Below, in pieces: positions 1-64,000 of a stretch of 64,000 nt of DNA. Numbering within the stretch: position 1 is the stretch's first letter; each line of letters opens with the position of its first letter. Source of the DNA: Achromobacter xylosoxidans (GTDB taxonomy: Bacteria > Pseudomonadota > Gammaproteobacteria > Burkholderiales > Burkholderiaceae_B). Location: contig NZ_CP061008.1 of the NCBI RefSeq assembly GCF_014490035.1, positions 2,046,001 through 2,110,000 on the forward strand, read 5' to 3'. Both the position numbers and the translations under genes were made by a program. The notes under the pieces are model-generated. The model saw nothing but the letters and a program-made list of their open reading frames with translations, made no database searches and had not been told where the DNA came from.

Positions 1-98
1 CTGCACGAGCATGGGTGACATAGCTCTCTGCCTTGCAAAACATTGGGGCTAAATTATCGCTTGCCACTGAACTGCGTGGTTCATGCTCTGCGCCGGCT

Positions 99-119
99 GC
101 TTCGGCAAGCGCTGGCTCG
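99..119 (+). repeat. Imperfect direct repeat, left copy (partner 4930-4950)
   Basis: This 21-bp segment (core CTTCGG-AAGCGCTG-CTCG) matches 4930-4950 at 19 of 21 positions; the similarity extends to about 26 of 31 with flanking bases. The two copies are in the same orientation and bracket the nuclease island. They could be insertion-junction repeats or two copies of the end of a phage gene. Confidence 0.5.
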
Positions 120-161
120 AAGAAAAAAGGTGTCAGCCACCCCAAGAGTTTCTTAGAAAAT

Positions 162-186
162 AGCCGCTTAATGCGGCTTTTTTTTT
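162..186 (+). terminator. Rho-independent terminator
   Basis: The stem AGCCGC / GCGGCT with a five-base loop is followed by nine T. It would end rightward transcription of a gene lying left of the window. Confidence 0.75.
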
Positions 187-362
187 CTGCCATCTGTTCT
201 TTGGTGGCAAGAACAGAGGACGGTGGCATGCGCTAGGCGCTGTTCTTGATCTTGACCACGCGCCGGGTAGTGGCCTAGTTGACGTGCGTCTCGGGGGGGG
301 GCGTCATCATTACTCCCGATGAGGGTTGCAGTACGATGCCTCCCAACTTCACGGGAAGACTC

Positions 363-809
363 ATGAGTAATAACTGGCATGCTCAAGAGACCTACAAATC
401 GATGATTTCGATTTCGGTTGAGGGCTTTAAGCTGTTGGCACTTTTGAACGGTGGGGCGGCGGCGGGTATGCTCGCGGCCTTTCAGAACTTGGCAAAGTCG
501 ATTCCAGCAAGCAAGTTGCAGATATCAATCGGTTTCTTTGCTGCGGGCCTTGTGTTCGTCGGTGTGGCGTTTCTTTTGTCCTATCTCACCCAGAACAGGC
601 TCTTCGAAGAAGCTATGGGCCGTAAAGAGGAAGGTGCCCACCGTTGCTGCCTGGTGCTAGCCTTTGCGTCATGTGTTTTGAGCCTGCTCTGTTTCCTTGG
701 AGGCGCTGGCGTCTCGGTGATGGGGCTCGAGACGGGCGAAGGACGCGTGCTAGCTCCGGATCAAGTCGCTGCGCCGGAAGCCCCGCCGGGCGGCCTCGCG
801 ACGGAGTAG
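363..809 (+). CDS. Hypothetical small membrane protein
   Basis: The predicted protein has 148 residues. It carries at least three hydrophobic stretches (about residues 15-35, 42-66 and 90-115) separated by short charged loops, and ends in a Pro/Ala-rich tail. The start at 363 is chosen because GGAAG lies just upstream and the 28 extra codons before it look non-coding. I do not recognise a named family. It stands alone between a terminator and the rdgC remnant, in an accessory region, so a moron-like or defence-related role is possible but unproven. Confidence 0.6.
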   Translation: MSNNWHAQETYKSMISISVEGFKLLALLNGGAAAGMLAAFQNLAKSIPASKLQISIGFFAAGLVFVGVAFLLSYLTQNRLFEEAMGRKEEGAHRCCLVLAFASCVLSLLCFLGGAGVSVMGLETGEGRVLAPDQVAAPEAPPGGLATE

Positions 810-825
810 AGACGTGTAGGGCGGG

Positions 826-1320
826 CTAGAGCCTCTTCTCGCCGCCCAGGACGTCCACCAGTTCGGCGAGGAGCTTTGCCAGTTCTCCCGTCATGAGCAA
901 CATGTCCGAATCGAATTTCTCGTCGTTGTTGGCAGCCACGCCTTCATTGCCTGCCTTCAGCACCTGCAGGGGAGACCGCGCCTGACGTCCAGGCTCTTGG
1001 TTAGCACGAAGGAAATGCGGTCAGCCATGTCGTGGCGAGGCGGGTGCATTGCTTGCCGGACTGTATGTGTCGGCGGGCGTCGTCGGCGTCGTTGGAGTGC
1101 TTGACGTAGCGGATGGCTGCGCCGCTTTCGCCGGAGGTCCGCAGTTCGGTGTCTTGGCCGATACTGAAGTTGGCCGGGGCCTCGTCCTCGGTCAGCCGCC
1201 GGTCATGGCGAACGCGGGCGACTGGGCGACATAGAGGGTTTTCAGCGGGAACGGGTCGATGCAGTTCGCCTGCTGCTGGGCTGGAACGCCTGCCAGTGCG
1301 ACTCCCAGGCCATCGCTGAA
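826..1320 (-). pseudogene. rdgC: rdgC remnant (C-terminal part, frameshifted)
   Basis: Read leftward, the frames give fragments typical of the C-terminal half of RdgC, the RecA-modulating DNA-binding protein: EDEAPANFSIGQDTELR, AIRYVKHSNDADDARRHI, SGKQCTRLATTW, ADRISFVLTKSL and the C-terminus VLKAGNEGVAANN to LGGEKRL. The pieces sit in different frames, so at least two frameshifts are present, and the N-terminal half is missing. RdgC homologues occur both in chromosomes and in prophages. I infer a dead copy left from a phage or from rearrangement. The stop codon is at 826-828. Confidence 0.75.
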
Positions 1321-1425
1321 CAACGTTCAGGCGGCGGACAGGCGGTAAATCTTGAGGTCTCTAAACCACATAAGTGATTTCATATCGTTGAGATAACATT
1401 CGCCCATGAACATGGGAGGCAGGGC

Positions 1426-2013
1426 ATGGATCCATTGACAGCGTATGTAGAGCTTCAGCGCAGTTTCTTGGAAACCATCGGCGAATTGGGTTGGCCGGTG
1501 GCAATACTTCTGATTTTTTGGGCGCTGCGAGGAGAGTTGCGAAAGCTGCTGGCGAGAATTAAGTCGGCGAAATACAAAGATTTTGATATTGGATTTGCCG
1601 AGGGGCTTGGAGACGCTTTGGATTTGGCCAGTAGAGCGAAAAAAACAGCGCAACCCGACGTGTCTCAGTCTCTGCAGGATTCTCTGGTCGCCGCGCAAGC
1701 GCCGGATGTTAGGTCGATGATCAAGCCGAACAGGCGGGTCACCAACGCATGGGATAACCTGTATGTTCTATTGCGGGAGCTATATGAGCAGACATCTGCG
1801 AGCGCGTCCGCGCCGAGGGAAACCCCGGTGTTATTTGGCAAGCTACGGCAAGCTGGGAAGTTGACCGAGATCGATGTTGAACTAGCTACTCGTCTTTGGG
1901 ATCTACGGAATCACGCCATTGAAAGCGCAGATGATGTCACTGAGTTTTCGGCAGCCGAGTATGAGCGCCTTAGTTTGGAATTCCGTGATCGGCTTAGCCG
2001 AGAACTTACCTGA
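1426..2013 (+). CDS. Hypothetical protein with one N-terminal membrane segment
   Basis: The 195-residue protein has a hydrophobic segment at about residues 20-35 (WPVAILLIFWAL), a basic stop-transfer stretch (RGELRKLLARIK), and a long, mostly helical cytoplasmic-type region. The C-terminal part (about 120-190) resembles the helical DUF4145-like domains found beside nucleases, with an R-x4-H-like segment (LWDLRNHAIES), but this is only an impression. AGGCAGGGC lies before the ATG. It precedes an HNH nuclease gene by about 440 bp on the same strand, so a link to defence is conceivable. Confidence 0.6.
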   Translation: MDPLTAYVELQRSFLETIGELGWPVAILLIFWALRGELRKLLARIKSAKYKDFDIGFAEGLGDALDLASRAKKTAQPDVSQSLQDSLVAAQAPDVRSMIKPNRRVTNAWDNLYVLLRELYEQTSASASAPRETPVLFGKLRQAGKLTEIDVELATRLWDLRNHAIESADDVTEFSAAEYERLSLEFRDRLSRELT

Positions 2014-2430
2014 CTAAAAAAACGTGTGGTCGTCCACTTTTAGAAGCCTAAGCCACGTCCCAACCAGGGCAGAACAACAAGCCAAACGAACGCGAAGGCG
2101 GTGGCGCCAAGCCATGCTTCGGGTGGAATATCTGAGTTCTTGGTCCAGTTGCCTTTGCCGGCGTGGGCCCCGGGGCGCGATGAAGGCGCCAATCTTGCGG
2201 GCCAAGTTGGCGATGGACGGCAGCTTGCGGAGGCGCGCTGTAAGCGCGGTTGCGGTGAGTACGTTCATGTTGCTTTCCAGGGATCGGCCGCGACATAGCG
2301 GTGGGTGAAGTAGTTGCCGATGGGGATCAGGGCCACCGCCACCACGGCGTGCAGCGCCGGCCCCACGAGACGGCGGGGATAGTTGATGGCATAGGGAACT
2401 GCGCGGTATGCGCGGTGGTGGCCTAGGGCC
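2014..2430 (-). pseudogene. Decayed leftward phage-type ORFs
   Basis: Leftward, an open frame without a start encodes HRAYRAVPYAINYPRRL then a hydrophobic stretch (ALHAVVAVALIPIGNYF) and ends in an ATGA overlap with a second frame (MNVLTATALTARLRK, stop at 2014). Overlapping small basic and membrane ORFs of this sort are common in phages, but the first has no start and the second degenerates after about 35 residues. I treat the stretch as remnant sequence and assign no function. Confidence 0.35.
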
Positions 2431-2457
2431 AATTGTTTGTATTAACGGAGTTCACTA

Positions 2458-3693
2458 GTGGAGAGGTACACATCAGAACGGCTCGACGAAGGGGCGGTTT
2501 ATACACACACCCAGCTGAGCGAAATTTTTAGTGTCTCGGACTCGACGATATATACAGGTATTTTCCGGCCGAAAGGCTGGGCATCCGTCTGGCTCTTCGT
2601 CACCGAAGGGAAGACCCCTGATCGTGTGCAATACACAGACCACCTGGATGGTGATGTGCTACTGATGCAAGGGCAGACGGAGGGGCGAGCAGACCATCTA
2701 CTGATGCGCCAAGAAACGAGTGGCTTTGAACTACTCGTCTTTCATCGCATGAGTAAGCATGAGCACGGCGGAGCTGGCTTTCGGTATCTGGGGCCATTTC
2801 ACTACATCCGGCATTTTGGTACGCGGCCAAGATCCTTCGTCCTTCAACGAGATAAAAAGCGGGACTACAAGTACGGCAAGCAAAGCTGGCGATGGACGCT
2901 CGAAGCTGTTCGACAATTGGGTGGGCGTGCCAGCCCCAAGCAAGTCGAGGCATACACGGTCGAACGAGTACCTGACTTCAACCGGGCAAACGTCGGCCCG
3001 GACCTACGGATGCTGTCGGTGAACGAGTTCGGGAGAAGTGCATGGGCGGCAAATCGGTCGGCAAGACGTACCGATGGCTGGCATCCAATGGATGCGCTGT
3101 ACAGGCGTGACGACGTCGAAGATATCGTCTACGAACTCTATGATCCTGATCCTGCCGTCCATGGCATTTGGGAGCTTGCTGCGGATTCTAAAGGGAATAT
3201 GCGTCCCTTCCGGGTCAGCGATTCGCCAGAGATAGTCCGAGTTCAGGCCGAGTTGGAAGGCGCCAAGGCATTCGATGCCACGAATGACAATGATGGAAGG
3301 ACGAAGGTCTTGATGAGCATTGCCCGTAGGCAGGGCCAGCCCAAGTTTCGCCGAGATCTTTTTGCCGCATATAACGAGCGCTGCGCGGTGACGGGGTGCC
3401 CAGTCAGGGAGATTCTGGAGGGCGCACACATCAAGCCGTATCGAGGTGAGCACACCAATCATGTGACGAATGGCGTGTTGCTCCGCGCCGATATTCACTC
3501 GCTTTTTGATTTGGGATTGCTGCGGGTGTGTCCAGTCAGTTGGACGGTGGAAGTGTCTGATCAGGCGCGCCCGAGCTACGGTGAGTATCACGGTCAGATG
3601 ATGCGGCTCCCTGATAGCGAGATGCAGCGCCCCGATGCAGAAGCCATGCGACAGCACTACGAGCGTTGCGCGGGAAACTTCGCTCTCGACTAG
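2458..3693 (+). CDS. HNH endonuclease, probable modification-dependent restriction enzyme
   Basis: The 411-residue protein has two visible parts. Residues about 1-130 resemble the SRA-like/DUF3427-type reading domain of ScoMcrA-like enzymes (GAVYTHTQLSEIF, SGFELLVFHR, FRYLGPFHY). Residues about 285-360 form an HNH_2 nuclease: RFRRDL-like lead (PKFRRDLFAAYNERCAVTG), EGAHIKPY, then NGVLLRADIHSLFDLGLL. Known relatives cut DNA with modified or phosphorothioated bases; the substrate here is unknown. The start is GTG with GGAG seven bases upstream. It is the best defence-gene candidate of the left island. Confidence 0.8.
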   Translation: MERYTSERLDEGAVYTHTQLSEIFSVSDSTIYTGIFRPKGWASVWLFVTEGKTPDRVQYTDHLDGDVLLMQGQTEGRADHLLMRQETSGFELLVFHRMSKHEHGGAGFRYLGPFHYIRHFGTRPRSFVLQRDKKRDYKYGKQSWRWTLEAVRQLGGRASPKQVEAYTVERVPDFNRANVGPDLRMLSVNEFGRSAWAANRSARRTDGWHPMDALYRRDDVEDIVYELYDPDPAVHGIWELAADSKGNMRPFRVSDSPEIVRVQAELEGAKAFDATNDNDGRTKVLMSIARRQGQPKFRRDLFAAYNERCAVTGCPVREILEGAHIKPYRGEHTNHVTNGVLLRADIHSLFDLGLLRVCPVSWTVEVSDQARPSYGEYHGQMMRLPDSEMQRPDAEAMRQHYERCAGNFALD

Positions 3694-3910
3694 GCGGTGG
3701 GAGAGGATCGTCGCTATTTGTTGATGTCGTTGCCGAAGTTGGCGATATCCAGCAGCTCTTCGAAAAAGCGGACGATGAAATCGAGCATGGCATTGCTCCA
3801 TTGGTTGAGCAATGAGACGAGGGAAAACTGGTGGGAGGAAGATGCCTCTATCATTGCGGCTTTGTATGAGTCATCTGAAACCCATGGTGAAACGTAGAAG
3901 ATTGGCAGGC

Positions 3911-4510
3911 ATGATCCGCAACGCTTGGAACGCGTGCATCTCTGAGCACTATGTGTATGCGGAAATCAACTCGGAAGCGGCTCTTCAGACCCTGTTTTGT
4001 ACCTACCTATTCAGGGAGTTCGAGGTTCATAAAAAGGACAAGGTGTGGCGCCTATTTGTGGAGCCGCGCTTGGAGTCTGAAGATGGAAATTCCGTTGTGC
4101 TACCTGATGTTCTGGTCTGCAATGCACGACGTATAGTCGGTGCGATCGAGCTGAAGTACGCGCCGAGAGTGGCTGCCGCTTGGGAAAAAGACATGAACAC
4201 CTTGGCGGGCCTAGCAAATCGCTCGGGCGCGACGGGCCTAAAGATTGGCAACAAGCGCTATCTCGGGCCGACTGGAAAGCTCATAAAGGAATACGAAATC
4301 GCCGAGGACGCGTTGTTTGTCTGGGCCAGTGTCAGCGCGAAGGAGTTGAATTATGAAGAAGCTCCCGCCGGCCTGAAGGAACAACAACTACTGATCGCCG
4401 AGGCAATAACTTCGCCAGACGATTCGCCTCGGCTGCAATATCGGGGCAGCGTAGGAGAGCGTTGGCGTCGAAAGTGCCCTCCCGATGCTTCGCGTGATAT
4501 TGCTTTGTGA
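3911..4510 (+). CDS. PD-(D/E)xK-like protein, possible nuclease
   Basis: About 199 residues. The segment VVLPDVLVCNARRIVGAIELKY places an Asp (PDV) about a dozen residues before E-x-K (IELK), the layout of the PD-(D/E)xK nuclease fold; the N-terminal helices (SEAALQTLFCTYLFREFE) are also typical of such proteins. The start is uncertain: the frame is open back to 3812, and the interval 3697-3910 shows protein-like fragments in two other frames, so the 5' end may be frameshifted. It follows the HNH gene and may cooperate with it, but that is inference. Confidence 0.5.
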   Translation: MIRNAWNACISEHYVYAEINSEAALQTLFCTYLFREFEVHKKDKVWRLFVEPRLESEDGNSVVLPDVLVCNARRIVGAIELKYAPRVAAAWEKDMNTLAGLANRSGATGLKIGNKRYLGPTGKLIKEYEIAEDALFVWASVSAKELNYEEAPAGLKEQQLLIAEAITSPDDSPRLQYRGSVGERWRRKCPPDASRDIAL

Positions 4511-4591
4511 GCACGAAGGGCACCACCCCGAACGCGGGGCATGAGCCGGGGCTATCAGCGGACCTTGACGCAGGAGAGCATCCGGAACCGG

Positions 4592-4603
4592 CGTAGTGGC
4601 TAG
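4592..4603 (+). repeat. Short motif shared with 265-278 and 2413-2426
   Basis: The motif G(T/G)(A/G)GTGGC(C)TAG occurs at 265-278, 2413-2426 and here, each time 30-85 bp before the start of an unrelated accessory gene. It may mark old recombination junctions. Chance remains possible because it is short. Confidence 0.25.
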
Positions 4604-4646
4604 CCCGCCAGCGAGGTGACGCAATATGAACTCAGAGGAGCATTGG

Positions 4647-4919
4647 ATGGAGTACATCAGTGTGGTTTGGTCATCCGGATCTAAGGAGGACCCAATTCGG
4701 ATGGTTTCGGAGCTAGACGCGGACCGCTTCGAGCGTCGGAAGCTGGAATTTTTTGAGGACGGAAGCGTTGATGCTGCTTCCGATTCTCAGGAGACGCCGA
4801 GGACAGCGCTTGGGACGATGGCTGTGCCGACGGTCGAAGAGATCAATATCGATCGGCAGTTCACAGCTCAATCGATTACAGCTGCCGATTTCGAGGCCCT
4901 TTGGGACGCATGCAGATAG
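4647..4919 (+). CDS. DUF6881-like protein (immunity-protein type)
   Basis: About 90 residues from the ATG at 4647, which has GAGGAG seven bases upstream; an in-frame ATG at 4626 is an alternative. The pattern MEYISVVW, ELDADRFERRKLEFFEDG, LGTMAVPTVEEIN, FTAQSITAADFEALWDA matches the DUF6881 family, whose members often accompany polymorphic toxins as immunity-like proteins. No toxin gene is recognisable next to it, so it may be an orphan left by rearrangement. Confidence 0.65.
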   Translation: MEYISVVWSSGSKEDPIRMVSELDADRFERRKLEFFEDGSVDAASDSQETPRTALGTMAVPTVEEINIDRQFTAQSITAADFEALWDACR

Positions 4920-4929
4920 TCGGCCGCCA

Positions 4930-4950
4930 GCTTCGGTAAGCGCTGACTCG
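4930..4950 (+). repeat. Imperfect direct repeat, right copy (partner 99-119)
   Basis: Matches 99-119 at 19 of 21 positions in direct orientation and lies just after the DUF6881-like gene. Confidence 0.5.
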
Positions 4951-4966
4951 CAGCGCTGGCCGAAAC

Positions 4967-4990
4967 CGCCTGGTCGAGTACCAGGCGTTT
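4967..4990 (+). terminator. Probable rho-independent terminator
   Basis: The stem GCCTGGT / ACCAGGC with a five-base loop is followed by a weak T tract (GTTTCTCT). It lies about 50 bp after the DUF6881-like gene. Confidence 0.5.
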
Positions 4991-5261
4991 CTCTGCCGTC
5001 TATCCGGCCTGTCTCCACTTTCAGTGCTTCGCTTGCGTTGGTCTCCGCGGCGGTGGTACCCGGTTGCTGTTTCGCACCACCTACGTGGAACTGGGCGCGC
5101 CCGCGCGCGGCCCCGATGTGGGGCATTGGCTATGTTCGTTCTCCTTGTTAATCAGTATGTGAATCCTGAAAGAAGTGGGCCAGACTCGACACTGGCTGTT
5201 TGCGCTAATGCCTACCGCCGAGGTGTCCCAGGGGCGACTGAGTGTGACCGGCTACCGGCGC

Positions 5262-5285
5262 AAAAAAAGCCCGCTCGAGGCGGGC
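5262..5285 (-). terminator. Rho-independent terminator (leftward)
   Basis: Read leftward, GCCCGC-CTCGA-GCGGGC is followed by seven T. It would stop leftward transcription entering from the right; no leftward gene directly feeds it now, which again points to rearrangement. Confidence 0.6.
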
Positions 5286-5393
5286 AACTGACCTGCAGCG
5301 ATTCGGATACAGATCGTTGGGGATTGTTAAAGTGAGAAGGCTTGCCCCCAATTGCACGCACAAGTGGGCGACGACATCGCATATGGAGAAAAA

Positions 5394-6050
5394 ATGTCGA
5401 GAGTAAAAAAAGCCGCCTTGTTGGCCTTTGCCACGGCTTTGATCGCCGGCTGCAAGACAACGGTCGAGACTGAGGTCAGCCTATCCGACCTGCTTACCTC
5501 GCCGACCAAGCAACTCGCAGGCAATCTACTGGTGGAGGTTCCAGCCTGCGAAAGTCTTGAGGATTCGCGCCAGCCCTCGGAGGTCTTGCTGGACGTGCAG
5601 CAAGCCGTTCCAGGCATTTTTTCCGATGCTAAGTACGCAGAGTGTTATCGGAAGGGGTTCAATTCATTCGCACGATTCTCATTGCCGATTTTTCTCGACA
5701 AAGACAGGGACGGAAAGCTCGCGTCGGATTCGCACATCAACTTGGGATCCAATGAGGAGGGGCTGCTGTCGGTCGGCGTTCCTCAGAAAATCAAGGCCAA
5801 GATTGTTGCCGCTCAAAAAAATTCTCCGATCGGCGCCACGGACTTGAAGTTCACCATCAAGGTAAGGAATGACACGGGTAAAGACTTCACGTTTTCCGCC
5901 CTTGCGGTCTTCATTGATCAAGCGCCGCATGTGTTCAGCACGTTGACCTCCAAGGCGGGAGGGGCGTTCGTCGTAACGCTATCGGACGTTTCGGCGAAAG
6001 CCGCCGTTGACAATGGGGGCGCATTGGTTTTGCTGCACAAGTCGGAATAG
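5394..6050 (+). CDS. Phage-type lipoprotein (DUF7424-like)
   Basis: The 218-residue protein starts at 5394, with GGAG six bases upstream. It has a lipoprotein signal (MSRVKKAALLAFA...LIAGC; Cys about residue 19) and then a domain with VETEVSLSDLLTS, EVPACESLEDSRQPS and a central ECYRKGFNSFARF. This order matches a family of small prophage lipoproteins that I know as DUF7424, usually found among phage accessory genes; its function is unknown. It is followed by the IS3 element. The membrane anchor suggests a cell-envelope role, perhaps superinfection exclusion, which is inference. Confidence 0.65.
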   Translation: MSRVKKAALLAFATALIAGCKTTVETEVSLSDLLTSPTKQLAGNLLVEVPACESLEDSRQPSEVLLDVQQAVPGIFSDAKYAECYRKGFNSFARFSLPIFLDKDRDGKLASDSHINLGSNEEGLLSVGVPQKIKAKIVAAQKNSPIGATDLKFTIKVRNDTGKDFTFSALAVFIDQAPHVFSTLTSKAGGAFVVTLSDVSAKAAVDNGGALVLLHKSE

Positions 6051-6170
6051 TGCTCCTCTCTGTTTTTGCGCAAGCGGTGTTTCTAGGCTGGAGCGCTCGA
6101 GGCCGGCTTTTGGGGAAGGGCGGCTTGGTAGGCTCGAAAAAAGATACCGTCTTGTGACCTACCCCCAGAC

Positions 6171-7052
6171 TTAGTACGGCACCGACATAGAGTCCAGGGT
6201 TAAAAACTGTTGTTGCCGATGCGCCTGAGCAAACTGCTCCGGCGTTAAGTATCGCAGCGCGCCATGCGGGCGTTCGGTGTTGTATTCGAGGGGCCAGTCT
6301 TCGATCAAGGATTTGGCTTGGCGCAGCGACATGAACCAATGCTCATTCAGGCATTCATCGCGGAATTTTCCGTTGAAGCTCTCGATGTATGCATTCTCCA
6401 CGGGCTTGCCTGGTCTGATGAACGACAGCTTCACGCCGACCTGATAGGTCCAAGCGTCCAAGGCCCTGCCGGCAAACTCCGGGCCGTTGTGCACGGTGAT
6501 GGATTTGGGCAGCCCACGCAGTTCCGCAAGCCGTTGCAGCATCTGCGCCCCCCCCAATCCCGGCAGTGATGTATCGACCTCGATGGCGAGACACTCGCGC
6601 GTGTAGTCATCGACGATGTTCAAGCACCGGAACCTGCGGCCATAGGCCAGACCGTCGGACACGAAGTCCATCGACCGGCTCGGATTCGGCGCCGTCAAGA
6701 CGGGAGGAACTACCCGTTCTGCGGGAGCGATGCGCTTGCGGCGACGCTTACGAACGCTCAAGCCGGCTTGGCTGTGAAGCCGCCAGACCCGCTTGTGATT
6801 CGTCTGCCAGCCTTCACGGCGAAGCAGAATATGGATGCGCCGATAGCCGTAGCGTCGCTTGAGGGCTGCCATCTCCTTCATGCGCTCGGTCAATGCCACA
6901 TCGCCCGTACGCTTACTTTCATAAGCGAATAGCGACCGGGAGATGCCTACCAGCCTGCAGGCCTGGGTGAGATACCCATGCCGCACTCGGTCATCAACGT
7001 TCTGACCGTTTCGCGTTTGGCCTGCGGGCTTGCTACTTTCGGCTCAAAAGGT
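6171..7052 (-). pseudogene. IS3 transposase orfB, frameshifted and active-site mutated
   Basis: OrfB of an IS3 transposase with an rve/DDE integrase core. The N-terminal part (QAKRETVRTLMTECGMGIS) is in the -1 frame relative to orfA, as expected for IS3. The frame then breaks near 6965, and the rest (QACRLVGISRS to the C-terminus) continues in another frame. The first catalytic Asp is present (NIVDDYTRE) and so is the Glu (AYIESFNG). The usual DNGPEF is HNGPEF, so the second catalytic Asp is His. Both lesions should abolish transposition. Confidence 0.8.
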
Positions 7053-7293
7053 CCTGAAGCGCAGCCTTGTCCAGCATCGATTCCGCCAACAGCTTCTTGA
7101 GCTTGTTGTTCTCTTGCTCCAGCTCCTTCAGTCGCTGGGCGTCCGAGACGGTCATAGCGCCGAACTTCGCCTTCCAGTTGTAGGAAGTGGCCTCTGAGAT
7201 CCCGTGCTTGCGGCACAGTTCGGCCACCTTGGCCCCTGCCTCGGCCTCCTTCAGCACCCCGATGATCTGTTCTTCCGTAAATCGCTTCTTCAT
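7033..7293 (-). CDS. IS3-family transposase orfA
   Basis: The 86-residue protein is the DNA-binding OrfA of IS3 elements. It has a helix-turn-helix (TEEQIIGVLKEAEAG, VAELCRKHGISEATSYNWK) and a C-terminal leucine zipper (LKELEQENNKLKKLLAE). OrfA normally produces an OrfAB fusion by -1 frameshifting near its end. The partner orfB here is broken, so OrfA alone could at most bind the ends. Confidence 0.85.
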   Translation of the reverse strand: MKKRFTEEQIIGVLKEAEAGAKVAELCRKHGISEATSYNWKAKFGAMTVSDAQRLKELEQENNKLKKLLAESMLDKAALQDLLSRK

Positions 7294-7353
7294 TGCCGTT
7301 CCTTTGTGAACGGACTCTGCATCGATTTCGCACTAACCGCGAGGAGCAGGTCA

Positions 7354-7512
7354 AATCGCATTGCTCCCTTGCAGTATGTGGTTGACGTCGGCGTGACCAC
7401 GCTCGACGACGAGGAGCAACTGCTTGCCTGAAAGAACTACCGCATTGAGGTCAATCGGATCGACCAGGCAGATGGGTTCCCGCTGGATTTTGCTTGGCCC
7501 ACGGAGGGCGGC
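7354..7512 (+). pseudogene. Tail-fibre assembly protein, C-terminal fragment
   Basis: The frame reads RIAPLQYVVDVGVTTLDDEEQLLA, a TGA where the family has Trp, then KNYRIEVNRIDQADGFPLDFAWP. It aligns directly with the C-terminus of the intact chaperone at 27775-28284 (EQIAPLQDAVDLGLATAEE, AWKAYRVVLNRLEG). The 5' part is replaced by the IS3 element. It shows that a second phage or tail cluster once ended here. Confidence 0.75.
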
Positions 7513-7522
7513 TTGATGGCGA

Positions 7523-8614
7523 TCAACAGGCGGGCGTCGCTGCGTTTTTTATTGGCCTGCGTTCTATGCTTTTCGCCAACAGTCCACCCAGCCATTGAAA
7601 CGGCCGTTCAATTATGTGATACGAGATAAACGATGACGCGAATAGCGCCACGACGAGCAGCGCCGCAAAGCCCCCGTGGTTTTGCACCGCAGCGTAGGTC
7701 TGCGAGCTTAGCGTTTTCGAATAGATTTCAATCCACGACGCGATCGGAAGGTACAGGAGGTAAATTGAGTACGTGTAATCGCCTAGGCTTGCGGCGCTCT
7801 TCGGAATCTTGCTTTCGAATAGCATGACGGAAGTCATTAAGAGCAGCGCTGGGAGCCCCCAGGCGATGAATCTTGGTAACGTTGCTTCGAATGTATAAAC
7901 GAGGATTTCCATTCGTGGAACTGCAAGCCCCGGGTCCTTCGGCCAGTCTGTTCCATGAGCCGCTAAGAGAAAAACGAGGATGCTGCCAATGAGCATAGGA
8001 ACTCGAAATTGCTGAAGCGCCAACCAAGTCTGTTTATGTAGAAACACGGCCCCCAGAACGACTCCAAATGCGAACTCGACGATGATCGAGCCCATGAAGT
8101 ACGTTTTGTCTCCCAGGAAAAAAGAAGTGATCCCCAACACGGCGACTAGGACAGCTGCTCCTTTCACCTTCCACGGAAACATCAAAGCGGCGGCTGCTAG
8201 AACATAGAAGTACATTTCGAAGTTCAACGTCCATCCCGCCGAGATGGGGGGGTCTCGAAAACCGACTTCCTGATGTATGGGAAGAAAGAGTAATGGGCGC
8301 AGATAGTTGAGCACTGGCACTTGCCAGTAGCTCATGTAGAGCACGGTTGCCACGATATAGAGCGGCCAGATGCGAAAAATCCTGCGGACAAAGAATGACA
8401 CTGCAGTGCGAGCACCATGGTTCTTGTTTGCTGTGGTGACGTACATCAGGAAGCCGCTGATGCAGAAAAAGATATCGATCCCAATAGCGCCGCACATAAC
8501 GGCATCGCGGCCGCAACTACGTGGATCTTGCATCGGCAGAGCCCACTGCGGCATGTGCGCCCCGAATACAAGAAGGGCGGCGGCGACGCGAAGAAGCTGA
8601 ATGCTATTGAGCAT
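7523..8614 (-). CDS. Acyltransferase family 3 (surface glycan O-acetyltransferase type)
   Basis: The 363-residue membrane protein has about ten hydrophobic segments. The first helix carries the family's R-x10-H motif (LLRVAAALLVFGAHMP), followed by GIDIFFCISGFLMY and a basic loop (FFVRRIFRIWPLY). AT3 proteins move acyl groups onto O-antigen, capsule or other envelope sugars, with the donor crossing the inner membrane. The start is ATG at 8614; the longer open frame upstream is low-quality sequence and the ribosome site is weak. It is read leftward against the surrounding phage remnants, the usual sign of a moron/serotype-conversion cargo. Confidence 0.85.
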   Translation of the reverse strand: MLNSIQLLRVAAALLVFGAHMPQWALPMQDPRSCGRDAVMCGAIGIDIFFCISGFLMYVTTANKNHGARTAVSFFVRRIFRIWPLYIVATVLYMSYWQVPVLNYLRPLLFLPIHQEVGFRDPPISAGWTLNFEMYFYVLAAAALMFPWKVKGAAVLVAVLGITSFFLGDKTYFMGSIIVEFAFGVVLGAVFLHKQTWLALQQFRVPMLIGSILVFLLAAHGTDWPKDPGLAVPRMEILVYTFEATLPRFIAWGLPALLLMTSVMLFESKIPKSAASLGDYTYSIYLLYLPIASWIEIYSKTLSSQTYAAVQNHGGFAALLVVALFASSFISYHIIERPFQWLGGLLAKSIERRPIKNAATPAC

Positions 8615-8671
8615 GTTGAATGCAGATTGACGAGGAGCCGGAATATTAGCCGATAGCGCCCTGAATCCTAT

Positions 8672-8697
8672 TGCCCGCCTTGAACGGGCCTTTTTTC
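8672..8697 (+). terminator. Rho-independent terminator
   Basis: GCCCGCC-TTGAA-CGGGC followed by six T then CG. It matches the type of terminator that separates the fibre chaperone and holin genes at 28347-28373, and precedes the holin-like remnant here. Confidence 0.7.
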
Positions 8698-8713
8698 GTC
8701 TATAGGAGACGTA

Positions 8714-8931
8714 ATGAACGATGTTGAGAAGTCGGGCGCGCGCCAACCAGCCAAGAGAGGCTGTCGTGGCGGGTTGCGCTGGGCAGGACGATTTTGGGGA
8801 GTGCCTTGGGAACGGTAGCGCCGCTAATCTACATCCCGTTTCCGGACGCGCCTCAGGTCGTGGTGATCGGCGTGGGCGCAGGTTTGGGAATCCTGGGTGA
8901 GCAGGTCCTGGAGTTGGCAGCGTGCCGGTAA
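8714..8931 (+). pseudogene. Holin-like membrane gene remnant, copy 1
   Basis: AGGAGA precedes ATG AAC GAT GTT GAG. After an internal deletion and frameshift the reading continues LSWRVALGRTILGSALGTVAPLIYIP and VVVIGVGAGLGILGEQVLEL. Two hydrophobic stretches and the position after a TFA-type terminator suggest a phage holin or similar lysis membrane protein. The segment around LSWRVALGRT is nearly the same as in the second remnant at 11998-12130. Confidence 0.55.
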
Positions 8932-8989
8932 TTCCCCATACAAGCGACGTAGTCACAAGTAGAATTTTCTCGTTGAGGGGTTCTACCGA

Positions 8990-9460
8990 ATGAAGAAGTC
9001 GAGATTTGGGGACAGCCAGGTCATTGACGTCATCAGGCGCGTGGAGGCTGGTCTTGCCGGTCCTGAACGGTGCCGGGAGCTGGGTATCAGCTCGGCTACG
9101 TCCTACACAAGTGGCGTTCCACGCACGGCGGCATAGACGTATCGCTGATGGCGCGTATGAAGGAGCTGGAGGCCGAGATAGCTCGGCTGCGCAAGATAAT
9201 TGCGAACTCGAACTGAACCTGCGGTTCAAGCTAAGCGAACGGCTGATTCGGCAGACGCCTGAGCCACTGACCGTGCCGGCCAACGGGAACCAGGCATGGT
9301 CAATGGACTTCATGCATGACCAGCTTGCCGATGGACGAAGCATTCGTTCAATGTGATCGACGATTTCAATCGCGAGGCGCCGGGCATTGAGGTTGACTTC
9401 TTGTTGCCGTCCGAGCGCGTCATCCGCCCACTAAAGCAGATCATCGGCTGGCGGGGGAAA
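8990..9460 (+). pseudogene. IS3-family transposase remnant (orfA plus part of orfB)
   Basis: Fragments in shifting frames read MKKSRFGDSQVIDVIRRVE, CRELGISSATSY, SLMARMKELEAEIARLRK (orfA), then NLRFKLSERLIRQ, NQAWSMDFMHDQLADGRS, NVIDDFNREAPGIEVDF and LKQIIGWRGKP (orfB). Much of orfB, including the second catalytic Asp region, is missing. This is a different IS3 subgroup from the element at 6155-7353. Confidence 0.8.
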
Positions 9461-9567
9461 CCCCTTAGCCCTTCGGTGCGATCACCCCCAAACGGCGGTT
9501 GACCATGGCTGCGTGGCGTTCCACTTCTGGCAATCGCTAGGAATGAGGGGATTGCCAATTTGCCAAA

Positions 9568-9780
9568 ATGATGATCGGCATGGGCCACCAGCATCTGGTG
9601 GCCATCTTAATTGGGGTGGTGAACTTCGCTTCGGCGGTTCAGCTCCTGCTGTATTGCCGAAATGGCGCCCGGTTTCGCCGCAGGATGTCCTGGCTGGTCG
9701 ACTTGCTCCTCGTGGACAGGGGCGTATGCTCTCTTCCCAGGCAACCCCGGGGCGGGGGCCGCGAGGAGTACCGATCTTAG
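9568..9780 (+). pseudogene. 3-TM phage holin remnant
   Basis: MGHQHLVAILIGVVNFASAVQLLLYCRNGARFRRRMSWLVDLLLV resembles the start of three-helix phage holins, which share a YRR-x-GARYR-like motif and LLAWLLIV. After DRG the frame turns into non-hydrophobic sequence, so the third helix is lost. I read it as a decayed lysis gene of an old prophage. Confidence 0.5.
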
Positions 9781-9782
9781 CG

Positions 9783-11870
9783 CTAGCTGCCTCCAGCTGT
9801 GATCGTGGCAGCTTTAGATCCGGTGCTTGCCGAGAGCTCGCGGGCATTCTCCGCTAGTGCTGTGCTTAAACCGATCCGTGCAGCCAGGATCGCGTTGATT
9901 TCACGGCCCATGTTTCTACGAATGTGATCGGCGTCACGATAAATATACGTATCGTTCACGTATGCGTCGCAGTAGTTGGACTTGCAGAGTGCGTCCGTTG
10001 GTACCACCACGTCGAAGGCTCCGGACTCCTTTGCAGCGTTGCGCAGCACTTCGGCCATGGGGAACTGAAACGCTTTCATGGATTCCGTCGACACCATTTC
10101 AGTTTTTTCGTCGCACGAGCGCCGGAGTAGCGCACTGGACCGGGTCAGTACACACGGCAGTGGATCACGCTGGAACGTGGGGATATCAGAAATCACGATC
10201 ATTCGAACGCCCGGCCGAACATTTCGAAGTTCATCTGCTAGAGCTCGAAGTTCGCGAGAAATGTGATGGGATCCGGCCGAAAAGGCGTTTCCTTGAGCGG
10301 TGGGCGAAGCAGTGTTCCTCGCCGCCATTACTTCAGAAAGCTCTTCGTCGGTTTTGTACACAGAGTATCCGAGCATCGGCCACAGCCCTGCGACAACAAC
10401 CGTACTGACGTCTGGATTTTTTTGTAAAAAGTCGAATAGTTGCTGACGAGATTCGATGCATCGTTTCACAAAGGCGCGATCGAAATGCTGCAATCCTCCT
10501 GGTTCTGGATTAAAGATAGGAGGGCAAGATCCGATCATGCCTATGGCTGTATTCGATCTAACTCCGGCTTCGTGGAGCAAGGGCATCATGTGCTGGGCAT
10601 GGCTGTCACCGATTACAACCGCTTGAACGTTCGCCGTGCTCCATGGGGCGCCGGCGCTACATAGGTACTCTCCATGCAAGGAGAGGTTTTCGGGGCAGTC
10701 CCACTGCCACATAGCATCCTTGCTCTGAAGGGCTGTGTATTCGGGAGGCAGCCGTCCTGGCATGCCTGCGGAAAGTGCAATGGCGATGGCGGGGGCAGTA
10801 GCCGCGGCCATGGTCCCGATGCCCACCCAGATCGAGCGCCAGTTGGTAGCCGTTCCATGGCGGAACGGCGTTTCAACAAATCGCCACGAGGCCCAGCCGG
10901 CGGCGATCGCGCTTGCTCCAATCAAAATCTGTTCACCTTGAGACAGTGGTGCCCACGAAGTGTAATGGCGCCAATAGGCTATGAGGGGCCAGTGCCAAAG
11001 GTAGAGCGAGTAAGAGATCTTCCCGATAAACACCATTGGTGGAAGCGAAAGAGTTCGATTTACTAGTCCCTTCCGGCCGGAGAAGGCCAAAAGCAGGGCA
11101 GCGCCAACCGTAGCAGGCAGTGCACCGATACCTGGGAAGGATTGGACTGGATGGGGGGAAAAGATTGAATATCCGACCAGACCTAGTCCAACCAGCGTTG
11201 CCAGCTGTGCGAGCCATTGCGGTGCCTTGGCCCTCCATGAAGGGATAAAGGCCAGGATCGCACCAGCGCCCAATTCCCAAGCACGGTAGTGAACAAGGTA
11301 GAACGCCGATTTCTGATCCACTCCAACACGCCATGCGCTCGCGGCAAATGACACACCCATCACGGCTAGCAAGATCGGGCCGAGATACTGTTGCAGTCGG
11401 GTTTTAGAAAGAAGGATCAGGAATATCGGAAGAATGATGTAGAACTGCTCTTCGACACCGAGGGACCACGTGTGCAAGAGTGGCAGCGTCTCGGCCGAAT
11501 TATCAAAATAGCCGGTATTGAAATAGAAATAGACATTGGATACAGATGCCGCGGCTGCTATGGCACTGCGACCTTGGCTCGCATAGTCTCCCGGAGCTAG
11601 CACGAAGTAGCCCATCAGAGCTGTCGCCAGTAACACGGCAACGAGCGCGGGGAAGATCCGCCGAATGCGGCGGGCATAGAACTTGGCGAACGAGAAGGTT
11701 CCGCGTTGAATGTCGTCGCGGATAATGGTCGTAATTAGAAATCCGGAAATTACGAAAAATACGTCGACTCCGGTAAAACCCCCGGGAATCCAGGTAACTC
11801 CAAGGTGGTAAAGCAGTACCGCGATTACAGAGACGGCGCGTAGCCCGTCGATCTCCGGAAGGTATTTCAT
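9783..11870 (-). CDS. OafA-type O-acyltransferase with SGNH domain
   Basis: The 695-residue fusion has two parts. Residues about 1-370 are an AT3 membrane domain with the R-x10-H motif (GLRAVSVIAVLLYH), FTGVDVFFVISGFL, and YARRIRRIFPAL. Residues about 410-680 are a periplasmic SGNH hydrolase-like domain with GDSHAQHMMPLL and the terminal D-x2-H pair (RDADHIRR). This layout is that of OafA/OatA-like enzymes that O-acetylate LPS O-antigen or peptidoglycan: the membrane part passes acyl groups out and the SGNH part transfers them. It is the second of three leftward glycan-modifying cargo genes beside the tail cluster. Confidence 0.9.
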   Translation of the reverse strand: MKYLPEIDGLRAVSVIAVLLYHLGVTWIPGGFTGVDVFFVISGFLITTIIRDDIQRGTFSFAKFYARRIRRIFPALVAVLLATALMGYFVLAPGDYASQGRSAIAAAASVSNVYFYFNTGYFDNSAETLPLLHTWSLGVEEQFYIILPIFLILLSKTRLQQYLGPILLAVMGVSFAASAWRVGVDQKSAFYLVHYRAWELGAGAILAFIPSWRAKAPQWLAQLATLVGLGLVGYSIFSPHPVQSFPGIGALPATVGAALLLAFSGRKGLVNRTLSLPPMVFIGKISYSLYLWHWPLIAYWRHYTSWAPLSQGEQILIGASAIAAGWASWRFVETPFRHGTATNWRSIWVGIGTMAAATAPAIAIALSAGMPGRLPPEYTALQSKDAMWQWDCPENLSLHGEYLCSAGAPWSTANVQAVVIGDSHAQHMMPLLHEAGVRSNTAIGMIGSCPPIFNPEPGGLQHFDRAFVKRCIESRQQLFDFLQKNPDVSTVVVAGLWPMLGYSVYKTDEELSEVMAARNTASPTAQGNAFSAGSHHISRELRALADELRNVRPGVRMIVISDIPTFQRDPLPCVLTRSSALLRRSCDEKTEMVSTESMKAFQFPMAEVLRNAAKESGAFDVVVPTDALCKSNYCDAYVNDTYIYRDADHIRRNMGREINAILAARIGLSTALAENARELSASTGSKAATITAGGS

Positions 11871-11958
11871 TTGGACGGTTGATTTTCTAATTTGCCGGTA
11901 CCAAAGACGGCGACCAGGCTATCTTTGAAAGAGTGCAATAGTACTTTAGTGTGACGAC

Positions 11959-11980
11959 GGCCGCCTCGAGCGGGCTTTTT
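11959..11980 (+). terminator. Probable rho-independent terminator
   Basis: GGCCGC-CTCGA-GCGGGC followed by five T. The stem is slightly imperfect. The position, directly before a holin-like start, matches 8672-8697 and 28347-28373. Confidence 0.55.
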
Positions 11981-11997
11981 CGTCCCTAGGGGGCACA

Positions 11998-12130
11998 ATG
12001 AAGGGAACGCCAGGAACGATTTCGAGACGTCACTTGCATGGATGGCAGGGATGAGCGCTCTGATCGCAGTGGCGCGTGCGCTGACCAGTCAGGACAAGCT
12101 GTCATGACAGGTTGCGCAGTATAGGACGGT
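11998..12130 (+). pseudogene. Holin-like membrane gene remnant, copy 2
   Basis: The frame NDFETSLAWMAGMSALIAVARALTSQDKLS meets a TGA where copy 1 has TGG, then continues QVAQYRTVVGS before diverging. It preserves the N-terminal part that copy 1 (8714-8931) has lost; together they outline one two-helix membrane protein. The 3' half is gone. Confidence 0.55.
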
Positions 12131-12294
12131 AGTGGGCAGCGTCTGGATACGGCGGCGGCACTACGGTGCTCGACTGCGGCATGGATATGTACGGAAAATC
12201 CCGCTCAATGCGTGCATTGCACTCCTTGGTCATGACCCACCTCCAAGGTTCAACCTATCTGGGTGTCTACCAAAATTAGACCACTACACTCTGG

Positions 12295-12446
12295 CTGCCA
12301 CTGCTCCGCCTAATCATCCCGCAACTGCGCACCCACCCACACTACTCGCCCCGGTACTTGCACCGATGCCCCGTTCTCCAGCGGGATGTCATCGTGCAGG
12401 GGATTGAACGACCGGGCCGCCCATTGCCCAGTTAGCAGGGCCCGAA
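12295..12446 (-). pseudogene. Phage repressor C-terminal fragment
   Basis: Leftward, LTGQWAARSFNPLHDDIPLENG and SVQVPGRVVWVGAQLRDD match the C-terminus of the intact repressor at 13804-14895 (LTGQWVARSFNSLHDDIPLENG), with a TAG replacing its next Glu codon. DNA similarity runs over about 150 bp. Only the end of the S24-type domain is left. Confidence 0.8.
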
Positions 12447-12614
12447 GGTCATGCGTCGTGAACCGTTCCCTTCCCGATGTCACGAAAGCCACCATGCTCT
12501 TTGAGCCAGTTGGCCTGGAAACCGGCATCTGTACAAGGCACGCGTGGGTCGTGCCGATGGAGCAAGACAGGGGCCAGAACGCGAAAGCCCCGGCGGTGAT
12601 CCAATATGGACGGA

Positions 12615-13466
12615 TCAGCAGGGGAACTTAGGGCCAGAGTTGTTGAACGTTCGTTCGATGTAAAGACTGGTGAAAACACACCGCGAGAAGAGGATGTAAT
12701 CGCGCTCTCGCATAAAGCGGTGGATAGCGGAATCAGCCGGCCGGTCCGCAACAAAGCTGATGTCTTCGACGGCTACCACTGAGGGCCTGTGGGAGCCCCA
12801 ATCGCCAGATTCGAGCACCTCGATATCCAATTCTTCAACGTCAATGTTGAGGAAATCTGGCGCCTTCCCATGGAAGTACTCGTTGATGATGTCCGCCAGG
12901 GTCAGCACCTCTACCAACGTCGGTGCGGGAACCTCTACCGCGCTGACAGCGGCGACAGCCTTGGCGAAGTCTTTGTTCGCGGTATTACTCGAGGCCCAAT
13001 CGTGGAAGTTGTAGTACTCCATGCGGCCCTTCTTGGCGCCCACCGCCTTGTTGATACTTGTGTCTTTGGGCCTGTATTTTCCACACTGTTCGATCATGAA
13101 TGGATTCGGGTCGACGTTGACTCCGGTCCATCCGCGCTGATAGAGGGCCATGGTATTTGAATACAGAGCGGGGTGGTAGCAACCTATGTCAAGATATCGT
13201 CCGGCACCAAAATCTCGGAAGATGAATTGTTCGATACTGTCTTCACCCCAGTGGGAAAAGACTGTCTTCGAATGCTCGGGCTTTACATGAGCCAATCGTT
13301 CTGTAAGGCCAAGGTGCTCATCGTCGGCGGATGCCATTCGGAGACGAAGTTCCTCAATCTCGCCTCGTGCTATGTCACGCTCAGATTGCGCTGTGTCCCG
13401 CTCCCTCATCAAGCGGCGAATGTCGGGAACGGAAAGTAGCAGCTTCTTCGCAAGGCTCCGGAACAT
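12615..13466 (-). CDS. FkbM-family methyltransferase
   Basis: About 283 residues (a start seven codons upstream, at 13487, is possible). A charged N-terminal helix (IRRLMRERDTAQSERDIARGEIEEL) precedes an SAM-binding core: YLDIGCYHPALYSN (motif I), VDPNPF, AVGAKKG, and the FkbM signature LNIDVEELDIEVL. FkbM enzymes O-methylate sugars or small molecules; many sit in O-antigen or glycan clusters. It is the third leftward cargo gene next to the tail cluster repressor, so a surface-glycan target is likely but inferred. Confidence 0.85.
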   Translation of the reverse strand: MFRSLAKKLLLSVPDIRRLMRERDTAQSERDIARGEIEELRLRMASADDEHLGLTERLAHVKPEHSKTVFSHWGEDSIEQFIFRDFGAGRYLDIGCYHPALYSNTMALYQRGWTGVNVDPNPFMIEQCGKYRPKDTSINKAVGAKKGRMEYYNFHDWASSNTANKDFAKAVAAVSAVEVPAPTLVEVLTLADIINEYFHGKAPDFLNIDVEELDIEVLESGDWGSHRPSVVAVEDISFVADRPADSAIHRFMRERDYILFSRCVFTSLYIERTFNNSGPKFPC

Positions 13467-13556
13467 TTTGTCTCCAAAGGCGTACATAGGAACAATCGAG
13501 GGGTGCTGCCTTGCCGATTTTATGAGCTTTAGCTCGGGTTACAAGCTGAATGTGTT

Positions 13557-13578
13557 CCCCGCCTTTACGGGCTTTTTT
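13557..13578 (+). terminator. Probable rho-independent terminator
   Basis: CCCG-CCTTTA-CGGG followed by GC and six T then CG. It resembles the terminators at 8672 and 11959 in sequence and in position before a small membrane ORF. Confidence 0.55.
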
Positions 13579-13609
13579 CGTCCGGATGCGGCGGAATGAA
13601 TGATCCTTC

Positions 13610-13750
13610 TTGCGCGAAACCGGAGTGTTTTTTTCATTGGCCGCCGCTTTAACGCTGTCGGCCATTGTCGTGCCAGGCTTGCTTCATAAATCAGACGCAC
13701 CGCGAGCGGAGCGAAACGCGGCCAAGAAACAGCCATCTGGAATGAAGTGA
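13610..13750 (+). CDS. Possible small membrane protein
   Basis: A 46-residue frame starting TTG reads LRETGVFFSLAAALTLSAIVVPGLLHKSD then a basic tail. One membrane helix is clear. There is no strong ribosome site and an ATG at 13596 lies in another frame, so it may be the 3' part of a frameshifted gene. Its place (after a terminator, before a repressor) equals that of the holin-like remnants at 8714 and 11998. Confidence 0.35.
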   Translation: MRETGVFFSLAAALTLSAIVVPGLLHKSDAPRAERNAAKKQPSGMK

Positions 13751-13803
13751 CCCTAAGACGGTGGCTCTTTCGATCGGCCGCAAGGGGAGACCCGAGTTTC
13801 CCA

Positions 13804-14895
13804 TCACTCAACCCGCCACCGCCCCGCCTCATCATCCCGCAACCTTGCTCCGGCCCACACAACCCGCCCCAACACCCGCACCGATGCCCCGTTTTCCAGC
13901 GGTATGTCATCGTGCAAGGAATTGAACGAGCGCGCCACCCATTGTCCGGTAAGCCGTTCCCTGGCCACCGTCTTGACGATCATCTTGCCGTCGTAGTTGA
14001 TGGCATAGACGCCGCCGGCGGCGATGTCCTGCAGCGTCAGGCTTTCGTTGGGGACCACCAGCAAGGCAGCGCCGTCACGGATGACGGGTTCCATGCTGTC
14101 GCCCTTCGCGTAGACGACTCGGCCCCGGCCGTTGTCCGCGCCTACCGATCTGAGGAATGACTTGCGGAACTGGATCATGCCGGTCTGCTCTTCGGCGTGG
14201 TTCTCGATGGGGTCGCCCGCCGCCAGCCGCACGTCGGCCAGTTCCGGGACCTTCTCGAACCTGTCGTTGGCCGCGGGCGGTTCGCCCACGCCTACGTTGG
14301 CGACCACGCCTGTCTGGGTGCTGATCCGGACCCGGCCTTCGCGCTCTGTCTGGCGCGTGGTCTTGCCACCTTCCCAGGGCGCCGCGGGCAGGTCATCGAT
14401 GCGCATGGGGAACTCGTCCCGGGACAAATAGGTGTCCACCAGCGAGTCGCTGCGCAGGACCGTCGGCATTTGCGGCGCGGTAGTCCCAGGGGATACGTCA
14501 ATCCCCAGCTTCAATTGCGCGATCGCCAGCGCAAGCGCGCCCTGCAATTTGTTCAGCTGATCCGGGGGCAATGCCCGCACCTGTTCTTCCGGGATGCCCG
14601 GGAAGGGCCACGGAGGGGGCGCCAGCACCGCTGCGGCCAGGGATCCATCGCGCGCAGGCAGTTTCGGGGCGGTGCCGTCATACAGCCATTGCGCGTTCAC
14701 GCGCAGCAGCGGGGCGACCTTGATGCAGGTCGCCATGTCCATGCCGTTGGACCCATTGAACCAATGCGTCGCGGCGCCGGAAGAGGCGCCGGCGGCCTTC
14801 CATAGGTCTGTCTTGGTAAGGCGTGGCTCGGCCGCGTCCGCCCGGCGGGCCGCTTCCTCGTTGAACGCCTGTGTGATTCGCTTCTGAAAGGTCAT
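13804..14895 (-). CDS. CI-like phage repressor with S24 peptidase domain
   Basis: The 363-residue protein has an N-terminal helix-turn-helix (LTKTDLWKAAGASSGAATHWFNG, about residues 26-48), a long linker, and a C-terminal LexA/CI-type S24 domain. The catalytic Ser is in YAKGDSMEPVI and the Lys in NYDGKMIVKTV, so RecA-stimulated self-cleavage is expected. It should keep the rightward genes silent and release them after DNA damage. It is divergent from the replication and tail genes, and two operator-like dyads lie in the 109-bp gap. A decayed second copy of its 3' end lies at 12295-12446. Confidence 0.9.
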   Translation of the reverse strand: MTFQKRITQAFNEEAARRADAAEPRLTKTDLWKAAGASSGAATHWFNGSNGMDMATCIKVAPLLRVNAQWLYDGTAPKLPARDGSLAAAVLAPPPWPFPGIPEEQVRALPPDQLNKLQGALALAIAQLKLGIDVSPGTTAPQMPTVLRSDSLVDTYLSRDEFPMRIDDLPAAPWEGGKTTRQTEREGRVRISTQTGVVANVGVGEPPAANDRFEKVPELADVRLAAGDPIENHAEEQTGMIQFRKSFLRSVGADNGRGRVVYAKGDSMEPVIRDGAALLVVPNESLTLQDIAAGGVYAINYDGKMIVKTVARERLTGQWVARSFNSLHDDIPLENGASVRVLGRVVWAGARLRDDEAGRWRVE

Positions 14896-14910
14896 CTTAG
14901 GATGCTAAAC
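14895..14910. promoter_or_regulatory. Operator-like dyad overlapping repressor start
   Basis: TCTTAG-GATG-CTAAAC is an imperfect version of the perfect dyad at 14940-14959, with the same half-site (CTTAG) and four-base spacer. Binding here would block the repressor's own start. Confidence 0.55.
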
Positions 14911-14939
14911 AAAAACAATCTTAGTTGGCTTGCATTTAG

Positions 14940-14959
14940 AATCTTAGCATTCTAAGATT
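14940..14959. promoter_or_regulatory. Operator-like perfect dyad
   Basis: AATCTTAGCATTCTAAGATT has 8-bp arms (AATCTTAG / CTAAGATT) and a four-base spacer. A further single half-site AATCTTAG lies at 14917-14924. The group is centred between the repressor and the rightward genes, as expected for an immunity operator. Confidence 0.7.
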
Positions 14960-15004
14960 TAAGAATGATAGCGAGGTAAGACTGGCGGGGATGCAAAAAC
15001 ACGC

Positions 15005-15838
15005 ATGAACTACTACAGCCACAACATCGGTGACTACGCACAGGCCACGGCGCATCTGAGCCTGCTCGAAGATGCCATCTACAGCCGCCTGCTGCGCCGG
15101 TACTACGCCGAAGAGCAGCCCATCGTGGACAACCTGCAGCAGGTATTCCGGTGGGTGGGCGCCCGTAGCGAAGAAGAAAGAGAGGCGGCCGCGCAGGTGC
15201 TGGCCGAGTTCTTCGTCCTGCGCGATGGCCATTGGCACAACAAGCGGGCGGACGTGGAGATTGCCGCGTATCACGTCAAGGCCGAGACCGCCAAGGCCAA
15301 CGGCAGGCGAGGCGGCCGGCCCAGGCAGGGCGGGTGCAATCCGGAACAACCCAGTGGGTTTCCCATGGGTTTCGACGAGCAACCCGGCCATGGCCCGGCA
15401 GAAGGCGGATCGGAAGCTAACCAAGAACCAGGAACCAAGAACCAGGAACCAACAGAACACGCCTCCCGCAAGCGGGGAAGCGGATTCGATGCTTCCGTGA
15501 TCGAACTGCCGGATTGGCTGGACCGCGAGGACTGGGTCAGCTGGATCGCCGACCGCAAGGCCCGTAAAAAGCCGGTGACGCAGGAGGGCGCCAGGCGCCA
15601 GCTGCAACAGCTTGCCGCCTATCTGGCCGCAGGGCATCGGCCAGGCGCCGTGATCGCAAACAGCATCGCGGGCGGGTATCAGGGCCTCTTCCCGCCGCGG
15701 ACATCCGCTACAGCTGGCCAACAACCGGCAGGCAGGGCGCAACGCCTGGCCGACTGGACCGAGGAGCTGCGAGAAGTACTGGCCGACGATGGCAGGCCGC
15801 GCGAGCGGTTCATGGGGACGATCGATGCAACCCGCTGA
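15005..15838 (+). CDS. DUF1376 (YdaU-like) phage replication protein
   Basis: The 277-residue protein opens with the DUF1376 signature MNYYSHNIGDYAQATAHLSLLEDAIYSRLLRRYY and continues with a winged-helix-like region to about residue 100. A low-complexity Pro/Gln/Glu/Asn linker follows (about 110-160), and then a C-terminal helical domain (LDREDWVSWIADRKARKKPVT). Family members are thought to act as phage replication initiators, with primosomal-type C-termini. It begins the rightward operon just after the operators. The linker is encoded by a near-tandem AGGAACCAAGAACC repeat. Confidence 0.8.
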   Translation: MNYYSHNIGDYAQATAHLSLLEDAIYSRLLRRYYAEEQPIVDNLQQVFRWVGARSEEEREAAAQVLAEFFVLRDGHWHNKRADVEIAAYHVKAETAKANGRRGGRPRQGGCNPEQPSGFPMGFDEQPGHGPAEGGSEANQEPGTKNQEPTEHASRKRGSGFDASVIELPDWLDREDWVSWIADRKARKKPVTQEGARRQLQQLAAYLAAGHRPGAVIANSIAGGYQGLFPPRTSATAGQQPAGRAQRLADWTEELREVLADDGRPRERFMGTIDATR

Positions 15839-16568
15839 CATCCCTTCCGCCACCATGGGCGCGTTGGTGGTGAACGAAATGCTGCTGATGTATGGCGCCA
15901 AGTTCGCGCAGCAATGGCAGGGCCTGACCGCCCGCGAGTTGAAGGATTCATGGAACCAGAAGCTGGCGGGCCTGGACGAGGTGCAGGTGCGCCGCGGCCT
16001 GGTCGCCTGCCTGACTCAGGAATGGCCGCCGACGCTGCCGCAGTTCATCAAACTATGTTGCCCGTGGATGGTCCCTGAAGTGGCGTATCACGAGGCCGTG
16101 CGCGGCCTGTCCGCGCGCAGGCGCGGCGAGCGCGGCGCCTGGTCGCATCCGGCGGTGTACTGGGCTGCGGTGGGCGTGAGCACGGTGGATCTGCTGGGCT
16201 GCACCTACGGGGCCATCAAGGCGCGCTGGGAGAAGACGCTGAACGAGGAACTGGCGAAGGGCGTGTGGGCGGATATCCCGCTGCCTCGCCCAGCGCTGCC
16301 CGCGCCCGGCCAGACGCTGGCCACGCGCGCCGAGGCCGAGGCGGCGCTCAAGAAAATGGGCGCGCAGAAGGTTCTGAGGGACCGTGGATGTCCGCCCCGG
16401 AGCTGGATCGAAAAGTGGGAGGCGCGCATCGCGCGCGGCGACCACCCGAGCAAGGGCATCGCCGACATGCTCAAGCGCGCCAAGGGCGAAAGCCAGGATA
16501 CGGAGGGCCGTCTGAAGAACGGTTCCAACGGCAAGACAGGTAAACAATGCGAGGTGGCTGATGAGTAA
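15825..16568 (+). CDS. Replication protein P-like helicase loader
   Basis: From the ATG at 15825 the protein has 247 residues and overlaps the previous gene by 14 bp. The N-terminal part (VVNEMLLMYGAKFAQQWQGL, SWNQKLAGLDEVQVRRGLVACL, EWPPTLPQFIKLC) resembles the lambda-P-like replication proteins that load the host helicase. The C-terminus is helical and charged. With the DUF1376 gene it would form an O/P-like replication pair. Keeping such genes is odd for a particle with no head and suggests recent domestication. Confidence 0.65.
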   Translation: MQPADIPSATMGALVVNEMLLMYGAKFAQQWQGLTARELKDSWNQKLAGLDEVQVRRGLVACLTQEWPPTLPQFIKLCCPWMVPEVAYHEAVRGLSARRRGERGAWSHPAVYWAAVGVSTVDLLGCTYGAIKARWEKTLNEELAKGVWADIPLPRPALPAPGQTLATRAEAEAALKKMGAQKVLRDRGCPPRSWIEKWEARIARGDHPSKGIADMLKRAKGESQDTEGRLKNGSNGKTGKQCEVADE

Positions 16569-16917
16569 ATTGACGGGTGACGATCTGATCTGGAACTGGG
16601 CCCGATGGACCTGGTCCGGCGCTACGGTGGGAAACATGGAGGTGTATCTCTCCGAAGAGGAGGACTACCGGCCCATCAACCATCACCACGCCATGGAGGT
16701 CGAGGCGATGCACGCCGCGCTGCCTTGGCATGAGCGCATGATCATCATTGCCGAATATCCGCAGAAGAACGTGATGTTCGGCCAGCTGGACGGCAGGGCG
16801 CGCCGCGCGAAGGCGCTGGTCTGGATTGCCGATACGACCGGCGTGGCCCTGACCGAAACCGAATACAAGTTGTACCTGGGCCTTTTTCGCGGCCTGGTGG
16901 AAAGGAGGCTGGCGTGA
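16561..16917 (+). CDS. Hypothetical phage protein, possible late regulator
   Basis: The 118-residue protein is helical and rich in Trp and Glu near its N-terminus (GDDLIWNWARWTWSG) and has a repeated-helix C-terminus (ALTETEYKLYLGLFRGLVERR). It overlaps the P-like gene by 8 bp and the next gene by a GTGA junction. Its place, after replication genes and just before the late genes, is where Q-type antiterminators or late activators sit. I see no motif that proves such a role. Confidence 0.55.
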   Translation: MSKLTGDDLIWNWARWTWSGATVGNMEVYLSEEEDYRPINHHHAMEVEAMHAALPWHERMIIIAEYPQKNVMFGQLDGRARRAKALVWIADTTGVALTETEYKLYLGLFRGLVERRLA

Positions 16918-17174
16918 AGTACGCGCACGAGGTGATGGATCTGATGGCCTGCTATCCCGGCCGCTCATTCCGTTTGATGGAGCTGGTCCGTCATGTGTCA
17001 CGCGGCCGGTGTCTGTCTGCTCCTGAAAAGACACGCCTGCAAAGAGGCATCCAGCGCGCCATGGATGCGCTGCAGGATACCGGCAGCGTGCTGATTCAAG
17101 AGCCCCAGCAAGGCGGGCACGGACGTACCTATGCATGGCGTGTGACGGTTCCGTCACAAGACCCCGCCCCATAG
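16914..17174 (+). CDS. Small winged-helix-like phage protein
   Basis: The 86-residue protein starts at a GTG that overlaps the previous stop. It looks like a helix-turn-helix or winged-helix protein: VMDLMACYPGRSFRLMELVRHV, then LQRGIQRAMDALQDTGSVLIQE and a beta wing (GHGRTYAWRV). It could regulate the late genes. Its last 12 codons overlap the first copy of the duplicated control cassette, including the dyad TGTGACGGTTCCGTCACA. Confidence 0.55.
   Translation: MKYAHEVMDLMACYPGRSFRLMELVRHVSRGRCLSAPEKTRLQRGIQRAMDALQDTGSVLIQEPQQGGHGRTYAWRVTVPSQDPAP
17141..17158. promoter_or_regulatory. Perfect dyad, copy 1
   Basis: TGTGACGGTTCCGTCACA has 7-bp arms around a four-base centre. Likely a regulator binding site controlling the tail operon; it lies inside the 3' end of the winged-helix-like gene. 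Confidence 0.6.
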
Positions 17175-17225
17175 GTCACGCAATCGGTCACAATTTGTCC
17201 GGGGCATTGCGCCCCAAGCAAATGC

Positions 17226-17252
17226 AGCCCTGGCCACGTGCCGGGGCTTTTT
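17226..17252 (+). terminator. Terminator in control cassette 1
   Basis: AGCCCTGGC-CACGT-GCCGGGGCT followed by T tract. Ends early rightward transcription unless antiterminated. Confidence 0.7.
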
Positions 17253-17314
17253 GTTTTCGGCGCATGGCTTCGGTTTTTATGGGCGGGGCAGGGGGCGAAC
17301 TTCTTTGCACAGCG

Positions 17315-17332
17315 TGTGACGATTCCGTCACA
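17315..17332. promoter_or_regulatory. Perfect dyad, copy 2
   Basis: TGTGACGATTCCGTCACA keeps the 7-bp arms of copy 1, and differs only in the centre, as expected if the arms are under selection. Confidence 0.6.
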
Positions 17333-17412
17333 AGACCTCGCCCCATCGGTCACGCAATCGATCACAATTGGTCCGGGGCATTGCGCCCCTGACAAATGCA
17401 ACCCCGAAATAC

Positions 17413-17438
17413 AGCCCCGGCCACGTGCCGGGGCTTTT
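17413..17438 (+). terminator. Terminator in control cassette 2
   Basis: AGCCCCGGC-CACGT-GCCGGGGCT followed by TTTT. It stands 54 bp before the first tail gene, so late expression needs antitermination here or a promoter after it. Confidence 0.7.
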
Positions 17439-17491
17439 GCATTTGGGCGCGATGTTTCGGCGCCTGTCTTCTTCAGCAGGAATCCAACTCC

Positions 17492-18025
17492 ATGAGCGTT
17501 CAGATCAGCATCACTGAAAACCAGCTGGTAGAGGACCTCGCCGCATTCTTCAAGACCTTGGTCGACTGCGACGTTGTCCGCGGTTTGCCTGGCTGGGTTC
17601 CCGCGCCACCGCGCGAGTGCGTCGCCATTACTCCGCTGGCGGCGCAGGGCCTTTCCGTGCCGGTCATGACCTATGCCGATCCGTCGCCTGCGGCGGGGAA
17701 ACGAATCATGACCCAGGCCACGCACTGGTCTGCCCGGGTGGATGGCTACGGGGCGCGGGCCCTGGACCTGGCGCTCACGTTGTCGATTGCCTTGCGCAGC
17801 CAGTACGGGTGCGAGTTCCTGGGAAAGCTGGGAAGAACTCAACCGCTATACGCGGGCGAGCTCAAGCAATTGCCCTTCGAGAGCGGAGAAAGCCAGACCT
17901 TCGAGCGGTGGTCGTTCGACGCCGTCCTGCAGTTCAACCCTTCCATTAGCGTGCCGCAGCAGTTTGCGGACCACCTTCACGTGGGCCTCATCGAGGCCGA
18001 CACCACCTACCCTACGGGAGCTTAA
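17492..18025 (+). CDS. Phage neck terminator / gp12-like protein (LIC_12616 type)
   Basis: The 177-residue protein starts at 17492, after AGCAGG. The signature region (ATHWSARVDGYGARALDLALTLS, SGESQTFERWSFDAVLQFNP, DHLHVGLIEADTTYP) fits the neck/tail-terminator family that caps the tail tube at the head-proximal end. In phages it follows capsid and head-completion genes. Here it is the first structural gene, directly after control cassettes. In a headless particle it would close the top of the tail. Confidence 0.7.
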   Translation: MSVQISITENQLVEDLAAFFKTLVDCDVVRGLPGWVPAPPRECVAITPLAAQGLSVPVMTYADPSPAAGKRIMTQATHWSARVDGYGARALDLALTLSIALRSQYGCEFLGKLGRTQPLYAGELKQLPFESGESQTFERWSFDAVLQFNPSISVPQQFADHLHVGLIEADTTYPTGA

Positions 18026-18029
18026 TCCT

Positions 18030-19508
18030 ATGTCCATTCCCGCCAGTGAAATCGTCCAGGTCGTGCCTGGCGTGATCGCCGCCGGCGGATCGGCGCTCGA
18101 TTTGAACGGCCTGATCCTGACCCACGATACTGCCGTCCCCATCGGCACCGTCCAGAGCTTCGCGACTGCGCGCGACGTCCAGCGCTTCTTCGGTCCCACC
18201 TCGACCGAAGCCGCCCTGGCCGACGTCTACTTCAACGGCTTCGACAACTCGACCCGCAAGCCGGGCAATCTGCTGTATGCCCAATATCCGGCGGCAGCGG
18301 TTTCGGCCTATTTGCGTGGCGGCTCGATGGCCGCCGTGACGCTGGCCCAGCTGCAGGCGCTGTCCGGCATCCTGACGGTCAGCGTGGATGGCGTGGCCAA
18401 GACGTCCTCCAGCATCGACCTGTCGACGGCAACGAGCTTCTCGAACGCCGCCTCGATCATCGAAGCGGCGTTCACCGCCATGGGCGCGACCTGCGGCTAT
18501 GACGCGCAGCGCGCCGCTTTCGTGATCACCTCGGCCACCGACGGCGCCGCCAGCACGGTCTCCTATGGCAGCGGCACCCTCGCATCGGGCTTGAAGCTGA
18601 CGCAGGCCGCAGGCGCCCTGGTGTCGCATGGGGCCGCGGCCGGCGTCCCGGCGGTGGACATGGGCCGGATTATCGACCTGACCCAGAACTGGGCGGCGTT
18701 CATGACGACCTTCGAGCCCGATACGGCCGGCAAGGTGGCGTTTTCGGCGTGGACCAATGCCCAGGGCGACCGCTATGCCTACGTCGGTTGGGACACCGAT
18801 GTCACCGCCACGCAGCAGGGCAATACGTCCAACTGGGCGGCGGTCGTAAGCGCCAACGAGTACTCGGGTTCCGTGCCTGTCTACAAGGACATCCTGCATG
18901 CCGCCTTTGTCCTGGGCGCGGTGGCGTCGCTGGACTTCGAACGCACCAACGGCCGCGCCACGCTGGCGTTCAAAGGCCAGTCGGGCCTGGCGTTCTCGGT
19001 GACCGACGCCACGACCGCTCAGACGCTGATCGACAACGGCTACAACTTCTATGGCGACTACGCCACCAGCAACGACCGCTTCCGCTTCCTGTACCCGGGC
19101 CAGATCAGCGGCAACTGGAAATGGGTCGACACCTACGTCAATCAGATCTGGTTGAACGCGGCGTTCCAGCAGGCACTGATGAGCTTGCTGACCCAGGTGA
19201 ACGCCATTCCCTACAACATCGACGGCTACACGCTGATCGACGCTGCCTGCCTGGACCCGATCAACGCCGCGGTCAACTTCGGCGCCATCCGCGCCGGCGT
19301 GACGCTGTCGAGCCAGCAGAAGGCGCAGATCAACAGCCAGGCCGGCGTGGATATCTCCGACACGCTCCAGACCCGCGGCTGGTATCTGCAGATCAAGGAC
19401 GCGACGCCGCAGGTGCGAGAGGCTCGCGGCACCCCGCCCATGACGTTCTGGTACCTGGACGGCGGTTCCGTCCAGCAGATCACCCTGGCCTCGCTGGCCA
19501 TTCTTTAA
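18030..19508 (+). CDS. Contractile tail sheath protein (DUF3383 family)
   Basis: The 492-residue protein has the features of DUF3383 sheath-like proteins: N-terminal IVQVVPGVIAAGGSALDLNGLILT, FATARDVQRFFG, YFNGFDNSTRKPGNLLYAQY, and a C-terminal conserved part with NGYNFYGDYATSNDRF, WVDTYVNQIWL and INSQAGVDIS. Such proteins form the outer contractile sheath. It follows the neck protein by 4 bp. An alternative longer frame opens at 17742, but the ATG at 18030 fits the family start. Confidence 0.85.
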   Translation: MSIPASEIVQVVPGVIAAGGSALDLNGLILTHDTAVPIGTVQSFATARDVQRFFGPTSTEAALADVYFNGFDNSTRKPGNLLYAQYPAAAVSAYLRGGSMAAVTLAQLQALSGILTVSVDGVAKTSSSIDLSTATSFSNAASIIEAAFTAMGATCGYDAQRAAFVITSATDGAASTVSYGSGTLASGLKLTQAAGALVSHGAAAGVPAVDMGRIIDLTQNWAAFMTTFEPDTAGKVAFSAWTNAQGDRYAYVGWDTDVTATQQGNTSNWAAVVSANEYSGSVPVYKDILHAAFVLGAVASLDFERTNGRATLAFKGQSGLAFSVTDATTAQTLIDNGYNFYGDYATSNDRFRFLYPGQISGNWKWVDTYVNQIWLNAAFQQALMSLLTQVNAIPYNIDGYTLIDAACLDPINAAVNFGAIRAGVTLSSQQKAQINSQAGVDISDTLQTRGWYLQIKDATPQVREARGTPPMTFWYLDGGSVQQITLASLAIL

Positions 19509-19517
19509 GGATTCAAC

Positions 19518-19949
19518 ATGGCGACTTTGACCAGTGCCAACTCGGTTCTGATGCTTACGGTGGGCGGCGTTTTTTCGGTGCCGCAGAAAATCGAGGGCTA
19601 CGCTTCCGACAGCGCCTTCACCTTCGACGCTGCCAAGCCCGCGCAGGTAACCATGGGCGTGGACGGCCGCATGTCGGCCGGCTACGTGCCGGTCCCCTGC
19701 GTGCAGACAATCATGATCCAGCCCGACTCCCCGTCCATGCGCATCTTCGAGATCTGGATGGCGGCCAGCGAAACGGCCCGGGAAGTGTTCTATGCAAACG
19801 GCACCCTCAACATCCCGTCGATCGACCGCAAGTACACGCTGACCCGCGGCGTGCTGACGCAGATTCCGCCGGCGCCGGATGCCAAGGCGATGCTCCAACC
19901 CATGGCGTTCCAGATCACCTGGCAGAACGTCTCTCCGGCGCTGGTGTGA
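19518..19949 (+). CDS. Tail tube protein (DUF3277-like)
   Basis: The 143-residue protein is rich in beta-strand sequence (VLMLTVGGVFSVPQKIEGYASDSAFTF, VTMGVDGRMSAGYVPVP, TLTRGVLTQIPPA) and matches the inner tube proteins paired with DUF3383 sheaths. Copies stack in rings inside the sheath and make the channel. It sits 9 bp after the sheath gene and immediately before the tape-measure chaperone, the standard myovirus order. Confidence 0.8.
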   Translation: MATLTSANSVLMLTVGGVFSVPQKIEGYASDSAFTFDAAKPAQVTMGVDGRMSAGYVPVPCVQTIMIQPDSPSMRIFEIWMAASETAREVFYANGTLNIPSIDRKYTLTRGVLTQIPPAPDAKAMLQPMAFQITWQNVSPALV

Positions 19950-19950
19950 C

Positions 19951-20385
19951 ATGGCCAGAAAGCAGATAACCCTGACCATCGGCGCGGAAGGGCGCGACAA
20001 GGGCAAGGTGTTCATCCTGACGGAGCTTTCTGCCTACGACGCCGAGGAATGGGCCGGCCGGGCGCTGTTTTCGTTGATGAACGCCGGGGTGGAAATTCCG
20101 GACAACATCGCCGAGGCAGGACTGGCCGGCGTGGCCGCCATGGGCATGAAGGCTCTCGCCAAGCTGCCTTTCGACAGCGCCAAGCCCTTGCTGGACAAGA
20201 TGATGGATTGCGTGCAGATCCAGCCCAGCCCAAGTGTGACGCGCGAGCTCATGTCTGGCGATGTCGAGGAGGTGGCGACCCTGTTCGCGCTGCGCAAGAA
20301 AGTCCTGGGCTTGCACCTGGATTTTTTTACGGCCGCCGTCCCATCGACTTCGGGCTCCAAGTCCACAACGGCGGCACGCGCCTGA
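19951..20385 (+). CDS. Tail assembly chaperone, short form (frame 0)
   Basis: The 144-residue protein starts two bases after the tube stop. It has a beta-rich start (KQITLTIGAEGRDKGKVFILTELSAYDAEEWAGRALFSL) and helical middle (LLDKMMDCVQIQPSPSVTRELMSGDVEEVATLFALRKKVLGLHLDFF), like the G-type chaperones that coat the tape measure protein during assembly. Near its 3' end the run of seven T at 20322-20328 allows a -1 shift into a protein-like extension. Confidence 0.75.
   Translation: MARKQITLTIGAEGRDKGKVFILTELSAYDAEEWAGRALFSLMNAGVEIPDNIAEAGLAGVAAMGMKALAKLPFDSAKPLLDKMMDCVQIQPSPSVTRELMSGDVEEVATLFALRKKVLGLHLDFFTAAVPSTSGSKSTTAARA
20322..20328 (+). other. Slippery T7 site for programmed -1 frameshift
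   Basis: In frame 0 the codons are GAT TTT TTT ACG, giving the heptamer T-TTT-TTT. A one-base backward slip makes the next codon TAC and opens the downstream frame to 20549. Location at the end of the chaperone gene just before the tape measure is the classic G/GT position. Confidence 0.65.
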
Positions 20386-20549
20386 TTCGCTACGCCAATA
20401 TTCCCCGGAGTATTGGCTTGGTGATTTCCCGGCACCCGGGCCTGCTGCACGACCTGCAGACGGTCTACGGCGCCGAAGACCTGTACAACCTGCTTGAGGT
20501 GATTGCGGTGGACGCACACAACAGGCGCGTCCTAGCTGAACCGAGGTAA
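20328..20549 (+). CDS. Tail assembly chaperone, -1 frame extension (T part)
   Basis: This 73-residue frame has no good start of its own. It reads YGRRPIDFGLQVHNG, TRLIRYANIPRSIGLVISRHPGLL and YGAEDLYNLLEVIAVDAHN, a clearly protein-like composition, and ends four bases before the tape measure ATG. I infer that it is translated only as a fusion to the 19951 product by -1 frameshifting, giving a longer minor chaperone as in lambda gpGT. Confidence 0.65.
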   Translation, partial: YGRRPIDFGLQVHNGGTRLIRYANIPRSIGLVISRHPGLLHDLQTVYGAEDLYNLLEVIAVDAHNRRVLAEPR

Positions 20550-20553
20550 TTGC

Positions 20554-22221
20554 ATGGCCACCATCACCGATGCCTTGCTCGTCACTGCGGGTTTCGATCC
20601 GAAGCGTTTCGCGGCGGATACCATCACCGGCGCGGCCGGCCTGGGGCAAATGGCCGAGAACCTGGGCATGAGCACGGAGCGGCTGTCTGCCTGGCAGATG
20701 GCGGCCGAGCGGGCTGGCGGAACCGCGGAAGCCATTTCCGCCCAATTGAGGGAATCCTCGGGCGAGGTAGCCAGATTCAACCGCGGATCCGCCGCGGACT
20801 CGCTACCCGCGTTCTTCCGCAACGGCGGCAATGTCGGCGACCTCAAGGATGGGAACACCTACCTGCTGGCCAGGTCGAGGATCATTGCCGATCTTTACCA
20901 GAAGGACAGGGCTCAGGCCGCGCTGGCCGCCCAGGACATGGGCATCAGCGAGGGCCTGTTCAATCTGTTCAAGCGCGGGCCCGACGAGCTCGAACGGATG
21001 CTTCAGGTCCAGGAGAAACGTGCAGCCATCTCCGGCAACGATGCGCAAGCGGCCGCGCAGCTGCGTGACCGCTACCTGGACCTGCGCGATACCTTTGAAT
21101 CGGTGAGCGTCAAGGTGCTGCTGGCGCTCATGCCGGCGTTCGAGCGGCTTATCTCGCTAGCCCAGGGCTGGGGCGATTATCTGCTTGAGAACCGCGACGA
21201 GATCGTCGAGTGGGTCGACGCAGCGGCGCAGGCCATCGTGAAGTTCGTCGATGCAGTCGATTCGGCGGCGCAGGCGGTGGGAGGATGGCAAAACGTCCTG
21301 CTGGCGTTGGGGACGCTCAAGATTCTGTCCTGGGCGAATTCGCTGCTGAGCCTGGCATCTGCCTTGGGGGCTGTGGCTACGGCTCTCGGAACACTTGGTG
21401 GCGCCGGTGCGGCGCGTGGACTGGGTGCATTGAGAGGCTTGGGTCCTGCGGCGTTGAGAGCGGCAGGACCTGTCGCGGCAGGCATCGCATTGTTGTTCAA
21501 TAGCAGGGACACGAACGTAGGCGAGGCCGAATTCCTGGCAGCAAGGGACAATCCCGCGCTAAGGAGTAAAGAGGTTCTCGATGCGGTCAGGTACTTCGAG
21601 TCCAAGAAGGGCTACACCCGGGAGGCGGCCGTGGGGCTGGTGGCCAACCTGCAGGCCCAAAGCAACCTGGACCCCAGGGCCGTGGGCGCTGATGGCGCTT
21701 CCGCCGGCATCGGACTATGGAATCCGCGACGCCAGGCCGAGTTCAAGCGCATATATGGCATGGACCTGCGCGAGTCCACGGTTGAACAACAGCTGGATTT
21801 CGTCGCCAGCGAGTTGGAGAGCACCAGGCGTAGGGCGGGAGTACATCTGGCCGCCGCTACCACCCCGGCCCAGGCCAGCGTGGCCGTGTACCGCCACTTT
21901 GGATTGAACAAGTCCGAAGGGGCCAGCTCAAGCGAAGAGCGCAAGCTTGCCGCCGCTGCCGGGGCAATCTATGGGACGCTTTTCCTCGAAGATCAGGAAC
22001 GAGGCGCCGCGGCTGCGGCTACGACGGTCGCGGCAGCCCAAGCCAGCGCTGCCGCCATCCCGAGCAGCACGGCAACCACCAGCAATACGTCCGAAACTCA
22101 TATCCACGGCCCCATTACGGTTATGACGCAAGCGACGGATGGCGAGGGAGTCGCCCGCGATTTGGGACGTGTGGGGCGCTCCCAGAATCTCGTCCAACAA
22201 GGCAATACGGGGATGTTCTGA
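20554..22221 (+). CDS. Tape measure protein with tail lysozyme-like domain
   Basis: The 555-residue protein sets tail length. The first 200 residues are helical (MAENLGMSTERLSAWQMAAERAG, QAAAQLRDRYLDLRDTF), followed by hydrophobic, Gly/Ala-rich helices (about 235-320). A phage tail lysozyme-like domain follows at about 340-430: YFESKKGYTREAAVGLVANLQAQSN, DGASAGIGLWNPRRQAEF. In relatives the motif is NLxAES, with Glu as the likely catalytic residue; here it is NLQAQS. The C-terminus is Ala/Thr-rich. It is short for a myovirus, consistent with a short tail. Confidence 0.8.
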   Translation: MATITDALLVTAGFDPKRFAADTITGAAGLGQMAENLGMSTERLSAWQMAAERAGGTAEAISAQLRESSGEVARFNRGSAADSLPAFFRNGGNVGDLKDGNTYLLARSRIIADLYQKDRAQAALAAQDMGISEGLFNLFKRGPDELERMLQVQEKRAAISGNDAQAAAQLRDRYLDLRDTFESVSVKVLLALMPAFERLISLAQGWGDYLLENRDEIVEWVDAAAQAIVKFVDAVDSAAQAVGGWQNVLLALGTLKILSWANSLLSLASALGAVATALGTLGGAGAARGLGALRGLGPAALRAAGPVAAGIALLFNSRDTNVGEAEFLAARDNPALRSKEVLDAVRYFESKKGYTREAAVGLVANLQAQSNLDPRAVGADGASAGIGLWNPRRQAEFKRIYGMDLRESTVEQQLDFVASELESTRRRAGVHLAAATTPAQASVAVYRHFGLNKSEGASSSEERKLAAAAGAIYGTLFLEDQERGAAAAATTVAAAQASAAAIPSSTATTSNTSETHIHGPITVMTQATDGEGVARDLGRVGRSQNLVQQGNTGMF

Positions 22222-22865
22222 TGCCGTTTATTCCTTTTCCCGATGTCCCGAGCGGTCCGGGCGTCCCCGCGGTCTTCCGCGCGGCGACGCTTCCTTCGGT
22301 CTTCGAACCGGCAAGCTTCGAACTTGCGGCGCTGACCGATAGGATCTTCGGTCCTCCTCGCTGGGGGCTGTATGGCGTCGATGGGCGGCAGATGCTGGTC
22401 TTCGAGACGTTCCTCAGCATTGCTTTCAATCAAGGCAGCCAGATATCCAGCTATCCCTCGGAGCAGGGCGGATTCTCGTCCTTCAACAAGGTCGATGCGC
22501 CATTCGAGGCGACCATCAAGCTGGCGCATGGCGGTGATCCGGCGTCGCGCAACATCATGTTGTCCGTGCTGGAGCGCATTGTCGGCAGCACGGAACTGTA
22601 CTCAGTGGTGACGCCCGAGATCGTCTATCCGTCGGCCAACCTGGTGAAGTATTCGTACACCCGCGCAGACAAGAACGGCTCCAGCCTCCTGATCGTCGAT
22701 CTGACGCTGCAGGAAGTCCGGCAGACGGCCGTCCAACTATCGCCGGCCACGCAGGACCCCAGCGGCGCGTATGAAGTGAGCAATGGCCAGGTGCAGGCGT
22801 TCGAGATTGACGCCTATCCCCGGCGCGACCAGAACAAGGTGGCGGATCTGGAGCCCATCCAATGA
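22221..22865 (+). CDS. Dit-like baseplate/tail protein
   Basis: The 214-residue protein overlaps the tape measure stop by one base (TGATG). The N-terminal half has LYGVDGRQMLVFETFLSIAFNQGSQISSYPSEQGGFSSFNKV, the pattern of the Dit-like N-terminal domain in myovirus baseplates; the rest (NLVKYSYTRADKNGSSLLIVDLTLQEVRQT) is beta-rich. It probably joins tube and baseplate hub. Its ATGA overlap with the next gene shows tight coupling. Confidence 0.7.
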   Translation: MPFIPFPDVPSGPGVPAVFRAATLPSVFEPASFELAALTDRIFGPPRWGLYGVDGRQMLVFETFLSIAFNQGSQISSYPSEQGGFSSFNKVDAPFEATIKLAHGGDPASRNIMLSVLERIVGSTELYSVVTPEIVYPSANLVKYSYTRADKNGSSLLIVDLTLQEVRQTAVQLSPATQDPSGAYEVSNGQVQAFEIDAYPRRDQNKVADLEPIQ

Positions 22866-23161
22866 AGAGAATTCCCCTAAGACCCGTGCCGGCGCAAACG
22901 CTCAGCGTCGTGCTGTCCGGGCAGAACTGCCAGATCGCCGTCTACCAGAAGTCGACCGGGCTTTATCTGGATCTTGAACTCGACAATGCGCCCATCGTGA
23001 CCACGGTGCTTTGCCATGACCGGGTACGGCTGGTGCGGTCAGCTTACCTGGGCTTCGTCGGCGATCTGGCTTTTGTGGACACTCAGGGCCACGTCGACCC
23101 GCAGCATCAGCATCTCGGTTCGCGTTTCGTCCTGGCATACCTGGAGCCTTTGGAACCATGA
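22862..23161 (+). CDS. Baseplate plug protein
   Basis: The 99-residue beta-rich protein (PAQTLSVVLSGQNCQIAVYQKSTGLYLDLELDN, VTTVLCHDRVRLVRSAYLGFVGDLAFVDTQGHVDP) fits the small baseplate plug family seen between the Dit-like and hub genes of this myovirus type. It overlaps both neighbours by 4 bp. Confidence 0.7.
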   Translation: MKRIPLRPVPAQTLSVVLSGQNCQIAVYQKSTGLYLDLELDNAPIVTTVLCHDRVRLVRSAYLGFVGDLAFVDTQGHVDPQHQHLGSRFVLAYLEPLEP

Positions 23162-24039
23162 GCTTCATCAAACGCCGGCTGAACGTGACCATCAGCCTGG
23201 GCAAGGGGGAGTTCGGCGATGAGCAGGGGCCGGATGTGACGCTCAGCGGCTACAGGATGACGGTGGATATTCCTCTCCATACCGTATTCGAAAACAGTCC
23301 AATGACCCTGCAGATCCACGGACTGAATCAAGACCTGATGAACAAACTGACGACGATAGGACCCGTGATGACGGAGCGCCGGGGAAAGAATCTTGTCCGG
23401 ATCGACGCAGCGGGAGACTCGGGTGTTCCCTGCGTGGTCTACGAAGGAGACATCGTCGAGGCCTGGGGTGGTTACGGAATGGGGGCAGAGGGCAAAGCGG
23501 CCGCGGGGGGCGTATTCACAGTCAAGACCGAGGTGGCTGGGGCCAAGCAGGTAAAGCCCGCATCCGCCAGGTCGTTTCCCGGCGCGAAAAAGGCGCAGGA
23601 AATCATGTGCGATATCGCCAAATCGATGGGATACAAGGGCGAAAAAAGCGGGGAGGACTATGTGTTGGCCGACCCCTATTTTTCCGGAACCGACATGGAC
23701 CAACTACGCAGTTGCGCGAAGGCCGCCCGGGTCAATTTCACGATAGACCGCGGCATCTTGTCAGTCTGGCCGGAGGGCGGATACCGAAAGGGCGATCCGA
23801 TTCTCGTGGCGCCGGAAACGGGGTTGATCGGATATCCGGCTTTTACGAGCAAGGGACTGCAACTGACGACGCTCTACAACCCGCACCTCGGCTTGGGAAA
23901 AAGAGTGCAGGTCATCAGCACCGTCGAACCCGCGCATGGCGAGTGGATCATTGTGAGTCTGTCCCACAAGCTGGAGGCAGAGGTGCCTGGCGGCGTCTGG
24001 CAGTCGGTGGCCGTATGCAAAAGGAATCTCAATGGCTAA
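23158..24039 (+). CDS. Baseplate hub protein
   Basis: The 293-residue protein has the layout of gp27/gp44-like hub proteins: an N-terminal beta domain (VTLSGYRMTVDIPLHTVFENSPMTLQIHGL), a middle OB-like part (AGDSGVPCVVYEGDIVEAWGGYG), and a C-terminal domain with KAQEIMCDIAKSMGY, MDQLRSCAKAARVNFTIDRGILSVWP and ETGLIGYPAFTSKGLQLTTLYNPHL. It carries the spike on its distal face. It overlaps the spike gene by 8 bp. Confidence 0.8.
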   Translation: MSFIKRRLNVTISLGKGEFGDEQGPDVTLSGYRMTVDIPLHTVFENSPMTLQIHGLNQDLMNKLTTIGPVMTERRGKNLVRIDAAGDSGVPCVVYEGDIVEAWGGYGMGAEGKAAAGGVFTVKTEVAGAKQVKPASARSFPGAKKAQEIMCDIAKSMGYKGEKSGEDYVLADPYFSGTDMDQLRSCAKAARVNFTIDRGILSVWPEGGYRKGDPILVAPETGLIGYPAFTSKGLQLTTLYNPHLGLGKRVQVISTVEPAHGEWIIVSLSHKLEAEVPGGVWQSVAVCKRNLNG

Positions 24040-24763
24040 GCAATACGGATACGCAGGGCTGGCGCAAGCCGGCCAGGGCGACAGCGAGTTCGGGGCCTTG
24101 CAGTTCCTGATCAGCCAGGCCCTGAATCGAGTCAGTACGGCGACGCTGGTCAAGGTGGTGTCGGTGACGAATGCAGGCGGACTGTCTCCGGTGGGTTTCG
24201 TCGATGTGCAGCCGCTCGTCAACCAGCTCGATGGCGCCGGCAATGCCGTGCCGCATGGGGTCCTGCATCGTCTTCCCTACTTTCGCCTTCAGGGCGGAGC
24301 GGACGCCGTCATCCTGGACCCGAAGGTCGGGGATATCGGGATGGCGGCTTTCGCGAATCGGGACATCTCTCTGGTGAAGACCTCGAAGGCGCAGAACAAC
24401 CCCGGTTCCTGGCGTTCCCACGACATGGCGGACGGGCTGTATTTCGGCGGTCTGTTGAATGGAACCCCGGTGCAGTACGTGCAGTTCACGGCGGACGGCA
24501 TCAACGTCGTGTCGCCCTCCAAGGTGACGGTGGCCGCACCCAATATCGAACTGAACGCCAGCGCGCAGTGCGCATTGAATTCGCCCCGGATCGTGCTGAA
24601 CGGGACGGTGCAGCAAGGCGGCGGATCCTTCGGCGGCACGTCTACCTGGCAGGGCGACATGCACACGCTGGGTACGCTGCGCAACAACGGCAAGGACGTG
24701 GGCAGCACCCACACGCATTCCGGCGTGCAAAGCGGGCCGGCAAACACAGGAGCGCCCAATTGA
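24032..24763 (+). CDS. Gp138-like membrane-puncturing spike
   Basis: The 243-residue protein has an N-terminal OB-fold region (ATLVKVVSVTNAGGLSPVGFVDVQPLVNQLDG, HRLPYFRLQGGADAVILDPKVGDIGMAAF). A repetitive beta-helix shaft follows (GINVVSPSKVTVAAPNIELNASAQCALNSPRIVLNG), and then the C-terminal tip GSTHTHSGVQSG. The HTH histidines match the metal-binding apex of gp138/gpV-type spikes. It punctures the outer membrane on sheath contraction, and it is a strong marker of a contractile particle. Confidence 0.85.
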   Translation: MAKQYGYAGLAQAGQGDSEFGALQFLISQALNRVSTATLVKVVSVTNAGGLSPVGFVDVQPLVNQLDGAGNAVPHGVLHRLPYFRLQGGADAVILDPKVGDIGMAAFANRDISLVKTSKAQNNPGSWRSHDMADGLYFGGLLNGTPVQYVQFTADGINVVSPSKVTVAAPNIELNASAQCALNSPRIVLNGTVQQGGGSFGGTSTWQGDMHTLGTLRNNGKDVGSTHTHSGVQSGPANTGAPN

Positions 24764-25110
24764 ACACGTTGCTGCTAGACCGGACGGCTTGGGACCTGGT
24801 GCTTGATGCCGCGGGAAACATCGCGCTGGCGACCAAGCCCTACGCCGTGGCGCAAGACGTCGCCAGCGCCATCAAGCTGTTCAAGGGGGAGCTGTTCTAC
24901 AACACCGCCCCAGGCGTTCCGTATTGGGAAGAATTCCTGGGCCATCAACCGCCGCTGGCGTTGGTGCGGGAGCACGTCCGGCGAGCCGCGCTGACAGTCC
25001 CGGACGTGGCCGACGCGGTCTGCACGCTGACCTCCTATACCGACCGCGCCCTGGCGGGCTACGTCGCAATCACCCTGCAAGACGGAACGACGCAAACCGT
25101 CAGCTTCTGA
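24760..25110 (+). CDS. Baseplate wedge protein gp25-like (gp46 type)
   Basis: The 116-residue protein starts at TTG (24760), overlapping the spike stop, with AGGAG seven bases upstream. It reads LLLDRTAWDLVLDAAGNIALATKPYAVAQDVASAIKLFKGELFYNT, then YWEEFLGHQPPLALVREHVRRAAL, like gpW/gp25 wedge proteins that start sheath polymerisation. It lies just before the gp47/J gene, as in related myoviruses. Confidence 0.8.
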   Translation: MNTLLLDRTAWDLVLDAAGNIALATKPYAVAQDVASAIKLFKGELFYNTAPGVPYWEEFLGHQPPLALVREHVRRAALTVPDVADAVCTLTSYTDRALAGYVAITLQDGTTQTVSF

Positions 25111-25117
25111 GGAAACC

Positions 25118-26329
25118 ATGCCGAACAACTCGAAAGTGCCGCGCGTGCAGTTCACGCCGGAAGGGCTGGTGCTGCCCAACGAATCCGCCATCCTCGCCGG
25201 CGTCCTGTCTGACATGGACGCGGCCTTCGGTGGCGGGCTGAATCCCGCGCTGGAAACGCCCCAGGGCCAGCTGGCCTCCAGCACCACCGCCATCATCGGC
25301 GACAAGAACAACGAGTTCGCGACCTACGTGAACCAGGTCGACCCGGCCTATGCGCAAGGGCGGATGCAGGACGCCATCGGGCGGATCTACTTCCTGGACC
25401 GCAAGCCGGGTACGCCTACCGCTGTCATCGCAACCTGCACGGGCCTGGCGGGCGTGACGATACCCGTGGGCGCGCGCGCCCAGGCGGTGGATGGCAATCT
25501 GTATCTGTGCACCCAGGCGGGAACGATACCGGCCAGCGGAAGCGTCGACCTGCCATTCGCTTGCTCGGTCGATGGGCCGGTGGATTGCGCGCCAGGCGCA
25601 CTGAACCAGATATATCAGGCCATTCCCGGTTGGGAGTCGGTATCGAACGCCGATGCCGCAACGGTGGGCAGCCATGTGGAAAGCCGGGCCGAGTTCGAGG
25701 AGCGCCGGCGGCAGTCGGTGGCGCTGAACGCCCGCGGCTCGATCCCGGCGATCTACGCCAACGTGGCGAACGTGGAGGGCGTCATCGACGCCTACGTGAC
25801 GGAGAACGATCTCTCCGTACCGAAGACGGTCGGCGGCGTCGTCCTGCGTCCGCACTCCATCTGGGTCGCGGTGACGGGCGGCGAGGCGGCGGACATCGCA
25901 GATGCCATCTGGCGCAAGAAGAGCAATGGCTCCGACTACAACGGCAACACCTCCTATACCGTGGAGGACAAGGAGGGATATGCCTATCCCTACCCGTCGT
26001 ATGTCGTGACCTGGGAAACCCCGGCAGCGCTGCCCGTGCGCTTCGCGGTGCAGCTCGCGGACAACCCCGCGCTGCCGTCGGACATTGTGGCTTTGACCAA
26101 GCAGGCGATCATGGACGCCTTCAACGGCGGAGATGGCGGGCAGCGCGCGCGGATCGGATCGACCATTTATGCCAGCCGCTTCTACGCACCCATTTCGGTG
26201 CTGAGCCCGGTGGTCTCCATCCTGTCCTTGCTGCTGGGCTCCGACACGCCGTCGGGCGCCAGCCTGGCCGTACCGATCAACCGCCGGCCCACGATCACGG
26301 CCAGCGATATTGCGGTGACATTGATATGA
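25118..26329 (+). CDS. Baseplate J / gp47 wedge protein
   Basis: The 403-residue protein shows the baseplate-J pattern: TPEGLVLPNESAILAGVLSDMDAAFGG, LATSTTAIIGDKNNEF-like (LASSTTAIIGDKNNEFATYVNQVDP), and SRAEFEERRRQSVALNARGSIPAIYANVANVEGVIDAYV. It builds the wedges around the hub. The stop overlaps the next ATG (ATGA). Confidence 0.85.
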   Translation: MPNNSKVPRVQFTPEGLVLPNESAILAGVLSDMDAAFGGGLNPALETPQGQLASSTTAIIGDKNNEFATYVNQVDPAYAQGRMQDAIGRIYFLDRKPGTPTAVIATCTGLAGVTIPVGARAQAVDGNLYLCTQAGTIPASGSVDLPFACSVDGPVDCAPGALNQIYQAIPGWESVSNADAATVGSHVESRAEFEERRRQSVALNARGSIPAIYANVANVEGVIDAYVTENDLSVPKTVGGVVLRPHSIWVAVTGGEAADIADAIWRKKSNGSDYNGNTSYTVEDKEGYAYPYPSYVVTWETPAALPVRFAVQLADNPALPSDIVALTKQAIMDAFNGGDGGQRARIGSTIYASRFYAPISVLSPVVSILSLLLGSDTPSGASLAVPINRRPTITASDIAVTLI

Positions 26330-27000
26330 GCGTCGTGCCTAAGCCGGGGCTGGCGGCCCGGACCCTCATCAGCCAGTACGCCAACAGCCCCACGCTCGTC
26401 CAGTTGATCAACAACATGGACGACTACATCAACCCCGACGCCGATTTCGACGCTTTCCATGACTTTGTCTGGAACGTCGAGACCGCGCAGGGTTTCGGGC
26501 TGGACATCTGGGGCAGGATCGTCGACGTCGGCCGGATGCTGACGGTGCCGGGAGACGTTGCCTATCTGGGATTTGACGAGGCGCTGAACTGGCAGCCCTT
26601 CAACCAGGCGCCGTTCTACACAGGCGAGCAAGCCACGCAGACGTATCGGCTCGCCGACGACGCGTATCGCACGCTCATCCTGGTCAAGGCGCTGGCCAAC
26701 ATCTCGGACTGCACTTCGCCCAGTTTGAACCGGCTGCTGTCGAACCTCTTCGCGGGGCGCGGGCGTTGCTACGTGTCGGACACAGGGAGGATGGAATTCC
26801 GCTACGTGTTCGAGTTCGCGCTGGCGCCGCATGAAATCGCCATCCTGACTCAATCAGGCGCGATACCCAAGCCGGCCGCGGTTCTGGCGAACATCCTCCA
26901 GGTCGATCTTTCTACTACGTTCGGATTCAACGAAGCGCTGATGCAGCCGTTCGGCTCGGGCGTACTTTTCACTTCTTCGGGGCTTATCAATGCAAGCTAG
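26326..27000 (+). CDS. Baseplate protein, DUF2612 / gp48 type
   Basis: The 224-residue protein has TLISQYANSPTLVQLINNMDDYINPDADFDAFHDFVWNVETAQGFGLDIWGRIVDVGR, the hallmark of DUF2612/gp48 proteins that link wedges to tail fibres. It is encoded between gp47/J and the fibre gene and overlaps the fibre gene by 11 bp. Confidence 0.8.
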   Translation: MSVVPKPGLAARTLISQYANSPTLVQLINNMDDYINPDADFDAFHDFVWNVETAQGFGLDIWGRIVDVGRMLTVPGDVAYLGFDEALNWQPFNQAPFYTGEQATQTYRLADDAYRTLILVKALANISDCTSPSLNRLLSNLFAGRGRCYVSDTGRMEFRYVFEFALAPHEIAILTQSGAIPKPAAVLANILQVDLSTTFGFNEALMQPFGSGVLFTSSGLINAS

Positions 27001-27766
27001 CAATGCACCTATCAAATCGGCCGTCCCGTTTGCGGAAAGCGGGACGAAGAACACTATTCCAGTTGCGTCGCAGATCGGCGTGACGCCGGGGGCGGCGTCC
27101 TTCGCGGACGGATTTCCTCCGTTGACGATGACTCCTCTGGCCGCCGGCGGCGTTCCGCCTCACGGTGCGGATTTCAATGGAATCTTCAACTTTCTTAGCG
27201 CTGCTGTGCGTTGGACGCAATCTGGAGGAGGGTATGCGTACGATTCCGCATTCTCTACTGCCATCGGTGGATACCCAAGGGGCGCCAGGCTTAGGCAAGC
27301 GTCCGGTAATGGCTATTGGTTGAGCCTTCTGGATAACAACACTTCCAACCCGGATATCGGTGGAGCCGGGTGGGTAGCAACGGGCGCGGGTATCGCGACC
27401 ACTGCTCAGGCGCAGGCTATGAGTGATGATTCAGTGCTGCTGACGCCGAAGAAATTGGTCGATGCTTTCACTCCCGGTCAGGTGCTGTCCTTCGTTGGAT
27501 TGAACCAGCAGCTGCCTGGAGGGCTGATTCTCAAGGCTGGGGCTTTCAACGGCGCTTCCGGAACCATCAATTTCCCCACGCCTTTTCCAAACGTTGCGTT
27601 TGCAGTCTTTGGGACTGAGTCCGCCGTGTTTGGTGCGGAAAGCCTCGACTTTGTCATGTTCCAGTATCGAGGCCTGGATCGATTCAAGTTCCACCCCGAG
27701 CTGCGGAACAAGACGGGGACTTACCCGAACGCCGCGTCAATGCGCTATCTCGCAATTGGCTATTGA
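26990..27766 (+). CDS. Tail fibre protein
   Basis: The 258-residue protein has a baseplate-binding N-terminus (SGTKNTIPVASQIGVTPGAASFADGFPPLTMTPLAAGGVPPHGADFNG) found in many Bordetella-type phage fibres. A short shaft follows, and then a C-terminal gp53-like receptor-binding domain (INFPTPFPNVAFAVFG to MRYLAIGY). It sets the target range. It is short for a fibre, so it either makes a stubby fibre or works with the beta-helix protein at 29803. Confidence 0.8.
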   Translation: MQASNAPIKSAVPFAESGTKNTIPVASQIGVTPGAASFADGFPPLTMTPLAAGGVPPHGADFNGIFNFLSAAVRWTQSGGGYAYDSAFSTAIGGYPRGARLRQASGNGYWLSLLDNNTSNPDIGGAGWVATGAGIATTAQAQAMSDDSVLLTPKKLVDAFTPGQVLSFVGLNQQLPGGLILKAGAFNGASGTINFPTPFPNVAFAVFGTESAVFGAESLDFVMFQYRGLDRFKFHPELRNKTGTYPNAASMRYLAIGY

Positions 27767-27774
27767 GGAGCATC

Positions 27775-28284
27775 ATGAACAACAATCAAAAAATCCACGT
27801 TTCCGGGGAAACCGGATCGACGCTGTCTTCCTCCCCATCGACGGCGCCGGCGCGCACCTACTTCTTCTCAGCCTCGCAGAATGCATTTTTCCTGTCCGAT
27901 GAGCAGCGCCTTTTCCAGGCGGCGGGTACTTTGCCATCAGATTTGACGCCGGTGGGTCAAATGATCTTCCAGGAGTTCGCGCTCGAGTTGCCGCCGGCAG
28001 GGAAGACTCGACGCGTAAGCGAGGCGGGCGCGCCATGCTGGGTGGACGAACCACCGTTGCCCGACGCTGTTATTGCCGCGCGAAACCAGGGAGAGAGGAG
28101 CGCACTCTTGCGCTTGGCGACCGAGCAGATCGCGCCTCTGCAGGACGCGGTCGACCTCGGCCTGGCCACGGCCGAGGAAGCGGAGCGGTTGCACGCCTGG
28201 AAGGCCTATCGCGTAGTGTTGAACCGCCTTGAGGGTAAGGAAGGGTATCCGTTGCTGGTCGAGTGGCCGGAGCAGCCCGACTAG
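27775..28284 (+). CDS. Tail fibre assembly chaperone
   Basis: The 169-residue protein starts at 27775, with GAGGAG five bases before it. The C-terminus carries the family signature (ATEQIAPLQDAVDLGLATAEEAERLHAWKAYRVVLNRLEGKEGYPLLVEWPEQP). It should help the fibre at 26990 trimerise. A decayed fragment of the same family lies at 7354-7512. Confidence 0.85.
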   Translation: MNNNQKIHVSGETGSTLSSSPSTAPARTYFFSASQNAFFLSDEQRLFQAAGTLPSDLTPVGQMIFQEFALELPPAGKTRRVSEAGAPCWVDEPPLPDAVIAARNQGERSALLRLATEQIAPLQDAVDLGLATAEEAERLHAWKAYRVVLNRLEGKEGYPLLVEWPEQPD

Positions 28285-28346
28285 GTCAACACCTGCGCCT
28301 GGTACCTGATTTTGCGGGTTGACGAACTGACATCTCGCAAATCCAC

Positions 28347-28373
28347 AGACCCGCCGCAGCGGGTCTTTTTTTT
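28347..28373 (+). terminator. Rho-independent terminator after the fibre genes
   Basis: AGACCCGC-CGCA-GCGGGTCT followed by eight T. It lies between the fibre chaperone and the holin. In the left accessory region the same kind of junction has leftward cargo genes in front of it. Confidence 0.85.
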
Positions 28374-28388
28374 CGACGAGGGGCGAAA

Positions 28389-28697
28389 TTGAACATCCAA
28401 GATTTCGACGCCCTTGCCGCAAAGCTCGCCGGCGTTCTGGGCGCAGCGGTTTCCATGCGCTATCTGCAAGGATCATGGCCAGCCCGGCTGAGCATGGCTG
28501 CCAGCGGCTCGTTGGTGGCGTACTACGCGGCTCCCTATCTGTCGCTGCTGCTGGAGATTCCAGAAGGCCTCGCCGGTTTTCTGACCGGCATGTTCGGCAT
28601 GGCCATCGTCTCCCGAGGATGGGAGGTTGTGCAGACCGTTCCCATCGGCGCGTTGTGGCAGGCCGTGATCGACCGAGTGCGCGGCAGAGGGGCATGA
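28389..28697 (+). CDS. Phage holin
   Basis: The 102-residue protein starts at TTG (28389). It has three hydrophobic stretches (LAGVLGAAVSMRYL, SMAASGSLVAYYAAPYLSLLL, GLAGFLTGMFGMAIVSRGWEVV) and a basic tail (DRVRGRG), the build of class I/II holins that open the inner membrane for the endolysin. It begins the lysis cassette. Confidence 0.75.
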   Translation: MNIQDFDALAAKLAGVLGAAVSMRYLQGSWPARLSMAASGSLVAYYAAPYLSLLLEIPEGLAGFLTGMFGMAIVSRGWEVVQTVPIGALWQAVIDRVRGRGA

Positions 28698-28731
28698 GGC
28701 GCATCGTTTCATTCATGCGGAGACTTCATCC

Positions 28732-29142
28732 GTGAGTACTTTCCAACTATCCCAACGCAGCCTGGACCGCCTGGTCGGGGTGCATCCCGACCTGGCCGAG
28801 ATCGTCCAACTGGCGATTCAACGCACGACGGTCGACTTCACTGTGGTGGAAGGCGTTCGTACCCTTGAGCGGCAACGCGAGTACGTCGCCCGTGGCGCCA
28901 GCCAGACGATGGCCAGCTACCACTTGGCGCAGGAGGACGGGCTGAGCCATGCCGTTGACCTGGCGCCGCTGATTGATGGGGTGATTCCCTGGAGCAACTG
29001 GCAGGCCTTCGCCGGCCTGGCGCAGGTGGTCAAAGCCTGCGCGGCCGAGCTCGGTGTTCCGGTGGAATGGGGCGGCGACTGGAAGACGCTCAAGGACGGC
29101 CCGCACTTCCAGATCCCGCGCGGCTGGAAGGGACGCGCATGA
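28732..29142 (+). CDS. Endolysin, M15-family peptidase (L-Ala-D-Glu type)
   Basis: The 136-residue protein starts at GTG. Its zinc ligands match M15 endolysins: the first His and Asp in SHAVDLAP and the last His in DGPHFQIP, with the typical VEWGGDWKTLKDGPHF. It cuts peptidoglycan cross-bridges. It has no signal peptide, so it depends on the holin. Confidence 0.85.
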   Translation: MSTFQLSQRSLDRLVGVHPDLAEIVQLAIQRTTVDFTVVEGVRTLERQREYVARGASQTMASYHLAQEDGLSHAVDLAPLIDGVIPWSNWQAFAGLAQVVKACAAELGVPVEWGGDWKTLKDGPHFQIPRGWKGRA

Positions 29143-29540
29143 ACGCATCGCTGCGCGCGTTGGCGCCGTATCTGATCGGCGCCGTCCTGGTGGCCGCCGC
29201 CTTCCTGTGTGTGCGCTGGTATGGCGCCGTTCAGTATCGCGCCGGAATAGACCAGGCCAATGCCGACTACACGCTGGCCGAGCTCACCGAGTTCCAGCGT
29301 CAGACGACGCGCCTGGGCGGGATCTCCGAATCCCTGGAAGGCGCGCTTGCTGCGTTACGCGGCGCCAGCCCCAAGATCATCGAGAGGTACACCCGTGTCG
29401 AAGTCCAGAGCCCTCTACCTGCTGGCTGCCGCATTGACGCTGAGCGGCTGCGGCACATCAACGAGGCCGGCCGTCTGGCCAATTCTGCCAGCCAACCTGG
29501 CGCAGTCGTGCCCGCCAGTGCCCGAGGTGACGAGCGATAG
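29139..29540 (+). CDS. Rz-like inner-membrane spanin
   Basis: The 133-residue protein overlaps the endolysin stop (ATGA). It has an N-terminal membrane helix (LAPYLIGAVLVAAAFLCVRWYG) and a periplasmic helical region (DQANADYTLAELTEFQRQTTRLGGISESLEGAL). It links to the outer-membrane spanin nested in its 3' half to fuse the membranes. Confidence 0.75.
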   Translation: MNASLRALAPYLIGAVLVAAAFLCVRWYGAVQYRAGIDQANADYTLAELTEFQRQTTRLGGISESLEGALAALRGASPKIIERYTRVEVQSPLPAGCRIDAERLRHINEAGRLANSASQPGAVVPASARGDER

Positions 29541-29655
29541 CTGGGACGATCTGGCGCGCAGCTACATCGCGCTGGTCGCGTTGTACGGAGAGTGTGCGGC
29601 ACGGCAGCGTGTGACGGCGCAGAGCTGGGAGAAGTCCCGGTTCGGCCCGTCGTGA
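29395..29655 (+). CDS. Rz1-like outer-membrane lipoprotein spanin
   Basis: The 86-residue frame starts at GTG (29395) with GAGAGG upstream, inside the Rz-like gene in another frame. It has a lipoprotein signal (SRALYLLAAALTLSGC) and then a Pro-containing periplasmic region (PAVWPILPANLAQSCPPVPE), the usual o-spanin layout. The two spanin genes overlap by 146 bp. Confidence 0.8.
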   Translation: MSKSRALYLLAAALTLSGCGTSTRPAVWPILPANLAQSCPPVPEVTSDSWDDLARSYIALVALYGECAARQRVTAQSWEKSRFGPS

Positions 29656-29689
29656 GACTGCGATCCGCCAGGTCATGCTGCAACAGATA

Positions 29690-29714
29690 GCCCGCACTCC
29701 GCGGGCTTTTTTTT
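29690..29714 (+). terminator. Rho-independent terminator after the lysis genes
   Basis: GCCCGC-ACTCC-GCGGGC followed by eight T. It closes the main tail/lysis operon. Confidence 0.85.
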
Positions 29715-29802
29715 GTCCATCCAAGAGAAAGCCATGTAGACCGGATATGCAAACAGAGAATGCCCCCTAGCCCAGCAGCGGCAAATTTCCCGGAGATATC
29801 AC

Positions 29803-31611
29803 ATGACGATCAGAACTCTTTCCCTACAGCAACTGAAACGCTCGGCCGAGAATTCGGCCGCGTTGAAGCATCATGTCGATGATGATGCAGCCGTTCTCCC
29901 AGAACCTCGCACTTCCAGTGCACCGGACAACATGGCTGGGCATTCTGTTCAAGTCCAGGACCATGGCCCGATCGCGGATGGCACGCTCCATACGCTCGCG
30001 GAGCGTTACGCCACGTTGTCGGCCGCCCAAGTCGACTATCCTTTCATCACCTCACTGGCCGAATCCATCGACGGTGCGGCTATTCAAGCCGCATTGGATG
30101 CGGCTTTCAACAGCGGGCTCGGTCAGGTGCAGTGCGCCGGCGGAACCTACGTCATCAATTCGTCTATCCGGATGCGCGCCGGCGTGGAACTGGTTGGCGA
30201 CGGCAAGACCGTTATTACGCAGCCGGACGGCCTGAATCTGCTTATTCTGATCGATTTCGGTTTCGCACATGGCGCTGGGCTGCGCGGATGCACGGTCAAC
30301 GGCAACCGCGGCAACAATGCTGCAGACTACAACGCGGTTCTCGTGCATGTGCGTGGGGCCGATGACGCAACGGTCCGTGACAATGTGCTTGTTGGCAGCT
30401 GCGGATACGGCATCACATGCAGCGCAGCGCGCATGAGCGTCGTCGGCAATCACATCGAGGACACGTTCATGCATGCCATCGGCGTGTATGGATTCGTGGG
30501 GCAGGAGGCGAGGCATCTGATTCTTCAGAACAGGATCGTTCGCCCGGGCGCGGGAGCGATACTGCTCGGAGCCGCGGACTACACCATCATTTCAAACAAT
30601 ACGATCTATTCCCCCATCATCGGCGGGCGCGACGCCAGGCTGCGCGTGAACCTGACTGGCGCCGCCGTAACGTGGATTTCGGGGCCGAAGTTCACGAATG
30701 TGCGAGTAGGCGAAGTGCTGGTTATCGACGGAGGCAGGGAATTCCGGATCATGGCGAGAATCAGCGACACGCAATTGACGATAGATCCAGAAGGTAGCTC
30801 GCCGGCGCTGACGAACGAACTGGCGACTATCGGGTGTGGCGATCTGATCGGCGTGATGAGTCAATTTTGCAGGATCACGGACAACGTCCTGGTTGGCGGC
30901 GCCACGTTCGGGATTGGGTGCACGGTGGGCGGCAACGCTGTAAGCACGGTCGGCAACGAGATCATGGGAAACACCCTGAGGGGGCAGGGCAAGCATGCGC
31001 TGGTCGTGGGCTGGGACGTGGGCGCTGGCGGCGTGTATGACACCGTTCTGCGCGGCAACATGGTCTACAACGCGGGCGACGCCGGTGGGAACAGCACATA
31101 CGACCGCATCCCGATTTTTCTGTTTGGCCAGACGCTGGGCAAGGTAGGCGGCGTCTTGGTGGAAGGAAATTACATCGTCGGCCCGGATGGCGACAGCCGC
31201 TGCCCATACTGGTTGGGCACGGACCTGAAGCTGGAATACGGATCAGTACTGGTTGGCCGAAACCACTCGATTCGCATGCTGAATCCCGGAATCTTTAACG
31301 ACGTGGTGGCTGTGTCGCTGTCCGGTTGGGGCGACGCGGCAAGCGCTACCGAAATTGTTTCTTACGGCCACTCCGTCCGCATGAAGATAAATTGTGCGGG
31401 CTCTGGATTCACTGCCGGTCCGTCCTTCACGATTCACAAGATCTGCGACAGCGCGGAGCAACCCGCAATGGTCAAGGCCGACATTACGACCACCACCGGA
31501 GCGCTCGGACAGATGTGGGGCGAACAGAGCACCGCGTTGGGGCAGTGGCGAGCCACGTACTACGGTACGCCGGCCGCTGGGAATGCTTTCGTCATTACCA
31601 CGCGGGCTTGA
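29803..31611 (+). CDS. Right-handed beta-helix protein, tailspike- or depolymerase-like
   Basis: The 602-residue protein has a helical N-terminal part (about 1-75). Pectate-lyase-like repeats follow (AALDAAFNSGLGQVQCAGGTYVINSSIRMRAGVELVGDGKTVI; VRDNVLVGSCGYGITCSA; VVGNHIEDTF; ITDNVLVGGATFGIGCT; ILRGNM-type coils), then a C-terminal beta domain (about 500-602). Tailspikes and phage depolymerases share this fold. It has no signal peptide. It forms its own transcription unit between two terminators and directly follows the lysis cassette, so it may be a second receptor-binding protein or a moron; catalytic residues are not evident. Confidence 0.7.
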   Translation: MTIRTLSLQQLKRSAENSAALKHHVDDDAAVLPEPRTSSAPDNMAGHSVQVQDHGPIADGTLHTLAERYATLSAAQVDYPFITSLAESIDGAAIQAALDAAFNSGLGQVQCAGGTYVINSSIRMRAGVELVGDGKTVITQPDGLNLLILIDFGFAHGAGLRGCTVNGNRGNNAADYNAVLVHVRGADDATVRDNVLVGSCGYGITCSAARMSVVGNHIEDTFMHAIGVYGFVGQEARHLILQNRIVRPGAGAILLGAADYTIISNNTIYSPIIGGRDARLRVNLTGAAVTWISGPKFTNVRVGEVLVIDGGREFRIMARISDTQLTIDPEGSSPALTNELATIGCGDLIGVMSQFCRITDNVLVGGATFGIGCTVGGNAVSTVGNEIMGNTLRGQGKHALVVGWDVGAGGVYDTVLRGNMVYNAGDAGGNSTYDRIPIFLFGQTLGKVGGVLVEGNYIVGPDGDSRCPYWLGTDLKLEYGSVLVGRNHSIRMLNPGIFNDVVAVSLSGWGDAASATEIVSYGHSVRMKINCAGSGFTAGPSFTIHKICDSAEQPAMVKADITTTTGALGQMWGEQSTALGQWRATYYGTPAAGNAFVITTRA

Positions 31612-31681
31612 GCATGGCCATGTGCGTATTCAGCATGGCCTGAGTGCGAGGTTGTGACGGGCAGGTGCCCGCCACCCAAAC

Positions 31682-31714
31682 AAAAGCCCGCAGGCGCAAG
31701 CCGCGGGCTTTTCT
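31682..31714. terminator. Bidirectional terminator
   Basis: AAGCCCGC / GCGGGCTT stem flanked by AAAA and TTTTC. It serves the beta-helix gene rightward and the small gene at 31718-31969 leftward. Confidence 0.7.
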
Positions 31715-31717
31715 TCG

Positions 31718-31969
31718 CTACCCTTCAAATGGACTCTTCTTCTTCCGCCGATTTACTGGCCTGAGGATTTCGCCTGACTTCAGCCTGTACACGTCTTTCC
31801 CCTCCCAGATCACGGCGCCGCCGGTGGACAGGCGGCATTGCAGCACTATGTGCGGATCGGGACTGTCGTCCGTCGCGGGTTCTTGAATGATATGTCGCTC
31901 GATCCGGTACTGGTCTCCTGCTGCCGAGACCGCAATCACATCCTCCAGTCGTCTGCATGAGATTGACAT
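31718..31969 (-). CDS. Small hypothetical protein
   Basis: The 83-residue leftward protein reads ISCRRLEDVIAVSAAGDQYRIERHII, HIVLQCRLSTGGAVIWEGKDVYRLKSGEILRPV and ends in a basic tail. It looks like a small beta-rich cytosolic protein; I do not know the family. It marks the right border of the tail cluster; 31970-32219 holds no visible gene. Confidence 0.55.
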   Translation of the reverse strand: MSISCRRLEDVIAVSAAGDQYRIERHIIQEPATDDSPDPHIVLQCRLSTGGAVIWEGKDVYRLKSGEILRPVNRRKKKSPFEG

Positions 31970-32219
31970 GATGAGCCTCCTTCACTTGCGCCATGGTGAA
32001 ACCTGTGGCGCTGAGGTCATCGTCTCGACTGGCTCTTTCCCTGTCAATGCTGCTGCGGTCCATCATCCAAGCGTATGCGCGACGCTTCCGAGGGGAGTGT
32101 CGTGCATACGCATGAGACGATGCATGCGTTTGGTCTAGGCTGTTCTCAAAGCCGCGCGTGCGTTGAAATTCAGCGGCGGTCAGTGGTACTTATGGCAGCC
32201 GCAAGGCCTGGATCGGATG

Positions 32220-33182
32220 CTATTCGAGCTTCACGTTGGCGGACTGGATGACCGACCGCCACTTCTTGTAGTCCGCTGCGATGGTCTGCGAGAACTGGGC
32301 AGGGGTGGTCGGCATGGCGGTCGCGCCTTGCGCGGCCAGCGCATCCTGGACGTCTTTCAGCGCGAGGATCTTGTTCAGTTCCGTGTTCAGCGTCTGGATG
32401 ATGGGCTTGGGCGTGTTGGCGGGAGCAAGCAGCCCATACCAGACGCGCACGTCGAAGTCGGGATAGCCGGATTCCGCGATGGTGGGCACGTCCGGCATGG
32501 CCGGGCTGCGCTTGAGCGAGGTCACGGCCAGCGGCACGGCGCTGCCGGCCTTGATCTGCGGCGCGGCCGAGGGGATGGACGTGAAGATGACCGGGACCTG
32601 CCCGCCCAGCAGGTCGGCCATGGCCGGACCCGATCCCTTGTAGGGCACGTGCACGAGTTTGATGCCCGCCTGCAGCTGCAGCAGTTCGGCGGCCAGGTGC
32701 GTGATGGTGCCGGCTCCCGGCGAGCCGTAGTTGATCGTGCCGGGCGCCTTCTTGGCGGCGGCGATCAGGTCCTTGAGGGACTTGTACGGGCCGTTCTTGT
32801 TGGCGACGACCACCAGCGGCGCTTCGCCGACGATGCCGATGGGTTCGAAGTCCTTGACCGGGTCATAGGCCAGCTTCGTGTAGAGCGAAGGCGCCACGGC
32901 CAGGTTGTCGACCTGGCCCATGACGATCTCGTAGCCATCGGGCTTGGCGCGCGCGGCGGTGGTGATGCCTATGGTGCCGCCGGCGCCCGGCCGGTTCTCG
33001 GCGACGACGTTCCACTTGACCGAATCGGACAGCTTGGCGGCGACGGTGCGCGACAGGAAGTCGGTTCCGCCGCCGGGCGTGAACGGCACGATGACCCGGA
33101 TGGGCTGGTTCGGGTACTGCTGCGCGGCGGCGGGGGCGCAGGCGGCGAGCGCGCAGGCCGAGAACATTAGGGCACGTAGCAT
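32220..33182 (-). CDS. Bug-family tricarboxylate-type solute receptor (TctC)
   Basis: The 320-residue periplasmic receptor has a signal peptide (MLRALMFSACALAACAPAAAQ) and the Bug signature YPNQPIRVIVPFTPGGGTDFLSRTVAAKL, followed by VENRPGAGGTIG and DVPTIAESGYPDFDV. The start at 33182 has GGAG nine bases upstream. Bug proteins bind carboxylates or aromatics; hundreds exist in Bordetella. Placed after CoA-transferase and HMG-CoA-lyase-like genes, its ligand is probably the acid degraded by those enzymes. Confidence 0.9.
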   Translation of the reverse strand: MLRALMFSACALAACAPAAAQQYPNQPIRVIVPFTPGGGTDFLSRTVAAKLSDSVKWNVVAENRPGAGGTIGITTAARAKPDGYEIVMGQVDNLAVAPSLYTKLAYDPVKDFEPIGIVGEAPLVVVANKNGPYKSLKDLIAAAKKAPGTINYGSPGAGTITHLAAELLQLQAGIKLVHVPYKGSGPAMADLLGGQVPVIFTSIPSAAPQIKAGSAVPLAVTSLKRSPAMPDVPTIAESGYPDFDVRVWYGLLAPANTPKPIIQTLNTELNKILALKDVQDALAAQGATAMPTTPAQFSQTIAADYKKWRSVIQSANVKLE

Positions 33183-33305
33183 GATTGTGGTCTCCATTCC
33201 TTGGTGGGCGCGTCCGGTCGTGATCGCCAGACGTCGGTTGCTGCGGATGCTGCTGACGCGTACTGCGGGTTCGGTTGCGGCGGGCGGGTTCAGGCCCCTG
33301 GTTGG

Positions 33306-34484
33306 CTAGACGGTTCCTTTCGCGCGGAGTTCCCGGATCCGGTCGTGCGACAGGCCCAGTTCCTCCAGGACCGATTCGGTGTCCGCGCCCAGCTCGGGCG
33401 CGGGGCTGCGGACCTGGCAGGGCGCCTCGGCGAACTTGATCGGAAAGCCCAGCATGCGCACCTGCTGGCCATCGGGATGCGCAACGTCCATGGCCATCTG
33501 CTGGTCCGCGACCTGGGGGTCGTCGAACACGTCCTGCAGGTTCAGCACCTGTCCGCAGGGCACACCGTACCGGTTCAGGCGTTCGATCCAGTAGTGGCTG
33601 TCCTTCTGGCGGGTGCGGGCTTCGATGGCGGACTTGATGGATGCGCGGTTCAGCATGCGGTCGGCGTTGGCCTGGAATTCCGGATGCGCGCGCAGTTCGG
33701 GCAGCTCCAGCGCGTCCAGGAGCTTTTCGTACATGGCATCGTTGGACGGCGCGATCGCGACCTGGCCGTCGGCGGTCTCGAACAGCCCATAGGGCGCGAC
33801 GATGCCGTGGTCGTTGCCGGTGCGGGGAGGCAGCTCGCCGCTGGCGAAGTAGTTCGACGCCTGGAAGCTCAGCAGCCCGATCATGCTGGACAGCAGGCTG
33901 ACGCTGATGGAGTCGCCGCGGCCGGTGCGTTCGCGGCGCAGCAGCGCAGCCACCACGCCGAGCGCGCCGTTCAGGCCTGCGGCCAGGTCGCTGATGGGGG
34001 GCCCCGCGCGCATGGGCGGATCGTCTTCGCCGCCGTTCAGGCTCATGAAGCCGCTCATGGCCTGGGCGATGAAGTCGAACGCGGGGCGGTCGCGATAGGG
34101 GCCGGACGCGCCGAAGCCGTTGATGCTGCAATGGATGATGTCCGGCCGCAACGCTTTCAGCGCCTCGTCGCCGAAGCCCATCTTGTCCATGATGCCGGGC
34201 CGGTAGTTCTCGATCACGACGTCGCAGTGGGGTATCAGCTGGCGCAGGATGTCCTTGCCTTCGGCGCTGTACAGGTCCAGCGTCACCGACCGCTTGTTGC
34301 GGTTGTAGTTGGCGAAATACCAGCTCAGGCCGTCCCGGATCACGCCTTGGCGGCGGATCGGGTCGCCCTCGCCGGGCGCCTCGATCTTGATCACTTCGGC
34401 GCCCATGTCGGCCAGTATGGATGTGCAGTACGGCCCGGAGATGATACGTGTCAGGTCCAGGATGCGGATTCCGGTAAGTGGCAT
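33306..34484 (-). CDS. CaiB/BaiF-family CoA-transferase
   Basis: The 392-residue class III CoA-transferase shows PLTGIRILDLTRIISGPYCTSILADMGAEVIKIE at the N-terminus, NRNKRSVTLDL, and the catalytic Asp in RPAFDFIAQAMSG. It would activate a carboxylic acid by moving CoA from a donor such as succinyl-CoA. With the adjacent lyase it forms a catabolic pair: CoA activation, then C-C cleavage to acetyl-CoA plus a keto acid. Confidence 0.9.
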   Translation of the reverse strand: MPLTGIRILDLTRIISGPYCTSILADMGAEVIKIEAPGEGDPIRRQGVIRDGLSWYFANYNRNKRSVTLDLYSAEGKDILRQLIPHCDVVIENYRPGIMDKMGFGDEALKALRPDIIHCSINGFGASGPYRDRPAFDFIAQAMSGFMSLNGGEDDPPMRAGPPISDLAAGLNGALGVVAALLRRERTGRGDSISVSLLSSMIGLLSFQASNYFASGELPPRTGNDHGIVAPYGLFETADGQVAIAPSNDAMYEKLLDALELPELRAHPEFQANADRMLNRASIKSAIEARTRQKDSHYWIERLNRYGVPCGQVLNLQDVFDDPQVADQQMAMDVAHPDGQQVRMLGFPIKFAEAPCQVRSPAPELGADTESVLEELGLSHDRIRELRAKGTV

Positions 34485-34537
34485 GGCGTATTGGTGCGTG
34501 GTTATCGTTCTGGCTATCCCGAAGATCCCGTTTTGGC

Positions 34538-35476
34538 TCAGCCGATCGCGCCGGCGGCCACGGCGTAGTCGTGCAGGCGCAGGCGCGGCCCCGCCTTCAT
34601 CAACTGGCCGGGCAGGCCGCGGCCGACGATGCCTTCCAGCCGTTGGGCCACCTTGATCAGCGCGCCCAGATCGATGCCGCTGTCCACGCCCATCTCGTCC
34701 AGCAGGTAGACCAGGTCTTCGGTGCAGATGTTGCCGGTGGCGCCCGGCGCGAACGGGCAGCCGCCCAACCCTGCCAGCGAGGATTCGTAGGACGTCACGC
34801 CGGCGCGCAGACCTTCCACCACATTCACCAGGCCGATGCCGCGCGTGTTGTGGAAGTGCAGCGAGATCTTGATGCCGGGATGATCGGCCCGCAGCGTCTC
34901 GACCGTGTGACGCACCAGCCGGGGCGTGGCCATGCCGGTGGTGTCGCCCAAGGTCACGGCATCGAAGCCCTGGCGCGCGAAGTGGTCGAAGATGGTCCGG
35001 ATGCGGCCCAGGTCCACGTCGCCTTCGAAGGGGCAGCCGAAAGCGACGGCAATGGCGCCCTTGCGCTTGATGGGGTGTTCTTTCAACAGCTGCGCGATGT
35101 CCTCGATGTCGCGCAGCGACTGTTCGACAGGGCGGTTCAGGTTCTTGGTGTTGTGGCTTTCCGTGGCGGACAGGAACACGACGATCTCGTCGGCCTGCGA
35201 CTGCAGCGCGCGTTCGACGCCCTTGCGGTTGGGCGCCAGCGCGCCCAGCACCACGCCCGGACGTTTGCGCACGCCCTGCAGGACTTCCTGCGCGTCGCGC
35301 ATCTGCGGCACGGCGCGGGGCGAAACGAAGGAGGTGGCTTCGAAGTGCCGCACGCCTGCGTCGATCAGCGCGTTCAGGATCTGGATTTTGGTGTCGGTGG
35401 GCACGAACTCGGATTCGATCTGCAATCCGTCGCGCATGCCCACTTCCACGATTTCGACTCGGTCTGGAAGGCTCAT
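34538..35476 (-). CDS. Hydroxymethylglutaryl-CoA lyase-like enzyme
   Basis: The 312-residue TIM-barrel enzyme has VEIVEVGMRDGLQIE (metal-binding Asp in RDG), GVRHFEATSFVSPRAVPQM, HFHNTRGIGLVNVVEGLRAGV (HxH metal ligands), and the active-site loop GLGGCPFAPGATGN with the catalytic Cys. It cleaves 3-hydroxy-3-methylglutaryl-CoA or a close homologue (for example citramalyl-like thioesters). It starts the operon below the LysR gene; AGGAGA precedes the ATG. Confidence 0.9.
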   Translation of the reverse strand: MSLPDRVEIVEVGMRDGLQIESEFVPTDTKIQILNALIDAGVRHFEATSFVSPRAVPQMRDAQEVLQGVRKRPGVVLGALAPNRKGVERALQSQADEIVVFLSATESHNTKNLNRPVEQSLRDIEDIAQLLKEHPIKRKGAIAVAFGCPFEGDVDLGRIRTIFDHFARQGFDAVTLGDTTGMATPRLVRHTVETLRADHPGIKISLHFHNTRGIGLVNVVEGLRAGVTSYESSLAGLGGCPFAPGATGNICTEDLVYLLDEMGVDSGIDLGALIKVAQRLEGIVGRGLPGQLMKAGPRLRLHDYAVAAGAIG

Positions 35477-35665
35477 GGCTGGTCGTCTCCTGGCATCCGG
35501 ATCCTGCGCCCGCGAGGGCTTTGCGCGGCGATGTCCGGGATATGGGTGGTCGGCCTCCATCTTCTGCGATGGACCCAGGCAGGACAAATCGTGAATCTTC
35601 GGCGGGGGATCGCGAAACGCGATGGCTCGGGATCCAGGCGTCGCGCCCGGGCCGGCCCGCGCGTC

Positions 35666-36568
35666 CTATTGCTGCTTTGCGGCTTCGGCGATCAGATGAT
35701 CCAGCAGCAGCCGGGCGGCACCCGATAGCGATTCATTGCTGCGCACGCACAACTTCAGTTGGCGCTGCGCCCAGGCGTCGGTAAGCGGAATGATGCAGAG
35801 CTCGTTGCACACATAGGCGGACAGGGCCTCGGTGGGCACGATGCCGACTCCCAGGTCCGCGCGCACCATGGACACCAGCGCGTCGTAGGAGGTGACCTGG
35901 AAGCGCAGCCGCAGGGAACGGTTCATGGAAGCGGCTTCGCGCGTGAACAGATAGTTCGCGGCGCTGCCCCGGTGCATGCCGACGTGGTCGTAATCCAGCG
36001 TATCGGCGAAAGAGACCCGCCGGCGCCGCGATAAGGGGTGCCCCGATGGCGCCACCAGCGCCATGACGTCGCGGTGGTAGGGAAATATGTCCAGTCCGTT
36101 TTCGTCGTCGGATTGGGTATAGACGCCGATGTCGGCGGCATTGTCGATCACCGCGCGGGTGACGCCGGCGCTGACGGATTCTTCCAGGTCGATCTGCACG
36201 TTGGGGTGCTGGGTCAGGAAGCGGCGCAGTTCCATCGGCAGGAACTGCGCGATCGAAGACAGGTTGGCCGCGACGCGCACCCGGCCGCGCAGGCCGGCGG
36301 AGTAGTCGCGGATTTCCGCGGCCAGGTCCTGGGTTTGATGCAGTAGCGCGCGTGCGCGCCGCGCCAATGCGCGTGCGGCGCTGGTCGGTTCCACGCCGCG
36401 CGCATGGCGCTGGAACAGCGCCACGTCCAGCACGCGTTCGAGTTCGGACAGGCGCTTCGATAGCGCCGATGGCGCGATATGTTCGCGCGCGGCGGCGGCG
36501 GCGATGCTGCCTTCTTCCAGCACGGCCAGGAACACCTGCAGGGTATACAGATCCAGACGAGGGGTCAT
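35666..36568 (-). CDS. LysR-family transcriptional regulator
   Basis: The 300-residue protein has the LysR helix-turn-helix (LYTLQVFLAVLEEGSIAAAAAREHIAPSALSKRLSELERVLDVALFQRH) and a substrate-binding domain (GRVRVAANLSSIAQFLP, GIVPTEALSAYV). It is the first gene of the leftward cluster and reads in the same direction as the lyase, transferase and receptor genes, so it probably activates them in response to their substrate. Confidence 0.9.
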   Translation of the reverse strand: MTPRLDLYTLQVFLAVLEEGSIAAAAAREHIAPSALSKRLSELERVLDVALFQRHARGVEPTSAARALARRARALLHQTQDLAAEIRDYSAGLRGRVRVAANLSSIAQFLPMELRRFLTQHPNVQIDLEESVSAGVTRAVIDNAADIGVYTQSDDENGLDIFPYHRDVMALVAPSGHPLSRRRRVSFADTLDYDHVGMHRGSAANYLFTREAASMNRSLRLRFQVTSYDALVSMVRADLGVGIVPTEALSAYVCNELCIIPLTDAWAQRQLKLCVRSNESLSGAARLLLDHLIAEAAKQQ

Positions 36569-36637
36569 GGGGAGTCGCGGAGATACACGTCCGCGAGGAT
36601 AGCGGCAGTCTAGCGCCGCCGGCCTAGGGGATTACGC

Positions 36638-38281
36638 TTAGCCGATTTCCACCCATTCCTGCGCCGCGCCGCGCGCCAGCAGTTCGCCGACCGTGATGAT
36701 GGCGATCCGGCCATCGGCCGTTCCCAGAGCCAGCTTTTCCTCGTGGGCATCGAGGGCGAAGACCAGCGTAGGCAGGCCTTCCAGCCGCATCCGGGCGCGC
36801 AATTGGATCTCACCCGAAGCGGCATCCAGCAATAGCAGCCCGCCGTCCAGGAACGCGGCGGCGACCAGCCCGGGGCCGGGCATGAAGACGACCGCGCTGG
36901 CCGAGGCGGTGGTGGGATGCCGCCAGCGTTCGCGGTCACGTTCCAGCGGCTTGCGATAGATGAAGCCGGCGCAGGCGGCGCTGACGGCGGGAGAGTAGTG
37001 CCGCCCGCTGATGACCAGGCCCGCGCCTTGCGCGTCTTCGACATAGCAGCCGCTAAGCTCCATGGCATGGCTGTCGGGCTTGCCATTGGCCTTGAGCACC
37101 GGCCAGAGCGGTTTGATCTGGCCGTCGGGCATGACCATGCACAGGCGTTTGGCCTCATGGGAGCTTGCAGGCGTGCCCTGCACACAGAACGGCGACGGTG
37201 CGCCGCTGATGCGGATGTAGTGATTGAAGCAGTCGTAATGGCCCAGGTCCACGCGCAGTTCGGCGCCCGAGCCCAGGTCGCGCAGCAGGTCGCGTGCGCC
37301 TCTGGTAGCGGGGATGCGGTTTCTGCGGCCCAGCATTACGCCTTGTGACGAGGCCGAGAACGTGTATTCGCCGTCGTACTCGCCGACGAGGTCCAGCCCT
37401 TTGTCCGTCAGCGTATACAGCCGGGAATCCTGGCGCCACTTCATGTCGGGCCGCGTCGAGGGCTCCACGACGTGTACATGGATGCCTGCCGCCCGGATGA
37501 TCTCGGCGCCATGGCCGGCGCCGGTGTATGCGGCGATCAAGCCGTCTTCGACGCCGTGGATTTCCAGCAGGCAGCCGCCATGCGCCACCGCGATGCGCTT
37601 GGCGTCCAGCCACGCAAGATCGTGGATGGCGTTGCGGCTCGCCAGTTGCGGCAGCCCAAGCCATTGCGCGAGGCGGGATTCAGGCGCAGGCGCGGGGGAA
37701 TCTGCTGCCGGCGCGATGGCGTCGCTCGACAGTTCCAGTTCGCGCGGTCCGGCATCGGACCAGGTTGCTTCGCCGTAGGGCGCGCGCACGACATACAGCG
37801 TGCTGAACGCGGCGTCGGGCGGATCGTCGGGCAGGCCTTCCCATTCCTCGTCCCAGGGCCGCACCCACGCCTCGATCCCGTCGCCCGCGGGGTCGAAGGC
37901 GCAATGCGCAACTTCGGGGATGTTGTGAAAGAACCGGCGGGAGAGTCCGTTGCGCCAGTCCCAGACCTGCAGGTCGCCTTCGAACAGATAGCCGCCGTCA
38001 TAACGGCCGGAGCCGATCGCGACCACGGATTGGTCGGGATGGAACGCGACATGGTTGACAGGATGGCGCAGCTCGTCGAACGCCGCGAACGGGATGGGGC
38101 TGCCGCGGCGGTACAGCGCCACGCGATAGCGCAGCGTTTGGCCGCCATAGGCCGCGCGGGCGCGAGGGTGCGCGAGCAGGGGGAACTCGGAGGCCACGGC
38201 CGCGATTTCCCCTGCTGGGTCGAAGAACACTCCGGTAATCTTGCCGCTGCCTCGCAGCGGCGGATCGGCGATCATGGCCAT
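36638..38281 (-). CDS. Hypothetical WD40-like propeller protein
   Basis: The 547-residue protein shows repeated WD-like beta-blade sequences (ITGVFFDPAGEIAAVAS, VNHVAFHPDQSVVAIGSG, GDLQVWDWRNGL, IHDLAWLDAKRIAVAHGGCLLEI, LVFALDAHEEKLALGTADGRIAI). It lacks a signal peptide and is probably a cytosolic scaffold. No catalytic motif is visible. A later ATG (third codon) is also possible. Confidence 0.6.
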   Translation of the reverse strand: MAMIADPPLRGSGKITGVFFDPAGEIAAVASEFPLLAHPRARAAYGGQTLRYRVALYRRGSPIPFAAFDELRHPVNHVAFHPDQSVVAIGSGRYDGGYLFEGDLQVWDWRNGLSRRFFHNIPEVAHCAFDPAGDGIEAWVRPWDEEWEGLPDDPPDAAFSTLYVVRAPYGEATWSDAGPRELELSSDAIAPAADSPAPAPESRLAQWLGLPQLASRNAIHDLAWLDAKRIAVAHGGCLLEIHGVEDGLIAAYTGAGHGAEIIRAAGIHVHVVEPSTRPDMKWRQDSRLYTLTDKGLDLVGEYDGEYTFSASSQGVMLGRRNRIPATRGARDLLRDLGSGAELRVDLGHYDCFNHYIRISGAPSPFCVQGTPASSHEAKRLCMVMPDGQIKPLWPVLKANGKPDSHAMELSGCYVEDAQGAGLVISGRHYSPAVSAACAGFIYRKPLERDRERWRHPTTASASAVVFMPGPGLVAAAFLDGGLLLLDAASGEIQLRARMRLEGLPTLVFALDAHEEKLALGTADGRIAIITVGELLARGAAQEWVEIG

Positions 38282-38386
38282 GCTGGATTCCGCGATACGA
38301 GCGCCGTCGATCGCGAATGCGGGCGCAGGGCCATGGGCAGGCGGGATAAGCTTATTCGAGGAGCGGGTCGGGGCGCCCGGCCGGGC

Positions 38387-38554
38387 TCATGTGCGAGCCC
38401 GGCTGGCGGCCGGCGTCTCCTTCTTCGCGCGTGGCTTGGGCGCGGGTTTCGGGTCTTGGGCAGGAGCGTCGAACTCCTGTTTGTTGCGTTCGCCCCGCGG
38501 GGTATTTTCCGGATGCGGCTTGGGAAAAGCCCAGGGCTTGGTTTTCTGATCCAT
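38387..38554 (-). CDS. Small Pro/Lys-rich protein
   Basis: The 55-residue protein starts at 38554, with AAGGAGT eight bases upstream. It reads MDQKTKPWAFPKPHPENTP, then a Pro/Ala/Lys-rich tail (APKPRAKKETPAASRART). It looks intrinsically disordered and basic. Function unknown. Confidence 0.6.
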   Translation of the reverse strand: MDQKTKPWAFPKPHPENTPRGERNKQEFDAPAQDPKPAPKPRAKKETPAASRART

Positions 38555-38763
38555 TGCATGTACTCCTTGCACAGGCGGAACAGTAGCATTAGCCGTGGCA
38601 CTGGGTAAGTGAGGGTTGACGTCAATATTCATCACATCGTGATTTTCAGGTGAAAAATGCGATGGATTCGACCCGCTTTAGCCCGTTCTGTTCCGCCCTG
38701 ATGGATCAGGGCCCATCAACACTGATAGCTGATAGGACACTCCTTCCTGTGCTGATGCGCGGT

Positions 38764-39459
38764 CTAGCCAGCTTCGGGCCTGTCCTCAAGCCAGATGCGG
38801 TCGAACTGTTCGCGCGCGTGGTGCGCCCAATCGTCGATGGCGCTGCGCACGTCGTCCACGGTGGGCTTGCGGTCAGCGGGCAGATTGCCGCCCGTGACGG
38901 TGCCCAGCGAGGTGATCAGAAGTTCGTTGGTGTTGGCGTCGCGTAGCGCGGCTTCGAGCAGCAGGCGCGCGGACTGATCGCGGTAACCGGCCGCCTTGAC
39001 GGTCTGGCCGATCACGAAACCGATGGGGATGTACTCGGTAATCCTGGGGTCGCGCTCGTTGCGGAAGGTGCCGGTGATGGCCGCGCTCAGGCGCAGCGCG
39101 TGCGGCGCAGGCCGGGTCAGCAATTGATAGCCGGCTTGCTCGAACTCGCGCCGTATCGCTTCATTCAGGTAGGCCAGCACACGCTCGCGCATGGCGCTGT
39201 CGGCCTTCAGGTCCAGCTCGTCCGGCCGGTCGCCCTGGATGTATTGCACCGGCTCCAGGATGATTTTTTTCGGGTACTGGCTGCCGATGGGCGGGCCGGG
39301 GCGAACCCAGACCATGCCGGCGCTCCAGTCGGGATCCTGTTTCAGCCGGCTTTGGTTTTCACCCAGGGACGTGGAATAGTTCTGCGGCTTGGGCAGGTTG
39401 GTGCAGCCGGCAAGGCCGATCACTGCACAGCAGGCGGCCAGAGCGAGACGGATCTTCAT
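38764..39459 (-). CDS. DUF3313-type lipoprotein
   Basis: The 231-residue lipoprotein has a signal (MKIRLALAACCAVIGLAGC) and a domain with NYSTSLGENQSRLKQDPDWSAGMVWVRPG, KIILEPVQYI, and RVLAYLNEAIRREFEQAGYQLL. This fits DUF3313 outer-membrane lipoproteins of unknown role. The start has GGAAGAGAAG upstream; the frame is open further 5' without a good start. Confidence 0.75.
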   Translation of the reverse strand: MKIRLALAACCAVIGLAGCTNLPKPQNYSTSLGENQSRLKQDPDWSAGMVWVRPGPPIGSQYPKKIILEPVQYIQGDRPDELDLKADSAMRERVLAYLNEAIRREFEQAGYQLLTRPAPHALRLSAAITGTFRNERDPRITEYIPIGFVIGQTVKAAGYRDQSARLLLEAALRDANTNELLITSLGTVTGGNLPADRKPTVDDVRSAIDDWAHHAREQFDRIWLEDRPEAG

Positions 39460-39730
39460 ATTCTTCTCTTCCTGAAAATGGCGCCCGGGCTGCAGATGGA
39501 AAGACCGTGCGCGCGCCGCGGGCGGCCCAATTATTGCCCCGTTTCGCGCCGGATTTCCCGCTTTGGCTCGGATGGACACCCCGTTTCGTTGCAAAGCAGA
39601 ATTCCATTTTGGGAAAACTGAAACAAAGGATCGAGGGGGCGTCGAAGGCTCCATAGCGGGTAAGCCGTAATAGCTGCCGCGGAAAGCCGCCGCGGGACTA
39701 CGATGGACGAGTGAACATAGGGAGACAACT

Positions 39731-39925
39731 ATGGACACTGCCAAGCAATGGTATGCCGCCGTCAAGGACTGGCAACGGGCCCGCGACGAGCTCACCGCCG
39801 CGATCGCCGCGATCAAGTGGCCGAATCCCACCCAGGATTGCCTGGACAACTATGATCGCGCCTACGCCAACGAAACCGGGGCGCGGGATCGCATGAACCA
39901 GGCATACGAGCGCGTGCGACGATAA
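39731..39925 (+). CDS. Small helical hypothetical protein
   Basis: The 64-residue protein follows GGAGACAACT. It is charged and helical (QWYAAVKDWQRARDELTAAIAAIKW, RAYANETGARDRMNQAYERVRR). Function unknown. Confidence 0.6.
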   Translation: MDTAKQWYAAVKDWQRARDELTAAIAAIKWPNPTQDCLDNYDRAYANETGARDRMNQAYERVRR

Positions 39926-39977
39926 GCGCGCGCATCTTTGCCCGGCGGCCGCGGCGGGCATTGCTACACTGCCGCGC

Positions 39978-40466
39978 ATGACGGACCAACAACAGAAATT
40001 CATGATCAGGCCGGCCCGGCCTGAGGACGCAGTCATGCTCGAAGACCTGCTGATGCGCACCTACGAAAGCACATGGATGCCGGAAATGACGGCGGAAAGG
40101 GACCAGCAGTTCCGCGCCAGCGGCAAGACGGCCCAGTATGTGAGCGCCAGGGGCAGTCTTTTCATGGTGTGCGAAATCGACGGCGTGCTGGCAGGCATGG
40201 CGGATTGGGAGAACGACTTCATCTGGGCCTTGCACGTGCATCCCGCAAGGCAAGGGCAGGGCGTTGGCGGCGCCTTGCTGGCATGGATGGAAGCGGCGAT
40301 CCAGGGCGCGGGATTCGCACGCGCGCGGCTGGAGACGGATTCTTTCAACATGCGCAGCCGCCAGTTCTATGGCAAGCACGGCTACGCCGAGATCGATACC
40401 TATCCTGACGAGGAATGGGACTGCGGCTTCACTACCGTCCTGCTGGAAAAGCCCTTGCCGGTCTGA
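39978..40466 (+). CDS. GNAT-family N-acetyltransferase
   Basis: The 162-residue protein shows GNAT motifs: FMIRPARPEDAVMLEDLL, a beta hairpin (FMVCEIDGVLAGMADW), the acetyl-CoA loop HPARQGQGVGGALLAWMEAA, and NMRSRQFYGKHGYAEID. The acceptor is unknown. It precedes the PaiB-like gene, though a separate promoter region with a dyad lies between them. Confidence 0.85.
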   Translation: MTDQQQKFMIRPARPEDAVMLEDLLMRTYESTWMPEMTAERDQQFRASGKTAQYVSARGSLFMVCEIDGVLAGMADWENDFIWALHVHPARQGQGVGGALLAWMEAAIQGAGFARARLETDSFNMRSRQFYGKHGYAEIDTYPDEEWDCGFTTVLLEKPLPV

Positions 40467-40472
40467 TGCTTC

Positions 40473-40516
40473 TGGCTCCATGAAAATAGCCTTGGCTGGT
40501 CCTGGAAATGGAGCCA
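40473..40516. promoter_or_regulatory. Inverted repeat upstream of the PaiB-like gene
   Basis: TGGCTCCAT and ATGGAGCCA are separated by 26 bp, 47 bp before the PaiB-like start. It may be an operator, perhaps for PaiB-like autoregulation, or a weak terminator of the GNAT gene. Confidence 0.35.
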
Positions 40517-40562
40517 CGATGGCGGTATGTTGTGGTTTTCAGCCGCTACCGCCGAACCCGCC

Positions 40563-41195
40563 ATGTATCTGCCGTCCGCCTTTCGCGAAGACTCGCCCGA
40601 AGTCCAGCACGAATTCATCCGCGCCCACCCCCTGGGCGTGCTCACGACCAGCGGGGATGGGGGGCTGATGGCGAACCACATTCCCTGTTTGCTCTATCCC
40701 GAGGGGCCGCATGGCGTATTGCGCCTGCACGTGGCTCGCGCCAATCCGCAGCTTGCCAACCTGGCTGCAGGCCGCGAATGCCTGGTCGTCTTCCATGGGC
40801 CGCAGGCTTACGTCACGCCGTCCTGGTATCCGACCAAGGCCGAGACGCACAAGGTCGTGCCCACCTGGAACTTCGTTGCCGTGCACGCCTGGGGCGTGCC
40901 GGTGATCCAGGATGATCCGGCCTGGCTGCGGGCCCAGCTGGATGCGCTGACCGACAGCCAGGAAAGGGCGCGCGCGCAGCCTTGGCGCGTGGCCGACGCG
41001 CCTGCGGATTTCATCGCCGCCCAGATGCGTGCCATCGTCGGCGTGGAGATCCCCATTGCGCGCATCGAAGGCAAATGGAAGGTCAGTCAAAACCGCACGC
41101 TTGCCGACAGGCGCGGCGTGGCCGAAGGCCTGGCGGCGGAAAACGGCGATGCGGTCATGGCCGGGCTGGTTGCCCGCCGCGGCGGGCTGGAGTAA
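40563..41195 (+). CDS. PaiB-family FMN-binding negative regulator
   Basis: The 210-residue protein carries the PaiB pattern: MYLPSAFRE, HPLGVLTTSGDGGLMANHIPCLL, LVVFHGPQAYVTPSWYPTK, HKVVPTWNFVAVHAWG, KWKVSQNR. The family has a split-barrel flavin fold and is linked to regulation of degradative enzymes. Its 3' end overlaps the convergent MFS gene by 41 bp. Confidence 0.85.
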   Translation: MYLPSAFREDSPEVQHEFIRAHPLGVLTTSGDGGLMANHIPCLLYPEGPHGVLRLHVARANPQLANLAAGRECLVVFHGPQAYVTPSWYPTKAETHKVVPTWNFVAVHAWGVPVIQDDPAWLRAQLDALTDSQERARAQPWRVADAPADFIAAQMRAIVGVEIPIARIEGKWKVSQNRTLADRRGVAEGLAAENGDAVMAGLVARRGGLE

Positions 41196-42423
41196 TCCGC
41201 CCCCACGCGAAACTGGCGATGGCGGCAGCCTGCAGGCAGGCCGCCGCCGCCAGGAACCAGAGCAGCGGCTGTCCGGCCTGTTCGGACCATGCCCGCAGCA
41301 TGCCGAACGACGCGGGCGCGAAGGCGTAGGCGCCTTGCGACATGGCGACGATCAGCGGGACCACACGTTGCGCGTCTTCGCGGGCGAACTCTGTCTGCGC
41401 GATCAACGGCGGCAGCGAGGTCGCGTTCCCTATGCCTGAGCCGAACAGCAGAACGCCCAGCCAGATGGCCCAGGCGTGCTCGGCGGCCAACATCAGAATC
41501 AACGAACCGGCGATCTGGATGGCATAGGCCAGGCAGGCGACTTTGCGCCGGTCCGTGCCGGCAGGCATCAGCCAACCGACGAGCGTGCGCCCGCCTATGG
41601 CCGCGGCCGTGGCCAGGCCCATTGCCAGGCCGGCAGTCTGCGCACCCAGCAGCGGCGCCAGCAGGGACAGCAGATGCGCGATCAGACCGATCTGGGCGAA
41701 CAGGCCCAGCGCCATGCCGGCAGCCAAGGTGAGAAAGGCGCGGTTGCGCCACAGGTCCGCCACCGGCGCGGGCGGGGCGATGCCTGCCGCAGCCGCCGGC
41801 GCCTGAGTCGCAGCGCAAGCGCCATCCGGCTCTTGGCCGAGCTGTTGCGGCGTCAGGGCAAACACCTGGCGCGACAGCACGGCGATCACCGCCACCATCG
41901 CCGCGCCCACCCACAAGGCCGCCTGGTCAAATCCCGCCTGGCCGATCAGGTAAACCCACAAGGGCGAAAAGACGATGCCGCCGACGCTGGCGCCGTTGTA
42001 GGCCATGCCCAGCGCGGCGGGGCGGCGGCGCACGAACCAGGGTGAGATCAACGCATTGACGGCGGCGGCTCCCAATGTCACCCAGCCCATGCCCGAGAAC
42101 AGCGCGGCTGCGTAGAGCTGCCAGGGCTGCGCGGCCGTGGCCCAGCCGCCCACGCCGAACGCCAGCAGCACGGCGCCGCCCAGCGTGACTGCCGGCACGC
42201 CGCAGCGCCGGTACAGACGCGGCAGGTTGGCGACCACCACGGTGCCGCAAAGAAAGTGCAGCGTGACGGCGCCGGATACCAGGGCCACGCCCCAGCCTGT
42301 ACGCTGCGCCACGGCATGCAGGAAGACGGGCGGGCCGTAGAAGCCGACGCCCCAGCCGAAGATCGCCAGCACGAAGGTGGCGTAAAGCACTGTCCAGCCG
42401 AAGAATTTCCGGGATGCGGGCAT
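41155..42423 (-). CDS. MFS transporter
   Basis: The 422-residue protein has 12 hydrophobic segments beginning FFGWTVLYATFVLAIFGWGVGFYGPPVFL and a large central loop (GQEPDGACAATQAPAAAAGIAPPAP). It resembles MFS permeases of the oxalate/formate or YcxA-like type; the substrate is unknown. It is divergent from an ArsR-type regulator with a long palindrome in between, so that regulator probably controls it. Confidence 0.85.
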   Translation of the reverse strand: MPASRKFFGWTVLYATFVLAIFGWGVGFYGPPVFLHAVAQRTGWGVALVSGAVTLHFLCGTVVVANLPRLYRRCGVPAVTLGGAVLLAFGVGGWATAAQPWQLYAAALFSGMGWVTLGAAAVNALISPWFVRRRPAALGMAYNGASVGGIVFSPLWVYLIGQAGFDQAALWVGAAMVAVIAVLSRQVFALTPQQLGQEPDGACAATQAPAAAAGIAPPAPVADLWRNRAFLTLAAGMALGLFAQIGLIAHLLSLLAPLLGAQTAGLAMGLATAAAIGGRTLVGWLMPAGTDRRKVACLAYAIQIAGSLILMLAAEHAWAIWLGVLLFGSGIGNATSLPPLIAQTEFAREDAQRVVPLIVAMSQGAYAFAPASFGMLRAWSEQAGQPLLWFLAAAACLQAAAIASFAWGRITPARRGGQPARP

Positions 42424-42451
42424 GGGTGTCCGGGCAGGCCGGCTGCTGTCT

Positions 42452-42492
42452 TGTTGTGTTGAGTCGCAGTATGCTTGACTCTGCACACAACA
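42452..42492. promoter_or_regulatory. Palindromic operator between MFS and ArsR genes
   Basis: The arms TGTTGTGT and ACACAACA, with inner GAGTC and GACTC, form a 41-bp interrupted palindrome midway in the 88-bp divergent promoter gap. It is a likely binding site for the ArsR-type protein. Confidence 0.65.
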
Positions 42493-42511
42493 CTTTGGTC
42501 TGTGACGAATC

Positions 42512-43249
42512 ATGGAATCCGAGTTCGCCGACATCAATCTTTCCGCCGTGGCTGGCGCCATCGCCGATCCGGCCCGCGCCCGCATGCTGTGCGTGCTGCT
42601 GGACGGCCGCGCGCGCACCGCGACCGAACTGGCGGCTGCCGCCGACATCGGCGCCTCCACCGCCAGCAGCCATTTCCTGCGCCTGCGGGAACAAGGGCTG
42701 GTGGAAATGGCCGTGCAGGGCAAGCACCGCTACTACCGCCTGGCCAACAGCGAGGTCGGACACGCGCTGGAGGCCTTGCTGGTGGTGGCTGGCGCGGAAC
42801 GCGTGCCGTTCAAACCCAGCACGCCGTCGGCGCTGCGGGAGGCGCGCACCTGTTATGACCACATGGCGGGCACGCTGGCCGTGCGCATCCATGACGCCAT
42901 GCTGTCGCGCCAATGGCTTACGGCGGACGGGCGCGATTACCTGCTGACGCCGTTGGGCGAGGCGGCGCTGGCGCAGATAGGCGTGGACGTGTCGCAGGCG
43001 CGCCAACGCCGGCGGCGCTTCGCCTGTTCCTGCCTGGACTGGAGCGAGCGCCGCTCGCATCTGGGCGGCGCCTTGGGCGCGGCGCTGTTGGAGGCGCTGA
43101 CGCGCCGGGGGTGGATCAGCAAGGATCTGGATTCACGTGCGCTGAGCGTCACGAAAAAGGGCGAAAAGCAGTTTCCCGCTTTCTTTGGACCGGCCGGTGA
43201 GCAGCCGGCCGCAGCGACTGCGCAGCACGACCGCCATGTTGCGGCTTGA
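42512..43249 (+). CDS. ArsR-family transcriptional regulator
   Basis: The 245-residue protein starts with an ArsR winged helix (VAGAIADPARARMLCVLLDGRARTATELAAAADIGASTASSHFLRLREQGLVEMAVQGKHRYYRL). It has an extended C-terminal part with a Cys pair (RRRRFACSCLDWSERRSHLGGALGAALL), a build known from ArsR proteins that sense organic ligands or metals. It is divergent from the MFS gene. Confidence 0.85.
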   Translation: MESEFADINLSAVAGAIADPARARMLCVLLDGRARTATELAAAADIGASTASSHFLRLREQGLVEMAVQGKHRYYRLANSEVGHALEALLVVAGAERVPFKPSTPSALREARTCYDHMAGTLAVRIHDAMLSRQWLTADGRDYLLTPLGEAALAQIGVDVSQARQRRRRFACSCLDWSERRSHLGGALGAALLEALTRRGWISKDLDSRALSVTKKGEKQFPAFFGPAGEQPAAATAQHDRHVAA

Positions 43250-43475
43250 AGCCGCAACAAGGTGTGCATATGCAACAGATCTAGGGAAATCCCCGTGAAC
43301 CTGTGCGGCGGCGGGTCGCGACAGCATCCCGCGTCGCGCCGCAAGCCGCGCCAACCCTGGCCATGCGGTGCGCAGGTGCTTCGCGCGCAGCGTCCTCAAA
43401 AAACGGGGACACAATTCTTGCGCTGCAACAGTGTTTCTATTTTCTGCCTACGTTACAAAACATATCCGAACTGTC

Positions 43476-43793
43476 ATGGACAAGCGGGGTATGCTGGGTC
43501 GCAGAAAGAGGGCATCCGAAGTGCATCAGAACAACTTGATCTACAAGGGATACCGGCTGACGGCCAAAGTGTCCCGGGGCGCAGACGCCGAGGTTCAGGC
43601 GCAATCCAGCGGCCCCGTATTCATAGCGTCGGTGATGGTGGTCCAGGCAGGCGCCGTGCTCGAAGGCGGCGACGAATATCCGGTTCCGCGTTTTGCCGAG
43701 GGCGGCTTTGTCTACAGTCCGCGCGAAGCGGTGCATGCAGCGATCCTGCACGGCCGCGAAATCGTCGACGGCCTGACCAACCTGCCAGCCTGA
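43476..43793 (+). CDS. Small hypothetical protein
   Basis: About 105 residues: LIYKGYRLTAKVSRG, GPVFIASVMVVQAGAVLEGGDEYPVPRFAEGGFVYSPREAVHAAILHGREIVDGL. It looks like a compact alpha/beta protein of unknown role. The start is uncertain; ATGs at 43476 and 43491 both lack a clear ribosome site. Confidence 0.6.
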   Translation: MDKRGMLGRRKRASEVHQNNLIYKGYRLTAKVSRGADAEVQAQSSGPVFIASVMVVQAGAVLEGGDEYPVPRFAEGGFVYSPREAVHAAILHGREIVDGLTNLPA

Positions 43794-43800
43794 CGCCGTC

Positions 43801-44565
43801 CTAGCCGGAAAAGACTTCCCGCCAATCGCGCGTCTTGGCCAGCGTCTGCACGGTCGCGGACTGTTCCAGGATGGTCACGGCTTTCTTGAATTCCTCGGCC
43901 GAGGCGCCGTCCTCCAGGATGACCATGCGCGAGTTGCGCGCGTCCGCCATCTTCACGTCCGACATCTTGCCGTGGGTCTGGTAGACCTGCGTCCAGTCCA
44001 TTTTCTTGCCGGCCTTCAGGGCGATCGGTTCGATGTACGTCAGCGCGGTGCTGCTGGCGGCGCGCACGGCGAAGGCGAAATCGGCCGTGTGGCCGCTGCT
44101 GCCCTTGGCGCGCGCGCCCTTGACCATGCGGTTCACGCCCACGCCCGCCGTCAACGCCCGTCCGACCTGCGCGCGGAAGCGCAGCTGGCTGAACTTCGGC
44201 ATCCACTTGGCGCACTGGAACGACAGGGCCATCGCCAGCTTGACCGCGTCCCACAGCGCTTCCTGCAGCTGTTCGTTGGGACCGCTGGCGACGATGGCGC
44301 CGTCGCGGTCGAAGTGCGCCAGGCTGACGCCCGGCGTTTCATTCAGGATGTCGATGCGCTTGGCCGCCAGGTCGATGCCATAGCTGGACGCGTGCATCGC
44401 GGTCTCACAGGCGTCGGTGAGGTAGAACGTGGACTCGTCGGGATGCGCGATGAAGAAGGCCGCATGCTGCCCGTCCAGGCCCAGGGTCATGGGCGATATG
44501 GCGCGGATGGCGTGCTCGCCCGCCGGCAGGACGGTCCAGCCGGAGGCTTCCAGGAAAGTGCTCAT
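43801..44565 (-). CDS. DUF1828-type protein
   Basis: The 254-residue protein has an N-terminal region typical of DUF1828 (LGLDGQHAAFFIAHPDESTFYLTDACETAMHASSYGIDL, ILNETPGVSLAHFDRDGAIVASG) and a C-terminal half (LTYIEPIALKAGKKMDWTQVYQTHGKMSDVKMADARNSRMVIL) like the companion DUF1829 part. Such proteins are scattered in mobile and defence-linked loci; biochemical role unknown. It shares an ATGA junction with the gene at 44562-45098. Confidence 0.65.
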   Translation of the reverse strand: MSTFLEASGWTVLPAGEHAIRAISPMTLGLDGQHAAFFIAHPDESTFYLTDACETAMHASSYGIDLAAKRIDILNETPGVSLAHFDRDGAIVASGPNEQLQEALWDAVKLAMALSFQCAKWMPKFSQLRFRAQVGRALTAGVGVNRMVKGARAKGSSGHTADFAFAVRAASSTALTYIEPIALKAGKKMDWTQVYQTHGKMSDVKMADARNSRMVILEDGASAEEFKKAVTILEQSATVQTLAKTRDWREVFSG

Positions 44566-45098
44566 AGGATCAGTTCGATTTGGCGGCCTTTGAGGGGATG
44601 CGCGAATCCGCCGGTGAGCGTCAGGTTCGCCCGCGGCAGGAAGTATTGCATCAGCGCGCCGATATTCTGCAGGGCAGGCACGATGGGCTCGGCGTAGCCT
44701 TCGCCATCGTCCACCCAGATGTGTTCATGGCTGCGGTCCGCAAGCGGCTTGCGGTACTGTGGCCGGCCTTCGCCCACCAGGCTGGTATGGAAGGAGTCGT
44801 CGGTGTCCACGCCGAACACGCGGTGCGGACCCACGAAGAGGCTGGCGCAGAACGCCTCGGCCAGGAAAATGGTGGCCTGGCCATGCACTGCCGTGCGCGC
44901 GCCGCGATAGGTGGCGCGGAAGATCACGTCTTCGCGCACTTCACCCTTGACCCGGCAGGCACAGGCGAATTCCATCCATTGGAGATTGCTGGCGGCGGGC
45001 TTGGGGACCCAGGCGATCGGTTTTACGGTTTCCTTGGGTTCGGCAAGAATCTCTTGCACCTCATCAACGGTGATTAACGGTTCGAACTTGTTGGCCAT
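44562..45098 (-). CDS. Hypothetical protein coupled to the DUF1828 gene
   Basis: The 178-residue protein reads EFACACRVKGEVREDVIFRATYRG, EAFCASLFVGPHRVFGVDTDD, HEHIWVDDGEGYAEPIVPALQNIGALMQYFLPRANL. It looks like a globular beta-rich protein without a known motif. Coupled translation with the DUF1828 protein suggests that the two act together; a two-gene antiphage or toxin-type unit is possible but only inferred. Confidence 0.55.
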   Translation of the reverse strand: MANKFEPLITVDEVQEILAEPKETVKPIAWVPKPAASNLQWMEFACACRVKGEVREDVIFRATYRGARTAVHGQATIFLAEAFCASLFVGPHRVFGVDTDDSFHTSLVGEGRPQYRKPLADRSHEHIWVDDGEGYAEPIVPALQNIGALMQYFLPRANLTLTGGFAHPLKGRQIELIL

Positions 45099-45281
45099 GG
45101 AACTGATCTAGGGTCTTGGAAATGCGCGCGCCGGGCAGCGCGCCTGGCAAACGCCGCGCGGCGGCGGGCGCACGCGCAACACTGCGAGGGGGCGTAATCT
45201 TACAAGATGAAGACTGCGCCGCCCGTTTTGCTGTATGGATGTACAGCGCAACCAGCGGCGCATCGAGGCTTGTTCACGCGG

Positions 45282-46136
45282 CTATAGCGAGCTGGCGCCG
45301 AACGTGTCGCACTGCTTGATGCTGCCGCTCTCCAGCCCGCGCTTGAACCAGCGCACGCGCTGGGCCGACGAGCCGTGGGTGAAGGAGTCGGGCACCACAT
45401 AGCCCTGGCTCTGCTTTTGCAGGCGGTCGTCGCCGATCGCGGTGGCGGCGGTCAGGGCTTCTTCCACGTCGCCGCTTTCCAGTATGTTGCGCGCCGCATT
45501 GGCGCGCTGCGCCCACAGGCCGGCGAAGCAGTCGGCCTGCAGTTCCATGCGCACCGACAGGGCATTGGCCTGCGCAGGATTGCGGCGGCGCAGATTGTCC
45601 ACCTGGTCCGAGATGCCCAGCAGATGCTGGACGTGATGGCCGACCTCGTGCGCGATGACATAGGCCTGGGCGAAATCGCCCGGCGCCTTGAAGCGGTTCT
45701 GCAATTCGTCGAAGAACGCCAGGTCGATGTACACCTTGCTGTCGCCCGGGCAGTAGAACGGCCCCATGGCCGACTGTCCGGTGCCGCAGGCCGTGGGCGT
45801 GGCGCCGCGGAACAGCACCAGCTTGGGCGCCACATATTGGCGGTTCAGGTCCTTCTGGAAAATGGCGCTCCAGGTGTCTTCGGTTTCGCCCAGCACCTTC
45901 GAGACGAACACTGCCTGCTTGTCGTTGGCGGGCGGACGGGTGGCGGGGCCCTGCTGTTGCTGCACGGGCGGGCCTTCGGCCATTTGCAGGACCACGCTGG
46001 GATCCACGCCGAAATACATGGCGACCAGGGCCAGCACGATCGTGCCTATGCCGATGGTGCCGCGGCCGCCGATGCGTGGGCCGCCTGCGCGGCGGTCTTC
46101 CACATTGTCGCTTTCGCGCGAGTCATCAAGGCGCAT
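45282..46136 (-). CDS. ypfJ: YpfJ-family neutral zinc metallopeptidase
   Basis: The 284-residue protein has an N-terminal membrane helix ([19 protein letters not shown]) and a zinc-protease domain with the HExxH motif in [16 protein letters not shown]. Further conserved parts are [32 protein letters not shown] (third ligand Glu region) and [18 protein letters not shown]. It is anchored with the catalytic part outside the cytoplasm. Substrate unknown. Confidence 0.9.
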
Positions 46137-46222
46137 ACTGTTTCTCCGGGCGGGTCGGCGTTCCCGCCATTTTGCATCGCCGCTCTGTACTGAGCGGCCT
46201 TCAAGAGTGTTAGGATAAACCC

Positions 46223-46849
46223 ATGGCCTTGTATTTCGATATTCATCCCGCGAATCCGCAACCGCGCCTGCTGAAGCAGGCGGCCCAATGGCTGGCCGAT
46301 GGCGGGCTGGTCGCGGTGCCTACCGATTCGAGCTATGCCGTGGTCGCGCGGCTGGACGACAAGAACGCCGCCGACGGACTGCGGCGGTTGCGTGGCCTGG
46401 ACGAACGCCATCATCTCACGCTGCTGTGCCGCGACCTGGCCGAAATCGGCCACTTCGCGCGCGTCGACAACCGCCAGTACCGCCTGCTGAAAGCCGCGAC
46501 GCCGGGACCCTGGACCTTCATCCTGGAAGCCACCAAGGAAGTGCCGCGCCGCGTTTCGCATCCGTCGCGCAAGACCATCGGCATCCGGGTACCGGACCAT
46601 CCCGTCATGCTGGGCCTGCTGGAGCAGGTGGGGGCGCCCTTGCTGTCCACCACGCTCATCCCCAAGGACGAGACCGAAGCGTTGAACGACGCGGAAGAAA
46701 TCCGCGAACGCTATGAGCACTCCCTGGCGGCCATCATCGACGCGGGCGCTTGCCCGCAATCGCCCACCACCGTGATCGACCTCACCGGCGACGACCCGGT
46801 GGTTGTGCGCGTCGGACGCGGCGATCCTGCCACCCTCGGTCTTGCCTGA
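46223..46849 (+). CDS. yciO: Sua5/YciO/YrdC-family protein (YciO type)
   Basis: The 208-residue protein has the YrdC-like dsRNA/ATP-binding fold: [79 protein letters not shown]. The start [13 protein letters not shown] is typical of YciO rather than TsaC. Family members act in or near threonylcarbamoyl-AMP chemistry; the precise role of YciO is less clear. It is followed by the site-2 protease gene. Confidence 0.85.
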
Positions 46850-46918
46850 GCGCGCCCGCCGCGCCGATCTGCACGCCGGCATGCGCCGGCGCGCGGCTCA
46901 TCTACAATCCGGTTCGCC

Positions 46919-47566
46919 ATGAATGACATCATCCAAACCATTGCGGTCTACGCGATACCGGTCATCTTCGCCATCACCTTGCACGAAGCCGCGCACGGCT
47001 ACGTCGCGCGGATGTTCGGCGACCCCACGGCCTATCAGGCTGGACGCGTCAGCCTGAATCCCGCGCGGCACATCGATCCGGTCGGCACGCTGCTGGTGCC
47101 GGTGGCGATCCTGCTGGCCTCCAAGCTTTTGGGCAGTCCGGGCATGCTGTTCGGCTGGGCCAAGCCCGTGCCGGTGGATTTCGGCCGCTTGCGCCGGCCC
47201 AAGCAGGACATGCTGTGGGTGGCGCTGGCGGGACCCGCCGCCAACCTGTTCATGGCCGTCCTGTGGGCGTTTTCGCTGCGCATCTTCCTGGAGTCCGGCC
47301 TGCAGGAATCGTTCTGGTTCGAAATGGCCGTGGCCGGCGTGAACGTCAACCTGGTGCTGATGGCCTTGAACCTGCTGCCCATCCTGCCGTTGGACGGGGG
47401 ACGCATCCTCTTCAGCCTGCTGCCCAACCGCCTGGCCTGGCAATACTCGAAAATAGAGCCGTATGGCCTGGTGATCGTCGTCATCTTGCTGGTGACGGAT
47501 GTGCTCTGGCTATTGATGCGGCCGGTACTCTCCCTGGGGACGACCATCGTCCAGTGGTTTCTGTAG
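46919..47566 (+). CDS. Site-2 protease family membrane peptidase (M50)
   Basis: The 215-residue protein has the M50 zinc motif in FAITLHEAAHGYVARMFGD and the second motif NLLPILPLDGGRIL, with several membrane helices. M50 proteins cleave substrates within the membrane. It is of the short type without PDZ domains, resembling housekeeping homologues encoded near dapA in Burkholderiales. Confidence 0.85.
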   Translation: MNDIIQTIAVYAIPVIFAITLHEAAHGYVARMFGDPTAYQAGRVSLNPARHIDPVGTLLVPVAILLASKLLGSPGMLFGWAKPVPVDFGRLRRPKQDMLWVALAGPAANLFMAVLWAFSLRIFLESGLQESFWFEMAVAGVNVNLVLMALNLLPILPLDGGRILFSLLPNRLAWQYSKIEPYGLVIVVILLVTDVLWLLMRPVLSLGTTIVQWFL

Positions 47567-47581
47567 GATTTCAGCCAATAT

Positions 47582-47597
47582 CCGTTAAACTTAACGG
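47582..47597. promoter_or_regulatory. Palindrome upstream of dapA
   Basis: CCGTTAA-AC-TTAACGG is a perfect 7-bp dyad 57 bp before the dapA start. It may be an operator or overlap the promoter. Confidence 0.4.
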
Positions 47598-47653
47598 TTT
47601 CTTTGATTCTGGCCCTGGGGCATCCCGCCACGGGGTTTTGGAGCCCTACATTT

Positions 47654-48559
47654 ATGGCATCCCCTGCAACCGCCGCAGGCGTTAATTTCCAAGGCAGCAT
47701 GGTGGCTCTGGTCACTCCCATGCAGCCCGACGGCAGTCTGGACTACGCGGCCTACCGGTCGCTGATTGACTGGCATATCCAGGAAGGAACCGACGCACTG
47801 GTGGTGGTCGGCACCACCGGGGAGTCGCCCACGGTCTCCATGGAAGAACATGCGGAGCTGATCCGCGTTGCGGTCGAACACGCTGCGGGCCGCATTCCGG
47901 TCATCGCCGGCGTGGGCGCCAACTCCACCGACGAAGCCATCCACCTGACGCGCCACGCCAAGGCCGTGGGCGCGCAGGCTGGCCTGTCGGTCGTTCCCTA
48001 TTACAACAAGCCCTCGCAAGAAGGTTTGTACCGTCACTTCCGCACCATCGCGGAAGCCGTCGATCTGCCCACCATCCTGTACAACGTGCCGGGCCGTACC
48101 GTTGCCGACATGAGCAACGAAACGGTCCTGCGCCTGGCGCAGGTGCCGGGCATCATCGGCATCAAGGACGCCACGGGCGATATCGCCCGCGGCGGCCTGC
48201 TGCTGCGCGAAGCGCCGGCCAGCTTCCAGGTCTTCAGCGGCGATGACCCCACCGCCGCCGCCCTGATCCTGCTGGGCGCGCGCGGCAATATTTCCGTTAC
48301 GGCCAACGTGGCGCCCAAGCTCATGCGTGAGCTCTGTGCCGCCGCCCTGGCCGGCAATGTGCCGAAGGTGCGTGAACTTAACGCGTACCTGGCGCGTCTG
48401 AACAAGGCTTTGTTCGTGGAAGCCAACCCCATCCCCGTCAAGTGGGCGTTGGCCGAAATGGGCCGCAGCGCACTGGGCTACCGGCTGCCGCTGGTTGAGC
48501 TGGGGGCGCAGCACCACGCGACCGTGCGCGCCGCGCTCCAGGAAACGGGCCTGCTCTAA
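47654..48559 (+). CDS. dapA: 4-hydroxy-tetrahydrodipicolinate synthase
   Basis: The 301-residue enzyme condenses pyruvate with aspartate semialdehyde in lysine/diaminopimelate synthesis. It shows the DHDPS signatures [17 protein letters not shown] and [17 protein letters not shown] (active-site Tyr), and the Schiff-base Lys in [10 protein letters not shown]. The start at 47654 fits the family length. It is followed 17 bp later by bamC, the common arrangement in proteobacteria. Confidence 0.95.
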
Positions 48560-48576
48560 ATATCGTGAGGATACGT

Positions 48577-49701
48577 ATGAACAAGCGTCATGCCGGTTTG
48601 TCGGCATTGATGTCTCTGGTGTTGTTGGCCGGTTGCAGTGAGGTCAATCAATTCCTGGGCAATGAAGAGTCCGTCAACTACAAGAGCGCCGTCACCCAGC
48701 GTGGGGAGCCGCTCAGCATTCCCCCCGACCTGACCCAGGCCAACAGCGATCCGCGCTATCGCGCGCCCGCTTCGGGCTCCACCACTTATTCGCAGTTCCA
48801 GCAACAGGGCCAGGCGCAAGCTTCCCAGCCCAAGACCAGCAACGTGCTCCCCGGCCGCCAGGACATGCGTGTCGAGCGTGACGGCGACCTGCGCTGGCTG
48901 GTCGTGGACCGTGCTCCCGAAGACGTGTTCCCGCGTCTGGTGGACTTCTGGACCGAAAGCGGTTTCACCGTGGCAAGCAACAACCCGAGCGCAGGCCTGA
49001 TCGAAACCGACTGGGCAGAAAACCGCGCCAAGATCCCGGAAAGCTGGCTGCGCCAAGCGTTGGGCGCGGTGCTGGAGTCGGCCTGGGACAGCGGCGAGCG
49101 CGAGAAATTCCGTACGCGCGTCGAACGCGTGAACGGCCACACCGAGGTCTACGTCAGCCATCGCCAGATGCTTGAGAAGCGCGTCGGCGCCGACGGCATG
49201 CAGGTGCAATGGCAGAACGGCAAGGAAGACCCGGGCCTGAACGCCGCCATGCTGGCGCGCATGATGGTCTATCTGGGCTCCGACGTCGACAACGCCCGCA
49301 AGCTGGTGCAGCAGGCCGAGGCCGCGCCGCAGAAACCCGCCGTGCAGCAGGACGTCCGCGCCCAGGGTGCCTCGCTGCTCGTTGCCGAATCGTACGACCG
49401 CGCCTGGCGCCGTGTCGGCGTGGCGCTGGATGGCGGCGGCTTCGCCGTGGACGACCGCGACCGCTCCGCTGGCGACTACTTCGTCCGCTATGTCGACACC
49501 GACACGGGCGAAAAGATGGAGCAGCCGGGCTTCTTCAGCCGCATGTTCTCGGGCGACAAGAAGGCCGAGGCGCCTCAGTACCGTATCCACCTGGCCGCCA
49601 GCGGCGACCAGACCGTGGTGACCGTGCTGGATGCCAATGGCGCGCGCGACAATAGCGCCACCGCCCAGCGTCTGCTGAGCGTGCTGAAGGACAAGATGTA
49701 A
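48577..49701 (+). CDS. bamC: Outer membrane assembly lipoprotein BamC
   Basis: The 374-residue lipoprotein has a signal ending LVLLAGCSEVNQFL and the BamC N-terminal segment (VNYKSAVTQRGEPLSIPPDLTQ) that packs on BamD. Two helix-grip domains follow (DLRWLVVDRAPEDVFPRLVDFW; SLLVAESYDRAWRRVGVAL). It is part of the BAM complex that folds outer-membrane proteins. GAGG precedes the ATG at 48577, and a strong terminator follows. Confidence 0.95.
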   Translation: MNKRHAGLSALMSLVLLAGCSEVNQFLGNEESVNYKSAVTQRGEPLSIPPDLTQANSDPRYRAPASGSTTYSQFQQQGQAQASQPKTSNVLPGRQDMRVERDGDLRWLVVDRAPEDVFPRLVDFWTESGFTVASNNPSAGLIETDWAENRAKIPESWLRQALGAVLESAWDSGEREKFRTRVERVNGHTEVYVSHRQMLEKRVGADGMQVQWQNGKEDPGLNAAMLARMMVYLGSDVDNARKLVQQAEAAPQKPAVQQDVRAQGASLLVAESYDRAWRRVGVALDGGGFAVDDRDRSAGDYFVRYVDTDTGEKMEQPGFFSRMFSGDKKAEAPQYRIHLAASGDQTVVTVLDANGARDNSATAQRLLSVLKDKM

Positions 49702-49740
49702 GACCAGACGGTTCTGCGCTCACGCGCAGGCCCGCACAAG

Positions 49741-49768
49741 AGAGGCCCCTGCGGGGGCCTCTTTTTTT
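49741..49768 (+). terminator. Terminator after bamC
   Basis: AGAGGCCCC-TGC-GGGGGCCTCT followed by seven T, 40 bp after the stop. Confidence 0.85.
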
Positions 49769-49868
49769 GTCGGACACGCTTTGAGGTTCTTGCGTGCCGC
49801 AGGGAGGGCGAGCTTCGCGCCGCGAGGGCGTGCGTTTGCCGCACCTTGCGCATATGCCCTCCGGGCGC

Positions 49869-49902
49869 AAAAAAGCCCCGGCTGCAAAGCCGGGGCTTTT
49901 TC
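49869..49902. terminator. Bidirectional terminator
   Basis: AGCCCCGGC-TGCAAA-GCCGGGGCT flanked by six A and five T. It serves the leftward lipoprotein gene at 49941. Confidence 0.75.
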
Positions 49903-49940
49903 TTGCGTCCTCAGAGCGGGGGTTCGTCGCTGAGTTTTTA

Positions 49941-50168
49941 TTAGGACGCGGGCGTGGTCGAGCCGCCCGGGGTGGTCGAACCGCCACCCGGCGTGGTGTT
50001 GGGCGTGGGCGCCGGAGCCGGCGAGGTGGCCGGGGGCGTCGTGGAGGGGGCGGGCGTGCTTGCGCCCGGAGCGGGGTTGGTCGCGGGCGCCGGGGCATCT
50101 TCCTTCTTGTTGCAGGCGCTCAGCGCGACGGCCAGCACCGAGGCAATAATCAAGGTTTTGCTCATCAT
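49941..50168 (-). CDS. Small Pro/Thr-rich lipoprotein
   Basis: The 75-residue lipoprotein has a signal ending VLAVALSAC and a low-complexity tail of Pro, Thr, Ala and Gly (TPGGGSTTPGGSTTP). AGGAG lies seven bases before the first ATG. The tail may extend through or along the peptidoglycan; function unknown. Confidence 0.75.
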   Translation of the reverse strand: MMSKTLIIASVLAVALSACNKKEDAPAPATNPAPGASTPAPSTTPPATSPAPAPTPNTTPGGGSTTPGGSTTPAS

Positions 50169-50385
50169 TTTTAGACTCCTGTAGATGACGACTCTTGAAA
50201 CCCCATTAGGGGAAACCAGAAGTCAGGCTACAGGAACACGCGGGCGCAACGCGTATGAAATTTAAAAAGGTCGCATCCCAACGGCAACAAACCTTTCAGC
50301 TTCGTGTTATCTCTTTCTTGATGTGTCCCGCGTATCAGACCTGATTTCCTTCTGTACAGGACTGATACGGGGCCGTGTCGGGATG

Positions 50386-51579
50386 CTACGCCGCGACGTA
50401 GCGGATCCAGCCGGAATCCAGCCAATCCGCCAGGCAGGAGCGCGCTTCGTCGGTCAGGCGGGCGCAGGACGGATCCGAACAATCCAGGCTGCGCGCGTCC
50501 GCCAGCGTGCGCAGGGCGGCGTCCGCGGGCACCATGGCAGTCTCGCCATTGATGAAGAGCTGCTTGCCGCGATAGAGCATGCGGCTGCGCCGGTCCAGCA
50601 CCAGCCGGCCCGCGGCAGGCCAGTCTTCTTCCAGGTCCACGTCCATGCCTTCGGGAGCGTCGAACACGCTGAGATTGCTGGGCTCGGTCAGCCAGCAGCC
50701 CAGGAAGCGCGAGGCGAGCGCGTCGTCGAAGCGCAGCTTTTCCACGGTTTCCAGCGTGGCGGCCACCAGCGCGTCCGGCAGCGCGGCGGGTGTGTCGACC
50801 GCGGGCTGGCCGGGGTCGCGATAGACCGCCGACAGTTTCGGACCGGGCAGGGCGGGCTCGCCATAGGGGCCGCCCAGGAGGCCGACGCGAGCCATGACCT
50901 GGTCCGCGGCCGCTTCGAGCAGCCCGCGCGCCAGCGTTGCCTGCGTGGGCGCGCGAAAACCGATGGAGATGGTCATGCAGCCGTCGCCTACCGCGACGCC
51001 GTCGTGGGCCGCCTGCGGGGGCAGGTAGAGCATGTCGCCGGGCGCCAGCACGGCCGTTTCTTCGGGCTCGAAACGGCTCAGGATCTTCAGCGGCAGGCCC
51101 GGCTCCAGCGACAGGTCCTTCTGGCGGCCATAGCGCCATTCGCGCTCGCCGGCGGCCTGCAGCAGGAACACGTCGTAGCTGTCGAAGTGCGGACCCACGC
51201 CGCCGCCATGGCTGGCGATGCTGATCATCACGTCGTCCAGACGCGCGTCGGGGATGAAGCGGAACAGCTGCATCAGTTCGGATGCGGCATCGCTATGCAG
51301 GTCCACGCTTTGCACCAGCAAGGTCCAATCGCCTTCGTTGTCCTTGGGCAGGCGCGCGAACGGGCCGTTCTCCATTTGCCATTCGCCGTTCTCGCGCCAG
51401 ATCAGGCGCGACTCCACGTCGTCGCGGCGCGCCAGTTTCTTGATGGCGGCGATCGTGACCGGCGGCTTGAAGCCGGGGATGGCCTGGCGGATCAAGAGGG
51501 GCTTGCGCTGCCAGTAGCGGCGCATGAAGTCGTTTGGGCTCTGGTTGCCCAGCAGGGCCAAGGGATGGTCGAGGTTCAT
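50386..51579 (-). CDS. roxA: Ribosomal oxygenase RoxA-like (cupin/JmjC hydroxylase)
   Basis: The 397-residue Fe(II)/2-oxoglutarate oxygenase has the iron triad HxD...H in [16 protein letters not shown] and [23 protein letters not shown], and a C-terminal winged-helix-like region. E. coli YcfD/RoxA hydroxylates an arginine of ribosomal protein uL16; the same role is likely here. It overlaps the end of mutS by four bases (ATGA), so the two are co-transcribed and share whatever promoter drives mutS. Confidence 0.85.
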
Positions 51580-54215
51580 TGCAGGTGCTTCTTCAGGCGG
51601 TAGAGGGCGTCCAGCGCTTCGCGCGGGGTCAGGCTGTCGGGGTCGATGGCGGCGAGTTCCTCGCGCAGGGCGTCCAGGGCGTCGAGGTCGTCGGAACGGT
51701 CGGCTTCGGCATAGGCCTGGGCGTCGGCGTCAGCCGCGGCCGCGAACAGGCCAAGCTGCGGCGTGGGTGCGCCTTGGGCCTCCAGGCGCTCCAGCTCGCG
51801 CGAGGCCTGGCGGATCACGGCGGCGGGCACGCCCGCGCGCTGCGCCACCTGGATCCCGTAGCTGCGGCTGGCCGGGCCTTCGCGCACTTCGTGCAGGAAC
51901 ACGATGCCGCCGGCCGATTCGGCCGCGGCCAGGTGCACGTTGGCCGAGGCCGGCTGTTCCGCCGGCAGGCGGGTCAGCTCGAAATAGTGGGTGGCGAACA
52001 GCGTCAGCGCGCGGTTGTGGGCCAGCAGGCGGCAGGCGATGGCCCAGGCCAGCGCCAGGCCGTCGTAGGTGGACGTGCCGCGGCCGATTTCGTCCATCAG
52101 CACCAGGCTGTTGGGTGTGCTGGCCGACAGAATGGCGGCCGCCTCGGTCATTTCCATCATGAAGGTCGAGCGGCCGCCCGCCAGGTCGTCGGCCGCGCCG
52201 ATGCGGGTGAAGATGCGGTCGATCTTGCCGATGCGGGCGCGCGACGCGGGCACGAAGCTGCCGATGCGCGCCAGCAGCACGATCAGCGCCACCTGCCGCA
52301 TGTAGGTCGATTTACCGCCCATGTTCGGGCCGGTGATCAGCAGCATGCGGCGCGCCGGCTCCAGACGGCAGCCGTTGGGGGTGAAGCGCTCGATGGCGTG
52401 TTCCACCACCGGGTGGCGGCCGGCATCGATGTCGATGTCGGCCTGTTCGGACAGTTCGGGCGCGATCCAGTCGTGGCGGCGCGCGTGATCGGCCAGGGCG
52501 GCCAGCGCGTCCAGTTCGGCCAAGGCGGCCGCGCAGTCCGACAGCGGCCGCACGTGCTCGGCCAGCACGTCCAGCAATTGCTCGAACAGCCATTTCTCGC
52601 GGGCCAGCGAACGGTCCTGGGCGGACAGCACTTTGTCTTCCCAGGTCTTGAGTTCAGGGGTGATGTAGCGTTCGGCGTTCTTCAGCGTCTGGCGGCGGCG
52701 GTAGTCCTCCGGCACCTTGGCGGTCTGGCCCTTGGTGACTTCGATGTAGAAGCCATGCACGCGGTTGAACTCCACGCGCAGGTTGCTGATGCCGGTGCGT
52801 TCGCGCTCGCGGGCTTCCAGCTGCACCAGGAAGTCGCCGCCGTCGGCCGCGAGGCCGCGCAGCTCGTCCAGTTCGGCGTCGAAGCCCGCCGCCAGCACGC
52901 CGCCGTCGCGGATGGCGACAGCAGGCTCGGCGGCAATGGCGCGTACCAGCAGGGCGGCCAGGGCCGGGTCCACCGACAGGTGCGAGACCAGTTCGCCCAG
53001 CCGCGGCGAATCCGCCATCGGCTCGACCTGGTCGCGCAGCGCCGGCAGGGCTTGCAGCGCGTCGCGCAGGCTGGCCAGCTCGCGCGGGCGCACCGAACGC
53101 AGCGCCAGGCGGGCGGCGATGCGTTCGATGTCCGGGAAGGCGTTCAATGCGCTGCGCAAGGACTCCAGCAGGCCGGCCGAACCAAAGCCGGCCGCGCCGA
53201 AGGTTTGCTCCATGTCCATGCGGCCCGCCAGCAGCGCCGAGATGGCTTGCTGGCGCGCCAGCGCCTGTTCGTTCTCGCGCAGCGGATGGTGCAGCCAGCG
53301 GCGCAGCAGCCGGCTGCCCATGGGCGTGCGGCAGCCGTCCAGCAACGAGAACAGCGTCGGCGAATCTTCGCCCGACAGCGTCTGCGTCAGCTCCAGGTTG
53401 CGGCGCGTGACCGGGTCCAGCAGCACGTACTGGCCGGGGCGCTCCGCCGACAGGCTCTGCACGTGGGCCAGGGCCTGCGACTGGGTGCGGGCGGCGTAGC
53501 GCAGCAGCGCGCCCGCGGCGCAGATGCCGGCCGGCATGTCTTCGATGTCGAAGCCCGCCAGCGTATCGGTCTTGAAATGCGCCAGCAGGTGCGCGCGCGC
53601 GCTGTCCGCTTCGAAGTGCCAATCGGGCACGCGGGCCCGCGCGCCTTCGAACGGGAAATCGAATTCGGCGCTGTCGGCGCAGACGATCTCGGCCGGCGCG
53701 ATGCGGTGCAGCTCGGATTCCAGCTGCGCCGGCGCACATTCGGTCACGCGGAATTCGCCACTGGCCAGGTTCAGCCAGGCCAGCCCCGCGCGGGGCGCGC
53801 GCGCGGTGCCGCCCACGAACACGGCGGCCAGCGCGCGGTCCGCCTTGGCCGGCAGCAGCGCATCGTCCGTCAGCGTGCCGGGTGTGACGATGCGCACGAT
53901 GCGGCGCTCGACCGGACCCTTGGACGTCGCCGGGTCGCCGATCTGCTCGCAGATGGCGATGGACTCGCCCATGGCGACCAGCCGCGCCAGGTATTGCTCC
54001 ATGGCATGCACCGGCAGCCCGGCCATCGGGATCGGCGTGCCGTTGGACGAACCGCGCTTGGTCAGCGTCAGGTTCAGCAGACGCGCGCCGCGCTCCGCGT
54101 CTTCGTAGAACATTTCATAGAAGTCCCCCATGCGGTAGAACAGCAGCAAGGGACCGGCCTCCGCTTTCAGGCGGAGGTATTGCTGCATCATTGGAGTATG
54201 TTGTGAATCAGTCAC
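51576..54215 (-). CDS. mutS: DNA mismatch repair protein MutS
   Basis: The 879-residue protein has the mismatch-binding motif [15 protein letters not shown] (Phe-x-Glu), the Walker [30 protein letters not shown], and the C-terminal dimer helix. It recognises mismatches and recruits MutL. The only starts are a GTG at 54215 overlapping the prophage HNH stop (GTGA) and an internal ATG near 54191; neither has a clear ribosome site. The first dozen codons are AT-richer than the rest. The native 5' end was probably replaced by prophage integration. Confidence 0.95.
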
Positions 54216-54757
54216 TTACGGTGCAAAGTATTAGACGTGTCTAATAAAAGACGTTTGATGTTGGTCTTGTTGTGGCGAGCAATAGTGTAAAAGACGTCCG
54301 CTCCCCAGGCGTTCAGAGCGTAGTTAACGGCTACACAAACGATGCGGCAGTTATCCTTGTAGTAGCCCTGTGAGCTGTCTATCCGGTCTACGCTGGGGGC
54401 ATAGGGACGTTGCTTGCGCGGGCCGATTTCCTCTAGTGAAAACGGCGTTCCACTAACAGCGCATCGCCAGCCTGCCGAATCGGCTAGAGCGACTGCCTCG
54501 TCTGCGGTCAGGTCGAAAGACAGGCGGCGGCGGCCTATCGCGTTGCTACGTGCCCTGGGCCACACACGATCTCGAATGAACTGCTCCACACCGTAGAACT
54601 TGTGTTGAGTCCTTGTCCCTACCATCCCTATGACGGCCGGTAAGCGCTCCAGGTCTTTGCCTAAGTAGTGCCAGCGTCCGTATTTGACGTAGTAAAAGGC
54701 CCCATGTTTGAAATGCACGTTCGGCGGCATTTCAACGCCGTTGATCGTTCGTGTCAT
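54212..54757 (-). CDS. HNH-type protein with integrase-like N-terminus
   Basis: The 181-residue protein has two parts. Residues about 10-45 ([32 protein letters not shown]) closely resemble the N-terminal arm-binding-type region of the neighbouring integrase (LPPCVYEKHGAYYYVKAGKWTRLAADL). Residues about 95-160 ([49 protein letters not shown]) are an HNH-nuclease-like domain of the phage type. It overlaps integrase by ATGA and mutS by GTGA. It may bind the same arm sites as the integrase; a role in excision or homing is inference. Confidence 0.7.
54230..54245. promoter_or_regulatory. Perfect dyad just upstream of mutS
   Basis: ATTAGAC-GT-GTCTAAT lies 15 bp before the mutS GTG, inside the HNH gene's 3' end. 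It could be an integrase core-type site of attL/attR or an operator acting on mutS. Confidence 0.45.
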
Positions 54758-55743
54758 GCAGTTTTCTTTGCTTGGCGGCTGAACGTGGGGCCATCAACAA
54801 CAGGCACTTCACGCAGCCGAATGTATCGATCGGTCATCGCCGGAGAAGTATGGCCCGCGAGCATCTGGGCATCCTTCCCTTGGCGTTTCGCATCAGTCAA
54901 AGACTTGGCGCGTAGGTCGTGGATATGGGCGTCTTCCACACCGGCCGCTTCGACAGCCTCTCGCCATCTATCTCGGGTGGTGCCATACGAAGGCGCGGAT
55001 TTGCCATGCGATCTGGTGCGAAACAGGGTCTGGCCCAGAACGTTACCATTTAGAGCATTGGCTCGCGCAATCGCGTCTCGCAGCTCAGGCGTCCAGCGGA
55101 CTAGGAGCTTGGCGCCGGTCTTCTCTTGATCGAAGGCGATACCATCTTCGTTCATGTCAGAACGTTTGATAGCTAAGACATCGCCCACACGCTGGCCAGT
55201 AAGGTACAGCAAATCCATAATGACCTGCATTCGTGGGTTTGCTTTTGCGTAAATGGCGGCGTATTCGGCGTCGGTGATGTAGCGGTGGCGCTTGCCTTCG
55301 GCGTGCCGGCGGATACCTACGCATGGGTTGCTATCGACCAATTGCCACTCAACTGCATGGGCAAACACCGTCTTCAGGAACGAAAGGACGCGATTTGCCA
55401 TATTGGGCGTATCGGCCATGTCCATTTTTAGGGCGGCGACGTGCTTCGGGCGGATCTGATCCGGTGCGAATTCGGCAAACGCATCCTTGATACGCGCTGC
55501 CGCGATCTTGTACTGGTGGATCGTGTTCTTGGACAGCTTGGGTGAAATGTGGGTCAGCACCTTTTCGACGAGCTCGGGCATGCCACCACGCGGGTTATCG
55601 AACCTGCGGGCATACTCGGCCAAAGCCGTAGGCAGATCCGCCGCCAGGCGCGTCCACTTCCCGGCTTTGACGTAGTAGTACGCGCCGTGCTTTTCATAGA
55701 CGCAGGGCGGCAAATGCTTGTCAGACTTGCGCGGACGGCCCAT
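54754..55743 (-). CDS. Tyrosine recombinase (phage integrase)
   Basis: The 329-residue integrase has an N-terminal arm-type region (PPCVYEKHGAYYYVKAGKW), a SAM-like core-binding domain (LSKNTIHQYKIAAARIKDAF), and a catalytic domain. Catalytic residues visible are Arg (YLTGQRVGDVLAI), HxxR (HIHDLRAKSLTDAKRQG), His (LAGHTSPAMTDRYIRL) and the Tyr in that last motif. It should integrate and excise the prophage, with the att site next to it at the mutS 5' end. The DUF4224 gene overlaps its start. Confidence 0.9.
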   Translation of the reverse strand: MGRPRKSDKHLPPCVYEKHGAYYYVKAGKWTRLAADLPTALAEYARRFDNPRGGMPELVEKVLTHISPKLSKNTIHQYKIAAARIKDAFAEFAPDQIRPKHVAALKMDMADTPNMANRVLSFLKTVFAHAVEWQLVDSNPCVGIRRHAEGKRHRYITDAEYAAIYAKANPRMQVIMDLLYLTGQRVGDVLAIKRSDMNEDGIAFDQEKTGAKLLVRWTPELRDAIARANALNGNVLGQTLFRTRSHGKSAPSYGTTRDRWREAVEAAGVEDAHIHDLRAKSLTDAKRQGKDAQMLAGHTSPAMTDRYIRLREVPVVDGPTFSRQAKKTA

Positions 55744-55939
55744 TTCTCAGCCTCATTTGCGGTTCCCGAGACGGGATTGTATCGGGGTGGCCCTTGTCCA
55801 CGTATCGGCGGTAGACCAGCAGGGAGCCGTCCGGGCGTACCTGATACCGGATTCCTAGGGCCTTGAGGACCTTCATCTGGGCAGGTCGCCGCTGGCGAGC
55901 CGTTATCTCGCCGATTTCCTTGTCGGTAAGGGTCAGCAT
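55721..55939 (-). CDS. DUF4224 family protein
   Basis: The 72-residue protein (LTDKEIGEITARQRRPAQMKVLKALGIRYQVRPDGSLLVYRRYVD) matches DUF4224. Members usually sit directly upstream of phage integrases, overlapping their start as here (23 bp), and are suspected to be excisionase-like. The small basic fold fits DNA binding. Confidence 0.85.
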   Translation of the reverse strand: MLTLTDKEIGEITARQRRPAQMKVLKALGIRYQVRPDGSLLVYRRYVDKGHPDTIPSREPQMRLRNGPSAQV

Positions 55940-56033
55940 ATCGCCTCCAAAACGAAGCCCGCGCTAGGCGGGCTGTATCCAATACTTGCGGGTGGTCTTC
56001 AATACTCGGTCAATCTCTTGCTGCATCAGTTGT

Positions 56034-56345
56034 TTAAACCTCGTCTCCTAGAATCGAAGCGGCGTACACGATCCCGTATCTAGCAGCGTCGATCTTCGAG
56101 TTGTTGTGGTCTTGGATGTAAATGTCCAATCCAAGGCCCCGAGGACCGGCAATCTGAACTCTCCCGGGTACGCTGAAGTCGATAGCAAGATCCAGTTCGG
56201 CAGCTAGGCTCAGCGCTTGTCCGCTGTCCTCCAGGGGCTCCCAGACGCGCCCGTTGTGTATGAAAACCCCGCCGACCTCCAACACGCCTTCCCAGGGAAC
56301 ACCTGCCGCCTTCGCAGCGGATTCTGTCATTTGGTCCGGGTTCAC
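56034..56345 (-). CDS. Hypothetical phage protein
   Basis: The 103-residue protein reads VPWEGVLEVGGVFIHNGRVWEPLEDSGQALSLAAELDLAIDFSVPG, then DIYIQDHNNSKIDAARYGIVYAAS. Prophage early proteins in this operon often share the 'W.PL.D..QAL.LA..L...' pattern, also present in the 56927 product. Function unknown. ATGA overlap with the next gene upstream. Confidence 0.6.
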   Translation of the reverse strand: MNPDQMTESAAKAAGVPWEGVLEVGGVFIHNGRVWEPLEDSGQALSLAAELDLAIDFSVPGRVQIAGPRGLGLDIYIQDHNNSKIDAARYGIVYAASILGDEV

Positions 56346-56614
56346 GCTTCCTCCTTCGTCATGGCGGCGTCCAACGCAGAATCCAGTTTCGTCATATCTG
56401 AGAACTTCTCGAATATCGAGGGCGCCTCGTCGGTATTGACCCCACCTTGAGCCGCCACGGCTAAGAGGTTTGGTAAATTCCGCTTCAGGAACACATACCG
56501 CCTCGCCATCGCCACCAGCTCATCGCGCTCGCCCACACTGAGCGTCACGCTGGCTCCGAAGGGCTTGCAGCAGCTAGGGCGCTGGGCGATCTGCTCAAGT
56601 TCTTCTTTGTTCAT
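56342..56614 (-). CDS. Hypothetical phage protein
   Basis: The 90-residue helical protein (TLSVGERDELVAMARRYVFLKRNLPNLLAVAAQGG, SIFEKFSDMTKLDSALDAAM) has a Cys pair near the start (RPSCCKPFG). Function unknown; part of the leftward early operon. Confidence 0.6.
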   Translation of the reverse strand: MNKEELEQIAQRPSCCKPFGASVTLSVGERDELVAMARRYVFLKRNLPNLLAVAAQGGVNTDEAPSIFEKFSDMTKLDSALDAAMTKEEA

Positions 56615-56655
56615 GATTGCCTCATTATTGGCGCGTTAGCGCGGTTAATGACTCA

Positions 56656-56934
56656 TTAACCGTGCTTTTTCGTGTCGTGGAGCAGGATGAACGAGTCAAC
56701 CTGCTGGTAATCACTATCGAACTCGGGCATACGACTGGCAGCCGCGGCTAGAGCTAGACGGGCGCGGCGCAAGGCTTTGATAGCGCTATCCCGCTGCTCA
56801 ACCAGGCCATCCGTGTACTCCTGATAGTCCTTGGCCGCCATTTCCAGATGATCGATGTACGTCTGCGGCTGGCAGTACCGGCAGCAGTCTCCGGTCATGC
56901 GGATGGCGAACGAGCATTTGCATTGATCAGCCAT
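56656..56934 (-). CDS. Hypothetical Cys-rich phage protein
   Basis: The 92-residue protein begins with a likely zinc knuckle (CKCSFAIRMTGDCCRYCQ) followed by a coiled-coil-like helix (HLEMAAKDYQEYTDGLVEQRDSAIKALRRARLALAAAA). The start at 56934 overlaps the upstream gene by 8 bp. It may bind nucleic acid; unproven. Confidence 0.6.
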   Translation of the reverse strand: MADQCKCSFAIRMTGDCCRYCQPQTYIDHLEMAAKDYQEYTDGLVEQRDSAIKALRRARLALAAAASRMPEFDSDYQQVDSFILLHDTKKHG

Positions 56935-57301
56935 ACACCGCGCCTCCGTCGTTGTGCTGCTTGGGGTGGGCCTGGGCGCCGATCTCGGCGGCCGCGCGGA
57001 CGATGGCGCGGCGAGTGGCTTCTCCTGCGTTGTCGCCCATGTATTCTTGGCCGGCCAAGTGGTGTTCATCGGTGTATACCGTCGCGAACATGCTTGAATC
57101 GAAGCGAGAATTCAGCAGAATTGCGATTCCGCCAGGACGTTGAGACAGCTTCACCGCCAGCCGCAGCGCGTCGCCGTCGTCGGTGAGCGGGTTCCATTCC
57201 ACCCATTCGTACTGCTTGCCGTTCTGGGTGATATGCCCGCTGTGGAACTGCTCGCCAATTGCCTGAGCGGCGAGCTCCAGCAATTCCAGATCACTCTGCA
57301 T
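56927..57301 (-). CDS. Hypothetical phage protein
   Basis: The 124-residue protein reads LELLELAAQAIGEQ, GKQYEWVEWNPLTDDGDALRLAVKLSQRPG, and a C-terminal DNAGEATRRAIVRAAAEIGAQ. It shares the 'W.PL.D.GDAL.LAV.L' pattern with the 56034 product, a common theme of small phage early proteins of unknown role. Confidence 0.65.
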   Translation of the reverse strand: MQSDLELLELAAQAIGEQFHSGHITQNGKQYEWVEWNPLTDDGDALRLAVKLSQRPGGIAILLNSRFDSSMFATVYTDEHHLAGQEYMGDNAGEATRRAIVRAAAEIGAQAHPKQHNDGGAVYG

Positions 57302-58667
57302 CGCTGCCTCCCGTTCTCTGCGCTCCCGGTTGCGCGGACAGGGCGGCGAGCTGGGACTTGAGCTTGCGGATGTTCGCGTGGATGTTGCCCACGTCGGGGT
57401 CGCCGTTTTCATCCGGAGGGAACTCGCGGGCATATGCGATGCGGGCAGCTTCCAGTTGCTGAACGCGCACCTCGGCGGCCACTGGCCCGGGCGCGGCAAA
57501 GCTCCACGCTCGCGCTTCCCCGTTTACAGGAGCCGGTAACTCGGCCGCCGCCTCGCTGGCCTGGGGCTGAGCCAGCGAATCACGCAGCTCCTTCAGACCG
57601 TGCAGAATGACCGGCCAGTTCACAGGCCAGTCCTGACCAGCCGGCGCGGCGTTCTCGATGGCGTCGATGGCGAGGTTCAGTGCCAGCTGCCAGCCTCGCG
57701 GCAAATTCGGTACAGCCTCGCTGGCCTGGGGCGCGGCATAGAGCGCTATTCCCGGTTTCCGCCCGTGCTTCCAGTGAACGTCGCCTTGCAGGTCAGTTAC
57801 TGCCACCGGCTTCCGCGCCTCCCCGGCTACAGGGGCGCTTGCCAGGGCGGCACGGCGCGACCATTCAGCCAGAGCGGCCTTGAAGTGCTCGGCATACCCC
57901 TTTTCATCTGCGCCCCAGCGCAGCAGGCTTTCTTCGCCCCATATGCCCTCATCGTCAGGCTCAGGCGGCGTCGGCACGGACAACACTTGCTCGACTTGGC
58001 TCAGGCAGTTTGCGCGGCGAATTACGTTGCCAAGGCACGCCATCAACGTGCTGGGGTTGCGCGCCAAGATGCCTATACCGAACCGGTCATAGACCTGCGT
58101 GAGGGTATCGTCCGCCCGCTCATCGGCTACAGGGGTGCTTGCCCGGGAGCCGATTATTTTTTCGCAAGCCGCACGGTGGGCTGATTCGCTTACCAGGGGA
58201 ATCGCAGACTCGAATCTATCCGCCATGTCAGCGGACTTGAGCAACTTGCCGGAATGACTGCCGAGATACCCGAGAACTGGCACATCCAGCATAGCGAGTA
58301 CGGCCTGAATTTCAGGGTGAATCGCCCGCTCATCGGCCACAGGGGCGCGCACTTGGGCTTTCAAGTGATCGCGGATCATGTAGACCACATCCATATCCGC
58401 GCAGCTATCGCTATGCCCGCATCGTGGGCACACCGAATCTGAGTTCTCCAAGTCCTGTAGAACGCTCTGGAGCATGGCACGGTCAGTGGTCGTGGCTACA
58501 GGGGCGCGCAGCTTGAACAGCACAGCGGATTCGATGGCTTCCATCAGCGCTGAGTAGTTGCGAAATTCTCCCTGGTTGGAAAGCCACGCATCGAAGACAG
58601 CGTTGCGTTCAGCATCAGTTAGGGCGGTTTGCATTGCCGCCTGGGCGGCGGGGGTGTGGTCTGTCAT
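57291..58667 (-). CDS. Multi-module phage early protein
   Basis: The 458-residue protein starts at ATG 58667, with AAGGAG upstream. It is a string of short helical modules joined by near-identical linkers (RAPVADERA, STPVADERA, SAPVAGEARKPVA, PAPVNGEARAW). One module has a Cys4 zinc-knuckle pattern (SVCPRCGHSDSCADMD), another the phage signature GIALYAAPQASE. It resembles the variable Ea-type early proteins of lambdoid phages, which evolve by module shuffling. Individual functions are unknown. Confidence 0.65.
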   Translation of the reverse strand: MTDHTPAAQAAMQTALTDAERNAVFDAWLSNQGEFRNYSALMEAIESAVLFKLRAPVATTTDRAMLQSVLQDLENSDSVCPRCGHSDSCADMDVVYMIRDHLKAQVRAPVADERAIHPEIQAVLAMLDVPVLGYLGSHSGKLLKSADMADRFESAIPLVSESAHRAACEKIIGSRASTPVADERADDTLTQVYDRFGIGILARNPSTLMACLGNVIRRANCLSQVEQVLSVPTPPEPDDEGIWGEESLLRWGADEKGYAEHFKAALAEWSRRAALASAPVAGEARKPVAVTDLQGDVHWKHGRKPGIALYAAPQASEAVPNLPRGWQLALNLAIDAIENAAPAGQDWPVNWPVILHGLKELRDSLAQPQASEAAAELPAPVNGEARAWSFAAPGPVAAEVRVQQLEAARIAYAREFPPDENGDPDVGNIHANIRKLKSQLAALSAQPGAQRTGGSDAE

Positions 58668-58912
58668 GCCCAATACTCCTTGTCAGTCGCATCGGCGATC
58701 TCACGCAGCCGGATAGCCGCGCAGCGCTTGCAGACGACGCCTTTGTCGGTCACATAGTCGATGGTCAGCGTCATAGTCACGTCGATGCGCGCTTCCACGT
58801 CTCGGTCGCGCCACATCGTCATCTTGGCGCCAGTAAAAACCTGACCCTCTTTGATCTCCGACGCGCACAAATCGCACTCGTACTCAGTGACGGTGGTTGT
58901 TTTGATCGGCAT
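58664..58912 (-). CDS. Small zinc-binding phage protein
   Basis: The 82-residue protein has two CxxC pairs: YECDLCASEI near the N-terminus and VVCKRCAAIRL near the C-terminus, separated by a beta-rich part (VEARIDVTMTLTIDYV). It probably folds around one zinc. ATGA overlap with the gene downstream. Confidence 0.65.
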   Translation of the reverse strand: MPIKTTTVTEYECDLCASEIKEGQVFTGAKMTMWRDRDVEARIDVTMTLTIDYVTDKGVVCKRCAAIRLREIADATDKEYWA

Positions 58913-58915
58913 GTC

Positions 58916-59485
58916 TCACCCCTCCTGCTGCTGAGAGGCTGCACGAGCTGCGTCAATCGCGCTGCGTACCGTCTGATGACGAACGCCCTGCGGATCGCCC
59001 GCGACCAAGAAGCCCACGCCGACAATGCTGGAGATCCTGTCCTTGTTGAAGAACCGCCCGTCGTGCTGCTGCAGCCAATCCAGCCGCTCCGCATCTCGCG
59101 CATCGCCAGCAGCGGGAGCGGGGCGGAAGTCGCCCAGGGCACGCGTGTATCTCGCCGCCTTGTTCGCGCCGCCGATGCCATAGTTGGAGAGCCAGGACGC
59201 CTTACGTTCAGCGCTGATAACGTCCAGCGTCTCCGGGTCCATCCAGGCCACGGCCTGCGCATCCCCAGGCGCTACAGAGGCGGGGGAAGACCGGCGATTC
59301 CAGCGCTCTACCGCTTCGTCCTCGGTGTCAGCCACTTGCTCAGCCTGGCAGTCGTTGCAGCCAACGTGGATCGGTGGCACCCACTGGCCTCCAGATCCAT
59401 GCTCGTCCGGTACCGTGAACAAGCAGGTGCTGCCGCAGAACGGGCAACTCAGACGCGGCTTCCAGCCGGCGGGGAGGGTGGTCAT
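58916..59485 (-). CDS. Lar-like zinc-ribbon phage protein
   Basis: The 189-residue protein starts with a zinc ribbon typical of restriction-alleviation Lar-like proteins: LSCPFCGSTCLF, then HVGCNDCQAEQ and EDEAVERWNRR. The C-terminal part (DARDAERLDWLQQHDGRFFNKD, VRSAIDAARAA) is the DUF-type module often appended in phages. A restriction-relief role is suggested by family only. Confidence 0.6.
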   Translation of the reverse strand: MTTLPAGWKPRLSCPFCGSTCLFTVPDEHGSGGQWVPPIHVGCNDCQAEQVADTEDEAVERWNRRSSPASVAPGDAQAVAWMDPETLDVISAERKASWLSNYGIGGANKAARYTRALGDFRPAPAAGDARDAERLDWLQQHDGRFFNKDRISSIVGVGFLVAGDPQGVRHQTVRSAIDAARAASQQQEG

Positions 59486-59486
59486 A

Positions 59487-59651
59487 TCAGGCTCCAGTGA
59501 AAAGGCTCAGCAGATAGCGCCAGAGGAAGTAGAGTCCAGCGTTAAAGAGCGCCAGTCCGATGATTGCGCCCGGAAGACCCCAGGCGATGAGAAGGCTTTC
59601 AACGAAGTCGTCGTCGTCTTCGTTTGGATGCCATTTGTCTTCATTACGCAT
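59487..59651 (-). CDS. Small membrane protein (54 residues)
   Basis: A short gene with GGAG seven bases before its ATG at 59651. It reads MRNEDKWHPNEDDDDFVESLLI then a membrane stretch (WGLPGAIIGLALFNAGLYFLWRYLL). Its stop lies one base before the next ATG, fitting the operon. Function unknown. Confidence 0.6.
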   Translation of the reverse strand: MRNEDKWHPNEDDDDFVESLLIAWGLPGAIIGLALFNAGLYFLWRYLLSLFTGA

Positions 59652-59735
59652 GGGAATCTCCAAGGCAATAGGAGGGCAGCCCCGCCAGCTTTGAGGGGAT
59701 ACGGAGGATGATGCTGGGGGGGGGCTGCAGGGGGA

Positions 59736-60209
59736 CTAGAAGCGAAGCGTGTCGATTTCACCAGCGGCGTACCGCAGTTCGGCAACGATTCGATGGGCGG
59801 CTTTGTGATGCCCAGGGCAAAGCCAGGTCACTGACAGTGGACGGGAATAGTCCGGGTGATGTGCTTGAGCCTTCTCACCGCAAATGAAACATGGTTCTGG
59901 GGTGAGCTTGCCAGTTCTGACCGCCTTGGCCACGAGGTGGCTAGCGCGCCTTCGTATGGCATTGGCTACCTGCCATTTTTCGTTCGCTCTTGCGTGGGCT
60001 AGGCGGCCTTCCTGGGTTTGGCTGTAATTCTTCCTAGCGGCCACCCTCTCAGGTTGAGCAGACCGCTTCCTGTCATATGACCGGTAGTACTCGAGGTTTT
60101 CAAGCCTATTTGAACGGACCGCAGCCTTTACGCATTCCTTGCACTTCGCCTTGCTGCTGGCGTAGAAGGCGCTGGCCTCTTTATCAATCAAGCAGCTTTT
60201 GCAAAGCAT
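59736..60209 (-). CDS. Phage HNH-like zinc protein
   Basis: The 157-residue protein has an N-terminal Cys cluster (LCKSCLIDKEASAFYASSKAKCKEC) and a C-terminal HNH-like motif (EPCFICGEKAQAHHPDYSRPLSVTWLCPGHHKAAH). This pattern is common in phage HNH endonuclease-like proteins. It lies just left of the ssb-like gene. A run of G near 59717 follows it. Confidence 0.7.
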   Translation of the reverse strand: MLCKSCLIDKEASAFYASSKAKCKECVKAAVRSNRLENLEYYRSYDRKRSAQPERVAARKNYSQTQEGRLAHARANEKWQVANAIRRRASHLVAKAVRTGKLTPEPCFICGEKAQAHHPDYSRPLSVTWLCPGHHKAAHRIVAELRYAAGEIDTLRF

Positions 60210-60218
60210 GGCGTGTCC

Positions 60219-60638
60219 TCAGAAAGGGATTTCGCTATCAAAATCCTCGCCCGTGCGGGCTGTCATGGCCGGCTGGCGTGCGGGGCGTTGAGCGGATTCT
60301 CGGTCCACCTCATCACCTTTCCCGCCAAGCATCTGCGTCTGGTCAGCGACAACCTCGGTGGCGTAGCGATCCTGGCCGCTGTCCTTGTCGGTCCATTTGC
60401 GCGTCGTCATGCGCCCGGAAACATAGACCTGTTTGCCCTTGGTCAAGTACTCGCCGCAGATTTCGCCTAGTTTGCCGAAGGCGACGATGCGTACCCATTC
60501 AACTCCTTCCTTATCCTTGGTCTTCCAACCAACCGCTAAGGAGAAATTGCAGACGGCGGAACCCTCGGGTGAATACCGAACGTCAGGATCCTTGCCGAGC
60601 CTCCCGATGAATTCGCATCGGTTCAGGTCATTGCTCAT
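60219..60638 (-). CDS. ssb: Single-stranded DNA-binding protein
   Basis: The 139-residue protein has the SSB OB-fold pattern (NRCEFIGRLGKDPDVRYSPEGSAVCNFSLAVG, EWVRIVAFGKLGEICGEYLTKGKQVYVSGRM) and the acidic partner-binding tip DFDSEIPF. The start is ATG 60638, overlapping the ERF gene by four bases. Together with ERF it forms a phage recombination module. Confidence 0.95.
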   Translation of the reverse strand: MSNDLNRCEFIGRLGKDPDVRYSPEGSAVCNFSLAVGWKTKDKEGVEWVRIVAFGKLGEICGEYLTKGKQVYVSGRMTTRKWTDKDSGQDRYATEVVADQTQMLGGKGDEVDRESAQRPARQPAMTARTGEDFDSEIPF

Positions 60639-61285
60639 TTCTGCTCCTTGGCTGCCGCAGACTGCTTTTTGATAGAAGCGCGACACTTGCTATCCAGCTT
60701 GTCCCAGACAGCGGTTTTGAACGTAACGTCGTCCGGGCATTCCTCCCAGATAACGAAGGCGTCCCATTCGTCTTCAGCGTTAAACTTCGTCTGGATGATG
60801 ATGGCTGTAGCCAGCGCCTTTTCCTGGTCGTCTTCGTTCAGGCTCTCCAGAGCGCCAGCAGTAGGCTTGGTGATACGAGCTTTCTTCTCGCCTGCGCCGG
60901 ATGCCGCGTTGCCATCATCGTCGTCTTGGTAGACGCCTGTGATCGCCGCCAGCGCGTAACGACGCGCATACGTCATCGCTGACCCGTAGCCTTGGGGGTC
61001 TTGCTTCGGCAGAGGCATGACGAGAGTGTCCGAGATCCACTCGCCTGACTCGTGCATCAACATCGTCGTCAGGTGCAGGCGGTTGTCGTCGGACGGGCTG
61101 GCAGTCTGGATGTACACGATGCCAGCTGCGTTCAGAGCCGGTTTGACCGCCTCAATGACAGCTGGCAAGTCGGCGTACTTATTCTTGAAATGCGGGTTCG
61201 TGGCGTCCTTCTTGGCAAACTCGGTGGCCTTCTGAGCAGCCAAGAGCGCCGGAGCGATGGCCTTCATCGATTCGCTGTGTTGCAT
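60635..61285 (-). CDS. ERF-family single-strand annealing protein
   Basis: The 216-residue protein shows the ERF core: ALLAAQKATEFAKKDATNPHFKNKYADLPAVIEAVKPALNAAGIVYIQ, LTTMLMHESGEWISDTL, and the signature PQGYGSAMTYARRYALAAITGV. ERF proteins anneal complementary strands in phage recombination or genome circularisation. AGGAG lies eight bases before the ATG. Confidence 0.9.
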   Translation of the reverse strand: MQHSESMKAIAPALLAAQKATEFAKKDATNPHFKNKYADLPAVIEAVKPALNAAGIVYIQTASPSDDNRLHLTTMLMHESGEWISDTLVMPLPKQDPQGYGSAMTYARRYALAAITGVYQDDDDGNAASGAGEKKARITKPTAGALESLNEDDQEKALATAIIIQTKFNAEDEWDAFVIWEECPDDVTFKTAVWDKLDSKCRASIKKQSAAAKEQK

Positions 61286-61352
61286 GGTCTTGCTCCTGAT
61301 ATTCGAGTTCTTGCTGGTAGGCCAGTGCGGCGGCTTCGTCGTCTTGATTCAT
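61179..61352 (-). CDS. Possible small acidic protein overlapping ERF
   Basis: A 57-residue frame starts at an ATGA overlap with the HNH/AP2 gene (MNQDDEAAALAYQQELEYQEQDHATQ) and runs 107 bp into the ERF gene. The coupled start favours a real gene; the long overlap argues against it. Confidence 0.35.
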   Translation of the reverse strand: MNQDDEAAALAYQQELEYQEQDHATQRIDEGHRSGALGCSEGHRVCQEGRHEPAFQE

Positions 61353-61840
61353 ATCGCGCAACCTTCGTGAAGTTTGCGTTTTGCGACAAGATAGGCGGCG
61401 TGAGCTTCTTCGGGGCTTGTGAATGTTCCAAGGTAGTGATTTCGGCCACCTAACCCTATCCTGGCTTGCCATTTCCCATAGTGGCGAGATACGCCGAGTA
61501 AACCAGAGGTGCTTCTGTCTCGAGGTCTCCTCTGATTTTGAGCATTGATTTGCCGAGATACATCGCGAAGATTGCGTATGCGATTATTCGAAGGATCGCC
61601 ATCCAGATGATCTATGTGCTGGCGGGGCCACGACCCCGTAGACAGTAGCCATGCCAGCCTGTGAGCTTCGAAAAATTGCCCTTGGACTTTAATTTGCAGA
61701 TAGCCATTTGCCCGAAGGTATCCTGCTTGCAGACCAGCCTTCGCCTTGCCGCCTCGATACACACGCCAAGTAAAAACGCCAGTCTCTTGGTCGTACTCCA
61801 GAAGCGAGTTCACCAGCTCATAGCTAGGCAAATACTTCAT
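61349..61840 (-). CDS. HNH endonuclease with AP2-like domain
   Basis: The 163-residue protein reads VNSLLEYDQETGVFTWRVYRGGKAKAG and EAHRLAWLLSTGSWPRQHIDHLDGDPSNNRIRNLRDVSRQINAQN (HNH: HID-LDGD-NNR-NLR), then an AP2-like DNA-binding part (GLLGVSRHYGKWQARIGLGGRNHYLGTFTSPEEAHAAY). It is a typical phage homing-endonuclease-like gene. Confidence 0.9.
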   Translation of the reverse strand: MKYLPSYELVNSLLEYDQETGVFTWRVYRGGKAKAGLQAGYLRANGYLQIKVQGQFFEAHRLAWLLSTGSWPRQHIDHLDGDPSNNRIRNLRDVSRQINAQNQRRPRDRSTSGLLGVSRHYGKWQARIGLGGRNHYLGTFTSPEEAHAAYLVAKRKLHEGCAI

Positions 61841-61849
61841 TCGTTTCTC

Positions 61850-62017
61850 CTAGTTGACCAGCCCCCAGACCACGCCTTCCTTCGCCCATCGTTCGTTAGA
61901 TGCGGCATCGGACTGCTGAACGCTTGCCAGAGCGCCTACGATGGCGCAGATGAGCGAAAAAATACCCACGGCGGCGTGGGCATCGGTTTGGAGGATTCGG
62001 CGTAGGAGGCGGATCAT
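61850..62017 (-). CDS. Small membrane protein (55 residues)
   Basis: A short gene starting in an ATGA overlap with 62014-62334. It has one membrane helix (AAVGIFSLICAIVGALASV) between a basic N-terminus (MIRLLRRILQ) and a polar C-terminus. Function unknown. Confidence 0.55.
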   Translation of the reverse strand: MIRLLRRILQTDAHAAVGIFSLICAIVGALASVQQSDAASNERWAKEGVVWGLVN

Positions 62018-62334
62018 TGCTGCTCTCCCTTGGCCTTGGCGATGGCGGTGAGGGCAGCTTTGACAGCCGGCGCTTCCTTGTCGCCTACGTGGTCCGGAAA
62101 TTCGTCATGCCAATCGGCCAGCATGGGAAGAATCGATTCCAGCGCCTCAAGCAGCTCCGGCGCGGCGGCGATCAGGCGGGCGTTGGCTTCCAACTCCGAA
62201 TCCGGAGTTTTCTCCATAGGACCTGTATTCCCGCCTTGAACCCATGCCGAAAAGCGGTTGTAGCCTTGGTCATTCAGTGCATAGACGCAATTGCCGTCAA
62301 TCTGCCATTTAGTAGGCGTGTGTTCCGTCGTCAT
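62014..62334 (-). CDS. Hypothetical phage early protein
   Basis: The 106-residue protein has the widespread phage motif ELEANARLIAAAPELLEALE after a beta-rich start (WQIDGNCVYALNDQGYNRFSAWVQGG). Function unknown; frequent in early operons of temperate phages. Confidence 0.7.
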   Translation of the reverse strand: MTTEHTPTKWQIDGNCVYALNDQGYNRFSAWVQGGNTGPMEKTPDSELEANARLIAAAPELLEALESILPMLADWHDEFPDHVGDKEAPAVKAALTAIAKAKGEQQ

Positions 62335-62337
62335 GCC

Positions 62338-62610
62338 TCACCCCACCAATTCAGTTTTGATCGCGTGCTTGATATCCCTCTGGATTCCTAAGCACCATTG
62401 AGAATTGCTGTTCATCACCGCGTACAGGATCGAGACGTAATCAGCGGCTCCCAGATTGGCAAAGAAGTCCGCCGCCTCCAGCCGCTTGGCCCAGAACAGC
62501 GCGTCATGCCCATCCGCGTCCCAGCTAGCAGGGTTACCCAGCGTCTCGCATACGTCCTGCACGGTGGCTGTGAGGATCTGGTACTGCTCATCGCCGTGGA
62601 AACGGTCCAT
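62338..62610 (-). CDS. Hypothetical phage protein
   Basis: The 90-residue protein starts at 62610 after GGAG. It reads MDRFHGDEQYQILTATVQDVCETLGNPASWDADGH and ADFFANLGAADYVSILYAVMNSN. Helical, no known motif. Confidence 0.6.
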   Translation of the reverse strand: MDRFHGDEQYQILTATVQDVCETLGNPASWDADGHDALFWAKRLEAADFFANLGAADYVSILYAVMNSNSQWCLGIQRDIKHAIKTELVG

Positions 62611-62612
62611 GT

Positions 62613-62705
62613 CTAGCTCCAACCCACTACGTAGCCGAGTGGGATCAAAAGAATCGCGTAGAACCACCAGAGGCTAAGGGTGTTGCTTATCAGCAGCTTC
62701 CACAT
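62613..62705 (-). CDS. Membrane peptide (30 residues)
   Basis: ATG at 62705 follows GGAGAG by about six bases. The product MWKLLISNTLSLWWFYAILL plus ten residues is one membrane helix. It overlaps the 3' end of the next gene. Function unknown. Confidence 0.4.
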   Translation of the reverse strand: MWKLLISNTLSLWWFYAILLIPLGYVVGWS

Positions 62706-62976
62706 GGTTACTCTCCGGGATGAGGGCGCTATTGACCGCCTGGATCGCACTACGAGCGCCAGCTTTGAAGTACTCCTTCTGCACCGGGCCGCCGTTAACT
62801 CCATCCATACTCATGAAGGCCATGGCAACATTGATCTTGGCTACCTGCGCCGCCAGAGCCTCGCGTACAGCCTGCTCGGCGTAGGCCTCCATCGCGTCTA
62901 GCGAGTAGGCGAACTTGACCTGACCTAGTATCCCAACGTCGAATTCCGGCAGCGGAGGCAGATTGATCTTGCTCAT
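62674..62976 (-). CDS. Hypothetical phage protein
   Basis: The 100-residue protein starts at 62976 after AGGA. It reads INLPPLPEFDVGILGQVKFAYSLDAMEAYAEQAVREALAAQV, an opening typical of phage early proteins ('YS.EAMEAYA..AVR.AL'), usually followed by variable modules. Function unknown. Confidence 0.65.
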   Translation of the reverse strand: MSKINLPPLPEFDVGILGQVKFAYSLDAMEAYAEQAVREALAAQVAKINVAMAFMSMDGVNGGPVQKEYFKAGARSAIQAVNSALIPESNHVEAADKQHP

Positions 62977-62984
62977 GGGCGTTC

Positions 62985-63182
62985 CTAATGAGTCTTCACG
63001 CAAGAAATTGCGCGGTAGCTGATGTAGTAGCAAGTCACGCCGGCTTCAACATCGAGGAACTTGCGTGGCGTCCCGGTATATCCGGACACTTCAGCGTTGA
63101 TGTGCTTTTCGATGGTCGGAGCGCTCGCATCAGCGTTGCATCCAGCCAAGATGACCGTGAAGAGAATGATTGCGCGCTTCAT
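62985..63182 (-). CDS. Small phage lipoprotein
   Basis: The 65-residue protein has a lipoprotein signal (MKRAIILFTVILAGC) and a short beta-rich domain with a Cys pair (GVTCYYISYRAISCVK). It may be exported; a superinfection-exclusion or spanin-like role is possible but unsupported. Confidence 0.6.
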   Translation of the reverse strand: MKRAIILFTVILAGCNADASAPTIEKHINAEVSGYTGTPRKFLDVEAGVTCYYISYRAISCVKTH

Positions 63183-63364
63183 GCTGCTGCCTTCACGTCT
63201 TCCACATACATCGCGCGGTAGTGCTGGAACTCAGGCGAGAAAGCCTCTTCCAGTCGCTGGCGCTTCTCCGCATCCAGAGCAAGCCAGCATGCGGCGAGCT
63301 TCTGAACGCCATTGCCGCCGTACTTCTGCATCGCGGCGACTGCTTGGGTAGTCGTGATTTCCAT
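63179..63364 (-). CDS. Small hypothetical phage protein
   Basis: The 61-residue helical protein (TTQAVAAMQKYGGNGVQKLAACWLALDAEKRQRLEEAF) is the first gene of the leftward operon in the window. GGAGCAACC precedes its ATG. Function unknown. Confidence 0.6.
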   Translation of the reverse strand: MEITTTQAVAAMQKYGGNGVQKLAACWLALDAEKRQRLEEAFSPEFQHYRAMYVEDVKAAA

Positions 63365-63392
63365 GGTTGCTCCTTGCGGATTGAAGTTGGAT

Positions 63393-63487
63393 TGCTCAAG
63401 TCAGCGCACCCCAATGCCGGAGGGACGCACTTTTCGCGGAGTGGGTTGTGGCATGGCGGATGCCGTAGGGATGCGCTGACTTGAGCA
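63393..63487. repeat. 16-bp perfect inverted repeat
   Basis: TGCTCAAGTCAGCGCA and its exact complement are separated by 63 bp, just upstream of the early operon. A leader hairpin, a nut-like element or a protein site are possible. Confidence 0.7.
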
Positions 63488-63721
63488 GCCGTAGGGTGCT
63501 GGTTACGTCTCCAGCGCGGACTTCCACCGCCGTATTGATTGGCTAGGCATGACGTTTGCCCGATTGCGCCTGACGGCCGTTCGAACGGTTCTCCTAACCT
63601 CCTACTCGCTGCACACTAGTGGCCGCGTTTTCCCCGGTTCAGACCTAGGAAGACCGGACGCGGCATAGCGCATCTGCTTTCGACAACCGGACTTTACCCA
63701 GCCGGAGGGTGATGACGCCGA

Positions 63722-63847
63722 GCCAAGAACCTTCGGAGGTCACTTAGCATTCATCATCAAGTAGGCACCCCCTGAATGCTGCCGGTGCAGCGGGTCCGGC
63801 CCCGGGTTCTTGGCCGCTCAATCGCAACCCCAGGGGTGCCTACTTGA
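63722..63847. repeat. Interleaved inverted repeats
   Basis: GCCAAGAACC pairs with GGTTCTTGGC (63805), and TCAAGTAGGCACCCC pairs with GGGGTGCCTACTTGA (63833). The arms alternate, so the RNA would form either a pseudoknot or two competing folds. Confidence 0.6.
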
Positions 63848-63902
63848 TAGCGCTGCGTTTCGTGCAGCGGACGGCCGAACTGTTTCACGGCGCCAGGGAG
63901 AT

Positions 63903-64000
63903 TCAAACAAACATTGCTAGAGACGAGATGTCGTTATCTAGGCGGACTCCGCATCTGACGAGAGCTAGGATGTCTTCCTCGGAAGCGACGGCAGCGAGCT
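63903..64000 (-). CDS. C-terminal end of a protein cut by the window edge
   Basis: An open leftward frame enters from the right edge and reads AAVASEEDILALVRCGVR and LDNDISSLAMFV before a stop at 63903. It is protein-like and fits a phage regulatory or early gene, but too little is visible for a family call. Confidence 0.4.
   Translation of the reverse strand, partial: LAAVASEEDILALVRCGVRLDNDISSLAMFV

What the first reader, a model, noticed from the sequence alone, without database searches (positions are those of the whole stretch)
13804..31714. Headless contractile tail cluster: candidate tailocin
The cluster has repressor, replication-type genes, neck terminator, sheath, tube, chaperone, tape measure, Dit-like protein, plug, hub, spike, gp25, J, gp48, fibre, chaperone and a full lysis cassette. 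Terminase, portal, protease, capsid and head-completion genes are absent; only 317 bp of control sequence lie where they should be. There is no integrase. All tail and lysis genes look intact. That is the signature of an R-type bacteriocin built from a DUF3383-sheath myovirus, a lineage different from P2-derived R-pyocins. A simple deletion in a prophage is the alternative.
Basis: partly seen in the sequence, partly recalled or inferred. Interest (0 to 1): 0.85.

Follow-up and report, generated by a model that had tools for sequence, protein, structure and literature searches.

The report
Headless phage-tail weapon of Achromobacter
This stretch of an Achromobacter chromosome looks like a phage turned into a headless, spring-loaded tail that bacteria would release to kill rival strains, kept intact in several species and, unusually, still carrying the phage's DNA-copying genes.

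Summary
In detail: an intact contractile-tail and lysis cluster with an S24 repressor, no head, packaging or integrase gene, and 317 bp where the head module should be. It is not a one-strain deletion: the same short junction (303-327 bp) occurs in 6 of 6 readable Achromobacter genomes with a sheath at least 88% identical and in 16 of 16 readable IMG/VR contigs, while complete relatives carry about 10 kb with head genes there. The head-less loci form one clade (100/100), summed dN/dS is 0.11-0.17, and fibre tips differ (30-42% identity) between loci with sheaths about 99% or more identical. The ancestor was probably a prophage at a tRNA-His gene: two complete relatives with integrases sit there, one head-less locus has a full-length integrase, and one genome holds a tail-less relic. 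Best reading: an R-type tailocin derived in place from a DUF3383/E217-type temperate myophage. Two features depart from textbook tailocins: a conserved O-like/P-like replication module with an iteron-like array, and a tandemly duplicated control unit in place of the head genes. Particles, induction and killing are untested.

The parts
13804..14895 (-). S24 (LexA/CI-type) repressor, 363 aa, with Ser267/Lys308 in the expected contexts (contexts recalled)
   Evidence: Pfam PF00717 1.3e-13; CI-like repressor PHROGs; residues read from the sequence
14917..14959 (.). repressor operator candidates; palindrome AATCTTAGCATTCTAAGATT at 14940-14959
   Evidence: 2 matches with up to 3 mismatches in window, 0.02 expected; 19-bp core invariant in 6 of 6 genomes aligned, exact in 12 of the 13 IMG/VR contigs covering it, one mismatch in L108
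15005..15838 (+). O-like / primosomal replication initiator (DUF1376)
   Evidence: PF07120 3e-29; phrog_678 replication initiation O-like 4e-23; dN/dS 0.11-0.19
15419..15452 (+). iteron-like AACCAAGAACCAGG array inside the O-like gene (candidate replication origin, inferred)
   Evidence: Tandem Repeats Finder; recognisable, with changes, in the aligned head-less genes
15825..16568 (+). P-like helicase loader
   Evidence: phrog_109 2.4e-16; dN/dS 0.04-0.10
16561..16917 (+). gene 4: conserved protein of Achromobacter/Bordetella relatives, candidate late regulator (inferred)
   Evidence: 101 homologues, none with an informative name; all-helical model pLDDT 83, no fold match at E <= 0.001
16914..17174 (+). 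gene 5: small protein, candidate regulator (inferred); in complete prophages G035 and G014 the homologue is part of a 244-aa protein
   Evidence: phrog_20616, no function; sequences
17129..17435 (+). control region in place of the head module: two tandem units (174-bp spacing), each with TGTGAC-N6-GTCACA, GGTCAC-N6-GGTCAC-like and GGGGCATTGCGCCCC elements and an intrinsic terminator
17492..18025 (+). tail (neck) terminator
   Evidence: PF23961 3.9e-15 on the ORF from 17396
18030..19508 (+). contractile tail sheath (DUF3383)
   Evidence: PF11863 2e-140 on the ORF from 17742; phrog_205 tail sheath; phage sheath chains 8env/9b42/8fvg
19518..19949 (+). tail tube-position protein
   Evidence: PF22764 E217_Gp32 4e-21; position
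19951..20549 (+). tail assembly chaperone (0-frame to 20385) with putative -1 frameshift at TTTTTTTA 20322 giving a 198-aa fusion
   Evidence: phrog_1932; 198-aa fusion frame in 7 of 7 head-less loci
20554..22221 (+). tape measure protein with phage tail lysozyme domain
   Evidence: PF18013; PHROG tape measure; intact ORF in 7 of 7
22221..22865 (+). Dit-like baseplate protein
   Evidence: PF21821, 22.6 bits against a cut-off of 24.2
22862..23161 (+). baseplate plug
   Evidence: PF22479 Pam3_gp18
23158..24039 (+). baseplate hub
   Evidence: PF22759 E217_GP41, phrog_196
24032..24763 (+). spike with GpV apex motif
   Evidence: PF18946
24760..25110 (+). gp25-like baseplate wedge
   Evidence: phrog_120
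25118..26329 (+). baseplate J
   Evidence: PF04865; matches 8env_J gp44
26326..27000 (+). DUF2612 baseplate/structural protein
   Evidence: PF11041 1e-59
26990..27766 (+). tail fibre; conserved N-terminus, exchanged C-terminus
   Evidence: PF21882; identities
27763..28284 (+). tail fibre assembly chaperone (Tfa)
   Evidence: PF02413 9e-26
28389..28697 (+). holin
   Evidence: phrog_2359
28732..29142 (+). endolysin (peptidase M15)
   Evidence: PF13539, phrog_465
29139..29655 (+). spanins Rz (29139-29540, by position only) and Rz1 (29395-29655)
   Evidence: PF23793 LysC, phrog_456
29803..31611 (+). beta-helix accessory protein, possibly a second tailspike; not part of the conserved core
   Evidence: PF13229; absent in 5 of 7 head-less loci, only end pieces in G004, full length beside the relic G001
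12289..12444 (-). fragment of a second repressor gene (3' end)
   Evidence: tblastn 75% to residues 312-363

Best explanation
The cluster is an R-type tailocin (contractile phage-tail bacteriocin) derived in place from a temperate DUF3383/E217-type myophage that had integrated at a tRNA-His gene in an Achromobacter ancestor. Shown by sequence: absence of the whole head and packaging module at a junction shared by one clade of loci (consistent with a single ancestral loss), absence of integrase and right attachment site from the window's copy, intact tail, lysis, repressor and replication genes under purifying selection, the same chromosomal site in all copies whose left flank was read, and exchange of fibre tips. 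Inferred: DNA damage makes RecA trigger self-cleavage of the S24 repressor, which frees the early operon (O-like, P-like, gene 4, gene 5); gene 4 and/or gene 5 then activate the tail-lysis operon through the duplicated control unit and its terminators; head-less tails assemble, holin/endolysin/spanins lyse the producer, fibres bind a surface glycan of related strains, and sheath contraction drives the tube through the envelope and depolarises the target.
For: Head-less junction in 6 of 6 readable genomes and 16 of 16 readable IMG/VR contigs; about 10-12 kb with head genes between gene 5 and the terminator in five complete relatives where gene 5 is recognisable (G025, G035, G014, G110, G124); single clade, 100/100; summed dN/dS 0.11-0.17 over 3,467-4,563 codons per pair; ORFs intact in the genomes; G014's portal has no match in G000, G004, G061, G034, G019, G028 and only a 27-bit hit elsewhere in G031, its capsid protein none in all seven; tRNA-His site with integrase-bearing complete prophages and a second tRNA-end copy; fibre tips 30-42% identical in 7 of the 15 pairs with sheath identity of at least 98%; conserved operator and control unit.
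Against: No particle, induction or killing data. Tailocins are said to lack replication genes (PMC12090994, passage); this locus keeps them. A full-length integrase beside the A. mucicolens copy leaves some mobility possible there. Complete prophages show dN/dS in a similar range (0.07 and 0.28), so the ratio shows constraint, not which function is selected; single genes run higher (Rz up to 0.64, Dit and tube up to 0.40). G001 has lost the tail genes, so the locus can be lost. Host and locus trees agree well in one subclade but only loosely in the other.
Confidence: 0.87

Rival explanations
1. A defective prophage: a head-module deletion that happens to persist and is decaying, with no function for the host.
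For: The relic in G001, the loss of integrase in most copies read and the interrupted copy L131 (its many short frameshifts at high identity look like sequencing errors).
Against: A junction shared by six readable species-level genomes in one clade; intact ORFs and summed dN/dS 0.11-0.17 across tail, lysis and regulatory genes; conserved frameshift frame and control region.
Confidence: 0.06
2. A tail-donating satellite: a head-less element that replicates itself (O/P genes) and borrows heads and packaging from a helper phage, rather than a weapon.
For: Replication module and iteron-like array kept, genes under selection; a full-length integrase beside one copy; complete relatives at the same attachment site; a head-bearing prophage about 40 kb downstream in this genome.
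Against: No terminase or other packaging gene among the genes scanned in the locus; no second tRNA-end copy in the six head-less stretches that hold the tRNA and no integrase match beside the window's copy, G004, G028 or G034 with the two integrases used as queries; the downstream prophage has its own tail and lysis genes.
Confidence: 0.04
3. The tails serve another role, such as delivery of an effector or action on eukaryotic cells (eCIS-like).
For: A beta-helix protein lies beside the cluster.
Against: No AAA+ ATPase or effector gene among the genes scanned; fibre and Tfa are phage type; a lysis cassette is present; the beta-helix gene is absent from 5 of 7 head-less loci.
Confidence: 0.03

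Closest known systems
BceTMilo, R-type tailocin of Burkholderia cenocepacia (PMC5411513; abstract and one results section read)
   Same: Head-less prophage-derived tail cluster with CI-like repressor and lysis genes; breakpoint exactly between tail and head genes; found in many strains; RecA-dependent.
   Different: P2/KL3-derived, uses Ogr, retains an integrase; here the tail is DUF3383/E217-type, no Ogr among the family matches, and an O-like/P-like replication module is retained.
R-pyocins of Pseudomonas aeruginosa (P2-derived: passages of PMC12090994; other details recalled)
   Same: Same architecture and presumed mechanism; fibre-determined specificity.
   Different: Different sheath lineage: the sheath search matched no pyocin chain in the PDB; no PrtN/PrtR-type regulator among the family matches.
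Complete temperate DUF3383 prophages of Achromobacter (G025, G065, G035, G014) and of other genera (G110, G124, Paraburkholderia elongata L047)
   Same: Same tail genes and order; G035 and G065 lie at the same tRNA-His site.
   Different: They carry head genes upstream of the tail terminator (L047: capsid and DUF2213 matches only); the two site-mapped ones have integrases and a second tRNA-end copy.
Pseudomonas phage E217 and Burkholderia phage Bcep781 (PMC10329688 seen as listing with abstract start only)
   Same: Homologous sheath, hub and J proteins; that 8env is E217 is recalled.
   Different: Phages with heads; sheath identity under 60% in all 545 phage records matched.
Marinomonas R-type bacteriocin MEDPRO2 (PMC10870725, passages)
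   Same: Defective prophage without capsid genes giving contractile particles.
   Different: Reported without replication genes; most similar to R2 pyocin.

Membership tests
R-type tailocin | Complete contractile tail module (sheath, tube, tape measure, baseplate, spike, fibre) | tested here: met
R-type tailocin | No head or packaging genes in the locus; portal and capsid of its lineage absent from the genome | tested here: met
   one distant TerL in another prophage
R-type tailocin | Lysis genes for release | tested here: met
R-type tailocin | Maintained by selection across strains/species, not a single deletion | tested here: met
R-type tailocin | Modular receptor-binding fibre tips | tested here: met
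   7 of 15 pairs with sheath at least 98% have fibre C-terminus under 50%
R-type tailocin | No nucleic acid replication genes (as stated in PMC12090994, passage) | tested here: not met
   O-like and P-like genes present and constrained; hence filed as a variant that works like a tailocin
R-type tailocin | SOS/RecA-dependent induction | not testable with these tools
   S24 repressor with Ser/Lys and conserved operator are only consistent with it
R-type tailocin | Head-less particles that kill related strains | not testable with these tools
   needs microscopy and spot assays
P2-derived R-pyocin | P2-type sheath | tested here: not met
   DUF3383 sheath; PDB matches only phage gp31/gp32 sheaths
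Phage satellite | Own integration/excision functions | tested here: not met
   no integrase or second attachment site at the window's locus; a full-length integrase beside the A. mucicolens copy
Phage satellite | Packaging by a helper phage | not testable with these tools
   no terminase among the locus genes scanned; helper packaging needs experiment

The most novel reading that the evidence does not exclude
A self-amplifying tailocin: on induction the retained O-like initiator, P-like helicase loader and iteron-like origin fire replication of the chromosomal locus in place, without excision or packaging, multiplying the tail-gene templates (and perhaps seizing the host's helicase) before lysis, while a duplicated control unit that replaced the head genes couples this to late expression.
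Probability: 0.3. Interest if true: 0.8.

Novelty: new variant of a known kind. Interest (0 to 1): 0.63.

Why it matters
It adds a tailocin origin (DUF3383/E217-type temperate myophage) for which my ten searches of the held library listed no report, in a genus that includes cystic-fibrosis opportunists. The steps of domestication can be read in living relatives: complete prophage at the tRNA-His site, head-less copy beside an integrase, head-less copies without one, and a tail-less relic. It also makes an open question testable: whether a tailocin can gain from keeping phage replication genes, for instance by amplifying its own locus.

Tried and rejected
Simple one-strain deletion: rejected. 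Head genes elsewhere in trans: portal and capsid searches of the own genome were empty; the one Terminase_3 (31% over 221 residues to G014's TerL) sits in another prophage whose portal and capsid do not match, and the tailocin operator was not found in the 19 kb of it searched. PF03354 terminase: none in the own genome.

Gene 4 as a Q-type antiterminator: the alignment suggested it to me by eye, but there is no Pfam match and no fold match at E <= 0.001; left as a candidate. Sigma-70 promoter scan of 14850-18050: none found.

Host trees mixed strands and were discarded; one search is the correct one. The AU test concerned the head-less set plus G025, answers no question of this report and was not used. 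Flags of internal stops were rechecked: tape measures of G019, L116, L117 (451 aa) and L133 (466 aa) are open, and the G031 Rz1 flag is its normal end at residue 82. L131 stays interrupted; its many short frameshifts at high identity look like sequencing errors.

G131 (another genus, sheath 69%): a tail cluster with no match to four head proteins of G014, ORFs that look like host genes upstream, and an ORF that looks to me like an integrase at its right end. It may be a second head-less lineage or a remnant; not resolved, and its genes were not family-scanned. Not examined: the 12 sheath matches at 27-31% identity in the genus search.
Full report
WHAT IS THERE. The window lies in a 6.76-Mb single-contig genome (G000:C1:2046001-2110000). 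The species of the window itself is not named. Family scans give, in order: S24 repressor (-), O-like/primosomal protein, P-like helicase loader, two small genes (here gene 4 and gene 5), 317 bp, then tail terminator, DUF3383 sheath, tube-position protein, chaperone, tape measure with lysozyme domain, Dit-like, plug, hub, spike, gp25-like, J, DUF2612, fibre, Tfa, holin, endolysin, Rz (by position), Rz1. The only solved chains matching the sheath by sequence are three phage sheath sequences named gp31/gp32, and J matches a gp44 baseplate chain of the same entry 8env; no pyocin chain is matched.

HEAD GENES ARE MISSING AND NOT FOUND ELSEWHERE. The portal of the complete prophage in G014 has no match in G000, nor in G004, G061, G034, G019 or G028; G031 has only a 27-bit hit at another place (10 of 43 genus genomes matched, four of them at 83% or more). 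The capsid protein matches 6 of 43, four at 85% or more, and none of the seven head-less genomes. The one Terminase_3 in G000 lies about 40 kb downstream in a separate prophage with its own portal, capsid, tail and lysis genes; of these only TerL is distantly related (31% over 221 residues).

NOT A ONE-STRAIN DELETION. In the genus search 20 of 43 genomes have some DUF3383 sheath; 11 are at least 76% identical. Of these 11, six can be read at the junction and are head-less (G000, G004, G031, G028, G034, G019): 303-327 bp, measured from the last aligned residue of gene 5, or 317 bp from the stop codon in the window. A seventh, G061, has a contig end 118 bp before the terminator; a contig with an identical sheath, L113, is head-less with 307 bp. 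The other four are complete: G025, G035 and G014 have 10.1-10.5 kb between gene 5 and the terminator, and G065, in which gene 5 was not recognised, has portal and capsid genes upstream of the terminator. In a family-wide search 14 of 268 genomes match at E <= 1e-40: the same 11 plus three of other genera; G110 and G124 carry head genes between gene 5 and the terminator, G131 is unresolved. In IMG/VR 42 loci were found. Of 22 with sheath at least 88%, 16 can be read from gene 5 to the terminator; all 16 have 303-327 bp, and none of the 22 has a head match. Of 20 with sheath at most 85%, 17 show head genes and 3 do not; two of those 3 begin at or after the terminator and one (L130) has only 2.3 kb upstream.

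SELECTION AND HISTORY. A tree of 11 concatenated tail proteins from 12 loci places the seven head-less loci (G061 included) in one clade with 100/100 support. In the genomes the ORFs are intact; among contigs L131 alone stays interrupted, probably by sequencing errors. dN/dS summed over up to 20 genes (fibre, Tfa, Rz1 and beta-helix left out; early genes lacking for G061) is 0.112 (G000-G004), 0.130 (G000-G031), 0.172 (G000-G061), 0.172 (G028-G034), 0.173 (G034-G019); single genes reach 0.40 (Dit) and 0.64 (Rz); two pairs of complete prophages give 0.28 and 0.07. The gyrB+parE host tree (G028 and G030 with one gene only) gives the same branching for G019/G028/G034 and joins G000 with G004; G031 and G061 fall in the wider group of G000, together with genomes without the locus (G027, G030, G010, G011), the relic G001 and the complete-prophage host G035. 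The head-less label needs 3 changes on that tree, as few as in 18 of 500 shuffles, so losses or transfers have occurred too. Fibre tips are exchanged: of 15 pairs with sheath at least 98% identical, 7 have fibre C-termini under 50% identical (30-42%).

ORIGIN IN PLACE. The locus sits beside a conserved gene (43 of 43 genomes; a phospholipase-D type by its motifs, my reading, not scanned) and the 3' end of a tRNA-His (11 of 11 scanned loci, six of them head-less). In G028 and G034 an about 5-kb segment holding both is inverted. Complete prophages in G035 and G065 lie at this tRNA-His with a tyrosine integrase against it and a further copy of the tRNA end 47 and 45 kb on. In G065 that copy continues as far as I printed it, so an assembly duplication is not excluded, and G010, without this prophage, also has a second copy 3 kb away. 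The head-less stretches show no second copy. G019 keeps a full-length integrase (65% to that of G035) next to the tRNA, and G031 a C-terminal scrap. Integrase matches of both query types occur near head-less IMG/VR loci (L109, L111, L116, L117), so the site is probably a hot spot and the G019 integrase could be a later arrival. G001 holds a relic: repressor, internally deleted O-like gene, P-like, gene 4, gene 5, a reversed fibre-like piece and spanins, with the sheath-to-DUF2612 genes gone. In the window about 16 kb separates the tRNA-His from the repressor; part of it is shared with G031.

CONTROL. The repressor/O-like intergenic region carries a palindrome whose 19-bp core is invariant in 6 of 6 aligned genomes and exact in 12 of the 13 IMG/VR contigs that cover it, with one mismatch in L108. 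The 317-bp region is not debris: it overlaps two tandem copies of a unit (102 nt at 88%, 174 bp apart), each with TGTGAC-N6-GTCACA (2 matches in the window, 0.12 expected), a GGTCAC-N6-GGTCAC-like element, and an intrinsic terminator. Both copies are in 6 of 6 genomes, with up to 2-3 mismatches; G001 has one; none of the palindrome with at most 4 mismatches was found in G025, G065, G035 or G014, the other pieces giving a few scattered 4-mismatch hits. The GGTCAC element is present twice in all 16 readable IMG/VR contigs; the exact palindrome twice in 14 and once in 2. The most likely role is a late promoter/terminator pair driven by gene 4 and/or gene 5; this is inference, and neither sequence libraries nor a structure model identified gene 4.

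REPLICATION GENES. [quoted passage not shown] Here the O-like and P-like genes are present in 6 of 6 readable genomes and constrained (O-like dN/dS 0.11-0.19, P-like 0.04-0.10), open in the IMG/VR contigs that cover them, with an iteron-like array inside the O-like gene. That such arrays mark phage origins is recalled, not tested. Explanations: in-place amplification of the locus, interference with host replication, or a regulatory by-product. This is the most surprising feature.

LITERATURE. Ten searches: tailocin+Bordetella, tailocin+Achromobacter, tailocin+DUF3383 (0 papers), a five-term tailocin-diversity search, tailocin+Pantoea+Arya, R-type+bacteriocin+Bcep781, Achromobacter+phage tail-like+bacteriocin, tailocin with replication terms (20 of 403 listed), tailocin ancestries (25 of 103 listed), tailocin with E217/Bcep781/Pbunavirus/PB1-like (20 of 59 listed). 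Titles and abstract starts listed showed no report of an Achromobacter tailocin or of a DUF3383-lineage tailocin. Opened: PMC10457797 (outline and passages; its one tailocin mention was not among them), PMC13280938 (passages), PMC12090994 (passages), PMC5411513 (abstract and one section), PMC9230969 (passages, no DUF3383 or tailocin in its text), PMC10870725 (passages). The paper on different ancestries of R tailocins (PMC4684702) is not held, so the absence claim is limited.

VERDICT. An R-type tailocin of a lineage I did not find described, with unusually complete evidence of its origin by domestication; function inferred, not shown.

Noticed in passing
window 7523-9343 (-), 9783-11870 (-), 12615-13487 (-): Two acyltransferase-3 genes (one fused to an SGNH domain) and an FkbM methyltransferase lie between the tRNA-His and the repressor in this strain; no match at 1e-5 in the eight relatives' stretches. 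They could alter surface glycans, the presumed tailocin receptor, and so bear on self-resistance.
   Followed up: partly
window 12289-12444 and 7342-7506: A repressor 3'-end fragment (75% aa identity) and a weak tfa-like fragment (42%) upstream suggest remains of another related element at the same attachment site.
   Followed up: no
window 54754-55743 (-) to beyond the window end (L037): Integrase-like ORF, and further on TerL, portal, capsid and lysis genes of a separate prophage near the window's end.
   Followed up: partly
G131 (L098, L099): In another genus of the family, a DUF3383 tail cluster (sheath 69%) without recognised head genes upstream and with what looks like an integrase at its right end: a possible second head-less lineage or a remnant.
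   Followed up: partly
G028 and G034 left flank: An about 5-kb segment with the tRNA-His and the neighbouring conserved gene is inverted relative to G004 and G019.
   Followed up: no
window 2758-6134: Segment with HNH and DUF7424 genes 98% identical to G031, above the 83-91% of the other DNA shared with G031, suggesting recent transfer.
   Followed up: no
L131: A contig with a near-identical partial sheath but many short frameshifts in tube, tape measure, Dit, hub, spike and J: probably sequencing errors, possibly a decaying copy.
   Followed up: partly
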